A DNA stretch of 64,000 nt from Ricordea florida. Its lineage: Eukaryota; Cnidaria; Anthozoa; Corallimorpharia; Ricordeidae. Of this stretch, positions 1-64,000 are shown piece after piece. Made by a program: the position numbers and the translations under genes. The stretch is from NCBI GenBank assembly GCA_949710005.1, contig OX453284.1:4742001-4806000 (forward strand). Reading direction: 5' to 3'. The stretch's first letter is position 1, and each line of letters opens with the position of its first letter. Below the pieces are notes generated by a model. The model saw only the letters and a program-made list of their open reading frames with translations. It was not told the DNA's origin and did not search any database.

Positions 1-2034
1 CGACTACTACACAAACTTAGATAGGGTGTGTTAAATTGTAATGTTAGGCGAATGAAAGTCGTTTATTTTACACTTGGAATTTCTGCCTTGTTTTATCATG
101 GGAACTGTTTTATTATTTTTTTAAAGAGAATATAGTAAGGCTGTGTGTCGTAGTTAATTTGATATTGGTAGCATCCTATAGATTCTAGTAGTACCAATGC
201 GGCGATCAAAGCTGGTGCTCCTTATGATTAATACGTAATTTTATACAGATATACTTCAATTCTAGAGCACATTGTTATTTAACAATTATTCGCCGAAGGC
301 GAAGTGATTCTCGGTGAATATTCACCGATAATCACCGAGCCTGAGGCGAATAATTGTTTAAGTATCAATACTCTGGCGATTATTTCGAAAAAAGAAAAGA
401 AAAAGCATTGTACAACACGAAAAAATTTTATTTCATCAAAAGCGTGCGAACGACTGGCAGCCATTTTGTTCGTCGAGGTGATTATCGGCTGATAATCCAA
501 GATAGCGAACCAATCAGAGCGCGCGATTTTGTATAATCACCTGAGTATTTATACTGAGGATTCATATTTTATCTTTTAACCTAAATTATATTTATTATTT
601 TATGTAATTTTGTTAGGGCTCCTGTTGATAGCAGTTATTTTATGTAACTGAAGGGACTGCCCTGTATAAACAAAGGTGTTCTCTCTCTCTCATACCCTGT
701 TAAGAGTTTTTTTGCAAGGTTATTTTTCTCTGTCAATTTTTTCTGCGCCTCGAGCAACTCTTACGCTTCTCTCGTGCTCTCCAAACTTCCCAAGTGCATC
801 TAGAACTCGAGATACGCAAAGCTGAAAGGATGAATCAATTCTTTTTTAACGTAGCGACAACACTTTAGGCGCTAAAACATGTTTTATTCGTGATTGACAA
901 CAACTTTTAAAAGTTGCAAGGTGTAAGGTGAAGAAAAACAAAAGATACTATTCGCCGGTTAAAAACACGCCACAATCAGTTGAGCGAGAATGCTTCATCT
1001 TGGTTGGTTTGTAAAATTGTAAAAGGAATATTCGCTCCTTCTAATGAGTGAAAATCTTGGCAAAAAAAAAATCAAAATCCTCAATGGAAATGTAAGCAAA
1101 CAGAGTCAAAGTTTTAGTAAACAACTGGCTTGGTAAAAGTCAAACGGCCGAAGTAGGGTTTGATTGATGAGAAAGGTGTTCACATTGCCGTGTATAGTGC
1201 AGTTAAAAAATTCGCAGTTTTATCGTGAGCGACCACCATACCGTTATTTACACACGTCATCTTATATGCGCACGGCCGTGCGTATATTTAAGAGGCTGTC
1301 CGCGTAAGAACGGAGAAGGCAATTTTCGGACCTTTTTCGATTTGGCTGATTTTTTCAGTGAAAGTCAGCCTATATGTCCCATGTACAAATATCACATTTG
1401 TTTGGATCAATTCGATTTATTTCATTTTTTGCGAGGCGGTTTCTGAGACAACCTCAGTGTTGCCCGATTTGCCTTCCGACACTGTCAGATTTAGCCCTAT
1501 ACTTAGGCAGCTGCCAAATAAGAAATTTTTCACGAAACAAGCTGAATTTTTCACATATTCAAGTTTAATCACTCCTTAATACTTGACATGTGGTACAGAA
1601 AAACTTGGAACAAGTTTGATCGAACGAAAAGGCTTTGAAGATAACCTCTGTCACAATACAAAATAAGCGAAACGTGACATACCTCAGTTGAGTAGTATTT
1701 TCTCCAATGTGGCACCTAAGTTAAGGTAAACTGAATCATAACACGAAAGTACTAAGGCCAGAACAGTGATTTACAGAATAAAATCTGTGGGCACTCTACG
1801 CCCTGCGTTGTAGGAAATTGTGCTAAATTACCAAATCTGCGCCATTGTGATGTACGCTTACATTTCGGCGGTACGACCGATAAACTAATTGTCCATCTAA
1901 AAACGCTTTGGAACTTAAGTTAACATCAACAGTCCGCCTCATTAGTTGCAAATAAACATTTTCGGTTGTTTTTGCCGTTGTTTACAACAGATGCAAATGT
2001 CCATAACAATGCTATGAAACCAACGACCGATATC
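1..2034. other. AT-rich intergenic DNA, no gene seen
   Basis: No open frame in this stretch shows a recognisable protein family or a plausible exon with splice sites. It holds a palindromic repeat near 281-360 and a CT-rich microsatellite near 680-690. I see nothing else that can be named. Confidence 0.6.
281..535. repeat. Palindromic MITE-like element
   Basis: The sequence AACAATTATTCGCC at 281-294 recurs as its reverse complement at about 345-358. An inner perfect palindrome, TCGGTGAATATTCACCGA, sits between them. The AT-rich block continues to about 535, where ACCAATCAGAGCGCGC appears, a motif shared with other MITE-like repeats in this window. It has no coding content and looks like a non-autonomous DNA transposon or hairpin repeat. 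The right border is uncertain. Confidence 0.45.
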
Positions 2035-2234
2035 NNNNNNNNNNNNNNNNNNNNNNNNNNNNNNNNNNNNNNNNNNNNNNNNNNNNNNNNNNNNNNNNNN
2101 NNNNNNNNNNNNNNNNNNNNNNNNNNNNNNNNNNNNNNNNNNNNNNNNNNNNNNNNNNNNNNNNNNNNNNNNNNNNNNNNNNNNNNNNNNNNNNNNNNNN
2201 NNNNNNNNNNNNNNNNNNNNNNNNNNNNNNNNNN
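2035..2234. other. Assembly gap (200 N)
   Basis: A run of exactly 200 N. Its true length is unknown, and open frames crossing it are meaningless. An upstream exon of the sulfotransferase-like gene could lie inside or before it. Confidence 0.99.
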
Positions 2235-2631
2235 TGCTTAGTATCACTTGACGTAATTGTTTCCCATATATGGTCAAAACGATGTATATGAGCCGATAAC
2301 CGAGACTGAGCGAGCCAATCAGAAGGCTAGAAATGCAGTATTAGAGGTTGAAAATTTAACAAGGAGATTTTTAACATGATTGGTCAATAGGAATTAGGTA
2401 GGAGAAGAGCGCGGGTTATCTTATAATTAATTTTGCCCTACTTGAGTGTCGAATTTGAGCAGAGCTGGGATTAGCTGAGATTCAGTTGTCGACGGCAAAG
2501 AGTGATATTATTCGCCTTCAAAGTGGTTTTTTGCAACGTCGACATTTAATTTTCCTTGCTGTTCAGGGCGAGGGTGGAAAACCTTTTCCCGCCAAAATGA
2601 CGATGGTTGTCACTCTCTACTCTTTTACTAG

Positions 2632-3847
2632 GCTGGAAACGAACGTTATTTGTGCTCGTAATAATCGTAACGCTAGCTAGCCTGGAGCCTCTTCATAGGT
2701 TAAAAATAATCAATAAATTACCCTGTGTTTACTTTACAGCCAACATGGAACATCTTCCACGTCGAAGTGTTCCCCACATAAGCATATTCTTTTCCTCAAG
2801 ACACACAAGACTGGATCAAGTACAATAGCGAACATTCTTTTCCGTTATGGGGATACTCGGAACCTCATGTTTGCGCTCGGTGGTGACACGAACGTCGGCT
2901 GGCCACGAAGATTTCAAGTGTCGTTTATTTTTCAGTATAATAACAAGAGTCCAAATATTTTATGTAGTCATACGAGATACAACCAGAAACCTATGAACTG
3001 GCTTTTTCCTAAAGAAACTAGCAAATACATAACAATCCTTCGAAATCCCATTGAACAATTCGAATCAGTTTTTAACTACATGAATTTTGGTCCCATCTAC
3101 GGCTTTAAAGGCAATCCTACCGAATCGCTAAAAATTTTTCTTCAAAAAGGCATTCCATTCCCAAGTATCCATAAAACCATTATGACACATTTGGCAAGAA
3201 ATCCAATGTTATTTGATCTTGGACTGAGCTACAAACACTACCAGAACCTAACCGCCATTAAGAACTACATTCAATTCTTGGAAACGGAGTTCGATTTGGT
3301 GATGATCATGGACTATTTTGACGAATCGTTAGTGCTATTGAAGCGTTTACTGTGTTGGGAGTTAGACGACATCGTTTACTTTAAACTAAACGAAAGACAA
3401 GACAAGGAAAAGGCTGTAACTTTGAGTGAGGATATAAAAGAAAATATAAAGAGGTGGAACAAAGCGGATTCATTGTTGTTTGAGCACTTCAATCAGACAT
3501 TTTGGAAGAAAGTTCACGACGAAGGACAAAGTTTTTATGAAGATCTGGCCGCTTTTCGTCGGAGAACAGAGGAAGTAAGACGTTCTTGTGTTACAGATAA
3601 AGAAAGCGTCCAATTTGCTTATGGCAAAAAATACGTCAAAGGATACACTCTGAGGGAAGATTTGTCTGTGGAATTAAAAGTTAAATGCGAGAGATTAACT
3701 AGAAGTGAGAACAATTATCTGGCAATTTTGAGAAAGAAAGGACCATCACTGGGAGCGCCTCGGCCCGAAGCGCAAGCGGCAGAAGAAAAAGAAGAAAACA
3801 CTTTAAGTTGGGATCTTTCAAAAGGACTTGCTTACACACCCGTATAA
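2632..3847 (+). CDS. Galactose-3-O-sulfotransferase-like protein, 3' exons
   Basis: Two exons are supported. Exon 2632-2698 follows a pyrimidine-rich acceptor and encodes a type II signal anchor (KRTLFVLVIIVTLAS). It ends in phase 2 at AG|GT. Exon 2740-3847 follows TTTACAG, resumes in phase 2 and ends at a TAA stop. The second exon has the 5'-phosphosulfate-binding loop FLKTHKTGSST, typical of PAPS-dependent Gal3ST enzymes. A second conserved block, ITILRNPIEQFESVF, matches the 3'-phosphate-binding segment of the family. The block around MIMDYFDESLVLLKRLLCW is also characteristic. By family knowledge such enzymes sit in the Golgi membrane and sulfate the 3-OH of galactose on glycolipids or glycans. 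The start codon and first coding exon were not found and may lie before or in the assembly gap. The tail after about residue 290 is charged (rich in Glu, Lys, Ala) and unlike the catalytic domain. Confidence 0.85.
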
Positions 3848-5439
3848 CTTCCAAATCTGAGTGTGAAATGACGAGGTCATTAAATCTTAAAGCGCCTTTT
3901 TTTACCTTTATATCAATAGAACCCCAAAGACTGTGAATCCAGAAAATCGTCAACTCAAAGTTAGGAAATCGTTCTGACACAAATTCCTCAGGCTTACAGC
4001 TAGGAAGGTTTATTTTATAGGTGGTTCCGTTAGTGTACAAGATGAGGCGAACCCTGTGCTCTGATTGGCTACCTGAGCGCGCAAGATGGGCCTCTCTTGT
4101 CTGCTTGGGGTTTTTCGCGTTGCCCCGCGAAACAAAACAAACCTAAATGGCCGTATAATAAATCCCTTAGACAGAGCTTGTTCGGTCAACATGGCTGCAT
4201 ATTTGTCTCGTTTTTGTCAAAGTTGACCAGGTCACGGTCGACAAAAACGAAGAAAAAAATTCGGACAATATGCAGACACCTGGACCGCACACTCGGTCAA
4301 TAGCGCATATTTATTCCGCGAAATAGCATTTAAGAATGCGAACACACACCAGTTATAAATCGAGTACAAGCATCAGACCGTAATTCACTTTGTCAGCAGT
4401 TTCACCCTGAACATAGCTGACTGACCCAGGTTTGTTTTCCTCTTGTTAAAAAACATTTTCTTTTATAACTTTCTCTATTTTTTTAGAGCATACAATCATC
4501 AAATTGTATTAAAAAAAGAATTATAGTGAATGTGCTTTTTAAGCTATCATATCTGCATTTAAATTCCGCACCACTAACCCTGGGTTACCTTAACCCTGCT
4601 TCGAACAACCTGGCCCCGAATAACCTTTCTTTTTCCGCCTTAGTGTTTGTGTAATTGCTGTAACATAACTGATCTATGGTTGCAAAATGGTATTGATTCA
4701 GAAACATGTAAGCAATACACATAGCAGGTGCGTGTTAGAGATTAAAAGGGAGTGGTAATCGGGAGCTCGTGAGGTTTGCTGTCTCCCTCAGTCATGCATA
4801 TACTAGATACTAAATAAATGAGGCAACCATTTCTCTCTTAACATATCTCTACCTATAACACTTAGCATTTAGGAGAATTGAAAAGCACATTAAGGAGGGA
4901 CAAAGGGGTATAAGTCCATGTGAAAAAAGAGCCTCCGTAACTTGGGTAATACGAACAACATTTTCTCTCAAATTGTCGCGCAACGTTGTCGCCTTGCAAG
5001 TTGAAAGGCGTTGTTCCCGTATGACCATTATTAGTGAGTGGTAATATGAGAAACAAAACAAAAATTTGTTGCAGAAAGTAGAACTCAAGTCTACTTTGTG
5101 CAACATGTTGCTGCAACCTGCAACACTGGATTTTTCTGCTTGACAAGTTGCTAACGTAGGTAGTAATACGGAGAACAACGCCCTTCAATCTGCAATGCCA
5201 ACAACGTTGCACGACAAGTTGAAAGAAAAAGTTGCTCGTGTTACCGGACCTTAAAGCAAGAACGCAGGCACTTTCTGTGGGATATTTATTTTATCTCTAG
5301 GGGAAATTATTCCAGAGAAACGGGTCAACAATTTATGCGGGACGAGACTCGAAAAGGAACATTCAACATTTAACATACCGGCGACTACTGAATCTTACGG
5401 TTCAGTTACCGTTCTTTGCTTTAATTGACCCAAAGTGTA

Positions 5440-6440
5440 ATGTTGCCGCTTTTAACTCGTGAATACGTGTGGACTCCGATATGCCAACTGTCACTCACTC
5501 ACTCAGGTGTAGACACGTTTCGTAACTAGTAGTGGGCTAGAACTCGAGAGCGCCGATATGAAGACGACAATTGTCGTCACCGAAATCTGCTGATCACTCA
5601 CTCAAAGTTCACTCTGAGCATGCATCGAGTTTGTGGTGATTTTGTAGCTTCACAGGACGATTAGGGGTCTTGCTAAATTCAAGAGGAATTCGAATGTCTC
5701 CAATTAGGACAATGGGCAACTTCGGGAGACTGAATTTCATGATTTTTTTGACTCGTCCAAACGCTAAACGTGACCAGAAGATAAGCATTTACTCCCTCGC
5801 TGAATCCAGGTCCTGTTAATGCTTATGTGTTTCTGCAGTCTAGATTAGCTCAACATGGCTTGTCAATGTTAGATGTTGGTGGTACCGGTGACTGTCTTTT
5901 AGAGAATTATCTCATCAGTTGAGTGGTGAACCCAGCCATCATATGAACATGTGTAGTGTTGGTGTTCAGTATATGAGAAATAACCCAGAAAGATTCATTG
6001 AACGTGTTCGAAATCACTCAAAACGTATCAATAACGCTATATCCAAGCCATCAAAACCCCTCTACACTGAAGGGAATATCTACAGATAGTGAGCTAGCGC
6101 TGTTTATCAACAGGATACCCGATTGGAACTACTTTTGGTTTCGGCTCCATTAAATGTTTTATATTTGTGATAACTTACCAAATTTTTCCACAGCTGTATA
6201 TGTGCCACGTAGTCAAATGATTGGCGTCATATACTCACTGAATATTTATTTCCAAAAAGCTACTCAGCTCCCTGGTCACTTTTATGAAGCTCTATCCGAC
6301 TTCTCTATTTTCTAAACAACCGGTATCCACGAGTTCACCGTTGTCCTACTTTAATTCTAATTGAAACGTCTCATTATCGGCCTTTGTTGCAATTAAATTA
6401 TTACTTTGCATCTTTAATTTCGTTTGTAAAATTCTACAGC
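5440..6440 (+). mobile_element. Helitron-like relic with OTU protease fragment
   Basis: Around 5870-6030 a frame-broken translation reads DVGGTGDC, then after a one-base shift RELSHQLSGEPSHH and MRNNPERFIE. These match the catalytic start of OTU-type cysteine proteases (G-D-G-D-C) of the kind carried in some animal Helitrons. Several stretches of this block recur in order at 12466-15480: the TCACTCACTCACTC-bearing left part, the GACGACAATTGTCGTC palindrome, the segment with GCTAAACGTGACCAGA, and the right part with AGTCAAATGATTGGCGTCAT. That shared order shows one dispersed element family. The coding frame is destroyed, so it is a fossil. Borders are approximate. Confidence 0.55.
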
Positions 6441-6590
6441 ATTTAAAGCGTTTTCTTTATAAGATTCCCGCGCCAATTTACGTGCTTCCATTATTCCCGC
6501 AAGTTTGAACTCTACTTGAAACTCTGAGGTACACATCTTTGAAAAAAATACTTTTCATTGAAATGCAAAAAATATGAAAGACTTTTTTTA

Positions 6591-7109
6591 TTAGTCGGGC
6601 AACCGACTATAGGTTTACACTCGAGTTTCACTGCATCGCAAATCGCAGTCACGTGCAATGGGGAATACCGCAGACACGTAATACGGGCGCAACCTTCTTT
6701 CTACGATGTCGAAGCTGATGGCGAATATGTTGAAAACAAATGGTGTCATCTTTTCTACGCTCAAACATATAGACCCACACACCGTTCGCGGTAAACCCAC
6801 TCTAAAAGATGGCGTGTGTAATGAGCGTATATTTCGAGACGGGTCGTTCCGCGAACTGAAAATGGCAAAAGAATCAAATGATTTAGCGAATGTCTCACTA
6901 GAATCAAACCAGAAATCAAACGAGTTACCAGTGAACAGAAAATGTGGACAGAGTGACAGAAGAGCATTTGCTGATAAAGACAAGGTGCCTTGCGACGAAA
7001 CTCGAAGAAACGACAACAAAGATGCCACGTTGGAAACCAGGACCTTGGCACCCTTAGCCTGATTTCTTTTTTGGACCACTCCGCACCATAAGTGGTCAAC
7101 ACTCATAAC
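6591..7109 (+). repeat. 0.5-kb dispersed repeat, copy A
   Basis: Starts with the short hairpin AGTCGGGCAACCGACT and ends near GTGGTCAACACTCATAAC. A second, shorter copy in the same orientation lies at 20981-21443. The copies align end to end with a few deletions. Copy A keeps an open frame over 6706-7062 (residues such as [13 protein letters not shown]). The matching part of copy B is also open, with two deletions there that look like multiples of three, but copy B has a frame-breaking 8-base deletion further upstream. I do not recognise the product, and the element class is unknown. Confidence 0.6.
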
Positions 7110-8882
7110 ACCACGTCTACCTGTTGTCCGATTTACGATCTTAGATCGTCTTGTTACTATAAATATTAAGAATCGCACTAGTGTAGGTTTTATTGCTTGG
7201 GGATTTAGCTTTCTCCAAGGGAACCGATGGCTTATTCACGTATGAGCACAACAGGCATGGTGGGAAATACTGGTGATCAAATATTAGCTTCGGCGCAAAA
7301 AGCTCCGCCGATCTCGGTCTGTGCTGTGTTTACAATACATCAACTGTTCTCTACCAGACAGGTAAATTGAGGTAAGGTTTGAGTTGAACTATCAGCGTAA
7401 ATGTGTGCGTTCCCAAACTAAGTCTTAAGGAATAAGCACAAGAAATAATAAGCCTCTTTTTGTAACGTTGCAACTCGTCGTCTGAGTTGCAATTTCCTGC
7501 ACGCGTTATATTTCATGCGCCAAAAACAAATAACGGAAAATTAACACATTGGATTCAAGTGTGAAGAGCTTCAAACTGCAAAAAAACCAGTGCACAGAAG
7601 TTCAACTGAAAGGCCAGTATATTCTGGTTTTAATTTCTTCCAGAGGCGAATAGATCGAACGAATTGTGGGTGGTAAGGCTTTATTTGTTATAGTGTCTGG
7701 TGTACATGTTAAAGAGGTTCTCTGCTCAGTTTAAGCCTATTCCTGCAGCACTATGCATATAATTATTCCTAACAGGCTTGATTTGAAGTCTCAAATCAAA
7801 GCGTTTGCATCTTTTTTAGGACGCTTAGTAAATTCTGCTTCGAAGGCACTGAAAAGTAATATGCCATCATTTTTAGGCGAATCTGGATTTCGTAAACCAG
7901 GGTGGGGTTTGGTTTGATCAAGGTTATTCCAAATAAATATTTTTTGTAGTGGCAAGCTTTCTCGAGAAAAAAAAAATAGAAATAGAAAGTGTAGACTGGG
8001 ACGTTTTTATGAAGTGAGCTTGTCGATGCTGGCTGCATTGCCTTCCTATTTTTCTGTAAAATCTACTGGATTTGATTATCACCACCCCTATTTTTATCTT
8101 CTCTAAATTATTAAAAACAAACAGATATGGATGTGTGTTGGCTTAGGTCCCAGCTGTTTTGTAAGTCTGTTGGGCAACAACGGCTTATTGACCTGACTGC
8201 CATAATTATGTCGTCCCCTGTCGCCTCACGGTCTTTACCATCAATCCAGTAAGCCCACGTCTGTTAACACTGCCGTGTTTTGCAGAACGTTGGCCGAAAT
8301 TAACAAAAAAAGAGAAAACCATACACACACACACACGCACATTTCAAATATTTTTTCATGATCCTAATCTCATGCCCGGAGATTTAACTGGCCTTTCGAC
8401 ACCATTCTTTCCGCTGTTCAAAATTTTCGCTTGAAATTTAAATGTTACTTTAGGGAAGAATCTCAGTAAAAGCAATTGAGCCTTTTGTCTTTTTCCACTA
8501 TCCAGCGGTAACATAGTATTTTATGCGCATTCCCTTAGAATGTTCAGTCCTTCCGTGTAGTTTGGAGTTAAAATATTTTTTCCATAACACAAATGCAAAA
8601 TTATTATCTGTACTTGTTTTGTATGATACCGAAATAGATTCTTGTCAATTACAAATATAGTTCGCAAGAAGAAAAGTTGTCGGATAGCCGCGGTTTTTCG
8701 TGCGAACTTACGTAGCGTGTGGAAGCAAATTTGCATGGTGAAATGAAAGCAAATTGCACGGAAAATATCGCCTCTTAATAACCTTTGTCGTACACTGGCA
8801 GTTACACTTTATTTCAATTTTTACACTTTATAATGGACTGACCAGCAGATAGCTATAGCTAATCTAGACGGGGTATTGCATC

Positions 8883-9560
8883 AGTTAATAATAATAATAA
8901 AAGCATTTATTTATACACGATAGTTAAAAATACAGCATTGCTGATGTGGTCGTGTACAATCTAAAACGTTAAAGTTAGAAATTATAAAATAAAACCGAAT
9001 CGAATAAAGTAAAATTGTCCAAAACATTGCTTTTGGTTACTTTACGTTTAAAACTATTTACATTATCACATTATTATTATTACTGATTTTAAAGTTTCAA
9101 ACCAAATAAATAAATGAAGTAATAAATAAATAAATATATAAGTCACTGAGTATGTAGAAGTGCATGAAAAAGGCAATAAAAGTAGGAATGCTGAGAAAAG
9201 GTCAGTTTTAAAAAGTGGAAGAGAGCGTTGCATATTATTATTTGGATAGGCCTAACGTTTTTGTTATCAGTGGCCGCATTCAATATAGTTATTTTCGTTT
9301 CCAAAATGTTAAAGAGTAGTCGACGAAGATCTTTTTTGAAGGATCTCTTTGGCAAATCTCTAATATAGCATAGTATCTCATTCCAAATCTGGAGAAGGAA
9401 GACTTAAGTATTTGTACTCCAAAGGTTTTAATATAAAAATTTCCTGTAGTGGAGGATATATGACTTCAGTGTATTGTATTGAGGAATGTTGGCTGTTTTC
9501 TCAAATAAATTCTGAATGTTTCGTTTTGTAATATTGTTTTTATTAAAAATCCACTGATAA
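8883..9560 (-). mobile_element. LINE 3' fragment, minus strand
   Basis: On the minus strand the translation around 9390-9290 reads IWNEI, then LPKRSFKKDLRRLLFNIL. This is the conserved last segment of CR1/RTE-like reverse-transcriptase proteins. The 3' end at about 8885-8905 has the AT-rich simple tail expected of such LINEs (TTATTATTATTA on the minus strand). The 5' side is truncated. It ends little more than 100 bases before the carbonic anhydrase start codon, so it occupies that gene's immediate upstream region. Confidence 0.6.
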
Positions 9561-9689
9561 AATATCAAAAATTTTCTCCCTCGAGATTTACAACTGTTTT
9601 CTAGACATTTGAAAACCCCAGAAAACCATCAAGAAACTTTCCGGAATTTTACTCAGTTGCATCTTTGCACAGATCATTTGCAATAGGCC

Positions 9690-9747
9690 ATGTGGTATCT
9701 TCTAGTGCTGTTGGCCGTAACTGGAGTAGCGACTTCTTCTTCAAGTG
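9690..9747 (+). CDS. Carbonic anhydrase exon 1: start and signal peptide
   Basis: The ATG at 9690 opens a 19-residue hydrophobic leader ending in a serine run, then donor G|GTACGT. I chose this start because it gives a classic signal peptide and joins in phase 1 to the 36-bp exon 10317-10352 ([11 protein letters not shown]). Longer overlapping frames here carry no family signal. Confidence 0.85.
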
Positions 9748-12700
9748 GTACGTATTTGTATACGCTCTTGAATTTAACTTTTTAATGGTCACTGGCATTG
9801 ATATTTTGTCTCGTCCTGGTCAAAATTATTGTCAACTTAGGGAAGGTAATGTAATATTTTTTTCCGTTATGCCGAAAGGAAAATAACAGCTTGTTCCTTG
9901 ACTACGGCAGGTAACACCCCATTATCTTTTTGCACTGACCTTGGAAACGGTGGCAACATTTGAAAGTAAATTGGCACCACGTTTACAATATTCAATCCCC
10001 ACTCGTCTTCGCTATCCTTAAGAATTAACCACAATGATTAGTTACCATTTATTGACGTAAAACCTTTAAACAATGCTAGATCATTATTTTTCGGTTTTCA
10101 GTAGTTCCAATAAATGTTTGAGCTTTCAAAAATGTCGCTAGAATTGGCGACAGTGCCACTTCAAAAATGACCGTGAGATTGAAAACGTCCTGTACGTCTT
10201 AAGATCGTGGTAAGCAGTTTAACCACTCTTGCTTATACTTGGAATAGTTAAATAAATAGTCGTAACTTAAACATTGTTTGTTGTGTTTGTCACGCCACTG
10301 TGTCGTGTGTTCCTAGGAGCGACCTGGGGTTACGGAAAAAGCCATGGAGGAGGTAAGTAAACTGAATCATTTGCATTTCTAAATTTACGAACGAAACTGT
10401 TCAGGACAGCGCACGCGACTGTCAGCGTGAGGAGCCATTGATTACTTACGGGTGGGGTGGGGTGGGCCGGGCCGGGTGGTCCATCTTGTCTAATTGCTGC
10501 GTCAAGCCCGTGTCGATGAGAGTAATTAGCTAACGAAATTGAGGTTATATCGCAGAAAGTTGTGTGATAAGGCCAGGTATTTTTACGTGACAATTTTTAT
10601 AACTTCGATTAAAAAATACAGTATTGAAAACCAACACGAGTAGTAATGTTTATGGGTATTATGGTCTTTTTTTGTCGGCCAACTTTGGAATGATACCACT
10701 GAACCCACCCGCATCACTTTCATATTAAGTCTTATTTCATTAAATATTCGGACTGAAATTAATATCCTGATCTCGGACAATTTCTGATCTCCCATTTTTT
10801 ACCCTTTTCGCTGCATTAAAGCGAGAAAAGATCTTGTCGTTTTGAAACTCATTTTTGTGCCATTTCATACGATTGAGAAGACAGAGAGGCAAACCTCTGA
10901 GACCAGCTAGGAAACACTCAAAAATGCAATGCCGAATAATAAGAGTATGTAAGTAAGAATACAGCGAGAACTGTTAGTCTGTACTACGTTGTAAAATTTT
11001 ATACCTGCCAAATAATTTATGATCACATCTTATACCAAAAGCCGTCCAATTTCACCCTATCTTTAGTATCTGAGCGACATAATTACGGCACTCGTATTGC
11101 ATCCCTGCAGCATCTCAATCCCAGTCCCCTCAGAATAAACATCAGGAAATTCTGCCCAACAGTAATCGGTTGTTATTATTGGAATGCTATTCCTCTTTCT
11201 ATTCGTCAAAAATCAACAAAACGATTGTTTAAAAGAGCTCTCTTCCAGTATTATTTTGCTCAGTATTAATTTTTGTCATACAACCCTTGTATAATTAATT
11301 TTCCTCTCTGTTCCTTGTTTCCTCTGTTTATAGTAAGCTTTCCTCTTTTATCTTAAAAAATGTACTAATTGAAAAGGGCATACAATTAGTCTAACTAATA
11401 CATGCCCTTCTCCACTTTTCTTTGATCTTTGTATTTATTGTATTTAACTTGTTATTGTGGAGTAAATGAATAAATAAATACGTTGCAGTCTACGGCCCAT
11501 CTGAATGGTACAAAGGATACCCAGATTGTGCGTTCAATGCTCAATCTCCAATTAACATTGACACTGCATCGGTGAATCCGTCGCAGTATGAGGACGAACT
11601 AGACATTGATTTTGACAACGATGATGGTCAGGTGGTTGGGACATTGTCTAATAATGGTCACGCCCCTACTCTGACCATTGACAAGCCGCAAGGAACTGCT
11701 GTCTTAACTGGGGGTCCAGCCAATGGTGATGTTCTTAAATTACAGCAGTTCCATTTCCACTTTGGGTGCAGCAACGATATTGGCTCTGAACACACTGTTG
11801 ACAACAACGCTTATCCAGCAGAGGTGAGAAAGTAGCTGAACTAGACCACGGTAGAATGTAGAGGGTAAGAAAAGCAACTATTGTTATCTGTCTCGTTCTA
11901 CAAGACTTTCCGACCACGTGTAAATGAAGGGGACTCTAGTCGCCCTGTATTCTAGATCTGTGATGGCTCTTCCAGTTTATTATTGTCAGATGGTAAGAAC
12001 AAAATTAAAGTGAAAAGACGCATTTTGCGTCAACAAACTTTCCCTTGTCCTTATAAAGAAATGATGATAATGATAATGATGATGATGATAATGATGACGA
12101 TGATGAAGGTGATAAAAACAATATTCTTTTCAGACTAACATGAAAATATCAATGTTTTTGAAGGTCCATTTCGTTTTCTATAACACGGCTTACGGAGGCT
12201 TCAGTGAAGCAGCTGACAAAAGTGACGGACTCGTGGTGGTCGGCGTGTTGCTCGAAGTAAGATAGAATTACATGCTGCATTGGAAGTAATAGACGGGTAG
12301 AAGTAATTGTAATGATGAATATAAAAACAACAATAACTATATTCATAATAGAAGCAGCAGTGCTATTGGTATAAGTAGTAGGAAGAATAATTGAATAATA
12401 GAATATCGTCCTTAAAGGTGGATGATCAGGGTCGATATATTCTATTACAAGCTATGAAACAAGACTCCCCATTTTTAACTCGTGGATACGCGAAGCGTAT
12501 TTGCGAGTTTTTGTGGGGACTCCGATATGCAAATTGTCACTCACTCACTCACTCCAGTGTAGACACTCTTCGTAATTAGTCGGAAAAATTTAAACCTCGT
12601 CTGCCCCAGATATAATCGTGAATCTGAGGGAGGGAGAACTTTTTGCGTGTCCGCGACCAGGCTCTGGAACTCCCTGCCCATTAACCTTAAGAAAGGAACA

Positions 12701-15700
12701 TGTGTAACCTCATTTAAAAAGGCTATTTATAGTCATCTGTTAACGAGATACAATGACGTTGATCATTTTAGCTTAAGTGTAACTTAATTTTATTTCTTAC
12801 TTTTATGCTAATTGATCCATCTTAGCTGTAGTTTTATTGCAATTGTAGTTTGTAGATGTTCTTTGTAAGGATATTTTAATTGTAATATACTTTTTACTCT
12901 TTTAATCTTATTCATATATATATTTATAGTTCCTTTTCTTTAACGATATGTATTTTGTTACTCAATTTCTTGTTTTACAATTTAGTTTGAGGGCCACCAG
13001 TTATTCAGTTGAAGTACTGTCCCGTGTTACCCTCGTTAAATAAAGTTGATTATTATTATTATTTATTATAAGAACTCGGGAGCACCGATATGAAGACGAC
13101 AATTGTCGTCACCGAAGTCTACTGATCAAAGTTCACGCTGAAAGCGTATCGTACCGGTGCCAGAGTTTGTAATGATTTTGTAGCTTAAGAGGACGATTAG
13201 CGAGGCCCTGTTAGGGGTAAATTTCGACAAGCGACATGGCTTTGAAACGGCAACATGAAGGAGCTGAAATGGCGACGAAAGACGAGCCGCTCACGGGAAA
13301 TTACGACAGCGACCTTCGACCTTCGGAAATTGCGACATGAAAAGGTTTGAAACTCAGACGCGCGACATAAAGAACCTCACTAACAGGGCCTCATTAGCGG
13401 TCGTACTAAAATCAAAAGGAGTTTAAATGTTTCCAGTTAGGACAATGGCCAACTTGGAGACTGAATTTTATGAGCCTTTGACTCGGCCAGGCGCTAAACG
13501 TGACCAGATGATAACTATTCGCTCTTCCGACGTTGGCCGCCGCCAAGATTACAAGCAGTATATGAATTTCAGTTGGCTCGAAAGTGATCTGAAGATCTCT
13601 TGCTAATGTAGTAAGCTTTGCTGAGAACTCAGAGCGAAATGAGCACTTGAATGAGAACTTATATGAGCGAAATGAGCACTTGTTGTTAAACGAAACGACT
13701 CTGACTGAAAACAGAATAAATTGACGAATCCAAGATGTGAAACCGAAGAACTTCTGTCGCCAACCAGGATAAGAAACGTCGCATGGAGGACTTTTCTACT
13801 GATTTAAGTGTTAGTACTAACAGGAATGGAATTGGAGAAGTATTGGGACGGTCAAGAAGTATGTCAACGTTTACCATTAAATATGGAGGCGCATGCCGTG
13901 ACGGCGGAGAACCACGAAGATTACATACCTCTTATTAATCGAGTTCGAGGTCCGTACTGTAAAATACGGACCGAGGATCCGTATTTTACAGTACGGACCG
14001 AGAAAACGAAGTTAATAAGATATTTATTTTATCTCTGGAGTCATTTTGGCGACCAAAACAAACTTTAGCGGACCGTACAGTGAAGTACGGCCCGCTAAAT
14101 TGACCAATCACAGCGCGCGTACTAACTGAGAGATATAATAAAATGTAAGAAAGTCATTAAAGGGTTCGAAAAGAGTAAGTCATGTAGAAAATGTATTAAA
14201 CGTTATATTATATACAATACACCACAAGCCGTTACAATGAAAAGTTTTCTGTCTATTGATTTCCGAATTTACCTTGAAGTGAACTAGATTGTGTTGAAGT
14301 AGACATGTTGGAAAAATAGGCTTACCTGTTTTGCTTACTGTTGTGTGACTCATCATATTTACATTGTATTAAATAGATGTAGGCAAACCTAAAAGCGGAG
14401 CTCCTCACACAGTCCCTCCAAAAATGCTTGAAAACTTGTAGGAAGAACTCAGCTTTATGCTTATGTCCCTCCAAAAACGCTTGAAAACTTGTAGGAAGAA
14501 AATTTTTCCTCCAAAACCGCTATGAATAATCCGTTTCTTCAGCAAAACATTGTAGACTGCTGTAGATTGCTGGCTGTAGGTTGTGTAGCCGCGGCAAGCC
14601 GCGAAAAGCGAGCGAAAAACAAAGCCTCGTTTCGGTTTAAGACCTTCTAAATATCCCGGATGACTATGGCCGCCATGTTGGGGCAACATCGTCGTCGTCG
14701 CTAGGCGCACGCGCCCGCGATCCATGTCGCTGGCCACGATGACCATGAAAACTCAAACGCATGGTTTTCTCAATTTCTATCCTCGCACGGTAGTTATGGG
14801 GCTCCGCTCTGCGGCTCTTCGAGCCGCTGTTGAGCTCCGCCAAAAACAAGAAGTTATAAGGATAAAAACAAAGATTCCTTCATTAATGATGGTAAGTGTG
14901 ATTCAGCCTTTTAAGTGCAACCCTGAATATATATACCACTGATAACCTAAAATGAGATGATAATGTAAATAAACTAGTTCAACTTGATAAAGGATTGAGA
15001 GTCTTAAGGATTTTAAGATCATCACTAACATACTTTTCAAAAATGCAAGAAAGACTTGTTTGGTATGATTCGTCAGCTGGGCAATCCTACATGGTTTTGT
15101 TCATTATCAGCTGCAGAATCAAAGTGGACATTTCTGTTGAATACATTGAATAGACTTGTAGACAACAAAAACTATAATGATGATAAAATTGCCAATGTCA
15201 TGGCAACAAAATTCAGACCTTATTCAGAAGGACCCTGTTACATGTGTTAGAAACTTTGAACTCACAGACAGTGAGCAGCAGGATACCAGAACTACTTTTG
15301 GTTTCGGTGCCATTTAATCCTGTACCCTTATGTTAAGTTATCAAATTTTTTAACAACTGTATGCTTGCCACCTGCCTTATAACTGATGCCTAGTGCAGTC
15401 AAATGATTGGCGTCATGTACTCACTGTATGTTTATATCAAAAAGCTACTCGGCTCCCTGGTCACTTTTATGTTGTGATTATAGATTATTAAAATTATCTT
15501 CAATTTCAATCAATCACAACTCTGAAAAAAACACCTCGTTAATTTTTTAATTATTTATTTTTTCTCTGTTTTGTAAGCATATCCATGAGTTCACCATAGT
15601 CCTACTTTGATTATTACTTAACATCTAATGCGCCAAATAAGTGTATTGAACAAACGTCGGATGCGGTTTCTCCCCCGGAAGCAACTGGAGGACTTTTACA

Positions 15701-18700
15701 TGAAGGTTATATTGCCATCGGTGACGTACGGTTTAGTGGTTTGGGGATCATGCAACAAGACACACTTCAACAATCTGGAAAAACTACACGTAAGGGCCGG
15801 ACGTATTGTATACGGTCTACCATGGGACAGTAGTGCTAAAGACGTCTTAAAGCGTACAAAATGGGACAGTTTGGAAACAATATACAAGGTGCGATTGACG
15901 GAGTTTGTTTTCAAATGCTTAAAGGGTTACACCGTTCCGGAATTCAAGGACTTATTTGTGCAGAGGAACTCAAGTCGCGAAAGTAGACGAAATGGAGACA
16001 TCATCCTTCCAAGACCTGAAACGAATTTTATCAGGAACTCTATACAATACAGAGGAGCAATAGCCTGGAACAGTTTATCTAACAAGGAATTAGCAGCAAG
16101 TAACGTAAACGAATTCAAGCGTTTACTAGCTAAATTTGACACTGGAAAAATATGTTTCGATTCCATTGCAGCTGTCATTAAGCACAAGGACAATTTTTAT
16201 GAATATTATTAATATTAATTGATTTAAATTGAATGCTGCAAACCTTTTGAAGTGAAGATATACATTGATTCGAAGAATTGTATATATATTTAAACATCTT
16301 AAACGTTTTTACTGATATTTACATTATCATTTACTTAATAATTTAATTTAAATGTACGACCCCACCAGCTATGCTGAATATTTTATCGTGCTTAAATAAA
16401 GTTATCATTCATTCATTCATTCAACTCAATTTTCTCCAATCCATAAATGATGAAATTAAGACTTGTATAATGCACTATTTGATATTCTCGATGTGTTTGG
16501 GGAATGCTCAGGTTAAAAGGTTGATCATGACAAGACAGAAATATTTTCTCTTGGGAATATTGTTTTACGAGTGGCAGATTTTCCAAGGCACAATATTTGC
16601 GTAAGTATTAAAATTCTTGGAGTCTTCTTTGGGTATGATATTAAACAAAGGGATACTCTTAATTTTAAACAAACAAATGAAGGATATAAAGAAGTCAATA
16701 AATATGTGGAAATGGAGAGGACTTTCTTTGATAGGAAGGATTCAGATAGTTAAGACTTTGACAATTCCTAAACTTATGCACCGAGCGTCTGCCATTGCGA
16801 TACCCAATGACCTAATTAAGGAGGCCAACTCTTATTTTTTATACCTTTATCTGGAATGGGAAAGATAGAGTCAAACGTAATGCTCTCATATCTGACATAA
16901 AAGATGGTGGATTAGGAGTGTTGGATATTGAATGTATGATCAAGGCAACACGAGTCACATGTATTAAGAAGCTTTTGCAGGATTATTCTAATTCTTGGAT
17001 TTCTATTATATTGTAACTTTGATACCGCTAAACGCAAAATATCCTTACCAGCTTATTATAAGGAATGTCTTGATACTTGGTCTGAACTAAACGGAAAAAC
17101 ACATGGCTCCTCTCAGGATGTTTTTATTGAAATTATCTGGAACAATAAGTTTCTTTGCGTTGGAAAAGTGTCTGCATATAAAGACGATATGATCAAGTTA
17201 GGTCTTCGTAAGATTGGAAATGTCATACCAGTGTTTAACTCTATCCTTTCTAATGTGTGTATTACTTCATTGCTATCTCCTGAACAAAGATTTTTTCTTA
17301 AGGGTCTCATTGATTCAATTCCGATACAATGGCGTACCCTTGTTAGAGCCTCTACTGATGTGCCATTGATTATTGAACACATTCCAGAGGACCCTACTAT
17401 AAGACTGGATGACAAGAGCTCAGTTCCAATCTTGGATACCTCTTCCAAACAAATCTATAGATTTTTTTTGGAAAAGAAACAAATTCCACCCACCGCAAGG
17501 AGGAACACTAACAGATAAATACCCTAATGTTAACACTGAATGGGATAAAGTTTTTTCTTTACCGTTCCGTACTATGCTGGAGTCCAAGATAAGGGAATTT
17601 CAATACAAAATTGTGAATCGCATTGCTTACACAAACGAAAAACTTTATCGTTTGGTCTAACTGTCTCTCCTGATTGTACCTTTTGTAGAGAAACAATGGA
17701 ATCCATTAAGCATCTGCTTTCTTCTTGTAAAATATCCTCTGAATTTTGGAAACATGTTTTATCCTGGCTTAAAGATAACTGTGTCTGTGTGGAAATATTG
17801 AAAGAGCTGGATCAAATTTTTGGGAAGTTAGAACTAAAAGAAGATTTTATTTTATTTAATCATATTTTGTTGTTGGGGAAACATTATATTTACTCCAAAA
17901 AGTGTCAAAATAGATTACCTACATTTCCAGGTTTCATTGTTTGGGAAAAAAGGATTTATAAAATTGAGCTTAATATTGCTAGAGGGAAAAGTAAGCTGTC
18001 TAAGCATTTTGAAAAATGGGAAAAATAAGCCAAGACAATGGCTTAGGAGAAGAGTGATATACCTAACAGCTGCAAAATGTTCTATTTAATTGACCATGTC
18101 TTTTCTTTGATTTACTATTGGATGTTTTTCTTTTTTTTTCCTTAATTTTAATTTTGAATATTGTGAATTAATTGTATTTTTATAACTTTTCTTGTAGAAT
18201 TTGTTTTTTTTTTGTTTTGTGTTTTTGTCTGATGTAATTGTAATTCAGCAACTTGTAATTTGTATGTTTTACAAAATTGATAAGTTTAATAAAGATTAAT
18301 AAATTACAAAAAATATTCATAATAGAAGCAGCAGTGCTATTGGTATTAGTAGTAGGAAGAAAAATTGCAAAATGTTTTTTAATTCCACTCTTGCACAACA
18401 TATAAAATCTAACTTCTTGCTTGTCACTATTGTTCTTGATACACAGTTGTCTTCTGAAGCAAACCCTATTCTGGAAAGACTTGCCTCAAAGTTGGAGGAC
18501 ATTGTGGACGAGGGTTAGTTTGCCATTCACAAGTTACTGTTCAGTTTTTTTTATCTAGGACTTGGAATCTGGATTTCTAAACCTTGAAAGGTTTAGTAGA
18601 CACGATAGTGTAGTTTTAAGTGTGGTGTAGTGTAGTCTTTTAGGAGACATGATAGTGTAGTTTTTAGTGTGGTGTAGTGTAGTTTTTTTTTTAGTGTAGT

Positions 18701-21632
18701 GTAGTCTTTTAGGAGACACGATAGTGTAGTGGTTAGCGTGTTGGACTCCAGAATAGGAGGTCCGGAGTTTGAGCCCTGGTGGTGACACTTTTTTGTTTCC
18801 TCAGACAAGAAACTCCAGTCCACACTGTCTCTCTCCATCCAGGTGTGTAAATGGGTACCGGCAATATATTTGCTGGGGGTAACCCTAAGTTAGACTAGCA
18901 TCCTATCCAGTGGGAGTAACAATACTCCCATGTGCTTCATGAAACCGGGATAAGCTCCGGCCGTGAGGGATTTACTTTTGCCTTGATAATTATTGTTCAA
19001 TTTAAAGAAAAGTTCTGTTTCTCCAGGTAGTAGTGTGGCTGTTTCTCAAAGTGATGGAATATATCTTGGAGATTTTTTACCCGATATTGAGGATGACAGC
19101 GGATACTGCACTTACAAAGGCTCTCTAACCACTCCAGCCTGTTACCAATCTGTGCGGTGGATCGTACAGGAAGAGAAACTACCAATAACAGAGAACCAGG
19201 TAAAATGGGATTCTCAATCAACACTGTTTCGCAGAAATAAAACAAAATAATCATTACACTGACCAGTCAAACTGCGCCAATTAACATCCTTTCCAAACAT
19301 ATTATTGTCATTATCGTTACATTGTCACTGTCATTGTCATTAGGGAGTTTACGATCTCCGAAGGGGGCGGTAAACGAAATTAAATTAAAAGGTCACCTCA
19401 AAATATAACTTTGCTCTTGTCTTTCGCAATTATTCATTTTCGTTCACGTCCTACAAAATAGGCGAAATATCCCAGAAATAAATGGGTACGAGCGGTTTCA
19501 GAGTGAAAATAGAAAATGAAAGATTCTCTGTTACATGCTTACTTTGTCATCAAAACCTCAAATATGGTGATTTCACGTCGTCGTTATGCAGAGGACCGCT
19601 AATATACTTGCTTAAATCCGTGCTGCACGTGCAGCACGAGTATTTATACTCTTTTAACCAATGATATTATTGCTTTGTGGGGTTGTCGTAGTCGTTGCCG
19701 TCTCCCTATTGTCAATTTTTTTTTTTGGGGGGGGGAGGGAAGGGGGGCTTCACGACTTTACTGGAACGTCGAATGCGTGGCGACTTAATCCACACTTTCA
19801 AAATAATCAACGGTTTTGTGATCTATGGTCACAATATGTTTGGGAAGAATACACAGTTATCAAGCTCGTAATCTTAATGTCACTTCTCACCATCCATGAA
19901 GATCAGCGCATGCCTGCTTTAACAATAGTTATCAAATATTAGAACCAGCTGCCACAACGCGTGCGAAATTCAACAAGTATCAAAGCCTTTAAGGATGGTC
20001 TTGTTATCTAAATATGATTCGCCTAATGGTTCTGTTACATAGTTGCATGCTAATGTCACTAACTTGTCATCAATCATTTTCACCAGTTCATTAGATCTCC
20101 ATTCTTTCTTTGCCACCTCGTTCCATAGCCAATCATTTGTAATTGTTTAGAATAACTTTATCACAAGTCATTTCAGAATATATTACGTCCAATAATATAA
20201 ATACTCGCTGTAATTTTCAAGTCACACTCTCCCTCTCCCTTTCACGTCATTTAGTTTTATACGTCTTGTGTAGTTGATCGTAAGTCTGTTCCGTTATTGC
20301 TGTAGATAGATATGATTTATCCTTAGAAAATAAAACAACTCGAAGGAGAAGTAGTTAACAGGTTCTGGAAATTATCGGAAGAAATCCTTAATAGAATAAG
20401 CGATAAAAGTTGACATGACAATTATTTACTAGCCGAGCCAATCGCGATGTTGCCATGCGGCAAAATATCTAGTTTTTATAACGATTTTGTCGTTCTCTGT
20501 TTTAGTATTTTTTCTGATTTTTGTATTCTTACAATCATACAGTTTACCAATCTGTGTTTCTATCACTTGTTCACAATAATTTTGTAAATAGGCCAGTTGA
20601 AAATAGAGATATCCTGAAGTGATATAATAAAGTTATCTTATTTTCGAGGTATCCATAGAAATCTTCTGGGCTTGCATTGGAGGGAGTTTCGTGGGATATG
20701 ATTTCTAAAAATAGCTTCGCCCGCTTGCCACTGTGTTGGGAACACGACCTAACAAGTGGTGTCGCTCCTAGTAAAGGGCTCCTATTGCGTAATGGTATCA
20801 AGATTTGAAGTTAAGCTCATCTGATATTACTAAAAGAATGATCGCAAATAAAGGTTATCCGGAAAGAAAGCTACAGTAATGGAAATTGAGTACAGGAAGC
20901 AGCGTTCACTCCAACCTGACCTGGTGCCCAGTTCCGCGCACTCTCACGTTCTCATTTGACGATGTAATCTAACTTAATTAGTCGGGCAACCGACTATAAG
21001 TTTACACTCGAGTTTCATCGCAAATCGCAGTCACGTGCAATGGGGAATACCGCAGACACGTAATACGGGCGCAACCTTCTTTCTACGATGTCGAAGTCGA
21101 TGGCGAATAACAAATGGTGTCATCTTTTCTACGCTCAAACATACAGACCCACACACCGTTCGCGATAGACCCAATCTAAAATTATGGCGTGTGTAATGAG
21201 CGTATGAAAATAGCAAAAGAATCAAATGATTTAGCGAATGTCTCACTAGAATCAAACGAGTTAGCAGTGAACAGAAAATGTGGACAGAGTGACAGAAGAG
21301 CATTTGCTGAGAAAGACAAGGTGCCTCGCGATGAAACTCGAGCAAACGACAACAAAGATGCCACGTTGGAAACCAGGACCTTGGTACCCTTAGTATTTCT
21401 TTTTTGGACCACTCCGCACCATAAGTGGTCAACACTCATAACATAAGAAAAGTGCCCCTTGTCTTTCTTGAGTAATTTTGGGTTATTAATACACTTATTT
21501 GCATTCTTTCTTTTTCAGCTGTCGGCGTTCAGAAAACTTCACGCCGCACATGGTTACGAGGAAGGCAAGATGTGTAATAATTTCAGACCAGTGCAAGACC
21601 TGAACGGACGCACCGTCAGTTACATAATATAG
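9690..21632 (+). CDS. Secreted alpha-carbonic anhydrase (7 exons)
   Basis: Reversible CO2 hydration to bicarbonate, outside the cell. Exons: 9690-9747 (signal peptide [16 protein letters not shown]), 10317-10352, 11489-11823, 12164-12256, 18447-18513, 19027-19199, 21519-21632 (TAG stop). Phases agree throughout (1,1,0,0,1,0), giving 291 aa. All three zinc ligands are present: the two His of FHFHFG and the His of AEVHFVFYN. The proton-shuttle His is in NNGHAP, and the Glu and Thr of the gating pair are in GSEHTVD and SLTTPAC. Cys in YPDC and in TTPAC form the pair that makes the usual disulfide of secreted members. The C-terminal [12 protein letters not shown] motif is intact. There is no GPI or transmembrane tail, so the product should be soluble and secreted. 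Intron 4 is 6.2 kb and full of transposons. Family role: bicarbonate supply, for example at coral calcifying tissue (inference). Confidence 0.93.
11041..11482 (+). mobile_element. LINE 3' fragment abutting a splice acceptor
   Basis: A frame here reads [20 protein letters not shown], followed by [20 protein letters not shown] and a stop. This is the C-terminal signature of CR1/L2-like LINE polymerases. The 3' end is an AAATGAATAAATAAATA tail that stops about 8 bases before the acceptor AG of carbonic anhydrase exon 3. The polypyrimidine and branch region of that intron therefore overlaps LINE sequence. Confidence 0.6.
12339..12393 (+). repeat. 55-bp direct repeat, left copy
   Basis: Starts ATATTCATAATAGAAGCAGC. 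It matches 18313-18367 over 55 bases with two A/T mismatches. Together the copies bracket the 5.9-kb transposon-filled core of carbonic anhydrase intron 4. Confidence 0.85.
12577..13075 (+). mobile_element. LINE 3' fragment inside Helitron relic
   Basis: Translation includes [20 protein letters not shown] and [14 protein letters not shown], the C-terminal end of a LINE reverse transcriptase. It is followed by an AT-rich 3' UTR and a TTATTATTATTATT tail at about 13052-13070. The sequences on both sides match contiguous sequence at about 5520 in the other relic, so the LINE inserted into the Helitron-like element. Confidence 0.65.
13931..14142 (+). mobile_element. MITE with nested palindromes
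   Basis: Begins near TTATTAATCGAGTTCGAGGT. It contains the palindromic pair GGTCCGTACTGTAAAATACG and its reverse complement, then GGACCGTACAGTGAAGTACG, and ends near CAGCGCGCGTACTAACTGAG and AGATATAATAAA. The same family occurs inverted at 33514-33796, and divergent copies lie in each of the three CAP-to-mucin introns. It is non-coding and presumably mobilised by a DNA transposase elsewhere. Confidence 0.7.
15560..16425 (+). mobile_element. LINE 3' fragment with (CATT)n tail
   Basis: An open frame at 15628-16212 (194 aa) reads [20 protein letters not shown], with [16 protein letters not shown] and [20 protein letters not shown]. These are the post-catalytic thumb and C-terminal segments of a CR1/L2-like reverse transcriptase. 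It is followed by a 3' UTR and an AATAAAGTTAT(CATT)n tail at about 16395-16420. The 5' truncation is usual for LINEs. It lies in carbonic anhydrase intron 4. Confidence 0.75.
16430..18312 (+). mobile_element. L1/Tx1-like LINE fragment
   Basis: Frame-broken polymerase C-terminal half: [11 protein letters not shown], then [55 protein letters not shown] and [20 protein letters not shown]. It ends around 18028, followed by a T-rich 3' UTR and an AATAAAGATTAATAAATTAC tail that stops where the right copy of the 55-bp direct repeat begins. Several stops and shifts show it is inactive. Confidence 0.72.
18313..18367 (+). repeat. 55-bp direct repeat, right copy
   Basis: Near-identical partner of 12339-12393, immediately after a LINE tail. 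It lies about 80 bases before carbonic anhydrase exon 5. Confidence 0.85.
18705..18995 (+). mobile_element. tRNA-derived SINE
   Basis: The head GTGTAGTGGTTAGCGTGTTG and the B-box-like GGAGTTTGAGCCCTGG are tRNA-like. The body includes GTGTGTAAATGGGTACCGGC and TACTCCCATGTGCTTCATG. The body matches the minus-strand element at 44225-44525, so this is a dispersed family. It sits between carbonic anhydrase exons 5 and 6, ending about 30 bases before exon 6. A partly tandem GATAGTGTAGT run precedes it at 18600-18700. Confidence 0.65.
19340..19670. repeat. Unclassified interspersed repeat
   Basis: Includes a CG-containing block starting GGGAGTTTACGATCTCCGAA and the palindrome CGTGCTGCACGTGCAGCACG. 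There is no coding signal. It looks like a non-autonomous DNA element in carbonic anhydrase intron 6. Borders are approximate. Confidence 0.35.
19760..20020 (+). mobile_element. LINE C-terminal fragment
   Basis: Degenerate frames read [15 protein letters not shown] and [20 protein letters not shown], the last conserved part of a LINE reverse transcriptase. It lies in carbonic anhydrase intron 6 and is heavily decayed. Confidence 0.5.
20981..21443 (+). repeat. 0.5-kb dispersed repeat, copy B
   Basis: Second copy of the 6591-7109 element, same orientation, in carbonic anhydrase intron 6. It shares the hairpin start AGTCGGGCAACCGACT and the ending GTGGTCAACACTCATAAC. Relative to copy A it lacks short segments around 21098, 21205 and 21256. 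Confidence 0.6.
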
Positions 21633-21772
21633 ACTCGTCCAGGAGAACGAACCAGATACTCAAACTCTCAGCTATATAGACAAATTATATTATTCTATTT
21701 ATATATTATTACTATTTTATATTATTCTATTATTCTTTATTCTAAAAGGGGTGTAAAAATGAGGGGTGTAAA

Positions 21773-21778
21773 AATAAA
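21773..21778 (+). terminator. Polyadenylation signal of carbonic anhydrase gene
   Basis: AATAAA 140 bases after the TAG stop at 21630-21632, in AT-rich 3' UTR sequence. It is the most likely poly(A) signal. Confidence 0.6.
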
Positions 21779-22589
21779 ACCGTAACAAACCCTATTGAGG
21801 TCGAATATTATATGTAATTGATCTGCTGTTTCATTAAATGGTATAAATAGTCAAAGAGATGCAAGTCGTATAGGTAATAGCATGACTTACAGTGGTGTTT
21901 GGTAATAATACCGCGAGTATTATTTCAAAAGTCCCATGAGCGGTTGTAGGTATTTAATTTGTATATAAGATGCGCTGAAATGTTTGAACTTTCCGTGTAT
22001 TGCTTGGCAAAGTGAAATCTTTATTGTTAAATGATAAAGATGGTATAATTTGAGCCTGGAAAATTTGGGAAAGATGTATTTTTCCGATTGTACGGAAAAA
22101 AACATCCAAGTTCTTCCAATATATATTTCGATCACTAGTTATTTTTGAGTCAAGTTATATGTAAGCCATTTAAGATGTCTAGGTCACGTAAAAGTAGAAA
22201 ACAGGCACATAAAAATATGCCTGTGAGCTTGTAAGGTTTCCTAGCTTTTGAATCCACCGTGCAAGAAATGTGTCAAAATTTGTTAACTAGCATTTATAAT
22301 ATAAGCCGAGAAATAACAAAATTGACTTACTTCTTGGCTACATTTATAAAAAGAACTAGAAACCTGGTTCTTTGCGTGTCATCATATCAGCTGATGCAAG
22401 CACGCAAGGGACCATGGTTAGGACTCAGGTTTTGTGAAGTTCGGAATTGTCCCAATTTCTCACTCGTGCATCACCTTGTGTTAGCTTACAACGCGAACAT
22501 AATCTAGTTAATTAGTTAGCACTTTAAGGTCTACCAATCACTGACTCGTGTAATTTGAGCGTGCAATTAGCTTTGAGACCACGCTTCGA

Positions 22590-22980
22590 TAAATGCTTAG
22601 AACATTTTCTGCGACGCAGAAAAACGAAGCTATCGTAAACGCTGCAGCCAATCTACGCTATTTTTTGGAACAAGCAAGTCAGGAAACCAAAGTAAGAAGA
22701 ATTTAATTGTTACGTTAAGTTATATATTAGTTTAGTTTTCATCTATGTTAAAGGCGTGTCATTTCAAGTCAGTTCCCACGCTTGCCGTCAACGCAAGTAC
22801 TTAGAAGTGTTATTCTCTGCTTTTTCACTCTTAGTTCAAACCGGCCGCTTTACGCCAGAATCAATTCAGCTCTACAACAATAATTTCAATCGCTGCTATA
22901 ACGTCAACCTCGACTCAAACGCCTTTCTTCAGAATTGTCTACACTTCGATCGCTATGAGCAACCCTTGATTAAACTTTGA
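22590..22980 (+). other. Exon-like open stretch of unknown nature
   Basis: A frame from ATG at about 22592 reads MLRTFSATQKNEAIVNAAAN and runs to an AAA|GTAAGA donor-like site near 22690. After a gap, a frame at 22756-22980 has coding-like composition (for example LLVQTGRFTPESIQLYNNNF) and ends at a TGA. I recognise no family. It could be two exons of a small gene or a transposon fragment. No promoter or poly(A) evidence links them. Confidence 0.25.
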
Positions 22981-24114
22981 GTTATTGGAACTTTTGGGCT
23001 ATTAAGTCGTGTTTGAATGGCTATGGTTTGCTTGTATCTTAACTCTACACCTTGATATGATAACACGCGCGGCATTTTCTATTTTATAATGAAGAATACA
23101 ACGCTCAAAACCGCACCAAACTAAAGCTCTTTATTATGTTAAAACTTTATCCTGTTAAATCAAAATTTTTTATTCGTCTACTGTGCATCTTCGCCCAAAG
23201 AATATTTATTTTAAGCACTTTTGCCCCGACTTCATGCATTATAAATTACTGCTCTTCCATTTAGGGGCTGTACTGGTCTGAAGTTATTGCACATCCTACC
23301 ATGCGCGAAGCCATGTTTCGCTTTAAGAGATCTGAAAGCCCACACCTGAAACAACAATAGTCAGACATTAGATTTATCATTCCACTTTTACATCATTTCA
23401 CCATATAAGCTCGACCAACCGCGCTAACTCTTCAACGCCGTTGGGATAAGAAGTATACAGTCGGAAATATTTAATAAGATTTAAGGTTGTGCATTTAAAA
23501 GTATTGTCATAGGGAATATATAAGATTGTTCATTTAAACTGCAATACATCATTAGAAGCCATTCACATGACGGTGGAGATATCATGACCAGTTTTAATAA
23601 GGTATATCATTATTGTACCAGTGTTGTGTCTTATGATGTGCCATTAATTGGTGTGGCCAAGATTGTACTGGTATTGCACCGAGATTGCATCGAGGTTGTC
23701 CTAACGCTGTACAAAGGTGGTATAAAAATTGTACCACGTTGTACCAGGGTAGTTTTTCAATTGTGCAGACTCTGGAACGCTTTATCACTTATGCTAAGTA
23801 AAATTTGTCTTTGTTTTTCAGACTATACTAGATTATACTAACCTGCCAATAGTGGATTGGAAGCAACTTAGTTAATACAATCCACTGCACTGATTCGTAA
23901 CAGGGAGGGGTGGTAAGGCAGCCTTTGTAAGTAAGATACTGGTCCCAATTACTAGTTACGGGCAGTAACCGTCGCAGAAGAACTTTGTCTTCTTTGCTAA
24001 CCTCAATACTCTTCCCTGCAAAAAGAAAAAAAAAACGCTAGAGTAAAATACTCCATAATTCTTATGTCTTTTACTTCATATTTTCATCCTCTACGGGTAT
24101 ATGACGAACTTACA

Positions 24115-24240
24115 AAATGACTTGCTCTCAGTTGGCTAGAGTATTTCACCGGTATCGCAAGGTCATGGGTTCCAAGACTGATTTTTTTTTGCAACTGCTA
24201 AAGTCGCTCACACATAACTACGATGATCTTTCACTTATAA
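24115..24240 (+). mobile_element. tRNA-derived SINE head
   Basis: TCTCAGTTGGCTAGAGTATT resembles an A box and GGTCATGGGTTCCAAGAC a B box. It is followed by a T-run and TCGCTCACACATAACTACGA, as in tRNA-derived SINEs. Cloverleaf pairing is poor, so it is not a functional tRNA. Confidence 0.4.
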
Positions 24241-25223
24241 AATCTTTCTTCCGCAGTTCACAAAAATGAAATTTTCATAGATTCACATTACTGAATAGTT
24301 TAGAAGCTGCTACTTTTATCGCCCTCCATATTTTCAATGTCACTGGCAAATGTGACGTTTTTGGCTTAATTCAGAAAGCTGTAAGTTTTTCCCCGCTGTT
24401 TTATTGTGGAGATCCAGCGAGCCTCTCATCCATAGCTAACCAGTTAAATTTCATTCTTAATTTACCATCTTTCACTAAAAGTTAATTTAACTTAATTTTT
24501 CAAGAAACAATTCTAAATGACGAGTTCAAGCTCCCATGAAACCATAAGATATTAATCGTTAAACAAAATGATGAGTAGAATCGGGCAATTTTTTAATACA
24601 AAATTTCTCTTGTGTTGCTAATGCTTTACCTTGATTAACGATCTTTCGCAGTTTTCTAACCAGCGTTTCCAAATCCTTGTTGCCTTGCCGGGAGGGCTGT
24701 AAGTAGAAACCAGCACGCGTTAAATCACTTACAATTTGAATCTGAACATGAATCTCCGAATCATCCACCCCTCCCTCAATAAAAAGTGCTGATGACTTAC
24801 TCTAAACAGGACACCTACGACAGCTAGTCCATCCGGTTTGTCCACCGCAGCTTCAAAACTTTGGTATTTTGTATTATAAAACACAAAATGGACCTATGGA
24901 ACATAGAAGTACGGCGTTGTAGAGAGTTATAGCCTATTTAGCATATTTATTTAAGCGCTAATTTTGCGCCATACAGTAAGCTACTGAACAGTACTGTGCT
25001 GTGATTCAATAGTGAGGTGTAATCACCTCCGCAGGTAGGGATCTTCCATTGAAAGTGTGCTCGGATCCCTGAAGTTTGTCACAGCCAAAGTGAAAGTGGA
25101 ACTGTTGAAGCCTAAATACTTTTTCCCCGACAGGACCCCCGGTTAGGATGGTAGCTTCTTGTGCCTCATCAATATTCAGAGTCGGAGAGTGGCCATTATA
25201 TTGGTTAAAATGCCTGAAATGGG

Positions 25224-25283
25224 ACCACCACCACCACCACCACCACCACCACCACCACCACCACCACCACCACCACCACCACC
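25224..25283 (+). repeat. (ACC)n microsatellite
   Basis: Twenty perfect ACC/CAC triplets. In one frame it reads as a poly-histidine run, but the surrounding frame shows no gene. Confidence 0.95.
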
Positions 25284-25860
25284 AAAACGTACTCGCAGCG
25301 GATTGTAGTAAACAAAAAATAGTTACATTTGACGACTTAGCTTATACTGACTTCCGATTTAACTTAGTTTTTATAATTAATTTTATTTACTGAGGTGAGA
25401 ACCGAATCGCATAACCAAACCACAGTTCAAATAAGATCAAAGTTTGCGTATAGCTGAGTTAAAGTGAGAGTGGTCTTACATTTAAAGTGGTTTGTTTAAC
25501 ACTGTGGGCCTGTTATCACTGGAATGTATTCGCAGTTATTATTTGTGCAGTAAAAAAAATTAAAGTGCTAATGATGAGACATTTTTTACCATGTAAAACC
25601 GTTTAAATTAAGATATCTTTGCACTCATTTAAGTATTTGTGCAGTGTATGTATTAAGTGTTTGTTATGATGTCAATAAAAAAAAATGTTAAAGTAAGAGC
25701 CAAATAGAATACCATCTTCCATTTTATTCTAATATTCATTAACGTTTCACTCGTAAACTATATTGGTTTAATTTGTTGTCGTGGGTGTGTTTCATGCGTT
25801 TCTTCTTGATCGTGTGATGAACCGCGTATTTGTTGCACTAAACGTTACTTCGTCTTTCAG

Positions 25861-28438
25861 GACCTGAATGGAGTCACGGGAAGACCACAAAAGACTGTAA
25901 TTACTACCATCTTAATTTGTTAGCCATAAGGATCGAGTATAATATGAAACTTTAAGAATGGCATTATCAACAGTTTGTTTGAAAACAGCTTATAAATCTT
26001 ATCATATTCTCTGTTACCGCGCTGTAAGCATTTTAGAAAGGGACCTTTGGCGGGCGATATTCGTTTTCGAATTTCGATTATTTGTTCATGCAAATCTTAG
26101 GATCATGGGAGGGGTTCCGAGTCTTAGGAATGGATAATTACCTATATCCCCAGCTAACCACCCATCAACGATAATGGCCGTTCGACGACCATCGTTAACA
26201 TGAAGCGTTTTCGATCTACTTGTAATGGTTCTATTCCAGTGAAAAGAGGAGCAAGTTCCGAGTGCCCTCACTGTTTGGCGCGAAAATTTACTAAGCATTT
26301 GGCGGTTACATGTAGTACAAGGATGCAGTGGGCCGTTTAACCAAACCAATCTTCAGAACGAACCGGTCTGGCCGGTCTGACCGGACAATGATAATCCCTC
26401 ATTTGCTTTGCTGTTTGGTCCTGGGTCCATTTGACTGTTTTAGAGGTTTCCCAGAATACGGTGTGGGAGCAACAGTCTCCAGTGAATATCAACACCAAGA
26501 AATTGACAGACGCCGATTTTGATGACGAACTTCAGATCGGTTATGACAATTCGGGTGGTATGGTCAGCGGTACTCTCGTCAACAATGCTCACTCCCCACC
26601 CTCAATATTGACTAAAGGAATTGCAGACTCACAGGGTGGTCCTGTGGGGAGTGCCAAATTCATTTTGGAGCATTTTCATTTTGGTTGCGCAAACGACCGA
26701 GGATCGGAGCACACGGTTAATAAAAGGCGTCATGCTGGCGAGGTAATGGTTTTCCGTGTCGGGTTACTTCTAGTTTTTTTTTTTGTATATGTATCTGAAG
26801 TAGAGACTCAAGACCTCGGAACGTGATGCTATCTCGATGCGTCTCTATTTTCACAAGTTCTTTGAATCTTTAACTATATATAGCTCACAAACATTAATCA
26901 TGGAACGAAGAAAAAAGACTGTAAATTCAGGACTGAAACTGAACCTAATCTAAGCTAGTAAATAGCGCTCCATCTTCAAATTATTTCGACGAGGAACTTG
27001 CCATGCTGAGACTCTAATACATCATTTTTGAGTGAGAATTTTCGGAGACCTCGCTGCAACTAAATTGATCACCTTATAAACATATCCCATTGTTCTGGCG
27101 ATTCAGAACAGACGCAAACATTCAAATGAGCCAATCAGAACAGACGCACACAGTCCAATGAACCAATCACAATGGACGTACGCACTTCAATGAAAAAATC
27201 AAAACAGACGTACATAGACCAATGAACCAATCAGAACGCCAAGCAAATACCAGTTGTTAGCGCCAAGCGCGGGAAACCGCTTGCGCGCTGGTCACGAGTG
27301 GTTTTAGTTTTAATTTTGATCGGTTTAGAAGGTGGCACGTGTATTTTGGCTTATCAGCTATCCTAGCAATGCAAACCGGAAGCAAAAGCAGACTTACTTT
27401 TGACGGTTCATTGAAATCCGCTGTCCTCTGTCGTTCCTCAAACGGCAGCATCTTGGGAGCACGCAGGGAATGCTGGTTAAAACGAAGCTTGATGGTGAAT
27501 TTGTATAACGGGGCTTCTCGCCGCAAAAGGCCTGTTCCTTGTTTTGTCAGTTTCTCTATCACCCCCATGAAACTAGTATCAAACGGACGAAGCTGTCATC
27601 TAGCAGAAGCGTTACCAAGGGTCTACCAAGGGGGACTCATTCATGTGAAGAACCTGTGACGATACACAGTACTATACTTACAAAGGCTCCCTTACCACCC
27701 CTCCCTGCCTTCAAAAAGTCCGGTGGATTGTGTTGAAGGACAATTTCTGCCAGTAATAAACAGGATTGTATAGCAAAATATTTGGCGGATGTGCCGTTTT
27801 CTTAATAGTGAAGTATAATACAATCACAATTACGATTACCGCATTGAATGTTTTTTGCTCAACCTAGGTCTTTTAATTTCCGTAATCGAAAACGGTTGAT
27901 AAACAAATGTTATGCAATGTTTTGCCATAAACCGAAAGGATGAATGGTTAAACTATGGGTGAGCAATACGGTATTTATTGCCATTTTTCGCATTTCGTAT
28001 TTTAAAATTCTTCACCAATGAACATTGCTCTCTTCTACCTTTAACTTAACTCTAATTAACTAAATTTAAACATTTCAATTTTACACAGTATCTCACTTCA
28101 TGCTTTTTTGCATAGTTTCTTGTTATATCACCTTTGCTCCTTATGGTTACTTTCCCGTTGTGGTAAAGGCGTAAATTTATGAATGAATACATAAAAATAT
28201 ACACTTGCTTTAGCCCGTATTCGCAATACAACAGATTTTGTAATATAGCAAACCATAGTTTTCTTCTGGAACAAAATTCTCAGCTGAACAAGTTTAGAAA
28301 ACTGGATAATGTCAATGCGGTGTTAAACCTGGTCTCATGTGCGACAACTTCAGGCCGATACGGCTTCTCAACGGACGCAAAGTGTTTCTCGCTTCTCAAG
28401 ATGATGATGACGATGACGATGAACAGTACTTTTATTGA
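25861..28438 (+). pseudogene. Decayed second alpha-carbonic anhydrase
   Basis: Tandem relative of the intact gene. Exon-2 equivalent 25861-25896 is again exactly 36 bp in the same phase (PEWSHGKTTKD) with a good acceptor and a GTAATT donor. Exon-3 equivalent 26419-26742 aligns from VLGPFDCFRGFPEYG through QQSPVNI, EHFHFGCAND and GSEHTVN. Its acceptor reads GG instead of AG (26417-26418), the Trp of SEW is Cys, and the frame shifts just before QQSPVNI. The exon is 324 nt against 335, not a multiple of three. Exon-6 equivalent from 27670 reads [19 protein letters not shown], then shifts frame before FLPVINR. The last exon 28284-28438 reads LNKFRKL, shifts, then gives MCDNFRPIRLLNGRKV and an acidic tail with seven Asp, ending in a stop. 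Exons 1, 4 and 5 were not found. It is not expected to make an active enzyme. Confidence 0.8.
27096..27245 (+). repeat. CCAATCAGAAC degenerate tandem repeat
   Basis: About four imperfect units of roughly 36-38 bases containing CCAATCAGAACAGACG or variants (CAGACGCACACAGTCCAATG). It lies inside the carbonic anhydrase pseudogene between the exon-3 and exon-6 equivalents. The same CCAATCA motif forms a longer array at 35455-35830. Confidence 0.6.
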
Positions 28439-28789
28439 AGGCATCGATCGCTACATCAATATTCATTGAGCTACCTGAAACTAGTTCGATAAACTTCTTT
28501 ATTGCTACTTGGAGTTCAACTATGGTAGTACAGTAGAAAATAAATCGCTTCATTTATCAATCATTTTGTCAATGTATTTGTCTCAATTACAAGTAACAAG
28601 CTAAGAATCGGCTGCAGTTTACATCACAAAAAATTTACGGATTCGCTTCATTACCGGATTCCTGTCACGTTCATTTATACAGCTGACATTACCAACTCAT
28701 TTGGTAAACCGTCTTTTGAAAACTTTTTTTAAACTTTGCGGCCGAACAGTGAAGTCCAACCTACTGTTAAGTGCGAGCAACTTTTCATT

Positions 28790-28910
28790 TTGAAATGTAT
28801 TTAATTGTATTTTTATATTTATTGTACTTTTCATTTTGAAAAGTACTTTATTGTATTTTTATATTTATTATACTTTTCACTTTGAAAAGTATTTCATTTT
28901 GAAATTTACA
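28790..28910 (-). terminator. 3' UTR hairpins and poly(A) signals of mucin-like gene
   Basis: On the minus strand, AATAAA occurs at 28818-28823 and again at 28847-28852, 340-370 bases past the TGA stop at 29188-29190. The region is built from about three units of 50-55 bases. Two contain a hairpin (ACTTTTCATTTTGAAAAGT and ACTTTTCACTTTGAAAAGT). Hairpins beside poly(A) signals may aid 3' end formation, or this may be a repeat remnant. Confidence 0.5.
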
Positions 28911-29187
28911 AGTGGCTTTATATATAAACAATGTTATAAATATACAAAACAAAAACCTACATAAACGGACCGTTTATAAGCTAAGTATTCATAAGTAATA
29001 CATAACAGTATATTGTCCAAGCTATTGTAGCTTTTATGAAACGTTCTGTGAATGTGCATTCACCGTCAATGATGTTCTAATTTTAAGATACAGTTACAAT
29101 TGATTGCAAAACCCAAAAGGGTTTTTTTATCCAACAGAACCCTTGACATCAACATCAGGGTAAAGTGATAGAAGAAAACATCTCTTA

Positions 29188-30179
29188 TCACTCAAGAAAT
29201 ACTGATTCGACTTGAGTGCTTCTCCATTGTTTCAGAACGAACTCCGTTCGCTTTCTTTGTTTTTCCAGTTGAAACAACTTTGAATTTCTTCTGTGGCGGC
29301 TGGAGAGAAAAGAAAGGCAAATAAGACAAAAGCTTACAATGTTCGTTTAATTTACCATACGAATTGTACACAGAGTAATTTTGTTCTATAAGACACTATT
29401 TAGGTTTCTAAACAGAATTCGGCTTTTATTGTGAGCAGCTATTGGTTAAGGCAAAGCGACCATTTATAAGCTATAGAAAACTAGAGGATGTACTAATACT
29501 GATGTATAAAATGAAACAGAATTTCACCTAGCTACCTATGCGACCTTTTCAGCCTAAATAATAATAATTATAATTTAAGAATATCCGATTTTGACTGTTC
29601 CCTCTGGTGCAATCTCAGTGGCAGTGAAAGAGCTAAATGAAGGTCAATTTTTAAGCACTGTGTTGACCGTTATACTGATCATGTAATTTGCACCAGGTGT
29701 CACTAATTATGTACCAAACACAGCATAACAAATAAAATAATGGGGACTACGCTGATATAAAAAATAAAATATAAAATAAAATATAAAAGCATTGTGACTT
29801 CTTCAAAAACTAGCTTCGCGAGGTTTTTGCGGGAGTCGTATTTCTAGTAATAATTATAATTTAAGAATATCCGATTTTGACTTGCCAAGTTTTAAAACAG
29901 TCAGGTTTGGAAAACATTCGATTAGATATTAGGGACCACATCTATGGGCGAAATTATCCAAGAAAAAAAAAATTGGGGGAATCGTCGTCGTTAGCTATTT
30001 TTAAAAGATATTGTGGGGGTAGTTTCTAAAGAAACTGGTCCTGAGTCGGTGGGGAATTGAAACACAAGAAATTGGGATAATCAAAACCGCAACCGGTTAG
30101 CTCAGTGGGTAGAGCACCGGACTACCGTGCGGGAGGTCGTGGGTTCAAATCCTCGACCGGACCAACACTCAGGGTCTTT

Positions 30180-30212
<33 letters not shown>

Positions 30213-30524
30213 GACATCTCCAAATGGTAAGACTTTCTAGTCTTCTCCGATAAGGACGATAAACGTAGGTCCCGTCTCACAGTACTGGTGTGGGACGTTA
30301 AAGAACCCACACACTGTTCGGAAAGAGTAGGGGACGTAGTCCCCGGTGTGATGGTCTATCACTTATTCTGTTATGGGGGCACCTGTGTATCCTACTATTC
30401 ACTCTGATAAGATTGTGAACTGCGTGGCTGCAATTTGCGCCTTAATAAGCAGTCTGACAAAGTCCCCCACAAAAAGTGTTGTAAAGCGCTTTGAGCCTTG
30501 GGATAAAGCGCTATATAAATCCTG

Positions 30525-30564
<40 letters not shown>

Positions 30565-32083
30565 GAAGTTGATAAATTTGTACCACCGCAAGGTAAACGA
30601 AAATGAGCGGTATGCTAATTTTGCTCAAGCTAGATCCACGAAGATGTTGTTAACCAGATATTGATTAGCTTAGAGAATGTTGACAGAGATTTCAAGATTT
30701 CTTACTGTACTCACCGAAGAAGAACAGAGGCAATAACTATGATTATCACAATGACCGCAATAGACACACCAATGACTATCCATCGTATTCGCGCCATTGA
30801 ATTCAAACGCTCATTGGATGTCGGACTTTGGACATCTACTTCGTGATATGCTCGGATGTTTGAAATGCGCTTGTTGATCTCGGATGAAAACCTATTTTCA
30901 GATTGTCTTAAGGCTGCCAGCAATGCACCTCGAGACATGATTATCGTTTCTTTTGTACGAGAATAGAATATCACATAAAACGCCACTACAATGTCTCCTT
31001 TGTGTTTCTTTGGGTAGCCTTCAATTATCTGTGTCCTCGCAAAGACGTTGGTCCAGCTGAAAAGACTGAAAAATGTGTGTTTTTATTAATTGTATAATTC
31101 AGTCAATTACAAACGAAACTCTATTCATTGCCCAGTTTTCTTGTAAGTATAAAAATGTAACACTACTATTAAGTAGCCTCTACTAATACGCGGCTTTCAT
31201 CATCGTTTTGGCCGCCCCAAAAAGAATTTGGCAAGATTCCGCACAGGTCCCTACTTCATTATGCATGCAGCAGATGAATTGGGGATGATTTCCGCACAGG
31301 TCCCTACTTCATTATGCATGCTGTAGTTGAATTGTCTTCGGAAGTGCGCGTGCAGACATTTCTTGTACGGTTACAGCATGCATAATAAAGTAGGGACCTG
31401 TGCGGAAATGATTCCATGAATTGTTTAGGGTAATGCACATTGTTAAGGATTATTTTCTGTTCCTTTTTTATTAACTTTCTAAAAGAACGTTTGTGAAGAC
31501 CGAACTAGAAGTAATGTTACACGTAAGAGCGAATCGGAAGTTATGCAACACGTGCGAAGTGATCGACAGTTCAAAAATAAAAGTCCCCGGATTTTGGGGA
31601 GAAGCTCTTACGCCATCAGAAAAAATTTTTTTGGTTATTTTGTATCTTTTACGGGACTTTCAATGGGAACTCTGGACTTTGTTTGGAATTGACTTGGAAA
31701 GAAAAATTTAGGAACCTAAGGAGAAACACACATGTAAACATTTCTTGTTATTGCAGAATGGAACAGTATGGCTACAGCATGCATAATGAAGTAGGGACCT
31801 GTGCGGAAATCATTCCAAGAATTTTACAACTGTTTTCACCTGTATCAATCAGCCAACATGAAAGCCTTCGTTAAGCTCAAGATACATTATTATTGGAATG
31901 CTGATATCGCTGCAAAATTATTTTGGCATCAAGGGGTAGAAGCCAGCTCTCGTTAAAAAGTTGCTCCACATACCTTTTCCCGATTTTCATATTAGCACAG
32001 TCAGTATTTCTGTTAACTTGGCAATACTGCACTGCAATCTGGGATAGTACCGTCTTGAAAGATTTGTCAAGTCCACCAGTCCA
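29188..32083 (-). CDS. SEA-like region, transmembrane helix and cytoplasmic tail
   Basis: Preceded by a Thr-rich linker exon 32407-32534 ([18 protein letters not shown]). Exon 31974-32083 ([20 protein letters not shown]) and exon 30715-31056 ([20 protein letters not shown]) together look like a SEA-type juxtamembrane domain. This is followed by [20 protein letters not shown] as a single transmembrane helix. The last exon, 29188-29299, gives a 38-residue basic tail that starts RHRRNSKLF and ends ESVFLE-stop. Phases 0-2, 2-2 and 2 agree. No GSVVV-type SEA cleavage site was seen. The tail has no obvious signalling motif beyond clustered Arg/Lys. Confidence 0.8.
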
Positions 32084-35000
32084 CTAAGAATAAAAATTGA
32101 CGAAGAGAAATTATTACAGCTTGCAGTACTGATTTATAAAATAATCCTTTTCGGAGACGCAATTGCTTCTTTCAAACCCCACATTCCTTTAACCTTAAGA
32201 GAGAGTGAAAAAGTACAATCTAATTTCTACGAATTTACAATATTTCGCCACACTTTCCAAATATCTAACTGTTCTAGCTAATTATAAAATAGTTTTCCTT
32301 GAAAAACTTTCTTGGACCGTTCCTTATACAACCCTGTAAATTACCCCTTACATGAATTAGTACGAACAACCACACAACCATATATAGAACCTGCGTACAA
32401 ACTTACCTCATACAAGTCAGTGTCCTGGATGGTCAAGACGACCACATTATCCTTCTCTACAGAGGGTATCCCATCAGTCCCTGGGAGTGTTGAAGGTGTT
32501 ATTGTAGATGTTTCAACCGTCGTCTGAGGAACTTCTGACAAAAAAAAATAAATAAAACATTTAAATTCATCAATTGCATAGGACATCAGAAAAGGGATTT
32601 CACTGGAAGATTGGTTCCCAACTGTTGTGCATATATGTTCAAAGTATAAGACGATTTTTTATTTATATTATTTCCTCTTTACTGTTCTGTGCTTTTTTTC
32701 AAAATGAGTAATAAGTAGAGACAGACCCTGACACGTGTCAGCGACTCGACGATATCCCTGCTGGCACTGACAGTAGAACGACCCTGGCGTGTTCATGCAC
32801 AGCTCCAATGGGTCTTTACAGAACAACGTATCAACCAGTGAACACTCATCAATATCTGAAAAAAAAAACCATGCAACGCTAGTTATTTCTGTTATATAAT
32901 TCTGCGCCGAGAAATAATTTTGAATTCCGGAAGTGTCTTGTACCTTCACAAGTGAAGTTATCGGCTGTAAGTTTGTACCCAGATCGACACGAACATGTGT
33001 AGCTGCCTTTGACGTTGTTGCACAACTGTGAACATTTATGTCTCTGTGTTGTGCATTCGTTAACATCTGTTGAGAAAAAGACATGTTAAGCAACACCTTT
33101 GCCAGGAAAATTTGAAACAAGTGAAATTTCCACAGTGCCGTTTTGTACCGTTGGGAAGAAGGAGAGGACACAGAGAAAAATATATCAAATAACAGACACA
33201 GTGTTTCATCACGTACCAAACACGGAGAAGAGGGTAGAAAATACGACGAGTGGCGGATTTTTTCGTCAGCATTCAAAGTGTTTGATGCTGAAACCAAATT
33301 AATTGTTAGTCGCTTCACTCACCAGCACAAGTTTTGTTGTCCTCTTTTATTTGGAATCCTTTCCAGCAAGAACATTTGGGGTTGTCTTTGTACTCGTAAC
33401 AAACCTGCTCACACCCTGCATCTGACACATTGCACCGCGAAATAGCTGTGAATTACGAGAAAACAAAGTTTCTAATATGTTGATAATATGGTAATAATAT
33501 GACGATAACAAATTTTATTATATCTCTCAGTTAGTACGCGCGCTGTGATTGATCAATTTAGCGGGCCGTACTTCACTGTACGGCCCGCTTAAGTTTGTTT
33601 TGGTCGCCAAAATGACTCCAGAGATATAATAAATATCTTATTAACCTCGTTTTCTCGCTCCGTACTGTAAAATACGGATCCTCGTTTTTTCCCGTCGATT
33701 TATGGCCCAAGCGCGAAGCGTGCGGGCCATAAATCGACGAGAAAAAACTCGGTCCGTATTTTACAGTACGGACCTCGAACTCGATTAATAAGAGATATGT
33801 ATTTCAGGAATTAAAGAACGACTAACTAGCCTTGTATCGCGAGAAAGCACAGTCTTTTTGGTAAAAATATGACGGTAACAATTGGAATTGTAGTTCAAGT
33901 GGCATTTCTCAGCAGCGTGAATCAATTGTGTTCCTACTGGGACCCATTTGTCACTGGCAGTAAAAGGATCTAAACTCGTGAATGCGGTACATTCGTAATC
34001 AAAAGAACTGAAACGATGTTTGCATGCACAAGCTAAGCGGTAAGATTTCCGCACAGGTCCCTACTCATTATGCATTCTGTAACTATACTATTTCGTTCTT
34101 CGAACACAAGAAAAATTTGCACGTGCATTACACCAGACAAGACAGCTTCAGCATGCATAATGAAGTAGGGACCCGTACGGAAATCTTGCCCAGGTCCCTA
34201 CTTCATTATGCATGCTGTAGCCGTACGGTTTCGTTCTCAGAAATGTTTGCACGCGCACTTCCCAAGACAATTCAACTACAGCATGCATAATGAGTGGGGA
34301 CCTGTGCGGAAATCTTACCAGCTAAGCTGTGATTTTTTAAGAAGCTACTGCATGATAAACGACAAGTTTTATTGCATATTTTGAATTTCATCCTACGGGA
34401 CCACACATAGACTGAGGTACTTACGAATACAGGCGGTTTCATCCGTTGGGTCAACTGTGAAACCCTCGAAACAAGAACAGTTTCGTCCTCCAGGATAATT
34501 GGTACATTTATGCATACAATCATTCGCCAGAGCACACTCGTTGACATCTAAAGAAAAATGTGTGAGTGTTGTTAGCGCGACGACGTCCTCTGATGAAAAT
34601 AAGACTCCGAGGTTTTCCTTCAAACTTTCTTTGACTGGAGAACTTACTCGAAAAACTTGCAGGCTTTTTCTTACACGTTGCGCTTTTTGTAAGACACATG
34701 GTCACATTCCAACATGACCACGTGCTAACTCCCAGGTGTTTGTCCACTGACGCTGTGTATGCTGACTTTTGGAATATTATTTGCATACGTAATATGGAAA
34801 TCATCGCGATAGTATTTTGTCCATCCGACACTGCTTCATTTTTACCTTAAGACATTTGCAATAATCGATTTGCAAATATCAGACCAAATAGGACTTGCTT
34901 TAACCAAGAAGCTCTATATATTTAAATACTGGTACTCTGTTATGGAAAAGATTGTTATTCATCGTGGTAACGTCAATGATAATATAAATTAGTTCTATGG

Positions 35001-38000
35001 TCTCATGACGGAGTCGCTTGGGTGGTGGTCGCGACGTTTCGACTGCTTACTGCTAGTCTTCTTCAGGCGATATGCATTCTATCTTTGTATTCTATCAAAA
35101 AACTCTATAGGACCTTTAACGATGGATTTTGATATTTGGAAAACAGCAGGAATAGGGCAGAAAACTGGCTCATCTCACCTCTACAGCTGGTCCAATCACT
35201 GTCAAGTTTGTATCCATGGTAACAGCTACATGTAAATGACCCAGGGGAGTTGATACATTGTTGGCTACATCCAGATGTGTTGCTATGACACTCATCAATG
35301 TCTACACAAAAAAATTGGCAATATGAATGTCTCGACGTAAATGGCAAGGAGAACTCAGTTCTTGATCTCAAGCTCCTATCTTGTCTCAAGTCAACTGATA
35401 GTTCATTGCGCGGAATCGAATATTTTGAAAGAGCAAAGACGCGCGGCCAGTTCTTTTTCTCCAATCAGACGATCGCGCGTGTGCACTGGATTCTTATTAC
35501 CCAATAAAATGTTACACCGCATTCTATCTACATTCTCCAATCAAACGCTAGCAAGCACATTTACTTCTTATTGTCCAATCAAATGCTACCGCGCAATCGG
35601 TTTGTATTCTCCAATCAAACATTAGCACGTACGTGCGTTCAATCAGTATCCTCCAATGAAATGCTCATGCGTCTGCGTTAAAATTTTACTCTCGAATCAA
35701 ATGCTTGCGCGCACTTCACTCTAGTTGTCCAATAAAAAGCTAGTTAGTCACCAATCAGAGAACAAGCCATGCACTCAATTAGGTTATTAACCAATCAAAA
35801 ACTATAGCGCTTGAACTTAATTGTTGTTTCCAATGTCTCGTACCTTGGTCTATTGTTAATTTTAATAATTGGTTAGCAACATTTCTAACAACATTTGAAG
35901 GCTCTAAGACAGGGAGGACTCTTTCTCTTATCCCGTATTATTGCTTACTAATTTTTCTCTGGAGTTACACTGCGCAGTACCGAGTTACATGTAAAAGGAA
36001 AAGAAAATTTTCTTACCATCACATATAGCTCCATCGCCGCTGTAGCCGCTAGGACAGGGGCCGCATTTATACCCCGTAATATCTGCGGGTGGGGGCAAAT
36101 CAATACAGTCTACACCAGGAAAACAGGGATTGCTGTTCTCTGTACACGCCTCCAGGTTGCTTTCACAGAACTGTCCCGTAAGTCCCGCGAGACACGCGCA
36201 AGACAGCAAAATGAACCTGGTGCCGCTGTCCCGCTGTAGTTGGACTTCTTCGTCCTCCACGCAGCTGCCGCCATTTTGACACGGGCACAGCCTGATCAGG
36301 GGGCGGAGCTCTGATGATGAGTTTTTGTTATCAGTAGCGATGAAAACTGGCTCAACCTGAAAAAGCAGTGAGGCAAATGGGATACATTTAGCACCACTGA
36401 TCATTGTTATCTCCCACAAAGTTCACTTCATAAACTTGGGTGTATATGATTGACCACTAAACATTACAAATTCTTGGCGTTTACAGGTACAGGCTTTTTA
36501 CAGTGCGATGATTTGCATACCAATCCATTTCCTTACTTACCTCGTATCTCTTAGTAATCATGTTGTAAAAATGAAATAGCATTATTATGTTCTGTTGTAG
36601 CAGAAACCAGTATATTAGACCTGAGATACTATTTAAGGCTTTGTACTGACTTTAAAGATACTGGTTTTAATTTTAGATAAAACCATGCAGTGTGCCCATT
36701 CTTTGTAAAGCTACTGAACAGTACTGTACTGTGGTACTGTTTGTTTTACTATACAGTGTGGTTCTAACCTTTTCATCTGTGGATCAAACCATGCAGTGTG
36801 ATCATTCTTTGTAAAGCTACTGAACAGTACTGTACTGTGGTACTGTTTGTTTCACTATACAGTGTGGTTCTAACCTTTTCATCTGTGGATCAAACCATGC
36901 AGTGTAACCATTCTTTGTAAAGCTACTGAACAGTACTGTACTGTGGTACTGTTTGTTTTACTATACAGTGTGGTTCTAACCTTTTCATCTGTGGATCAAA
37001 CCATGCAGTGTGATCATTCTTTGTAAAGCTACTGAACAGTACTGTACTGTGGTACTGTTTGTTTTACTATACAGTGTGGTTCTAACCTTTTCATCTGTGG
37101 ATCAAACCATGCAGTGTGACCATTCTTTGTAAAGCTACTGAACAGTACTGTACTGTGGTACTGTTTGTTTTACTACACAGTGTGGTTCTAACTTTTTCAT
37201 CTGTGGATCAAACCAGGCAGTGTAACCATTCTTTGTAAAGCTACTGAACAGTACATTAACTGTACTGTGTTTCTTTTGATGTTTCTATACAGTGTGGTCT
37301 TAATGTTCTCACCTGTGGATCAAACCAAGCAGTGTGACCATTCTTTGGAAAGCTAGAGAATAGTACTGTGGAAGTACAGTTTTTTTGTATAGGGTAGATC
37401 CAACTCTTCCATTTGCAGTGTGACCATAATATTTGTGCAATTTTTAGCCCAACTAACCTTAACAAGAGAAGATGGTTTCCATCGGACTATCAGGTTTTGT
37501 GAAGTATTCAATACCACTGCATCATTTGGAATATCTTCCACAGAAAACACGACAGCTTCGCTGGAGCTCTGTTCCGCTGTGACGTTAACTTCTACTGTCT
37601 GATTAATAGTCGCGTTGATGACGCTTGGGCCTTTGATATCAGGCGGGAAATGAGCTACGAAGGCAAGAAACAGGAACGAAATATAATGCTGTAATAATAA
37701 GATGAAGGGAAACAGAATACAGATTGTAAAATGATCAAGATGGTATATGTTGAGCCCAGAACATTTGTGAACGATCTATCAGTTTTCGGCCATCTTAATT
37801 ATTTCAGGCCTTTTCACTTAGAGTATGCAGGATGTTTGTCCGATGAATCTAGTTTAATGGCCTTTCTCCCACGAGTCTCCTATAGCTCAGTGGTAGAGCG
37901 TCCAACTGACTAGTAATGAAGTCAGTAATGGGGAGGTCGTAAGTTCATCTGCTATTGAATGACCTCGGATTTGCTTTTCCCAAGTTTGCCTGACACAATG

Positions 38001-41000
38001 CTGAATGCAAATTGTTTCTCACCTAATTCATTGTTAACTTGGCTACTACTTTCTTCCAACTGCTTCGTTGAAGCACCAAAAGACGGGTCAACTGTTACAG
38101 CCGCATCAAACAAACAGTTTGTGTTGTTTCCGCATGTTTTCTCTGCTTCTTGTCTAAACGAGTCATTAGTCCATGTTATGTTGTCTATAAACATTGGCAG
38201 ATAGGTAAGATCCGTGAAAGTTGAGCTGCTCTCTTGAGGTCTGTAGGTAAAAAGTGACTTGGAAGCGCTAATTTGCCCTATAAACATAATTCACAAGTTA
38301 AAGGTTAGTCGAGGCTGGCAATATTAAAGGATTAGCAAGAAACAATTGTGTTGAGACAAATCTTCTACAAACAGCTGTGAATCACTGTTCATACATTTTA
38401 AGCCATAGTCGTAGTGTATTTGTTGCGGTGTTGCATCATGTGGAAGCAAGGTTCCATCCGGGACCAAAAAATCATCACTGGGGTCGTCATTCCAAGTGCC
38501 CAGAAGACCCCTGGTGCGGTTTTTGAACTCTTCAGGGCCATCAAATGCGATCGCCAAGGTGTTCATGACGCTTGCAAATGTAACAGAAATCCCGGATGGG
38601 AACAGGACTGTGACGGTCCCATCGTTTTCTCGAAAGAGAGTTACATTTGCGCCTTCAACTAAAATTCCTTCGTTTGTGAGCGTTGATATGTTTTGTTGAA
38701 CTCCATTCACATGAAGGAACAGCGCACCTACCATGAAAAAAAAAATACTTTGTAAATACAAAGGTAATTTTGCAACTCTTCTGGCTTTGTATCGCTACTG
38801 CAGATAAACGCGTGCGCGCTACCTCTTAAACCAATCGAAAGACGAACTTAGTTCGTTCACCCGTGACTAATCCACACACTATTCCCGCGCTTGGGGCTGA
38901 CCATATGTAACCACCTTGAGTTCTGATTGGTTCACTGGTTGGTGTGTTTCTGTCACGACTAGCCAGAGAAGTCACTTTTATTTCGATTTTAAGACGAAAT
39001 ATGTCCAGAAATGGGCGCTTACATATTAAAAAGTCTCCAAAAAGATTAAATCTCACCAATACACTTTTAATTATACATAACGGCCATAAAATGATGGTAA
39101 GCATTCTACTGAAAATGGGCCCTTGTTTATTGACTTCTGCTTTAAACTATTGGTAATGGTTTCGCGGTGAATTAATTTCAGTATATTTCATAATAAAATA
39201 AGAATTGAAGTTGTAAAATAATACCCTCACTGTTTATTTTTGCTTCTACAGTAGCCGAGTCTTCCTCCTTTGCCGCGGCAGCTACAAACACCGTAGCCAA
39301 ACCTCGACCACTCGTTCGTACTGTCCTCGCTTGCAACTCAAACATTCCATCATCAACTGAAACCATTGTAAACTCTCCAAGTCCGTTGAAAGTATATGAT
39401 TTGTTGTCCAGAGTAACAAAGTGTGGATCTCCCCAAAACAGAGCTGTGATTTGATAGAAACAGGGAGTAAATGTTCATATAGTCTAATAGTTGATGAAGT
39501 CACACTGTGTACATAAATGGTCGCAGTTTCAAAGAATTAAAAAACATATATTCTCTGACAAGCCACTGAACACAAGACCTGCTTGTTCACTTTACAGCGC
39601 AGCTATAACGTTTTTAGTTTAAAGTAATGGATGCTTTTTTATCTGTGGATCAAACCATGCAATGTGACCATTCTTTAGAAAGCACTGTACTGTGGTACTG
39701 TTTGTTATACTCTACAGTGTGCTTCTAACAATGCACTATACCTTTTCTTCGCAACTAGTGAACAATGCTTAACTTTGTTGTTGTTGGGAATATCTCGATT
39801 TTGAAACCTAATATTTTTCGTTCACTTAATAGTGAGAAAAAGATCGGTGCAACATAGCTGTATTTGTACAGTTTGAAGAAAAACGTACACGCTCCATGTT
39901 TTTAGAAAGCTACTGAACAGTACTGTACTGTGGTACTGTTTGTTTTAATATACAGTATGGTTCCAACGTTTCATCTGTGGATCAAAACATGTAGTGTGAC
40001 CATTCTTTGGAAAGCCAATGAACGGAACTGTACTGTGGTACTATTTGTTTTACTATAGAGAGTGGTTCTAACTTTTTCATATGTGGATCAAACTAACAAC
40101 TAAACTTCATTTGAACAGATAACATTACCGAAGCATTACCTGCAACTAGCAAAGCTATTCGTGCAATGTAACCATTCTTTGAAAAGCTACTGAACAGTAC
40201 TGTACTGTGGTACCGTTTGTTTCACTATACACTGTGGTTCTAACTTTTTCGTCTGTGGATCAAACCATGCAGTGTGACCATTCTTTGTAAAGCTACTCTA
40301 CAGTACTGTACTGTGGTACTGGTGATGTTTCTATACAGTGTGGTTCTAACGTTTTCATCTGTGAATCAAACCAAGCAGCGTGACCATTCTTTGGAAAGCT
40401 ACTGAACAGTACATTAACTGTACTGTGTTACTGTTGATGTTTCTATACAGTGTGGCTCTAATTCTTTTATCCGTGGCCAAACCATGCAGTGTGAACTTTC
40501 TTGGTAACGCTACTTAACTGTATCGTACCGTGGTAATTTTTTACGTGTATTTCTTATATACATCGATCGATAAATAGAACTATCCAGTTTTTCTTTTCCC
40601 TTTTCCATACTTTATTGTTTACTTTAAGGGTTGACAACTGGGAAGAACATACGGGTTTAATTTACCTCTGCGCCGCCGTCTGTAGCCTGCGCATGTTTGT
40701 GATGGCCGTCTGTGGTAGTACAGAGCACACAAGCTCGTCTGCTTGCAGCAGTAATCATGGGCCTCTGAATCTGTTATTAACCCCGGAACCCTATGCTGCC
40801 TATAAATGAATGGACTTCCCCCATCAGGCTCCCGAGTAATCAGAACTCTGCCATACTGGAATATTTCACTATAACAACACTGCTGAGTCCAGTGACCTTC
40901 TCTGATTGGATATGAATACGCACACAGCCCGCGCGCTCGCTTGAGAATAACCTGAGAAGAATCCATGAAGAACCTGCTATCTCTCACAGCCTGGTGGTAG

Positions 41001-44000
41001 TGGCACGGACAGGGTGGGAGCCATGGTATATTAACCTGTTCTTGTTCGCGGTACCACGTGTAACACTTCTTCGCAGGGGTCTCCCCCACGGGGTTCACGT
41101 CTAATCGGAAAAACCAAACTCCATGAAGGTTTGTGTTTCCCAAACGTTGATCAATGGTATCGAGTTCAACAGTTCCAGAACTGGTGAAAAACACAAATAT
41201 TAAACGTTTGTCTTAGAATTTATATCTATATCTACATCTATATCTATATCTATATCTATATATCTATATCTATATCTATATCTATATCTATACGCCTTTC
41301 ATCCGGAAAACGGATATAACCATAGTTTTATTTCCTCTCCGCTCTACGACGAGCCCGACTCTTCATATCTATATCTATTTCTATATCTGTATCTATATCT
41401 ATATCTAGATAGATAGATAACGAGTAGTTGCTGGGGACGAGAATTTCCCTGAGGCTAGTTTTTACATTTTGCTTCATTAGCATTCACCTTTTGTTTAACA
41501 TCATGCTACGTACAGAATGACTTTAAATATTTTAACGGACACCTACACCTAATCAATAAGAATGTTTTCAACTCTTTTGTGTAGTATTTAACGATATATT
41601 TGCAGAAATTGTCAGTCTCCATAAATTGTGAATTTTGGAAATCGAGTTTCACAGAGAGCATTAACGTCCTCAGTCTGAATTGTTTAGAGGTAGGTTATCG
41701 TGGTATGCACTTTCAATTTTAAGGGTGCTATTCCTGTAATTACGTTTCCCGAGACTTTCAAGCGTCAACTGCAAAACACACTTACCCTGGCAGATTATAA
41801 AAACGTAACTTGGCTTTGTCTCCAGCATTGTATCCCGCCACAGGCAGCTCAACTGCGTTATACCAATAAGAACGATAGGAACTGAGGAAAAGGGTAAAAA
41901 AAAACGAAACAAAATGTTTCTTAATTCTCTGAAGAGAGCAATCTCGCGAGTATTTGGCTTTTAAAGTAATATAATCAGTGATTAGCTGAGGAATCACGTG
42001 CCACTTTTTAAACCAAACAGAGAGAAACAACACTAAAACAATTCGTGACTCGTTCGCACGCGTTTTCCCGCGCTTGGTGCTGACGACATATATTTACTAA
42101 AAAAAATTAATTATTTTTTTTAGTAAATATACATCGTTAATTTACTGTAACTAACAGATCGGTCGATTTACTTTGTAATTCATCTGTATTTTTTCTAATG
42201 AGCTAAGTACGTTGTATTTTTGCTGTAAAATAGTTGTTTCTATTTTAAGTGTTTGTTAATTAAAAAAAACAATAGCGAATAAAAAAAAATTAATTTATAC
42301 TCGGATTTAAGGAGAAGCTTGGAAGAGCTGATATCTCCGACTATTAACACAACATAAACTTTGCTAATAATCCCAACTGGGGGTAGGTGGATCAGTTGGC
42401 TATTTACAAGCGTTGCCGGGGATCTGAAACTCGGGATTAATTACCGTGTTACATATCCATGTAGTGGTCAGGACGGGAATTGAACATGGGACCGTGACCA
42501 GATTACAAGTCCGGCGCCCTAACCACTCGACCACGCTGCCTTCCTTACAAATATGTTCTGGTTGGGTCATCGGACTGAGCATATTTTTAGAAAACAGGGA
42601 AAATAGTGTTTAAACACGTACCGAACAATACGGAGACAGAAAAGACCAGGAGTAGCACAATGTTACAAAGGAGGAGTTCAAGGCCTTTTGATAGCAGTAT
42701 GTGTGGAGAAACGCACTATAATTTGAGACCAATCTGTACTACTTACCCTCCAACGGGCGAGGACCAATGAATACCGTTTTGCGGATAGTTGAACAGAGCG
42801 AAGGAGTGTTCACCGTCAGTTATGATAACAATCTGAAATGTGTTTTTCTGGAAAGGAAAGACGTACGAATCACGAGCAAAAGGAATCAGATAAGACTGTA
42901 TTCACAGACCGTAAGTGAGAATCTGAAGGTAAAGTTTATAGAAACAACAACAACAACAAGAACAATAATAATAATGATAACAAGAATAATAACAATAATA
43001 AAAATGATATCTTCATACTGGATAACCCAATGGTCTAGTAAGTACTGTTATCAAACGGTGTACTGCTAACTATTAAAAACAATCAGTATAATAGGATAGA
43101 ATATTACAAGGCCTTAAAATACTTCACTGGGAAAAACTTAAAAACACAACTAGCCTATTACCTTCACAGATCAGTCAGTTGTGCGTAACACCAAATTTCT
43201 TGAGGGGAAGGGGGAGAGGAGCTGGAGACAATGAACCCGTCACCCCTGGGGAACATAATTTGCAAACTTCCCGAGACTGAACAGTCCTATGGATATCACC
43301 ACTTACCGTGTCCACTATAGGGAAAGTACTGGGATATAGTCGGACCCAGGTCACCACTAACACCCATGTTGCAACAAACTTTGTAATGTTGGGGCTCGTT
43401 TGAAAGCGTTGTACATCTCTGTTTGCCCGATCAAATACCTCTCTGTCGTGGCTCGAAGAATGCAAGTTCTTGTCGTAGACGTGATAAAAAACCATCGATG
43501 CTTTGCTGTCGTCGTCAAGGTTGAAAGCCGTTTGACTTACATAGGCCCACAATGGCGCCAAGACGTATGACCATTGGAATCTATGTCGGCCATTTTGTCT
43601 GTAACCTGGGAAACGCTCAGGCCACCGAATCAAGTTTGGTTTGACGAACGTGATTAAACCGTTTGGACAAACCTAGACACGAGTGAAGGTAAATAAATTT
43701 ATCATCCTATATAGATGCAATATCTGAATTAAATTAGTAAAAATCTACTAGTATACAAGTACAAATGCCGCAATCTGATTGGCTGAGCTACTGCATACTA
43801 TCAGCCATTAGAGTGCAGCACTTGGTCAAAGATCGTTTTCAAAATGGCGACGTCTTTGCGCTTTAGCGAAGTTTCGCAGGAAGATTTAGTATTTTGGTAC
43901 TTTTTTTCACCGACACATGATCCGTTTTATATGATTTTTACTAAAACAGTTAGACTATTCTCTCGAGATTTCTATGGGATGATAGTTGATGAGGTCGAAC

Positions 44001-47000
44001 TCAGAATCTAATTGTTAAATGGCATGGAATGAAAGTCCTAGTACTTAAGAAGACCAGCACCAGCAAAAACATAGAAAATTTCAGGAACCCTTGACAGCCG
44101 AAAAGAACGACGTAAATTGAGCAAGAGAAAGGTCGTTTTGGTTACACTGATTCTATACTTAACAAATATTATAAAAACGAAGACCCTTGACCGTGTATCG
44201 TGCTCAATTAAATTTTACATACGTAAAGTGAAGTAAAGATAAAGGCGCACACGAGCCACAGGAGGCCCACAGTGCCAGAGCTTATTCCCTTTTCAGTAGC
44301 ATGAAGCACCTGGGAGTATGGTTACTCCCCCCTGGATGGGAAATTCTAGTTCAATGCAGGGTTATCCCCAGCATTACATCTATGGTACCCAATTATACAC
44401 CTGTGTGGATAGAAACATTGCACGTGTGGAGTTAAGTTTCTTATCTAAAGACACAACACAGTGCCATCACAAGGACTCGAACTGCAGACCTCCTGCTCGG
44501 AAGCCTGACACGCTAACCTAAAGTCCCTCGTTTCCACAAAACCAACAATAAAAATAATTGGCTCCACTCACATGTAGATTTTTGTGATGTTTGAGAAAGA
44601 ACGGCATTCCTTGGTCAGGTATACTGATCTTTAAACAAAAACTGCTGAACTTGTAAAATTTGCCCATTTTCAAATCACCATATTGTAATCCATAGGGATA
44701 AAGACGGCCTGAAAAGGAGGAATCAACAGTGCTCAATATACGATAAGCATGCATGGGCGATGCCATGGTAACAACAAAAGTAGTAACATGAGTGGGATTG
44801 CTTTCTCACATATCAAAAACCTAAAGTGCAAGCAACGAGAAAATTGTTGGAAATAAAATATAGATTGTAGTCTGATGAAAACCTTTTAAATTATAATTCT
44901 ATTAAGATATAACTTGTTGTGTGATGTCCATAATGTTCGCTTGATGAAAAAGGTATCTTATATACAAGGCTATAAGGTTAAAAATTGTAAAATTAAAAAG
45001 GTTTTAAACCAAACGTTTTCGGCTTTTTGCCATCATCAGGGATGATGATGATGACAAATAGCCGAAAACGTTTGGTTTAAACCTCTTTAAATTTACAATT
45101 TTTAACCTTATATAGCCTTGTATATAAGATACCATAACTCGTCGTCTTTTTAAAAACATTTAAATCATAATTGTTATCAAATTATTCAAAACGTTCTTGA
45201 TTTTTTGGTCACAAAGTGTAAACTAGTTTGTCGAATATGCAGGTAAAACGTTAACTAAGATTTTGACCTTTCGCTACCAACATCTGAGCAGCAGGAAAAC
45301 CTACAAATTAGTTTAGAGAATTTGGTTTAAAACAAATTCAATATCCTTTACTATATAATGTTACAGAAGTAATATTCAGTAAAAAATAGGTGTGCTCAAG
45401 TTTCAGTACTTATATGAGAAGCTCTTACCAAAACATGACTTCATTAAACATTCTTGAGTGCTATTTCTTGGGCCCAAGCAGTTGCGACCGCCATGGGCCG
45501 GCGGTGGATTGTTACAGGTCCTATAACGAATTTGATAACCTTTGTCGCAGGTTTTGCTACAAGAGCTCCAGGCTCCCCACGGTCCAAACTTACCATCCAC
45601 TGCAAACAGACATGCTTAGATTAAAGTGACATATTTGAGAAAAAAAGGTATGTAAAGCTTTCTTGTTTTTCGATATACATCACGAAAACCAAGGATTCCT
45701 AGGAAATCTCAAGTTTAGTCGTCTTCAGAACTGTTGAGGTTAGGGACGGACCATTAGAAAAGTGATGGGGAGGGGGGTGGGGAAAAACCAAAAAAAATTC
45801 GTGCAAGCTGAAAATTCCCCACCCCCCCCATCACTTTTCTAATGGTCCGTCCCTTAGGTTGGAAATATGAGGCTTTGAAAACTTGTAAATGTAGGAATAC
45901 AGCAGCTGCTACCATTCGTCAGTTTATCCCGCCAAAATGACTCTGACCATTTCGATCATTTACAGTACTAGAATAGAAATATTCTTCAATCCAAGTCTAG
46001 GTTTCTAATGAGGCTCAAGAAAGCTGCTTGTTGACAATATAAACGTTAACTTATGGCTTTGCTACTAAAAACATATAAACATTTTTTTCTTATACTTTTC
46101 ACTCACCCGCACAATGTTTTACAAAGCACTCTCGCCTTTCATTTCTAGATCCAGGGCAATCTCGTCCACCATGAGACGGCGGGGGATTGGTGCAGTAACG
46201 ATGCCGAGTTTGGGAGCCGTTTCCACAAGTCTTGCTACAGCTACTCCACACTGACCACTGCGTAAAACCGCCGTCAACTGAAAGAGATTACAAGTGAAGA
46301 GTAATTAGGATCTTAATTAAAAAGGAGCGTTGCTAAGGCAAGTATTGCTGAGTCCATGAACAGTAGACATCGCAGTTTTGGGTTTCTTATCCTTTAATTT
46401 CTTTTCGTCACGTCATGACGCACAACAGGCGGGTTCTACTTTCTGTGAAGACCATGTGCAATCTGATCATTTTGTGGAAAGCTACTGAGCAGTACTGTAT
46501 TGTAGCACTGTTTGTTTTACTATGCAGTGTGGTTCTAACTTTTTCATCTGTGGATCAAACCATGCAGTGTGACCATTATTTGTAAAGCTATTGAATAGTA
46601 CAGCACTATGTACTGTTTGTTGAAGAGTACAATGCTATGATACAATCCACCAGATTTCATTGGTGTTACCTGGACATGATCTACTAAAGCAGAGGCGAGC
46701 TTCACTTCTATGTCCCACGCAGTCACGGCCATTGTTGGATGGTGGGGGATTGGTACAGTAGCGCATGCGCCTCTGAAAACCATGATCACATGTCTTGCTA
46801 CATACGCCCCACAATCCCCACTCAGTGAATTTTCCATCGACTGGAAAAAGAAAAAAAAAATGAAGAATGCAATTGTACCTGAATGACTAGCATCAGATCT
46901 GGAAGTTTAGAAAGCGATTCTTTCTCCAGATAATCACGTTTATATGATCATCCAGAACACTCTACGAGTGAACATCATGTCTACGAATAAGCTAAAATGT

Positions 47001-50000
47001 CAAAATTGAGTAGCACATACTGATTTTTCATCCACCCCCTAAATAAACATGAACTTGGAATTTACCTGGACAAGACTGGATGAAACATTCTCTTGTTTGA
47101 TTCACTGGTCCCAAGCAGTCATCGCCACCATGGGCCGGCGGAGGACTGGTACAGTTACGAAAGCGAACTTGAGATCCCCTTCCACAACTTTCACTGCAAA
47201 CACTCCAGAGTCCCCATGAAGTAAAATTTCCATCCACTAGAAAAACAAAGAAACAGTGAGTACTACTTTTACGAAGTTAAGGTTATAAGACGAATTTTAA
47301 ATTCAAACAATGAAATTGGACAAGATTTCTACGAACCAGGGCACGGTCTTTCGAAGCACGGTCGCACCTCGTTTCCAGGCCCCTGGCAATATCTTCCTCC
47401 ATGAGCGGGTGGGGGATTGGTACATTTTCTGACACGGATCTGTGTTCCATTGTTACATGTTTCGCTACAGGAACTCCATGATCCCCACACAGTGAAGTTT
47501 CCATCCACTGCAACATGTAAGATCAATTATGGTGTCAAAAATATGACATGTACTCAGGTAGATCGAACTCAGTATAGTGAATCTGACTAGCAGAAGTCTT
47601 CTCGGAGATAGTGGTGTTGTAGCAAAAGTAATTAAATACATAAATATAAAAGATTTGTTCCGCGTATTCATATGCGACTGAAATCCAAATCATGCTGCAT
47701 ACTAAATAACAGCTACACAGTTATTGATACGAAATTAAGAAATTGGAATAGAAGCGGTCTTCAAGTTCAGGAAATGGAGTTTCACCTGGGCAGAACTGGA
47801 TGAAACATTCTCTTGTTTGGTTCACTGGTCCCGAGCATTTGCTGCCACCATGGGCCGGCGGAGGACTGGTACAGTTACGGAAGCGAACTTGAGATCCTCT
47901 TCCACAACTTTCACTGCAAACACTCCAGAGTCCCCATGAAGTAAAATTTCCGTCCACTGAAAGAAATGAGGAATTCTAAAAGAAATGAATCATTAAAAGT
48001 GCGTTCGACATGAATTTTTGAAATTCAAGTTTTGTGCTTGAACAGCAATCAAATGGAAATTTAAATCTGCATTTAGGATTTGTTTCAATGTTCTTTTTAC
48101 GAGGACAGTAATTTTACCCTTCGCAGCTGTTCTTAGTCTCGTCACGAAACGCTCCACCCCTAAGAACAGCTGCAAAGGAGACTAAATGGAACAGTTCAAA
48201 TTTTCTAACTCAAAATTTTCTAACCAAATTTTAGGTCAAACACACAAGAGTTACGCTAGGAATCAACAAACCAGGACAAGGTCTTTCGAAGCACGGTCGC
48301 GTCTCGTCTCCAGGTCCCTGGCAGTCTTTTCCTCCGTGAGAAGGTGGGGGGTTGGTGCAGTTTCTGACGCGGATCTGGATTCCATTGTTACATGTTTTGC
48401 CACAGGAACTCCATGATCCCCACACAGTAAAGTTTCCATCCACTAGGATGTATAGTTAAAACAAAGTCAATACTCAGAATACTGTTCTTCAACTAACATA
48501 GACCTCTTTCATAACGGCGGCCAAACAAAATTTTTTTTTGGTTTCCATGGTAATTACCCTTACTGGCCTCGCCAGGATGTGCAAAATTCAACATATTTTT
48601 TGTTCCAAAATAAGGTTAGTGGGTCTAATTAACATACACACAACAGAATAACAAATCGGCCGCCATTTACGAAAGTGCCCCATGTCTCCAAGCAGCCTCA
48701 AGTTGCGGGAACGTGATCTGTTAACAAATAGAAATCTACTTTAAAACAGAGTTATAATTGTGTGTAAACGTATGTTATGAAAATATGCAATTCCGTTGGA
48801 ACTGCGATAAATCTGTCTGGATTTTTCCGAAGCCTTGGGGGCTTAAGTTTTGTTGATGTATTACCTGGACAGGCCTGGATAAAACATTCCCTTCTTTGAT
48901 TTACTGGTCCCAAGCAATCACTGCCACCATGATCCGGAGGTGGATTGGTACAGGAACGGGAGCGACGCTGTGTTCCATGGCTACACGTTGAACTGCAAGG
49001 CGTCCAAGAACTCCAGAGGGAGAAATTGCCGTCAACTTGAAAAGAAATAAAGTGAAACTAATCAATATCGAACATAATTTGCAAGGTCGAACATGATTTA
49101 AAATATTGAACACGAGTTGCAATACTAACATGACTTCCAATATTGAACGAGTCGAAATCTTGAACATGATTTACAATATTATATTGAACATGAGTTGCAA
49201 CATCGAACATGACTTCACGGAGTAGTGTAAAAATGCGGGTCCTAAGACGACTGGATGAAAACCAAGGCAAAATCAGCGAAAATCAGACAAAATCCGAAAC
49301 AAAATCCCAAAAAATAAGACCGAAATCAACTGTGAAAAACTATCAAGAACTCTCAACAAAATCAAGTATAATCATACCGAGCAAAATCGCAATGATTTGC
49401 AATAGCAAACGTGAGTTGCAATATCGAAGTTTACTCTAACCTCCACTATGGCAAATGAGTTTGACTTGTCCTCTCGATAGCTATTTATAGAGAGCATATC
49501 GCTATCCACACTTTTGTACAATTGGTACAGACCGACAACAGGGACATGACATGACAAATAACATTTTCGTTACCTAAAATTAATAAGTTAAGAGCTCCTT
49601 AAATTATATCATTACTGTGAAATATTTAACTAAACCTGGGCATGGCAGGTCAAAGCAATAACGAGTCTCGTTTCTAGGTCCCTCGCAATCTCTTCCTCCG
49701 TGCTGTGGTGGGGGATTGCTGCAGTTTCTAAACCGCGTCTCCGATCCATTTCCGCATGTCTCACTGCAGGAACTCCAGGATCCCCATAACGTGAAGCTAC
49801 CATCAACTACAACAGAGTAATGCCGTTATGCCCGCATAGAGACGGGTGGTATGACCCGGGGAAAAATTGGGTAGGGGTGTACGGCCCGATTCCCAAAATC
49901 CTTACCCTATTTATGACAAAAATCTGCGATTTTCCCTACACTATTTATGACCTGACCAAACATTTGATACCCTATTTATGACTTGACCCTTAAACAAATA

Positions 50001-53000
50001 CTCTGTTTCAGACCTGCCTTATAATTATTTCCCTTGTTCAGACCAATATTAAAACCAATGTTTATCTGCTTTTATTAGGTAGGTTATGTTATAAGGAGAA
50101 TCTTCTAGAATATGTTAATATTCATATGTTTGCGTTGTCACGCATCATTCCTTCTAGAGAGTTCTAGATCACACTAAAGCGTGATGTAACCGAGCTATGT
50201 AATCCTTCTATAAATATTTACCATTGCAATCTTCCGAATGTTCTAGAATTATCTGTAAATGTATATAAGAAACGTTATGACAGAGCTCTAGCACTTACGT
50301 ACGTACGCGTGGGAGTACAAGTAGTTTGGAATTGTTTGGAGATCGCGTTTGCCGTGACTGGAGAAGCTATCTGAAGGAGAATTGAAGTTGCTTGCCCTCA
50401 AGTGAATATTTCAGAGGAGCTCGTGAGTTATACTGTCTGGTGACTTAAGCTATTTAGTCTTAAAGTTTAAATAGCTCGGGGGAGGGCTGGTGCATCTTAA
50501 TTTTCCTATATATAATTTCCCGTTGGCCTTTTCTTGCCACATAAGAATAAAACTCACCGAACTACGTAAAGCCAATAGCGAGTAGCTCTCCTCCCAGTGC
50601 ACAAAAATACATGACCCCCACCACATTTGCACCAGCCCCCCATTAATAAATAACCTCTCCCTAAGAACAGTTTTTAGAGCAATAAAGAGAAAAAAAAAAC
50701 AATTAATTACTTGGGCAATCTTCCGTCTCGCATAGTCTATTCTCTATCCTAGTTCCATTGCAATTTCTGCCACCGTGGGCCGGGGGTGGATTGGTGCAGC
50801 TTCTGTATCGGGTTTGTTGACCTCCGTTGCAAGACTTGCTACAAACACTCCAGGTTTCCCACTGGGAAAAGTTTCCATCAGCTGTATGCCAAGGGAAAAA
50901 AATGATTACGACAAGTGTTCCACCATTAGGTTTGCGTTTTACCAGAAGGCGAGACTCGTCTCTCTGTTATATAGTTTTAAAGATAGTTCTGCCTTAAAAT
51001 ACATGTTGATAGAGAATCTTTGTCAAATGAGTGCTTCCTACTTTTTTGATTTCTTTTACGCACCCGAAACGTTTTCGGGTCCCTTAAGAAACGCATGCTA
51101 GGCTCCAGGTTCCAGAATTGTGCATGTGTCTCAGCACTATTGACAATTTCTGAATTTATTCAACATATGGAGTCTCAAATTTCATAAATGAGTCAACTGC
51201 ACGCAAATGACAAGCAGCTTGTGGGTCTGGTCTGAAATAGGGTGCGGAGTCCTGCTGCTATTGGTATAAAGTTAATAGGTATCGAAAATGACATATTCCG
51301 TTCTGAAATTGTGCAAGGGTCCTTACTAGGATCCCGCACTCCTTACAAAACGTTTTAGCGTTACTCCTCAATATTCCTTAAAAGGATCTCGCACGCCCAC
51401 ACCAAACCTTTTAGAGTAGCCCCCCACGATTCCTCAAGAGAAGTCTGCACACCTCTACTCAATTATTTTTAAGGCCAATTGAGGTTCCTCAACGTAATCA
51501 TGGATTTTGCCGGCTGTGTTCTTAATAACTTTCCTATTCATATCACTGCAAAATGGTAAAGTAACAGCGTCTTTTTCTGTTAACTTTAAGTCACCTACCT
51601 GGACAGGGCCCCAGGTCACAAACTCGAGTCTCAATTCGCGGACCCACGCAGTCTGAACCGTTGTTTAATGGTGGCGGGTCTGTACAGTTGCGGAAGCGTA
51701 CTTGAATACCGAACTCACAAGTTTTGCTACAAGGTTCCCACGCACCCCAGTTGGTAAAGTTTCCATCAACTAATAGATCGTAAAATAGAATGTTGGCATT
51801 GAGACAATGGCACTCCATCAAATATCATACTTACATTAAGCCAGATAGACTGTGACCAAATTTTTATACCACATTTATAGGACGTATGTAATGAAAATAG
51901 ACAGACGCCCGCGATTTAGAAACGTAAAGCCCCGATACCCCATTTTTAGTAAATTCTGCATGGGAGCAGACATATATTGCTATTCCAAAAAAGAACATCA
52001 CCTAATCTAAATTCTGGGCCTAGAGCTTCGTTTGTTTTGTATTCGCACATTTCTTTTTTGAAATGCGTTTCTTGTGTCTTTCGTGGGCACTGCATAGCTG
52101 CAGCTGGTAACATGTAGTCCTATGATAAAGAATTTTTTTCGTGTACTTGACCAGAAGGGTTTGCCCTTGGGCTGGACGTTGGAGGGCAAAATTTGTGATA
52201 CTTTACAAACATTCAACCTTCCCCTGTGACCACCACTCCTTCCGCCGCTGGATACATTGAAATTAGATAGATAGATAGATAGATAGATAGATACATACAT
52301 ACATACATACATACATACATACATACATACATACATACATACATACATACATACATACATACATAGGTAGATACATACATACATACATACATACATACAT
52401 ACATAGGTAGATAGATAGATAGATAGATAGATAGACAGATGGAAAACTTATTTAATCACTGTAATTTTTTTAAAGACTTTTACAGTCACTGCATTTTTGT
52501 TTTTCACAAAAGCCGTGAACCATTAAAAACACACTAAAATTATGTACAACCCTAACAATACAATTGAATTATTGAAAAACAATATTTACTACAACAATAA
52601 GGGTATAGCCCACTGCATAACCAGTAAATATTTCATACATGCTATATAATATTCAGCAGATAACACAAAAGATAATTAAATACAGCAGCAAAATTGTCAC
52701 CTGTGATTGGCCTTCCAATGCTAGTACTTATATTAACCAGAACCGAGGCTAAGAGCACGTGCAAAAACGCCTTATTCAAAGTCACGTGAGAATCAACTCC
52801 AATCTTAAGACGCACATAGAATCTGACTTCCAAGTTGGGACCTTGCTGAGTGGGGTTCCCACGGAGTATATTCACAAGGTCCACATCTGCTGCTGCTGAA
52901 CTGAAGCAGGTAAAATGAACCATAATCAGTGATATTGTTATTGGTTTAAACACAGGACCATCATAATTGTTCATCAACTTCATTTAATTCTGATAACTGT

Positions 53001-56000
53001 CATTGTTAATGACTGTCATTTTGACAACCTGAGCAAACTCAACCCAAGTCAATCATCTTTAGAGTAAATTGAGTTGCGGCGAGTCCTCACTTTGTGGTAT
53101 TTGTGTTTGTGTCCAAGGGTGCCATTGGCCTTTTAAACTGCGATCTTATTGGCTGCAGGATGTTGATATTAACATGTGATTGGTTGCGATGGTTATTTGC
53201 CAACTTTTTTTTTCATTATGAAAGGAAGATTTTAAAATTAAAACCAAAGATAGTTCCACAAGATTAAATTGTTAATCTGAGCCTAGTCCGTAAGATCTGT
53301 AAAAACTAGATTCTAGCTTGTGCTTTTACAGAGTTCCGAGAGAGCCACCTATCTGTGAGGTCAACAAGATAAGGACAAAACGCCAAGGCTACGTAAATCT
53401 GCGATTTGACATTTTCAGCAAACAGATCGTGTAATCAAAGTGAACGCGTTCAGCACTAGATAGAGGTGATACACTTACACAGAGGAGCAATTCCTTGGAG
53501 GTTGGCAGAAATCCCTCACAGTTCCAGCGATAAGCAATTTAAAAAAGTGTTCCAGAGTACACCACTGTAAAACATAAGCGAATTCTTAATCAAGCTCAAG
53601 ACAAAAATTGCTTAAGAAAAAAAAAATATATCCATCACTAAAGTCCAAGATAATGCTAAAAATACTGTGGAAGAAGCAAACCTCCTGAACATTTGTAGCT
53701 AAAACATTTAGGGTGACAACATTATTCCTATTCTCTGCAGACGTCTCTCTTCTAAAAGGCAGGATGCAAAGCGAAGTTGTTGGGTTTGGCGCAGTAACAT
53801 TTAGTGGCTGTGTAGTTGGTGTCGTATTTAACTGTGTAGCTGGTGCCGTTGTACCTGGCAGTGTAGTTGGTGCCGTTGTATTTGGCTGTGTAGTTGGTGC
53901 CGTTGTATTTGGCTGTGTAGTTGACGCCGTTGTATCTGGCTGTGTAGTTGGTGCTGTTGTACCTGGCTGTGAAGTTGCTTCCGTTGTATTTGGCAGTGTA
54001 GTTGGTGCCGTTGTACCTGGCTGTGTAGTTGGCGCTGTTGTACCTGGCTGTGTAGTTGGTGCTGTTGTATCTGGCTGTGTAGTTGGTGCCGTTGTATTTG
54101 GCTGTGTAGTTGGTTCCGTTGTATCTGGCTGTGTAGTTGGTGCCGTTGTATTTGGCTGTGTAGTTGGTTCCGTTGTATCTGGCTGTGTAGTTGGTTCCGT
54201 TGTATCTGGCTGTGTAGTTGGTTCCGTTGTACCTGGCTGTGTAGTTGGCGCTGTTGTACCTGGCTGTGTAGTTGGTGCTGTTGTATCTGGCTGTGTAGTT
54301 GGTTCCGTTGTACCTGGCTGTGTAGTTGGCGCTGTTGTACCTGGCTGTGTAGTTGGTGCTGTTGTACCTGGCTGTGTAGTTGGTGCTGTTGTATCTGGCT
54401 GTGTACTAGTAGGAGGCGGTGGAGCTGAAACAAATGGAAGACGATTGTGGTTAAAGCTAGGGACTGCGAGTATTTTAGCTGTTGTCGCTTACAAGTAACC
54501 CCAGTTATATGATCACGTGACACTATGTTTCACTTCGTAATCTTGGGTTTTAGTCGTGCGGAAAACTAATGGAATTGTGTAACGCATTACATTTTATACG
54601 ATCATTTCTCAGGATTTCAGTATTTGACATCGATTTGCGCTGTGATTTCTCTCCTCTGCCAGAACTAAGAGGTGTAACTCTTTATTGCGTCGGAATGATT
54701 AATGCCTATTACTCTAACCGAGTTCGAGGTCCTTACGGTAAGTTACAGACCGAGTTTTTTCCGCTCGGATTTATGGCCCCAACGGAAAAAAATTAGGAAA
54801 AAAACACAACCCTACCATTTTTCATCACCTTGACATTCATAATGTGGGAACCCAGAGCTTATCTGCTAGCTGTGCATGCTAATGAGGCCCAACAAGGCCG
54901 AAACAGCTGTCCATGGCTCCTGGCCTTTCAGCTCAATTTTTTCATCTTTTTTTTTGGTAGCAATAGGGTTTTATCCCTTCTACCACTGTAACCTCAGTGC
55001 GCATATGTGTGGCTTTAACACACCCTTACTACATTTTGACGTTTTCATTTCAAGCCACATCCCATAACCCTACCATTTTTCATCACCGTATAGTGAAATA
55101 CGACCCGCTAATTTGAATAATAACAGCGCGTGTCCCAACCTACGGATATAATAAAGCTGGTTATTGAGGGCATTACTATAATGTATACCTGTAGGTAACG
55201 GTCGTGGTACGTTCTTTAGGAACTCAATTTGGCCTCCAAGGTTTCCCCTTGGTTGGTAACGTGCGACAATGTAATGAATGTTTGGTCCAGTGGCCACACC
55301 CACCCCCAGCTGACCAGATGCTCGCCATACAACCTGCGTGAAATGACGCCATTGCTGGTTTTGATCGATAGGGCCTCCTGTGCCAAAGTTGTAATTCGAT
55401 ATCTCGTTGTACCAAGAAGTCACTACTGCTCTGCACTCTAGACAATTCACATGTGAAGGGCCTGTACACAGAGGTCTTGCTGGAAAGAACTGGAAAACAG
55501 CAATGTTTTCGCCAGCGGTTTGTACAATGCTGTTGTCGTGTTGTACTGTTCCATTTTGCAGGAGGAACTGGGACCAGTTCCTGGCAGCATCAGCAAGATT
55601 GGGGCTCCAAACCAAATTGGGAACACTGTGGCGCGCACGGAATACATTATGGGAATCCAGACAATCTTGCTCAAAGTAGGAAGGAACTGAAAGGTAGAGA
55701 AGTCAATATAAATGTTTAGTGTACTGCTGTGTTGCAGGACGACACAGCACCTAGAAAGTTATCATCATAATTATTCACAGTCTAATTAAGAGCTTTCCAC
55801 ATAGTTGGATCAAACTAAAGAACCAAAATCCTATACGTTTAGTTTGTCCTATCAATGGATTATTTAAAGAATTGAATGTGTTTCAGCAGTGTGGAAGGTC
55901 TACCGTAAATCCAAAGAAATTTTTAGTTCTTGGTCAGAGCTCTGACGAAAGGCTAACCCTCGGAACGTCAGCATTCTCTTTCTATCTTACGGTGGTACAA

Positions 56001-59000
56001 ATAACTTTATGAACTTCTTTTATTATCCCAATTTCTTGTATTTCAATTCCCCACCGACGTAGCACCAGTTTCTTTAGAAACTACCCCAACAATAAATAAG
56101 TCAAAAGACAGGGGACTCCCCTTAGTAAGAATTCAGCCCTATGCGAGGTCTTTGCTCCTTCTATTGTAGTACTTGAAAGTTATATACGTAGGCAGAAACC
56201 CATAAGAGCTAGAACGCGTAAGTACCTCGACTCTGAATGTCTTCAACCACAGCCTATCCACATTCAATCTACCAAGTACCAAATTTGGAAAGCACTAGAA
56301 ACCTAATGAACCTATGAAACTGGCTTTAGTTGTGTGAGGTACTTACTGCGAGATACGCGCCTCTACTCAAAATATGGCGGACACGTCGTTGTTGCAAATG
56401 CTAGTAGTTTCCGACGCGTCATGGAAGCAGGACAGTACCAACAAGCTTAAAGACTGGGGAAAGTAGTTTCCAAATATGGTACTTGAGAAATATCGATTCT
56501 GGACAAGCTGAGAACGCGCGTTACACGTTTCAAGTCTTACGGTTCTCCAGTTGTGTCGAGGCCGGAATAGCACTGAGCTAGAACCCATAAGGAAAGTCCT
56601 CCTTATAGATTTACAAAACCTTTCCTTTTTATACTCCACCTTTAAAAAAGACATATCTCACTTTCCATTGTTAAAACGAAAAAGTCTCCTATTTCTTGAA
56701 AGAACTTTCGTTAAAAAATGGCACCATTCAACATACGAACACTGCATGCCTTCTTGACTTTTTGAGATGAGAATATCGAGCGATAGCAGAGAAGAAAAAA
56801 ACATAGCCAAAAGAAATTACCTAAAACATAACTTACAATCTAACAAAAACGCTCTCTACCTTTGCTTTCAAAGGACGATAAAATCACCGTAAAATAGAGG
56901 TAAGACCGAGCTTTCAAACCTCTGTCTGGGCATGGACACCAAGCGAATAGGTCAATCTACAAAGCATTCCGCGGCCATAAAACAAACGATACCGAAGATC
57001 TATTTTAAACCAAAATTAGATGTTCAATACTCAAAGAACTAATTAGCAAGGAACCAGCTACATAAGTAAGAAAATCCTAATATTTGCTTTCGATGATCTT
57101 TTCTTCTCAAAAATAATTTTCGTACAACCATCGTGAAAGTAGTCAAACCCTAATGACGTTTTACCTGGCTGTGAACTCAGTGGTGTTGTATCTGGCTGTG
57201 TAGTTGGTGTCGTATCTGGCTGTGTAGTTGGTGCCGTTGTATTTGGCTGTGTAGTTGGTGCTGTTGTATTTGGCTGTGTAGTTGGTGCCGTTGTATTTGG
57301 CTGTGTAGTTGGTGCCGTTGTATTTGGTTGTGTAGTTGGTGCCGTTGTATCTGGCTGTGTAGTTGGTGCCGTTGTATCTGGCTGTGTAGTTGGTGCCGTT
57401 GTATTTGGCTGTGTAGTTGGTGCCGTTGTATTTGGCAGTGTAGTTGGTGCCGTTGCATCTGGCTGTGTAGTTGGTGCCGTTGTATTTGGCTGTGTAGTTG
57501 GTGCCGTTGTATTTGGAAGTGTAGTTGGTGCCGTTGCATCTGGCTGTGTAGTTGGTGCCGTTGTATTTGGCTGTGTAGTTAGTACCGTTGTATTTGGCTG
57601 TGTAGTTGGAACCGTTGTATTTGGCTGTGTAGTTGGTACCGTTGTATTTGGCTGTGTAGTTGGTGGCGTTGTATTTGGCTGTGTAGTTGCTGCGGTTCTA
57701 TCTGCCTGTGTAGTTGGTGCCGTTGTATTTGGCTGTGTAGTTGGTGTTGTTGTATTTGGCTGTGTACTTGGTGCAGTTGTATTTGGCTGTGTCGTTGGTG
57801 CCGTTGTATTTGGCTGTGCAGTTGGTGCCGTTGTATTTGGCTGTGTAGTTGGTGGCGTTGTATTTGGCTGTGTAGTTGCTGCGGTTCTATCTGCCTGTGT
57901 AGTTGGTGCCGTTGTATTTGGCTGTGTAGTTGGTGTTGTTGTATTTGGCTGTGTACTTGGTGCAGTTGTATTTGGCTGTGTCGTTGGTGCCGTTGTATTT
58001 GGCTGTGCAGTTGGTGCCGTTGTATTTGGCTGTGTAGTTGGTGCCGTTGTATTTGGCTGTGCACCTGGTACCGTTGTATTTGGCTGTGTAGTTGGTGCCG
58101 TTGTATCTGGCTGTGCAGTTGGTGCCGTTGTATTTGGCTGTGCAGTTGGTTCCGTTGTATTTGGCTGTGTAGTTGGTGCCGTTGTATCTGGCTGTGTAGT
58201 TGGTGCAGTTGTATTTGGCTGTGTGGTTGGTGCCGTTGTATTTGGCTGTGCAGTTGGTGCCGTTGTATTTGGCTGTGCAGTTGGTGCCGTTGTATTTGGC
58301 TGTGTAGTTGGTGCCGTTGTATCTGGCTGTGTAGTTGGTGCTGTTGTATTTGGCTGTGTAGTTGGTGCCGTTGTATTTGGCTGTGTAGTTGGTGCCGTTG
58401 TATTTGACTGTGTAGTTGGTGCTGTTGTATTTGGCTGTGTAGTTGGCGCCGTTGTATCTGGCTGTGTAGTTGGTGCCGTTGTATCTGGCTGTGTAGTTGG
58501 TGCCGTTGTATTTGGCTGTGTAGTTGGTGCCGTTGTATTCGGCTGTGTAGTTGGTGCCGTTGTATCTGGCTGTGTAGTTGGTGCCGTTGTATTTGGCTGT
58601 GTAGTTGATGCAGTTGTATTTGGATGTGTAGTTGGTGCCGTTGTATTTGGCTGTGTAGTTGGCGCTGTTGTACCTTGCTGTGTAGTTGGTTCCGTTGTAT
58701 CTGGCTGTGTAGTAGTAGGAGGCGGTGGAGCTGAAACAAATGGAAGACGATTGTGGTTAATGCCAAGACTGCGAGTATTTTAGCTGTTGTCGCCTACAAG
58801 TAACCCCAGTTATGTGATCACGTGACACTATGTTTCACTTCGTAATCTTGAGTTTTAGTCGTGGGGAAAAGTAATTGAATTGTGTAAAGCATTACATTTT
58901 ATACGATCATGCATTTCTATGGATTTCAGTATTTGACATCGACTTGCGCTGTGATTTTTCTCCTCTGCCAGAACTAAGAAGTGTAACTCTTTATTGCGTG

Positions 59001-62000
59001 GGAATGATTAATACCTATTACTCTAACCGAGTTCGAGGTCCTTACGGTAAGTTACAGACCGAGTTTTTTCCGCTCGGATTTATGGCCGTAACGGATAAAA
59101 TGAGGAAAAAACACAACCCTACCATTTTTCATCAGCTTGACATTCATAATGTGGGAACCCAGAGCTCATCTGCTAGCTGTACCATGCTGATGAGGCCTGA
59201 TAAGGCCAAAACAGCTGTCCATGGCTGCTGGCCTTTGAGCTCAATTTTTTCATCTTTTCTTTGGTAGCAACAGGGTTTTATCCCTTCTACCACTGTCGCC
59301 TCAGTGCGCACATGGGTTGCTTTAACACACCCTTACTACATTTTGACGCTGTCATTTTAAGCCACATTCCATAACCCTACCATTTTTCATCACCTTGACA
59401 TTAATAATGTGGGAACCCAGAGCTGTACCATAATGATGAGGCCTAACAAGGCCGAAACAGCTGTCCATGGCTGCTGGCTTTTGAGCTTAATTTTTCATCT
59501 TTTTTTGGTAGCAGTAGGGTTTTATCCTTTCTACCACTGTCGCCTCGGTGGGCATATGTGTGACTTTAACATACCCTTACTTCATTTTGATGCTGTCATT
59601 TCAAGCCACATCCCATAACCCTACCATTTTTCATCACCGTATAGTGAAATACGACCCGCTAATTTGAATAATAACAGCGCGTGTCCCAACCTACGGATAT
59701 AATAAAGCTGGTTATTGAGGGCATTACTATAATGTATACCTGTAGGTAACGGTCGTGGTACGTTCTTTAGGAACTCAATTTGGCCTCCAAGGTTTCCCCT
59801 TGGTTGGTAACGTGCGACAATGTAATGAATGTTTGGTCCAGTGGCCACACCCACCCCCAACTGACCAGATGCTCGCCATACAACCTGCGTAAAATGACGC
59901 CATTGCTGGTTTTGATCGATAGGGCCTCCTGTGCCAAAGTTGTAATTCGATATCTCGTTGTACCAAGAAGTCACTACTGCTCTGCACTCTAGACAATTCA
60001 CATGTGAAGGGTCTGTACACAGAGGTCTTGCTGGAAAGAACTGGAAAACAGCAATGTTTTCGCCGGAGGTTTGTACAGTGCTGTTGTCGTGTTGTACTGT
60101 TCCATTTTGCAGGAGGAACTGGGACCAGTTCCTGGCAGCATCAGCAAGATTGGGGCTCCAAACCAAATTGGGAACACTGTGGCGCGCACGGAATACATTA
60201 TGGGAATCCAGACAATCTTGCTCAAAGTAGGAAGGAACTGAAAGGTAGAGAAGTCAATATAAATGTTTAGTGTACTGCTGTGTTGCAGGACGACACAGCA
60301 CCTAGAAAGTTATCATCATAATTATTCACAGTCTAATTAAGAGCTTTCCACATAGTTGGATCAAACTAAAGAACCAAAATCCTATACGTTTAGTTTGTCC
60401 TATCAATGGATTATTTAAAGAATTGAATGTGTTTCAGCAGTGTGGAAGGTCTACCGTAAATCCAAAGAAATTTTTAGTTCTTGGTCAGAGCTCTGACGAA
60501 AGGCTAACCCTCGGAACGTCAGCATTCTCTTTCTATCTTACGGTGGTACAAATAACTTTATGAACTTCTTTTATTATCCCAATTTCTTGTATTTCAATTC
60601 CCCACCGACGTAGCACCAGTTTCTTTAGACACTACCCCAACAATAAATAAGTCAAAAGACAGGGGACTCCCCTTAGTAAGAATTCAGCCCTATGCGAGGT
60701 CTTTGCTCCTTCTATTGTAGTACTTGAAAGTTATATACGTAGGCAGAAACCCATAAGAGCTAGAACGCGTAAGTACCTCGACTCTGAATGTCTTCAACCA
60801 CAGCCTATCCACATTCAATCTACCAAGTACCAAATTTGGAAAGCACTAGAAACCTAATGAACCTATGAAACTGGCTTTAGTTGTGTGAGGTACTTACTGC
60901 GAGATACGCGCCTCTACTCAAAATATGGCGGACACGTCGTTGTTGCAAATGCTAGTAGTTTCCGACGCGTCATGGAAGCACGACAGTACCAACAAGCTCA
61001 AAGACTGGGGAAAGTAGTTTAGAAATATGGTACTTGAGAAATATCGATTCTGGACAAGCTGAGAACGCGTGTTACACGTTTCAAGTCTTACGGTTCTCCA
61101 GTTGTGTCGAGGCCGGAATAGCACTGAGCTAGAACCCATAAGGAAAGTCCTCCTTATAGATTTACAAAACCTTTCCTTTTTATACTCCACCTTTAAAAAA
61201 GACATATCTCACTTTCCATTGTTAAAACGAAAAAGTCTCCTATTTCTTGAAAGAACTTTCGTTAAAAAATGGCACCATTCAACATACGAACACTGCATGC
61301 CTTCTTGACTTTTTGAGATGAGAATATCGAGCGATAGCAGAGAAGAAAAAAACATAGCCAAAAGAAATTACCTAAAACATAACTTACAATCTAACAAAAA
61401 CGCTCTCTACCTTTGCTTTCAAAGGACGATAAAATCACCGTAAAATAGAGGTAAGACCGAGCTTTCAAACCTCTGTCTGGGCATGGACACCAAGCGAATA
61501 GGTCAATCTACAAAGCATTCCGCGGCCATAAAACAAACGATACCGAAGATCTATTTTAAACCAAAATTAGATGTTCAATACTCAAAGAACTAATTAGCAA
61601 GGAACCAGCTACATAAGTAAGAAAATACTAATATTTGCTTTCGATGATCTTTTCTTCTCAAAAATAATTTTCGTACAACCATCGTGAAAGTAGTCAAACC
61701 CTAATGACGTTTTACCTGGCTGTGAACTCAGTGGTGTTGTATCTGGCTGTGTAGTTGGTGTCGTATCTGGCTGTGTAGTTGGTGCCGTTGTATTTGGCTG
61801 TGTAGTTGGTGCTGTTGTAATTGGCTGTGTAGTTGGTGCCGTTGTATTTGGCTGTGCAGTTGGTGCCGTTGTATTTGGTTGTGTAGTTGGTGCCGTTGTA
61901 TCTGGCTGTGTAGTTGGTGCCGTTGTATCTGGCTGTGTAGTTGGTGCCGTTGTATTTGGCTGTGTAGTTGGTGCCGTTGTATTTGGCAGTGTAGTTGGTG

Positions 62001-64000
62001 CCGTTGCATCTGGCTGTGTAGTTGGTGCCGTTGTATTTGGCTGTGTAGTTGGTGCCGTTGTATTTGGCTGTGTAGTTGGTGCCGTTGCATCTGGCTGTGT
62101 AGTTGGTGCCGTTGTATTTGGCTGTGTAGTTAGTACCGTTGTATTTGGCTGTGTAGTTGGAACCGTTGTATTTGGCTGTGTAGTTGGTACCGTTGTATTT
62201 GGCTGTGTAGTTGGTGGCGTTGTATTTGGCTGTGTAGTTGCTGCGGTTCTATCTGCCTGTGTAGTTGGTGCCGTTGTATTTGGCTGTGTAGTTGGTGTTG
62301 TTGTATTTGGCTGTGTACTTGGTGCAGTTGTATTTGGCTGTGTCGTTGGTGCAGTTGTATTTGGCTGTGCAGTTGGTGCCGTTGTATTTGGCTGTGTAGT
62401 TGGTGCCGTTGTATTTGGCTGTGCAGTTGGTACCGTTGTATTTGGCTGTGTAGTTGGTGCCGTTGTATCTGGCTGTGTAGTTGGTGCCGTTGTATTTGAC
62501 TGTGTAGTTGGTGCTGTTGTATTTGGCTGTGTAGTTGACGCCGTTGTATTTGGCTGTGTAGTTGGTGCCGTTGTATCTGGCTGTGTAGTTGGTGCCGTTG
62601 TATTTGGCTGTGTAGTTGGTGCCGTTGTATTTGGCTGTGTAGTTGGTGCCGTTGTATCTGGCTGTGTAGTTGGTGCCGTTGTATTTGGCTGTGTAGTTGA
62701 TGCAGTTGTATTTGGATGTGTAGTTGGTGCCGTTGTATTTGGCTGTGTAGTTGGCGCTGTTGTACCTGGCTGTGTAGTTGGTTCCGTTGTATCTGGCTGT
62801 GTAGTAGTAGGAGGCGGTGGAGCTGAAACAAATGGAAGACGATTGTGGTTAATGCCAAGACTGCGAGTATTTTAGCTGTTGTCGCCTACAAGTAACCCCA
62901 GTTATGTGATCACGTGACACTATGTTTCACTTCGTAATCTTGAGTTTTAGTCGTGCGGAAAAGTAATTGAATTGTGTAAAGCATTACATTTTATACGATC
63001 ATGCATTTCTATGGATTTCAGTATTTGACATCGACTTGCGCATTGATTTTTCTCCTCTGCCAGAACTAAGAAGTGTAACTCTTTATTGCGTGGGAATGAT
63101 TAATACCTATTACTCTAACCGAGTTCGAGGTCCTTACGGTAAGTTACAGACCGAGTTTTTTCCGCTCGGATTTATGGCCGTAACGGATAAAATGAGGAAA
63201 AAACACAACCCTACCATTTTTCATCAGCTTGACATTCATAATGTGGGAACCCAGAGCTCATCTGCTAGCTGTACCATGCTGATGAGGCCTGATAAGGCCA
63301 AAACAGCTGTCCATGGCTGCTGGCCTTTGAGCTCAATTTTTTCATCTTTTCTTTGGTAGCAACAGGGTTTTATCCCTTCTACCACTGTCGCCTCAGTGCG
63401 CACATGGGTTGCTTTAACACACCCTTACTACATTTTGACGCTGTCATTTCAAGCCACATTCCATAACCCTACCATTTTTCATCACCTTGACATTAATAAT
63501 GTGGGAACCCAGAGCTGTACCATAATGATGAGGCCTAACAAGGCCGAAACAGCTGTCCATGGCTGCTGGCTTTTGAGCTTAATTTTTCATCTTTTTTTGG
63601 TAGCAGTAGGGTTTTATCCTTTCTACCACTGTCGCCTCGGTGGGCATATGTGTGACTTTAACATACCCTTACTTCATTTTGATGCTGTCATTTCAAGCCA
63701 CATCCCATAACCCTACCATTTTTCATCACCGTATAGTGAAATACGACCCGCTAATTTGAATAATAACAGCGCGTGTCCCAACCTACGGATATAATAAAGC
63801 TGGTTATTGAGGGCATTACGATAATGTATACCTGTAGGTAACGGTCGTGGTACGTTCTTTAGGAACTCAATTTGGCCTCCAAGGTTTCCCCTTGGTTGGT
63901 AACGTGCGACAATGTAATGAATGTTTGGTCCAGTGGCCACACCCACCCCCAACTGACCAGATGCTCGCCATACAACCTGCGTAAAATGACGCCATTGCTG
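29188..64000 (-). CDS. Giant CAP-mucin-TSP1-NIDO-AMOP-VWD-EGF membrane protein, 5' incomplete
   Basis: Thirty-eight exons totalling about 10.6 kb of coding sequence (about 3,540 codons) chain with matching phases and GT/AG borders. They run from the window edge to a TGA at 29188. Exons not listed in the domain entries are 37458-37654 and 32407-32534. N to C: three CAP + Thr/Pro-array units, a short unknown module, 11 TSP1, NIDO, AMOP, VWD, Cys-rich segment, linker, EGF-like domains, SEA-like region, transmembrane helix, short basic tail. NIDO-AMOP-VWD-EGF-TM is the order known from MUC4, SUSD2-type proteins and coral mucin-like skeletal matrix proteins. Fusion to CAP domains, mucin arrays and TSP1 repeats is the unusual part. 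The signal peptide and start lie beyond the window. It is predicted to be a very large, heavily glycosylated cell-surface or shed extracellular protein. Splitting into two genes cannot be excluded without transcripts, but no stop, poly(A) site or phase break separates the halves. Confidence 0.8.
29562..29882 (+). repeat. 35-bp direct repeats flanking a 250-bp insert
   Basis: The 35-base sequence beginning TAATAATTATAATTTAAGAA is present at 29562-29596 and, with no mismatch seen, at 29848-29882. The intervening segment has no coding content. It lies in the last intron of the mucin-like gene and resembles an insertion with an unusually long target duplication. Confidence 0.75.
30087..30562 (+). 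mobile_element. tRNA-derived SINE with (ATC)n tail
   Basis: Head ACCGGTTAGCTCAGTGGGTA with B box GTGGGTTCAAATCCTCGAC. The central part includes GACGATAAACGTAGGTCCCG and GGGACGTTAAAGAACCCAC, a block widely conserved in animal SINEs. The tail GTAAAGCGCTTTGAG and GCGCTATATAAATC is followed by (ATC)n at about 30525-30562. The anticodon stem is broken, so this is a SINE and not a tRNA gene. It lies in the last intron of the mucin-like gene. Confidence 0.75.
31222..31830. mobile_element. MITE family with CCGCACAGGTCCCTACTTC termini
   Basis: The motif CCGCACAGGTCCCTACTTCA followed by TTATGCATGC occurs at about 31235 and 31289. Its reverse complement, GCATGCATAATAAAGTAGGG with ACCTGTGCGG, occurs at about 31378 and again near 31778. 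These form terminal inverted repeats around short AT-rich centres. A further cluster of four half-elements lies at 34040-34320. Confidence 0.65.
32727..36356 (-). CDS. EGF-like domain exons
   Basis: Exon 36017-36356 holds two EGF-like units ([29 protein letters not shown]). Then come single-domain exons, all phase 1-1: 35179-35301 ([16 protein letters not shown]), 34425-34547 ([15 protein letters not shown]), 33323-33445 ([15 protein letters not shown]), 32944-33066 ([16 protein letters not shown]), 32727-32855 ([15 protein letters not shown]). Four are 123 bp and the last is 129 bp. The D-[IV]-[DN]-E-C start marks calcium-binding EGF domains. The 33323-33445 unit lacks it (PISRCN). An exon at 37458-37654 upstream encodes a Val/Ser/Thr-rich linker ([20 protein letters not shown]) with N-glycosylation sequons. 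Confidence 0.88.
33514..33796 (-). mobile_element. MITE, inverted relative of 13931-14142, with nested hairpin
   Basis: Contains CAGTTAGTACGCGCGCTGTG at the left and CGAACTCGATTAATAAGAGA at the right, the reverse order of the 13931 copy. The centre carries an extra hairpin, CGTCGATTTATGGCCC against GGGCCATAAATCGACG, absent from the other copy. It lies in an EGF-region intron. Confidence 0.7.
34040..34320. repeat. Cluster of MITE half-elements
   Basis: Four copies of the GGTCCCTAC..CATTATGCAT motif in alternating orientation, separated by 50-100 bases with related centres (GTACGGTTTCGTTCTCAGAA and similar). This suggests nested or serial insertion of the 31222-type MITE next to the EGF exon at 34425-34547. 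Confidence 0.6.
35455..35830 (+). repeat. CCAATCA-rich degenerate tandem array
   Basis: About nine units of roughly 40-60 bases, each with CCAATCAAA or CCAATCAGA followed by a GCxxGCGC-type segment (for example CTCCAATCAAACGCTAGCAA). It lies in the intron between two EGF-containing exons. Confidence 0.65.
36679..37400 (+). repeat. 106-bp satellite array in intron
   Basis: Six to seven head-to-tail units with period 106-107 bases. The core is AACCATGCAGTGTGACCATT, then AAAGCTACTGAACAGTACTG and TACTGTGGTACTGTTTG. The last units near the right edge are more diverged. Each unit contains the inverted pair AACAGTAC / GTACTGTT. The same unit occurs in two other introns of this gene. Confidence 0.85.
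37870..37950 (+). mobile_element. Degenerate tRNA-like sequence
   Basis: TATAGCTCAGTGGTAGAGCG is a good A box and GGTCGTAAGTTCATCTG a poor B box, with an extended, unpaired anticodon region. It is most likely a SINE head or tRNA pseudogene. Confidence 0.4.
38023..39443 (-). CDS. VWD domain and following Cys-rich segment
   Basis: Exons 39225-39443, 38395-38727 and 38023-38277, all phase 1-1. The first begins [20 protein letters not shown], the classic VWD opening. The second has [19 protein letters not shown], the calcium-site loop of VWD domains. The third reads [13 protein letters not shown], then [15 protein letters not shown], a segment that regularly follows VWD in SUSD2/MUC4-like proteins. 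GDPH has been linked to autocatalytic cleavage in MUC2/MUC4; the aspartate and proline are present (WGDPHF). Confidence 0.9.
39630..40520 (+). repeat. 106-bp satellite, scattered units
   Basis: About six diverged units of the 36679-37400 satellite (near 39645, 39905, 39985, 40160, 40265, 40370 and a partial one near 40480), interrupted by unrelated sequence. They lie in the intron between the AMOP exon and the first VWD exon. Confidence 0.75.
40666..41180 (-). CDS. AMOP domain exon
   Basis: 515 nt, phase 2 to 1. It begins with the end of NIDO (GVWFFRLD), then [20 protein letters not shown] starts the AMOP domain. Cysteines continue through [35 protein letters not shown] and [14 protein letters not shown] is a cysteine-rich domain of adhesion-associated MUC4- and SUSD2-type proteins. 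The run of Arg at the C-terminal end (RRRRR) could be a protease cleavage site (inference). Confidence 0.9.
41213..41420 (+). repeat. (TATCTA)n microsatellite
   Basis: Two runs of TATCTA/TCTATA hexamers (41213-41292 and about 41364-41420), separated by a 70-base unique segment. They lie between the NIDO and AMOP exons. Confidence 0.9.
41786..44708 (-). CDS. NIDO domain (four exons)
   Basis: Exons 44572-44708, 43307-43672, 42747-42847 and 41786-41881 (phases 1-0, 0-0, 0-2, 2-2). Diagnostic segments in order: [69 protein letters not shown] and AGYNAGDK. They match the extracellular nidogen-like (NIDO) domain found N-terminal to AMOP in MUC4-type proteins. The 366-nt exon carries an insertion-like stretch ([19 protein letters not shown]) typical of the family. 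Confidence 0.88.
42088..42131. repeat. AT-rich perfect hairpin
   Basis: ATATTTACTAAAAAAAATTA followed by its near reverse complement ending TTTTTTAGTAAATAT. It lies in a NIDO-region intron, and the function is unknown. Confidence 0.7.
42370..42545 (-). mobile_element. tRNA(Thr)-like SINE, minus strand
   Basis: On the minus strand: GGCAGCGTGGTCGAGTGGTT (A box), then CCGGACTTGTAATCTGG, an anticodon arm with TGT, then GTTCAATTCCCGTCC (B box). Acceptor strands do not pair and an unrelated body follows, so it is a SINE and not a working tRNA gene. Confidence 0.6.
44225..44525 (-). mobile_element. tRNA-derived SINE, minus strand
   Basis: Reverse-strand relative of the 18705-18995 SINE, with GGTTAGCGTGTCAGGCTTCC, GCAGTTCGAGTCCTTGTGAT, GTGTATAATTGGGTACCATA and CATACTCCCAGGTGCTTCAT. 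It ends about 50 bases before the NIDO exon at 44572-44708. Confidence 0.65.
44951..45133. repeat. Long near-perfect palindrome
   Basis: The left arm begins AGGTATCTTATATACAAGGC. The right arm ends with the complement, GCCTTGTATATAAGATACC. The arms are about 75-80 bases with few mismatches and include AAACCAAACGTTTTCGGCT. The loop is (GAT)n-like. A 180-base foldback, probably a MITE, in the intron between TSP1 repeat 11 and NIDO. Confidence 0.85.
45429..51769 (-). CDS. Eleven thrombospondin type-1 repeat exons
   Basis: Exons, in protein order: 51599-51769, 50711-50881, 49636-49806, 48865-49035, 48272-48442, 47786-47956, 47337-47507, 47066-47236, 46670-46840, 46107-46277, 45429-45599. Every exon is 171 bp, phase 1-1, one 57-residue TSP1 domain each. 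Typical features are [28 protein letters not shown] and six cysteines ending in CPG. The first Trp lies in DGNFxxWG, and the WxxW pair fits C-mannosylation. Repeats 5 and 7 are close relatives, as are 6 and 8, so a two-exon block was duplicated. TSP1 arrays bind glycosaminoglycans and matrix proteins in other animals and are common in coral skeletal matrix proteins. Confidence 0.93.
45741..45855. mobile_element. Foldback MITE with AGGGACGGACCATTAG termini
   Basis: AGGGACGGACCATTAGAAAA at the left and its reverse complement TTTTCTAATGGTCCGTCCCT at the right. Inner arms GGGGAGGGGGGTGGGGAA and TTCCCCACCCCCCCC flank a short A-rich loop. It lies between TSP1 repeats 10 and 11. Confidence 0.8.
46440..46640 (+). 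repeat. 106-bp satellite, two units in TSP1 intron
   Basis: Two diverged units of the same satellite (CTACTGAGCAGTACTGTATT, then CCATGCAGTGTGACCATTAT), directly downstream in transcript sense of TSP1 exon 46670-46840. Confidence 0.75.
48118..48185. mobile_element. Short inverted-repeat element
   Basis: CGCAGCTGTTCTTAG and CTAAGAACAGCTGC flank a 27-base centre with GTCTCGTCACGAAACGCTCC. It is a small MITE-like hairpin in the intron between TSP1 repeats 5 and 6. Confidence 0.6.
49850..50690. other. TSP1 intron with unclassified repeats
   Basis: Contains several copies of CCCTATTTATGACxTGACC near 49900-50000. It also holds an AT-rich block with GTATATAAGAAACG near 50260, which could be promoter-like LTR sequence. 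No coding domain was seen. Confidence 0.35.
52264..52436 (+). repeat. (GATA)n/(CATA)n compound microsatellite
   Basis: TAGA/GATA tetramers, then about 30 CATA tetramers with two GGTAGA interruptions, then GATA again. Open frames here (MYVC repeats) are artefacts. It lies in the intron between the unrecognised module and TSP1 repeat 1. Confidence 0.95.
52701..53564 (-). CDS. Unrecognised ~95-aa module (two exons)
   Basis: Exon 53479-53564 encodes [20 protein letters not shown] and QPPRNCSS, phase 0 to 2. Exon 52701-52900 encodes [20 protein letters not shown] followed by [20 protein letters not shown] and a hydrophobic [15 protein letters not shown], ending phase 1. With about 95 residues, three cysteines and alternating hydrophobic positions, it looks like a small folded alpha/beta domain at the junction of the mucin arrays and the TSP1 repeats. 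I cannot assign it to a family; a divergent SEA-like fold is only a guess. Confidence 0.7.
53682..54424 (-). CDS. Thr/Pro-rich mucin array exon, unit 1
   Basis: 743-nt exon starting with the shared leader [13 protein letters not shown], then about 23 TTQP[GDN]TT[AE]P units, then a unique end ([11 protein letters not shown], later [14 protein letters not shown]) at donor GAG|GTTTGC. Gly and Asp are more frequent at the variable position than in units 2 and 3, and several units have Glu for Ala. Phase changes from 1 to 0, linking to the next, non-repeated module. Confidence 0.82.
54695..55153. repeat. MITE relic with internal repeat in CAP-mucin intron
   Basis: CGAGTTCGAGGTCCTTACGG near 54719 and TAGTGAAATACGACCCGCTA ... 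CAGCGCGTG ... GATATAATAAA near 55090-55153 are diverged ends of the 13931-14142 MITE family. Between them lies one roughly 260-bp unit bounded by AACCCTACCATTTTTCATCA. The same intron in units 2 and 3 (58731-59739 and 62823-63831) has two such internal units. Confidence 0.6.
55189..55686 (-). CDS. CAP domain exon 1
   Basis: 498 nt, phase 1-1, acceptor CTTTCAG, donor ACAG|GTATAC. Full CAP domain with [40 protein letters not shown] and [11 protein letters not shown]. It joins upstream to mucin array unit 2 and downstream to mucin array unit 1 in the same phase, so the modules alternate. Confidence 0.9.
57165..58730 (-). CDS. Thr/Pro-rich mucin array exon, unit 2
   Basis: 1566-nt exon, phase 1-1, about 58 copies of the TTQPNTTAP unit. 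Same acceptor leader (APPPP) and same SSQPG end as unit 3. It contains an internal duplication of about 189 bp (seven units, 57661-57850 against 57850-58039) that unit 3 lacks. The total is 459 nt longer than unit 3, exactly 17 repeat units, and the reading frame is preserved. Confidence 0.85.
59740..60237 (-). CDS. CAP domain exon 2
   Basis: 498 nt, phase 1-1. One CAP/SCP (CRISP, antigen 5, PR-1) domain: [29 protein letters not shown] and [17 protein letters not shown] contain the His-Glu-Glu-His cavity residues. In the second family signature ([11 protein letters not shown]) the usual Cys is Ala. It differs from copy 1 at three residues that I can see (Thr for Ile, Ser for Ala, Asp for Gly). 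Roles of CAP domains vary (matrix, lipid binding, immunity); none can be fixed here. Confidence 0.9.
61716..62822 (-). CDS. Thr/Pro-rich mucin array exon, unit 3
   Basis: 1107-nt exon, acceptor TTTCAG|CTCCACC, phase 1 in and out, about 41 copies of a 9-residue unit with consensus TTQPNTTAP. Asn alternates with Asp and occasionally Gly. Thr makes up nearly half the residues, as in densely O-glycosylated mucin domains. NTT is also an N-glycosylation sequon. The correct frame has no ATG. Long open frames in other phases and on the plus strand here are by-products of the 27-bp periodicity. The exon ends SSQPG at the donor G|GTAAAA. Confidence 0.85.
63832..64000 (-). CDS. CAP domain exon 3 (cut by window edge)
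   Basis: C-terminal part of a CAP/SCP domain with the same donor (ACAG|GTATAC) and phase as the two complete copies. The visible residues, including [17 protein letters not shown], match copy 2. Confidence 0.85.

What the first reader, a model, noticed from the sequence alone, without database searches (positions are those of the whole stretch)
29188..64000. One giant mosaic gene: [CAP + mucin array]x3 - TSP1x11 - NIDO-AMOP-VWD-EGF-SEA-TM
All 38 visible exons join with matching phases and no stop. The C-terminal half is a MUC4/SUSD2 or coral mucin-like-protein module; the N-terminal half adds CAP domains alternating with Thr/Pro arrays and a thrombospondin array. I know of NIDO-AMOP-VWD-EGF proteins and of TSP1 proteins in coral skeletons, but not of this CAP-mucin extension. 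The protein would be a very large tethered glycoprotein combining potential lipid/protease-like CAP folds, glycan-dense spacers, GAG-binding TSP1s and calcium-binding EGFs. That suits mucus, skeletal matrix or microbe-contact roles.
Basis: partly seen in the sequence, partly recalled or inferred. Interest (0 to 1): 0.9.

Follow-up and report, generated by a model that had tools for sequence, protein, structure and literature searches.

The report
Coral surface mucin with CAP domains
A coral genome carries what appears to be one giant gene for a membrane-anchored, sugar-coated protein that joins CAP domains, thrombospondin repeats and a MUC4-like anchor; a predicted protein of another stony coral has the same plan, and it may link two proteins so far listed separately in coral skeletons.

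Summary
A rebuilt minus-strand gene has 38 exons, 64000 to 29188, no internal stop, at least 3,537 aa; its 5' end lies outside the window. Matching phases prove little: 27 of 37 introns are phase 1. Better evidence is a domain the finding did not name: three exons (54424-52701, phases 1-0-2-1) bridge mucin and TSP1 and encode an SEA-like domain related to the C-terminal one. An Oculina patagonica 'mucin-like protein, partial' (P0010, 2,989 aa) has the same plan, mucin-CAP-mucin-SEA-TSP1-...-NIDO-AMOP-VWD-EGF-SEA-TM (AMOP by alignment only). So one gene is the best reading, and the plan already exists as a database model, though 8 paper searches found no description. The TSP1-NIDO-AMOP-VWD-EGF part is the known coral mucin4-like skeletal protein (PMC4890752); CAP+TSP1 is known from red-coral skeleton (PMC7853314). 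The 'x3' is a very recent duplication (two introns each 99.5% identical between units) and may be an assembly effect. Likely mechanism, inferred: a tethered mucin cut at GDPH whose outer part carries CAP and TSP1 domains. New variant of a known kind.

The parts
63832..64000 (-). CAP domain a (3' part of its exon; rest outside window)
   Evidence: identical over 169 nt to CAP b
61716..62822 (-). mucin array a, 9-residue Thr/Pro repeat (369 aa, 155 Thr, 27 N-glycosylation sequons)
59740..60237 (-). CAP domain b (single exon, phase 1-1)
   Evidence: Pfam CAP 6.9e-19; best matches among solved structures Pry1 and GAPR-1
57165..58730 (-). mucin array b (522 aa, 217 Thr, 41 sequons)
55189..55686 (-). 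CAP domain c; 6 of 498 nt differ from CAP b
53682..54424 (-). mucin array c plus the start of SEA-like domain 1 (phase 1 in, 0 out; donor score only 3.3)
53479..53564 (-). SEA-like domain 1, middle exon (phase 0 in, 2 out)
   Evidence: homologous to P0002 and P0010
52701..52900 (-). SEA-like domain 1, last exon (phase 2 in, 1 out)
45429..51769 (-). 11 TSP1 exons of 171 bp each, all phase 1-1
   Evidence: Pfam on 4 of the 11; WxxWxxC found 11 times in the whole chain
41786..44708 (-). NIDO domain, 4 exons
   Evidence: Pfam NIDO 1.4e-30
40666..41180 (-). AMOP-like domain, 1 exon, ending in an RRRRR cluster
   Evidence: Pfam AMOP 4.9e-5, just under the curated cut-off
38395..39443 (-). VWD domain, 2 exons, starting with the GDPH motif
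   Evidence: Pfam VWD 1.4e-14; GDPH at residue 2659 of the model
38023..38277 (-). C8-3_MUC4 region
   Evidence: Pfam 3.5e-13
37458..37654 (-). linker stretch without Pfam match, inside the part that aligns with P0010 and P0014
32727..36356 (-). EGF-like domains, 6 exons (seven EGF counted by eye)
   Evidence: Pfam EGF_CA, cEGF
30715..32534 (-). SEA-like domain 2 (3 exons, internal phases 0 and 2 as in SEA-like 1) and transmembrane helix
   Evidence: helix read by eye
29188..29299 (-). cytoplasmic tail exon and stop codon
   Evidence: tail resembles that of P0010 by eye

Best explanation
One coral gene encodes a MUC4-type tethered mucin of at least 3,537 aa. Shown from sequence: CAP domains alternate with Thr/Pro arrays, then an SEA-like domain, 11 TSP1 repeats, NIDO, an AMOP-like domain, VWD, C8, EGF, a second SEA-like domain, a membrane helix and a short basic tail. 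Inferred: the chain is cut at GDPH in the VWD domain, as proposed for MUC4, leaving an EGF-bearing membrane subunit and a very long glycan-dense subunit that stays attached or is shed. The long subunit would act as an adhesive brush: TSP1 repeats hold sulphated glycans or other matrix, CAP domains bind divalent metal and lipid (or self-associate), mucin arrays space them. The likeliest setting is the surface facing skeleton or mucus; proteins with the TSP1-NIDO-AMOP-VWD-EGF part have been found in coral skeleton.
For: Open 38-exon model. Same order of domains in Oculina P0010 (AMOP there by alignment only); unbroken alignment through SEA-like 1 into TSP1 to P0010 (window residues 1499-1844 = 1339-1684, 54%) and P0002 (1499-1793 = 47-341, 56%). 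Core tree: window + P0010 + P0014 as one clade, SH-aLRT 100, among the 46 rows that covered more than 600 residues (quick mode). No signal-peptide-like start exon with a phase-1 donor in the introns between CAP and mucin units; the 10 hits in all introns are 9 in a simple repeat of the T1 intron and 1 in a VWD intron (own criteria, no positive control). GDPH in the window and in all 15 relatives picked out of the 74. The four residues of the CAP metal tetrad are identical to Pry1's, counted by hand on the alignment (tetrad from the abstract of PMC4921858). MUC4 cleavage at GDPH is called putative in PMC8660890 (passages).
Against: No transcript, protein or localisation data. P0010 and P0001 are themselves gene predictions, and in Oculina the multi-CAP part (P0001) and the NIDO part (P0010) are separate records, though both lie on a contig of the same length. 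Weak splice sites. AATAAA signals at 60575 and 56024 lie in the introns after mucin arrays a and b, ATTAAA at 52988 and 52456 after SEA-like 1 exons. CAP, TSP1 and cleavage functions are carried over from other proteins. PMC7115838 matches the S. pistillata skeletal Mucin-4 to the A. digitifera mucin4-like protein; if P0021 is that Mucin-4, it lies in another clade than the window gene, so skeletal location cannot simply be transferred.
Confidence: 0.6

Rival explanations
1. Two genes: a CAP-mucin gene ending near 52.6 kb, and a separate TSP1-MUC4-like gene starting near 51.8 kb.
For: The junction SEA-like 1 to TSP1 is phase 1 like most others, so it would fit by chance; the last SEA-like exon could read on to a stop at 52642; ATTAAA at 52456; Oculina P0001 is a separate CAP-rich record.
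Against: P0002 and P0010 run through the same junction in one chain; the only start-exon-like hits in the T1 intron are in a TATG simple repeat; P0010 has CAP and NIDO together.
Confidence: 0.13
2. The repeated CAP+mucin units are partly an assembly artefact: two haplotypes of one unit placed in tandem.
For: MUC-to-CAP introns differ at 7 of 1478 bases and CAP-to-MUC introns a and b at 5 of 1009, within the range of allelic difference in outbred animals (recalled).
Against: Mucin exons a, b and c differ in length (1107, 1566, 743 bp); unit c's CAP-to-MUC intron differs (764 against 1009 bp, 90-92% identity); Oculina P0001 also has three CAP domains.
Confidence: 0.25
3. Same protein, but its job is surface mucus and microbe contact rather than skeleton.
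For: MUC4 lines epithelia and helps lubrication and protection (PMC8660890 abstract); sea anemones, which build no skeleton, have mucin4-like genes (PMC9080433; P0029, P0036).
Against: Coral mucin4-like proteins with TSP1 are found in skeletal matrix; CAP+TSP1 and a mucin are both in red-coral skeleton.
Confidence: 0.4

Closest known systems
Oculina patagonica 'mucin-like protein, partial' (P0010)
   Same: mucin-CAP-mucin-SEA-TSP1-...-NIDO-AMOP-VWD-C8-EGF-SEA-TM in one chain; 56-57% identity over the C-terminal part
   Different: one CAP in the partial record, two CUB domains and an extra SEA-like domain between TSP1 repeats, five TSP1 instead of eleven; AMOP not listed by Pfam; a prediction, no description found in print
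Coral mucin4-like skeletal matrix protein (Acropora digitifera aug_v2a.09809; A. millepora B3EWY9)
   Same: TSP1 at the N-terminal side, NIDO, AMOP, VWD, EGF (PMC4890752 section 13)
   Different: sequences are fragments; no CAP or mucin extension mentioned in what I saw
Corallium rubrum CR_3-4 CAP-like skeletal protein
   Same: GAPR-1 type CAP followed by TSP1 (PMC7853314 section 13 and passages)
   Different: listed apart from the mucin CR_2; two TSP1, no NIDO-to-TM part mentioned
Human MUC4
   Same: tandem repeats, NIDO, AMOP, VWD with GDPH (PMC8660890 passages); EGF and TM recalled
   Different: no CAP or TSP1 (recalled)
Dendronephthya gigantea LOC114538021 (P0009)
   Same: CAP domains alternating with Pro/Thr-rich arrays
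   Different: ShK family instead, no TSP1 or NIDO in its Pfam list

Membership tests
MUC4-like / coral mucin4-like protein | NIDO domain | tested here: met
   Pfam 1.4e-30, 107 bits
MUC4-like / coral mucin4-like protein | AMOP domain | tested here: inconclusive
   exon alone 4.9e-5, 23.9 bits against cut-off 25; not listed at E up to 0.1 in the joined scan
MUC4-like / coral mucin4-like protein | VWD with GDPH, followed by C8-3_MUC4 | tested here: met
MUC4-like / coral mucin4-like protein | EGF-like domains and C-terminal membrane helix | tested here: met
   EGF by Pfam; helix and tail read by eye, aligned with P0010
MUC4-like / coral mucin4-like protein | TSP1 repeats before NIDO (coral form) | tested here: met
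   11 exons; Pfam on 4 of 11; 11 WxxWxxC in the chain
MUC4-like / coral mucin4-like protein | cleavage at GDPH | not testable with these tools
   motif only
MUC4-like / coral mucin4-like protein | presence in skeleton | not testable with these tools
   no proteomic data for this species
CAP superfamily | CAP profile match | tested here: met
   69.3 bits, cut-off 21.1, CAP b
CAP superfamily | His-Glu-Glu-His metal tetrad | tested here: met
   all four identical in the alignment of CAP b to Pry1, counted by hand; tetrad from PMC4921858 abstract
SEA domain | Pfam SEA profile match | tested here: not met
   no family matched for either domain at E up to 10; in the longer piece with the helix only sub-threshold DUF7201 (0.0087) and Collectrin (0.035)
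SEA domain | SEA-like (ferredoxin-like) fold | tested here: inconclusive
SEA domain | autocleavage motif GSVVV | tested here: not met
   read in the alignment: KGDIVVAF in domain 2, GPNLEVRF in domain 1; motif recalled

The most novel reading that the evidence does not exclude
Two protein families listed separately among the nine shared by octocoral and stony-coral skeletons, the CAP-like protein with TSP1 and the mucin, are ends of a single polypeptide in at least two stony corals: a CAP-bearing tethered mucin that physically links cell membrane, glycan brush and matrix, and whose CAP-mucin units are being amplified independently in each lineage.
Probability: 0.27. Interest if true: 0.65.

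Novelty: new variant of a known kind. Interest (0 to 1): 0.48.

Why it matters
If one transcript is confirmed, skeleton and mucus proteomes that list CAP-like and mucin-like proteins apart would need re-mapping to one gene, and corals would offer a membrane-anchored mucin that carries CAP domains at its outer end. It also gives a concrete locus for asking how CAP-mucin units multiply.

Tried and rejected
Phase matching as proof of one gene: rejected as weak, 27 of 37 introns being phase 1. Separate start exons between CAP units: scanned with my own criteria, none found, no positive control. SEA-like domains: no Pfam match; a sequence search of solved structures with domain 2 gave E 0.096 at best, to an unrelated enzyme; phmmer between the two SEA-like domains of the window gives only 0.013-0.014 within the pool of fetched proteins, against 4e-8 in a two-sequence BLASTP and strong scores with a profile that includes them. 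Weak KIAA1549 matches near the second SEA-like domain of P0010 (0.0014) and P0014 (0.024) were not followed. Foldseek on the P0002 model listed mainly TSP1-bearing structures; the model has mean pLDDT 52.3 from a 4-row alignment, so fold matches are weak support. CAP tree of 22 rows (CAP a of the window left out as partial): window CAPs fall beside the Oculina CAPs and Montipora P0007, support 85/97, fork drawn open, two long branches. Selection on CAP: 5 codons differ between b and c, 3 change the residue, too few to judge. Rest of the gene beyond 64000 and the window's own genome: not reached. Species of the window not determined; no near-identical protein was returned.

Full report
What is there. 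On the minus strand, 38 exons join from the window edge (64000) to a stop codon ending at 29188, with AG before and GT after the exons and no internal stop, giving 3,537 aa with the N-terminus missing. Sites were chosen by hand from score, domain continuity and open frame, so the open frame is partly by construction. Pfam finds CAP, TSP1, NIDO, VWD, C8-3_MUC4 and EGF and a just-sub-threshold AMOP in the exon alone. The Thr/Pro arrays are 9-residue repeats of the type APTTQPNTT; the exons of arrays a, b and c have 155, 217 and 94 Thr and 27, 41 and 7 N-glycosylation sequons (the third exon includes the start of the SEA-like domain). The chain has 11 WxxWxxC motifs, one for each TSP1 repeat, and all 11 repeats fit CxxS/TCxxG by eye; that these are C-mannose and O-fucose signals is recalled.

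Is it one gene? The phase argument is weak: 27 of 37 introns are phase 1, so many unrelated phase-1 pieces would fit. The stronger test is the mucin-to-TSP1 junction. There, three exons (54424-53682, 53564-53479, 52900-52701) with phases 1-0-2-1 encode a domain with the same internal phases (0 and 2) as the SEA-like domain next to the membrane, and related to it: BLASTP 4e-8 for the pair (one junction residue mistyped), phmmer only 0.013-0.014, a family profile 5.8e-27 and 9.8e-34 (the profile includes these sequences). Stylophora P0002 and Oculina P0010 align without a break through this domain into the TSP1 repeats. P0010 also carries mucin and CAP upstream and NIDO to TM downstream (its AMOP part by alignment only). 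The tail of the window gene, read in the frame that the phase demands, resembles that of P0010 by eye. No signal-peptide-like start exon was found in the introns between CAP and mucin units (no positive control). Against this, AATAAA occurs in the introns after arrays a and b and ATTAAA twice between 53.0 and 52.4 kb, and there is no transcript.

How common is it? Of 74 proteins returned for the NIDO-to-EGF part, 1 (P0010) lists CAP and 5 list the TSP1 family PF00090 (P0010, P0014 and amphioxus P0049, P0051, P0054) (only 7,991 candidates sharing most words were scored). Of 3 proteins returned for CAP+SEA-like 1 at full-length sizes, 1 (P0010) has NIDO. In a tree of 46 core sequences, those covering more than 600 residues, the window, P0010 and P0014 form one clade (SH-aLRT 100, quick mode), apart from two other cnidarian groups. 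CAP copies of Oculina lie close to each other and those of the window to each other, which suggests separate amplification or homogenisation in each lineage; the fork that joins them has support 85/97 and is drawn open.

The repeated unit. The MUC-to-CAP introns upstream of CAP b and CAP c are 99.5% identical (7 of 1478 differ), and the CAP-to-MUC introns of units a and b 99.5% (5 of 1009); CAP exons b and c differ at 6 of 498. The CAP-to-MUC intron of unit c is shorter and only 90-92% identical in its aligned pieces. This is a very young duplication. Such similarity is also what unmerged haplotypes would give, so I do not vouch for the number three. Oculina P0001 has three CAP domains, so multiple CAPs as such are credible.

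How it may work (inferred). GDPH opens the VWD domain in the window and in all 15 relatives that I picked out of the 74, preceded in the window by RRRRR. In human MUC4 the chain is said to be putatively cut there into a mucin subunit and a membrane subunit (PMC8660890 passages). The four metal-binding residues of CAP are kept (counted by hand). [quoted passage not shown] The SEA-like domains lack the GSVVV cleavage motif (motif recalled), so I expect them not to self-cleave. Together this suggests an adhesive, glycan-dense tether with CAP domains towards its outer end.

What is known. PMC4890752 (section 13 read) reports that coral mucin4-like skeletal proteins add TSP1 to NIDO-AMOP-VWD-EGF and that no other animal showed this; the amphioxus records above have TSP1 and NIDO in their domain lists, order unchecked. 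PMC7853314 (section 13 and passages) lists a CAP-like protein with two TSP1 and a mucin among nine families shared with stony-coral skeletons. PMC7115838 (passages) ties S. pistillata Mucin-4 to the A. digitifera protein; if it is P0021, it lies in a different clade from the window gene. Passages of PMC8162421 and PMC12549020 named no such protein. I found no paper describing CAP joined to NIDO-AMOP-VWD in 8 searches of the held library, which leaves out most subscription journals.

Judgement. The finding is real and well read. It is a CAP-bearing variant of the coral mucin4-like protein, with a close database relative of the same plan. The most interesting untested point is whether the CAP-like and mucin-like skeletal proteins are one molecule.

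Noticed in passing
window 11470-11832 (+), 18990-19247 (+), 23831-24037 (-), 25009-25341 (-), 26395-26823 (+): Exons or fragments of alpha carbonic anhydrase on both strands near the mucin gene (Pfam Carb_anhydrase); a carbonic anhydrase is also in the red-coral skeleton list.
   Followed up: partly
window 2717-3844 (+): Galactose-3-O-sulfotransferase-like reading frame (Pfam 8.1e-77), in the same neighbourhood as a mucin gene.
   Followed up: partly
window 17549-18025 (+): Reverse-transcriptase-associated zinc-binding fragment (zf-RVT 2.1e-06), a likely retroelement remnant; three other frames sent in that call (10943-11266, 15622-16209, 16940-17515) had no Pfam match.
   Followed up: partly
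window 36676-37369 and 40162-40535: What looks like the same 106-bp tandem repeat sits in two different introns of the gene.
   Followed up: no
window about 31230-31830 and 34020-34320: A repeated element around 'caggtccctacttcattatgcatgc', in both orientations, in two introns (seen by eye); perhaps a small mobile element.
   Followed up: no
window 30093-30160 (+): Weak tRNA match (29.9 bits, threshold 29) inside the last intron, perhaps a tRNA-derived repeat.
   Followed up: no
proteins P0049, P0051, P0054: Amphioxus MUC4-like proteins list TSP1, NIDO and SEA families together, although PMC4890752 reports the coral TSP1-mucin4 plan in no other metazoan; domain order not checked.
   Followed up: no
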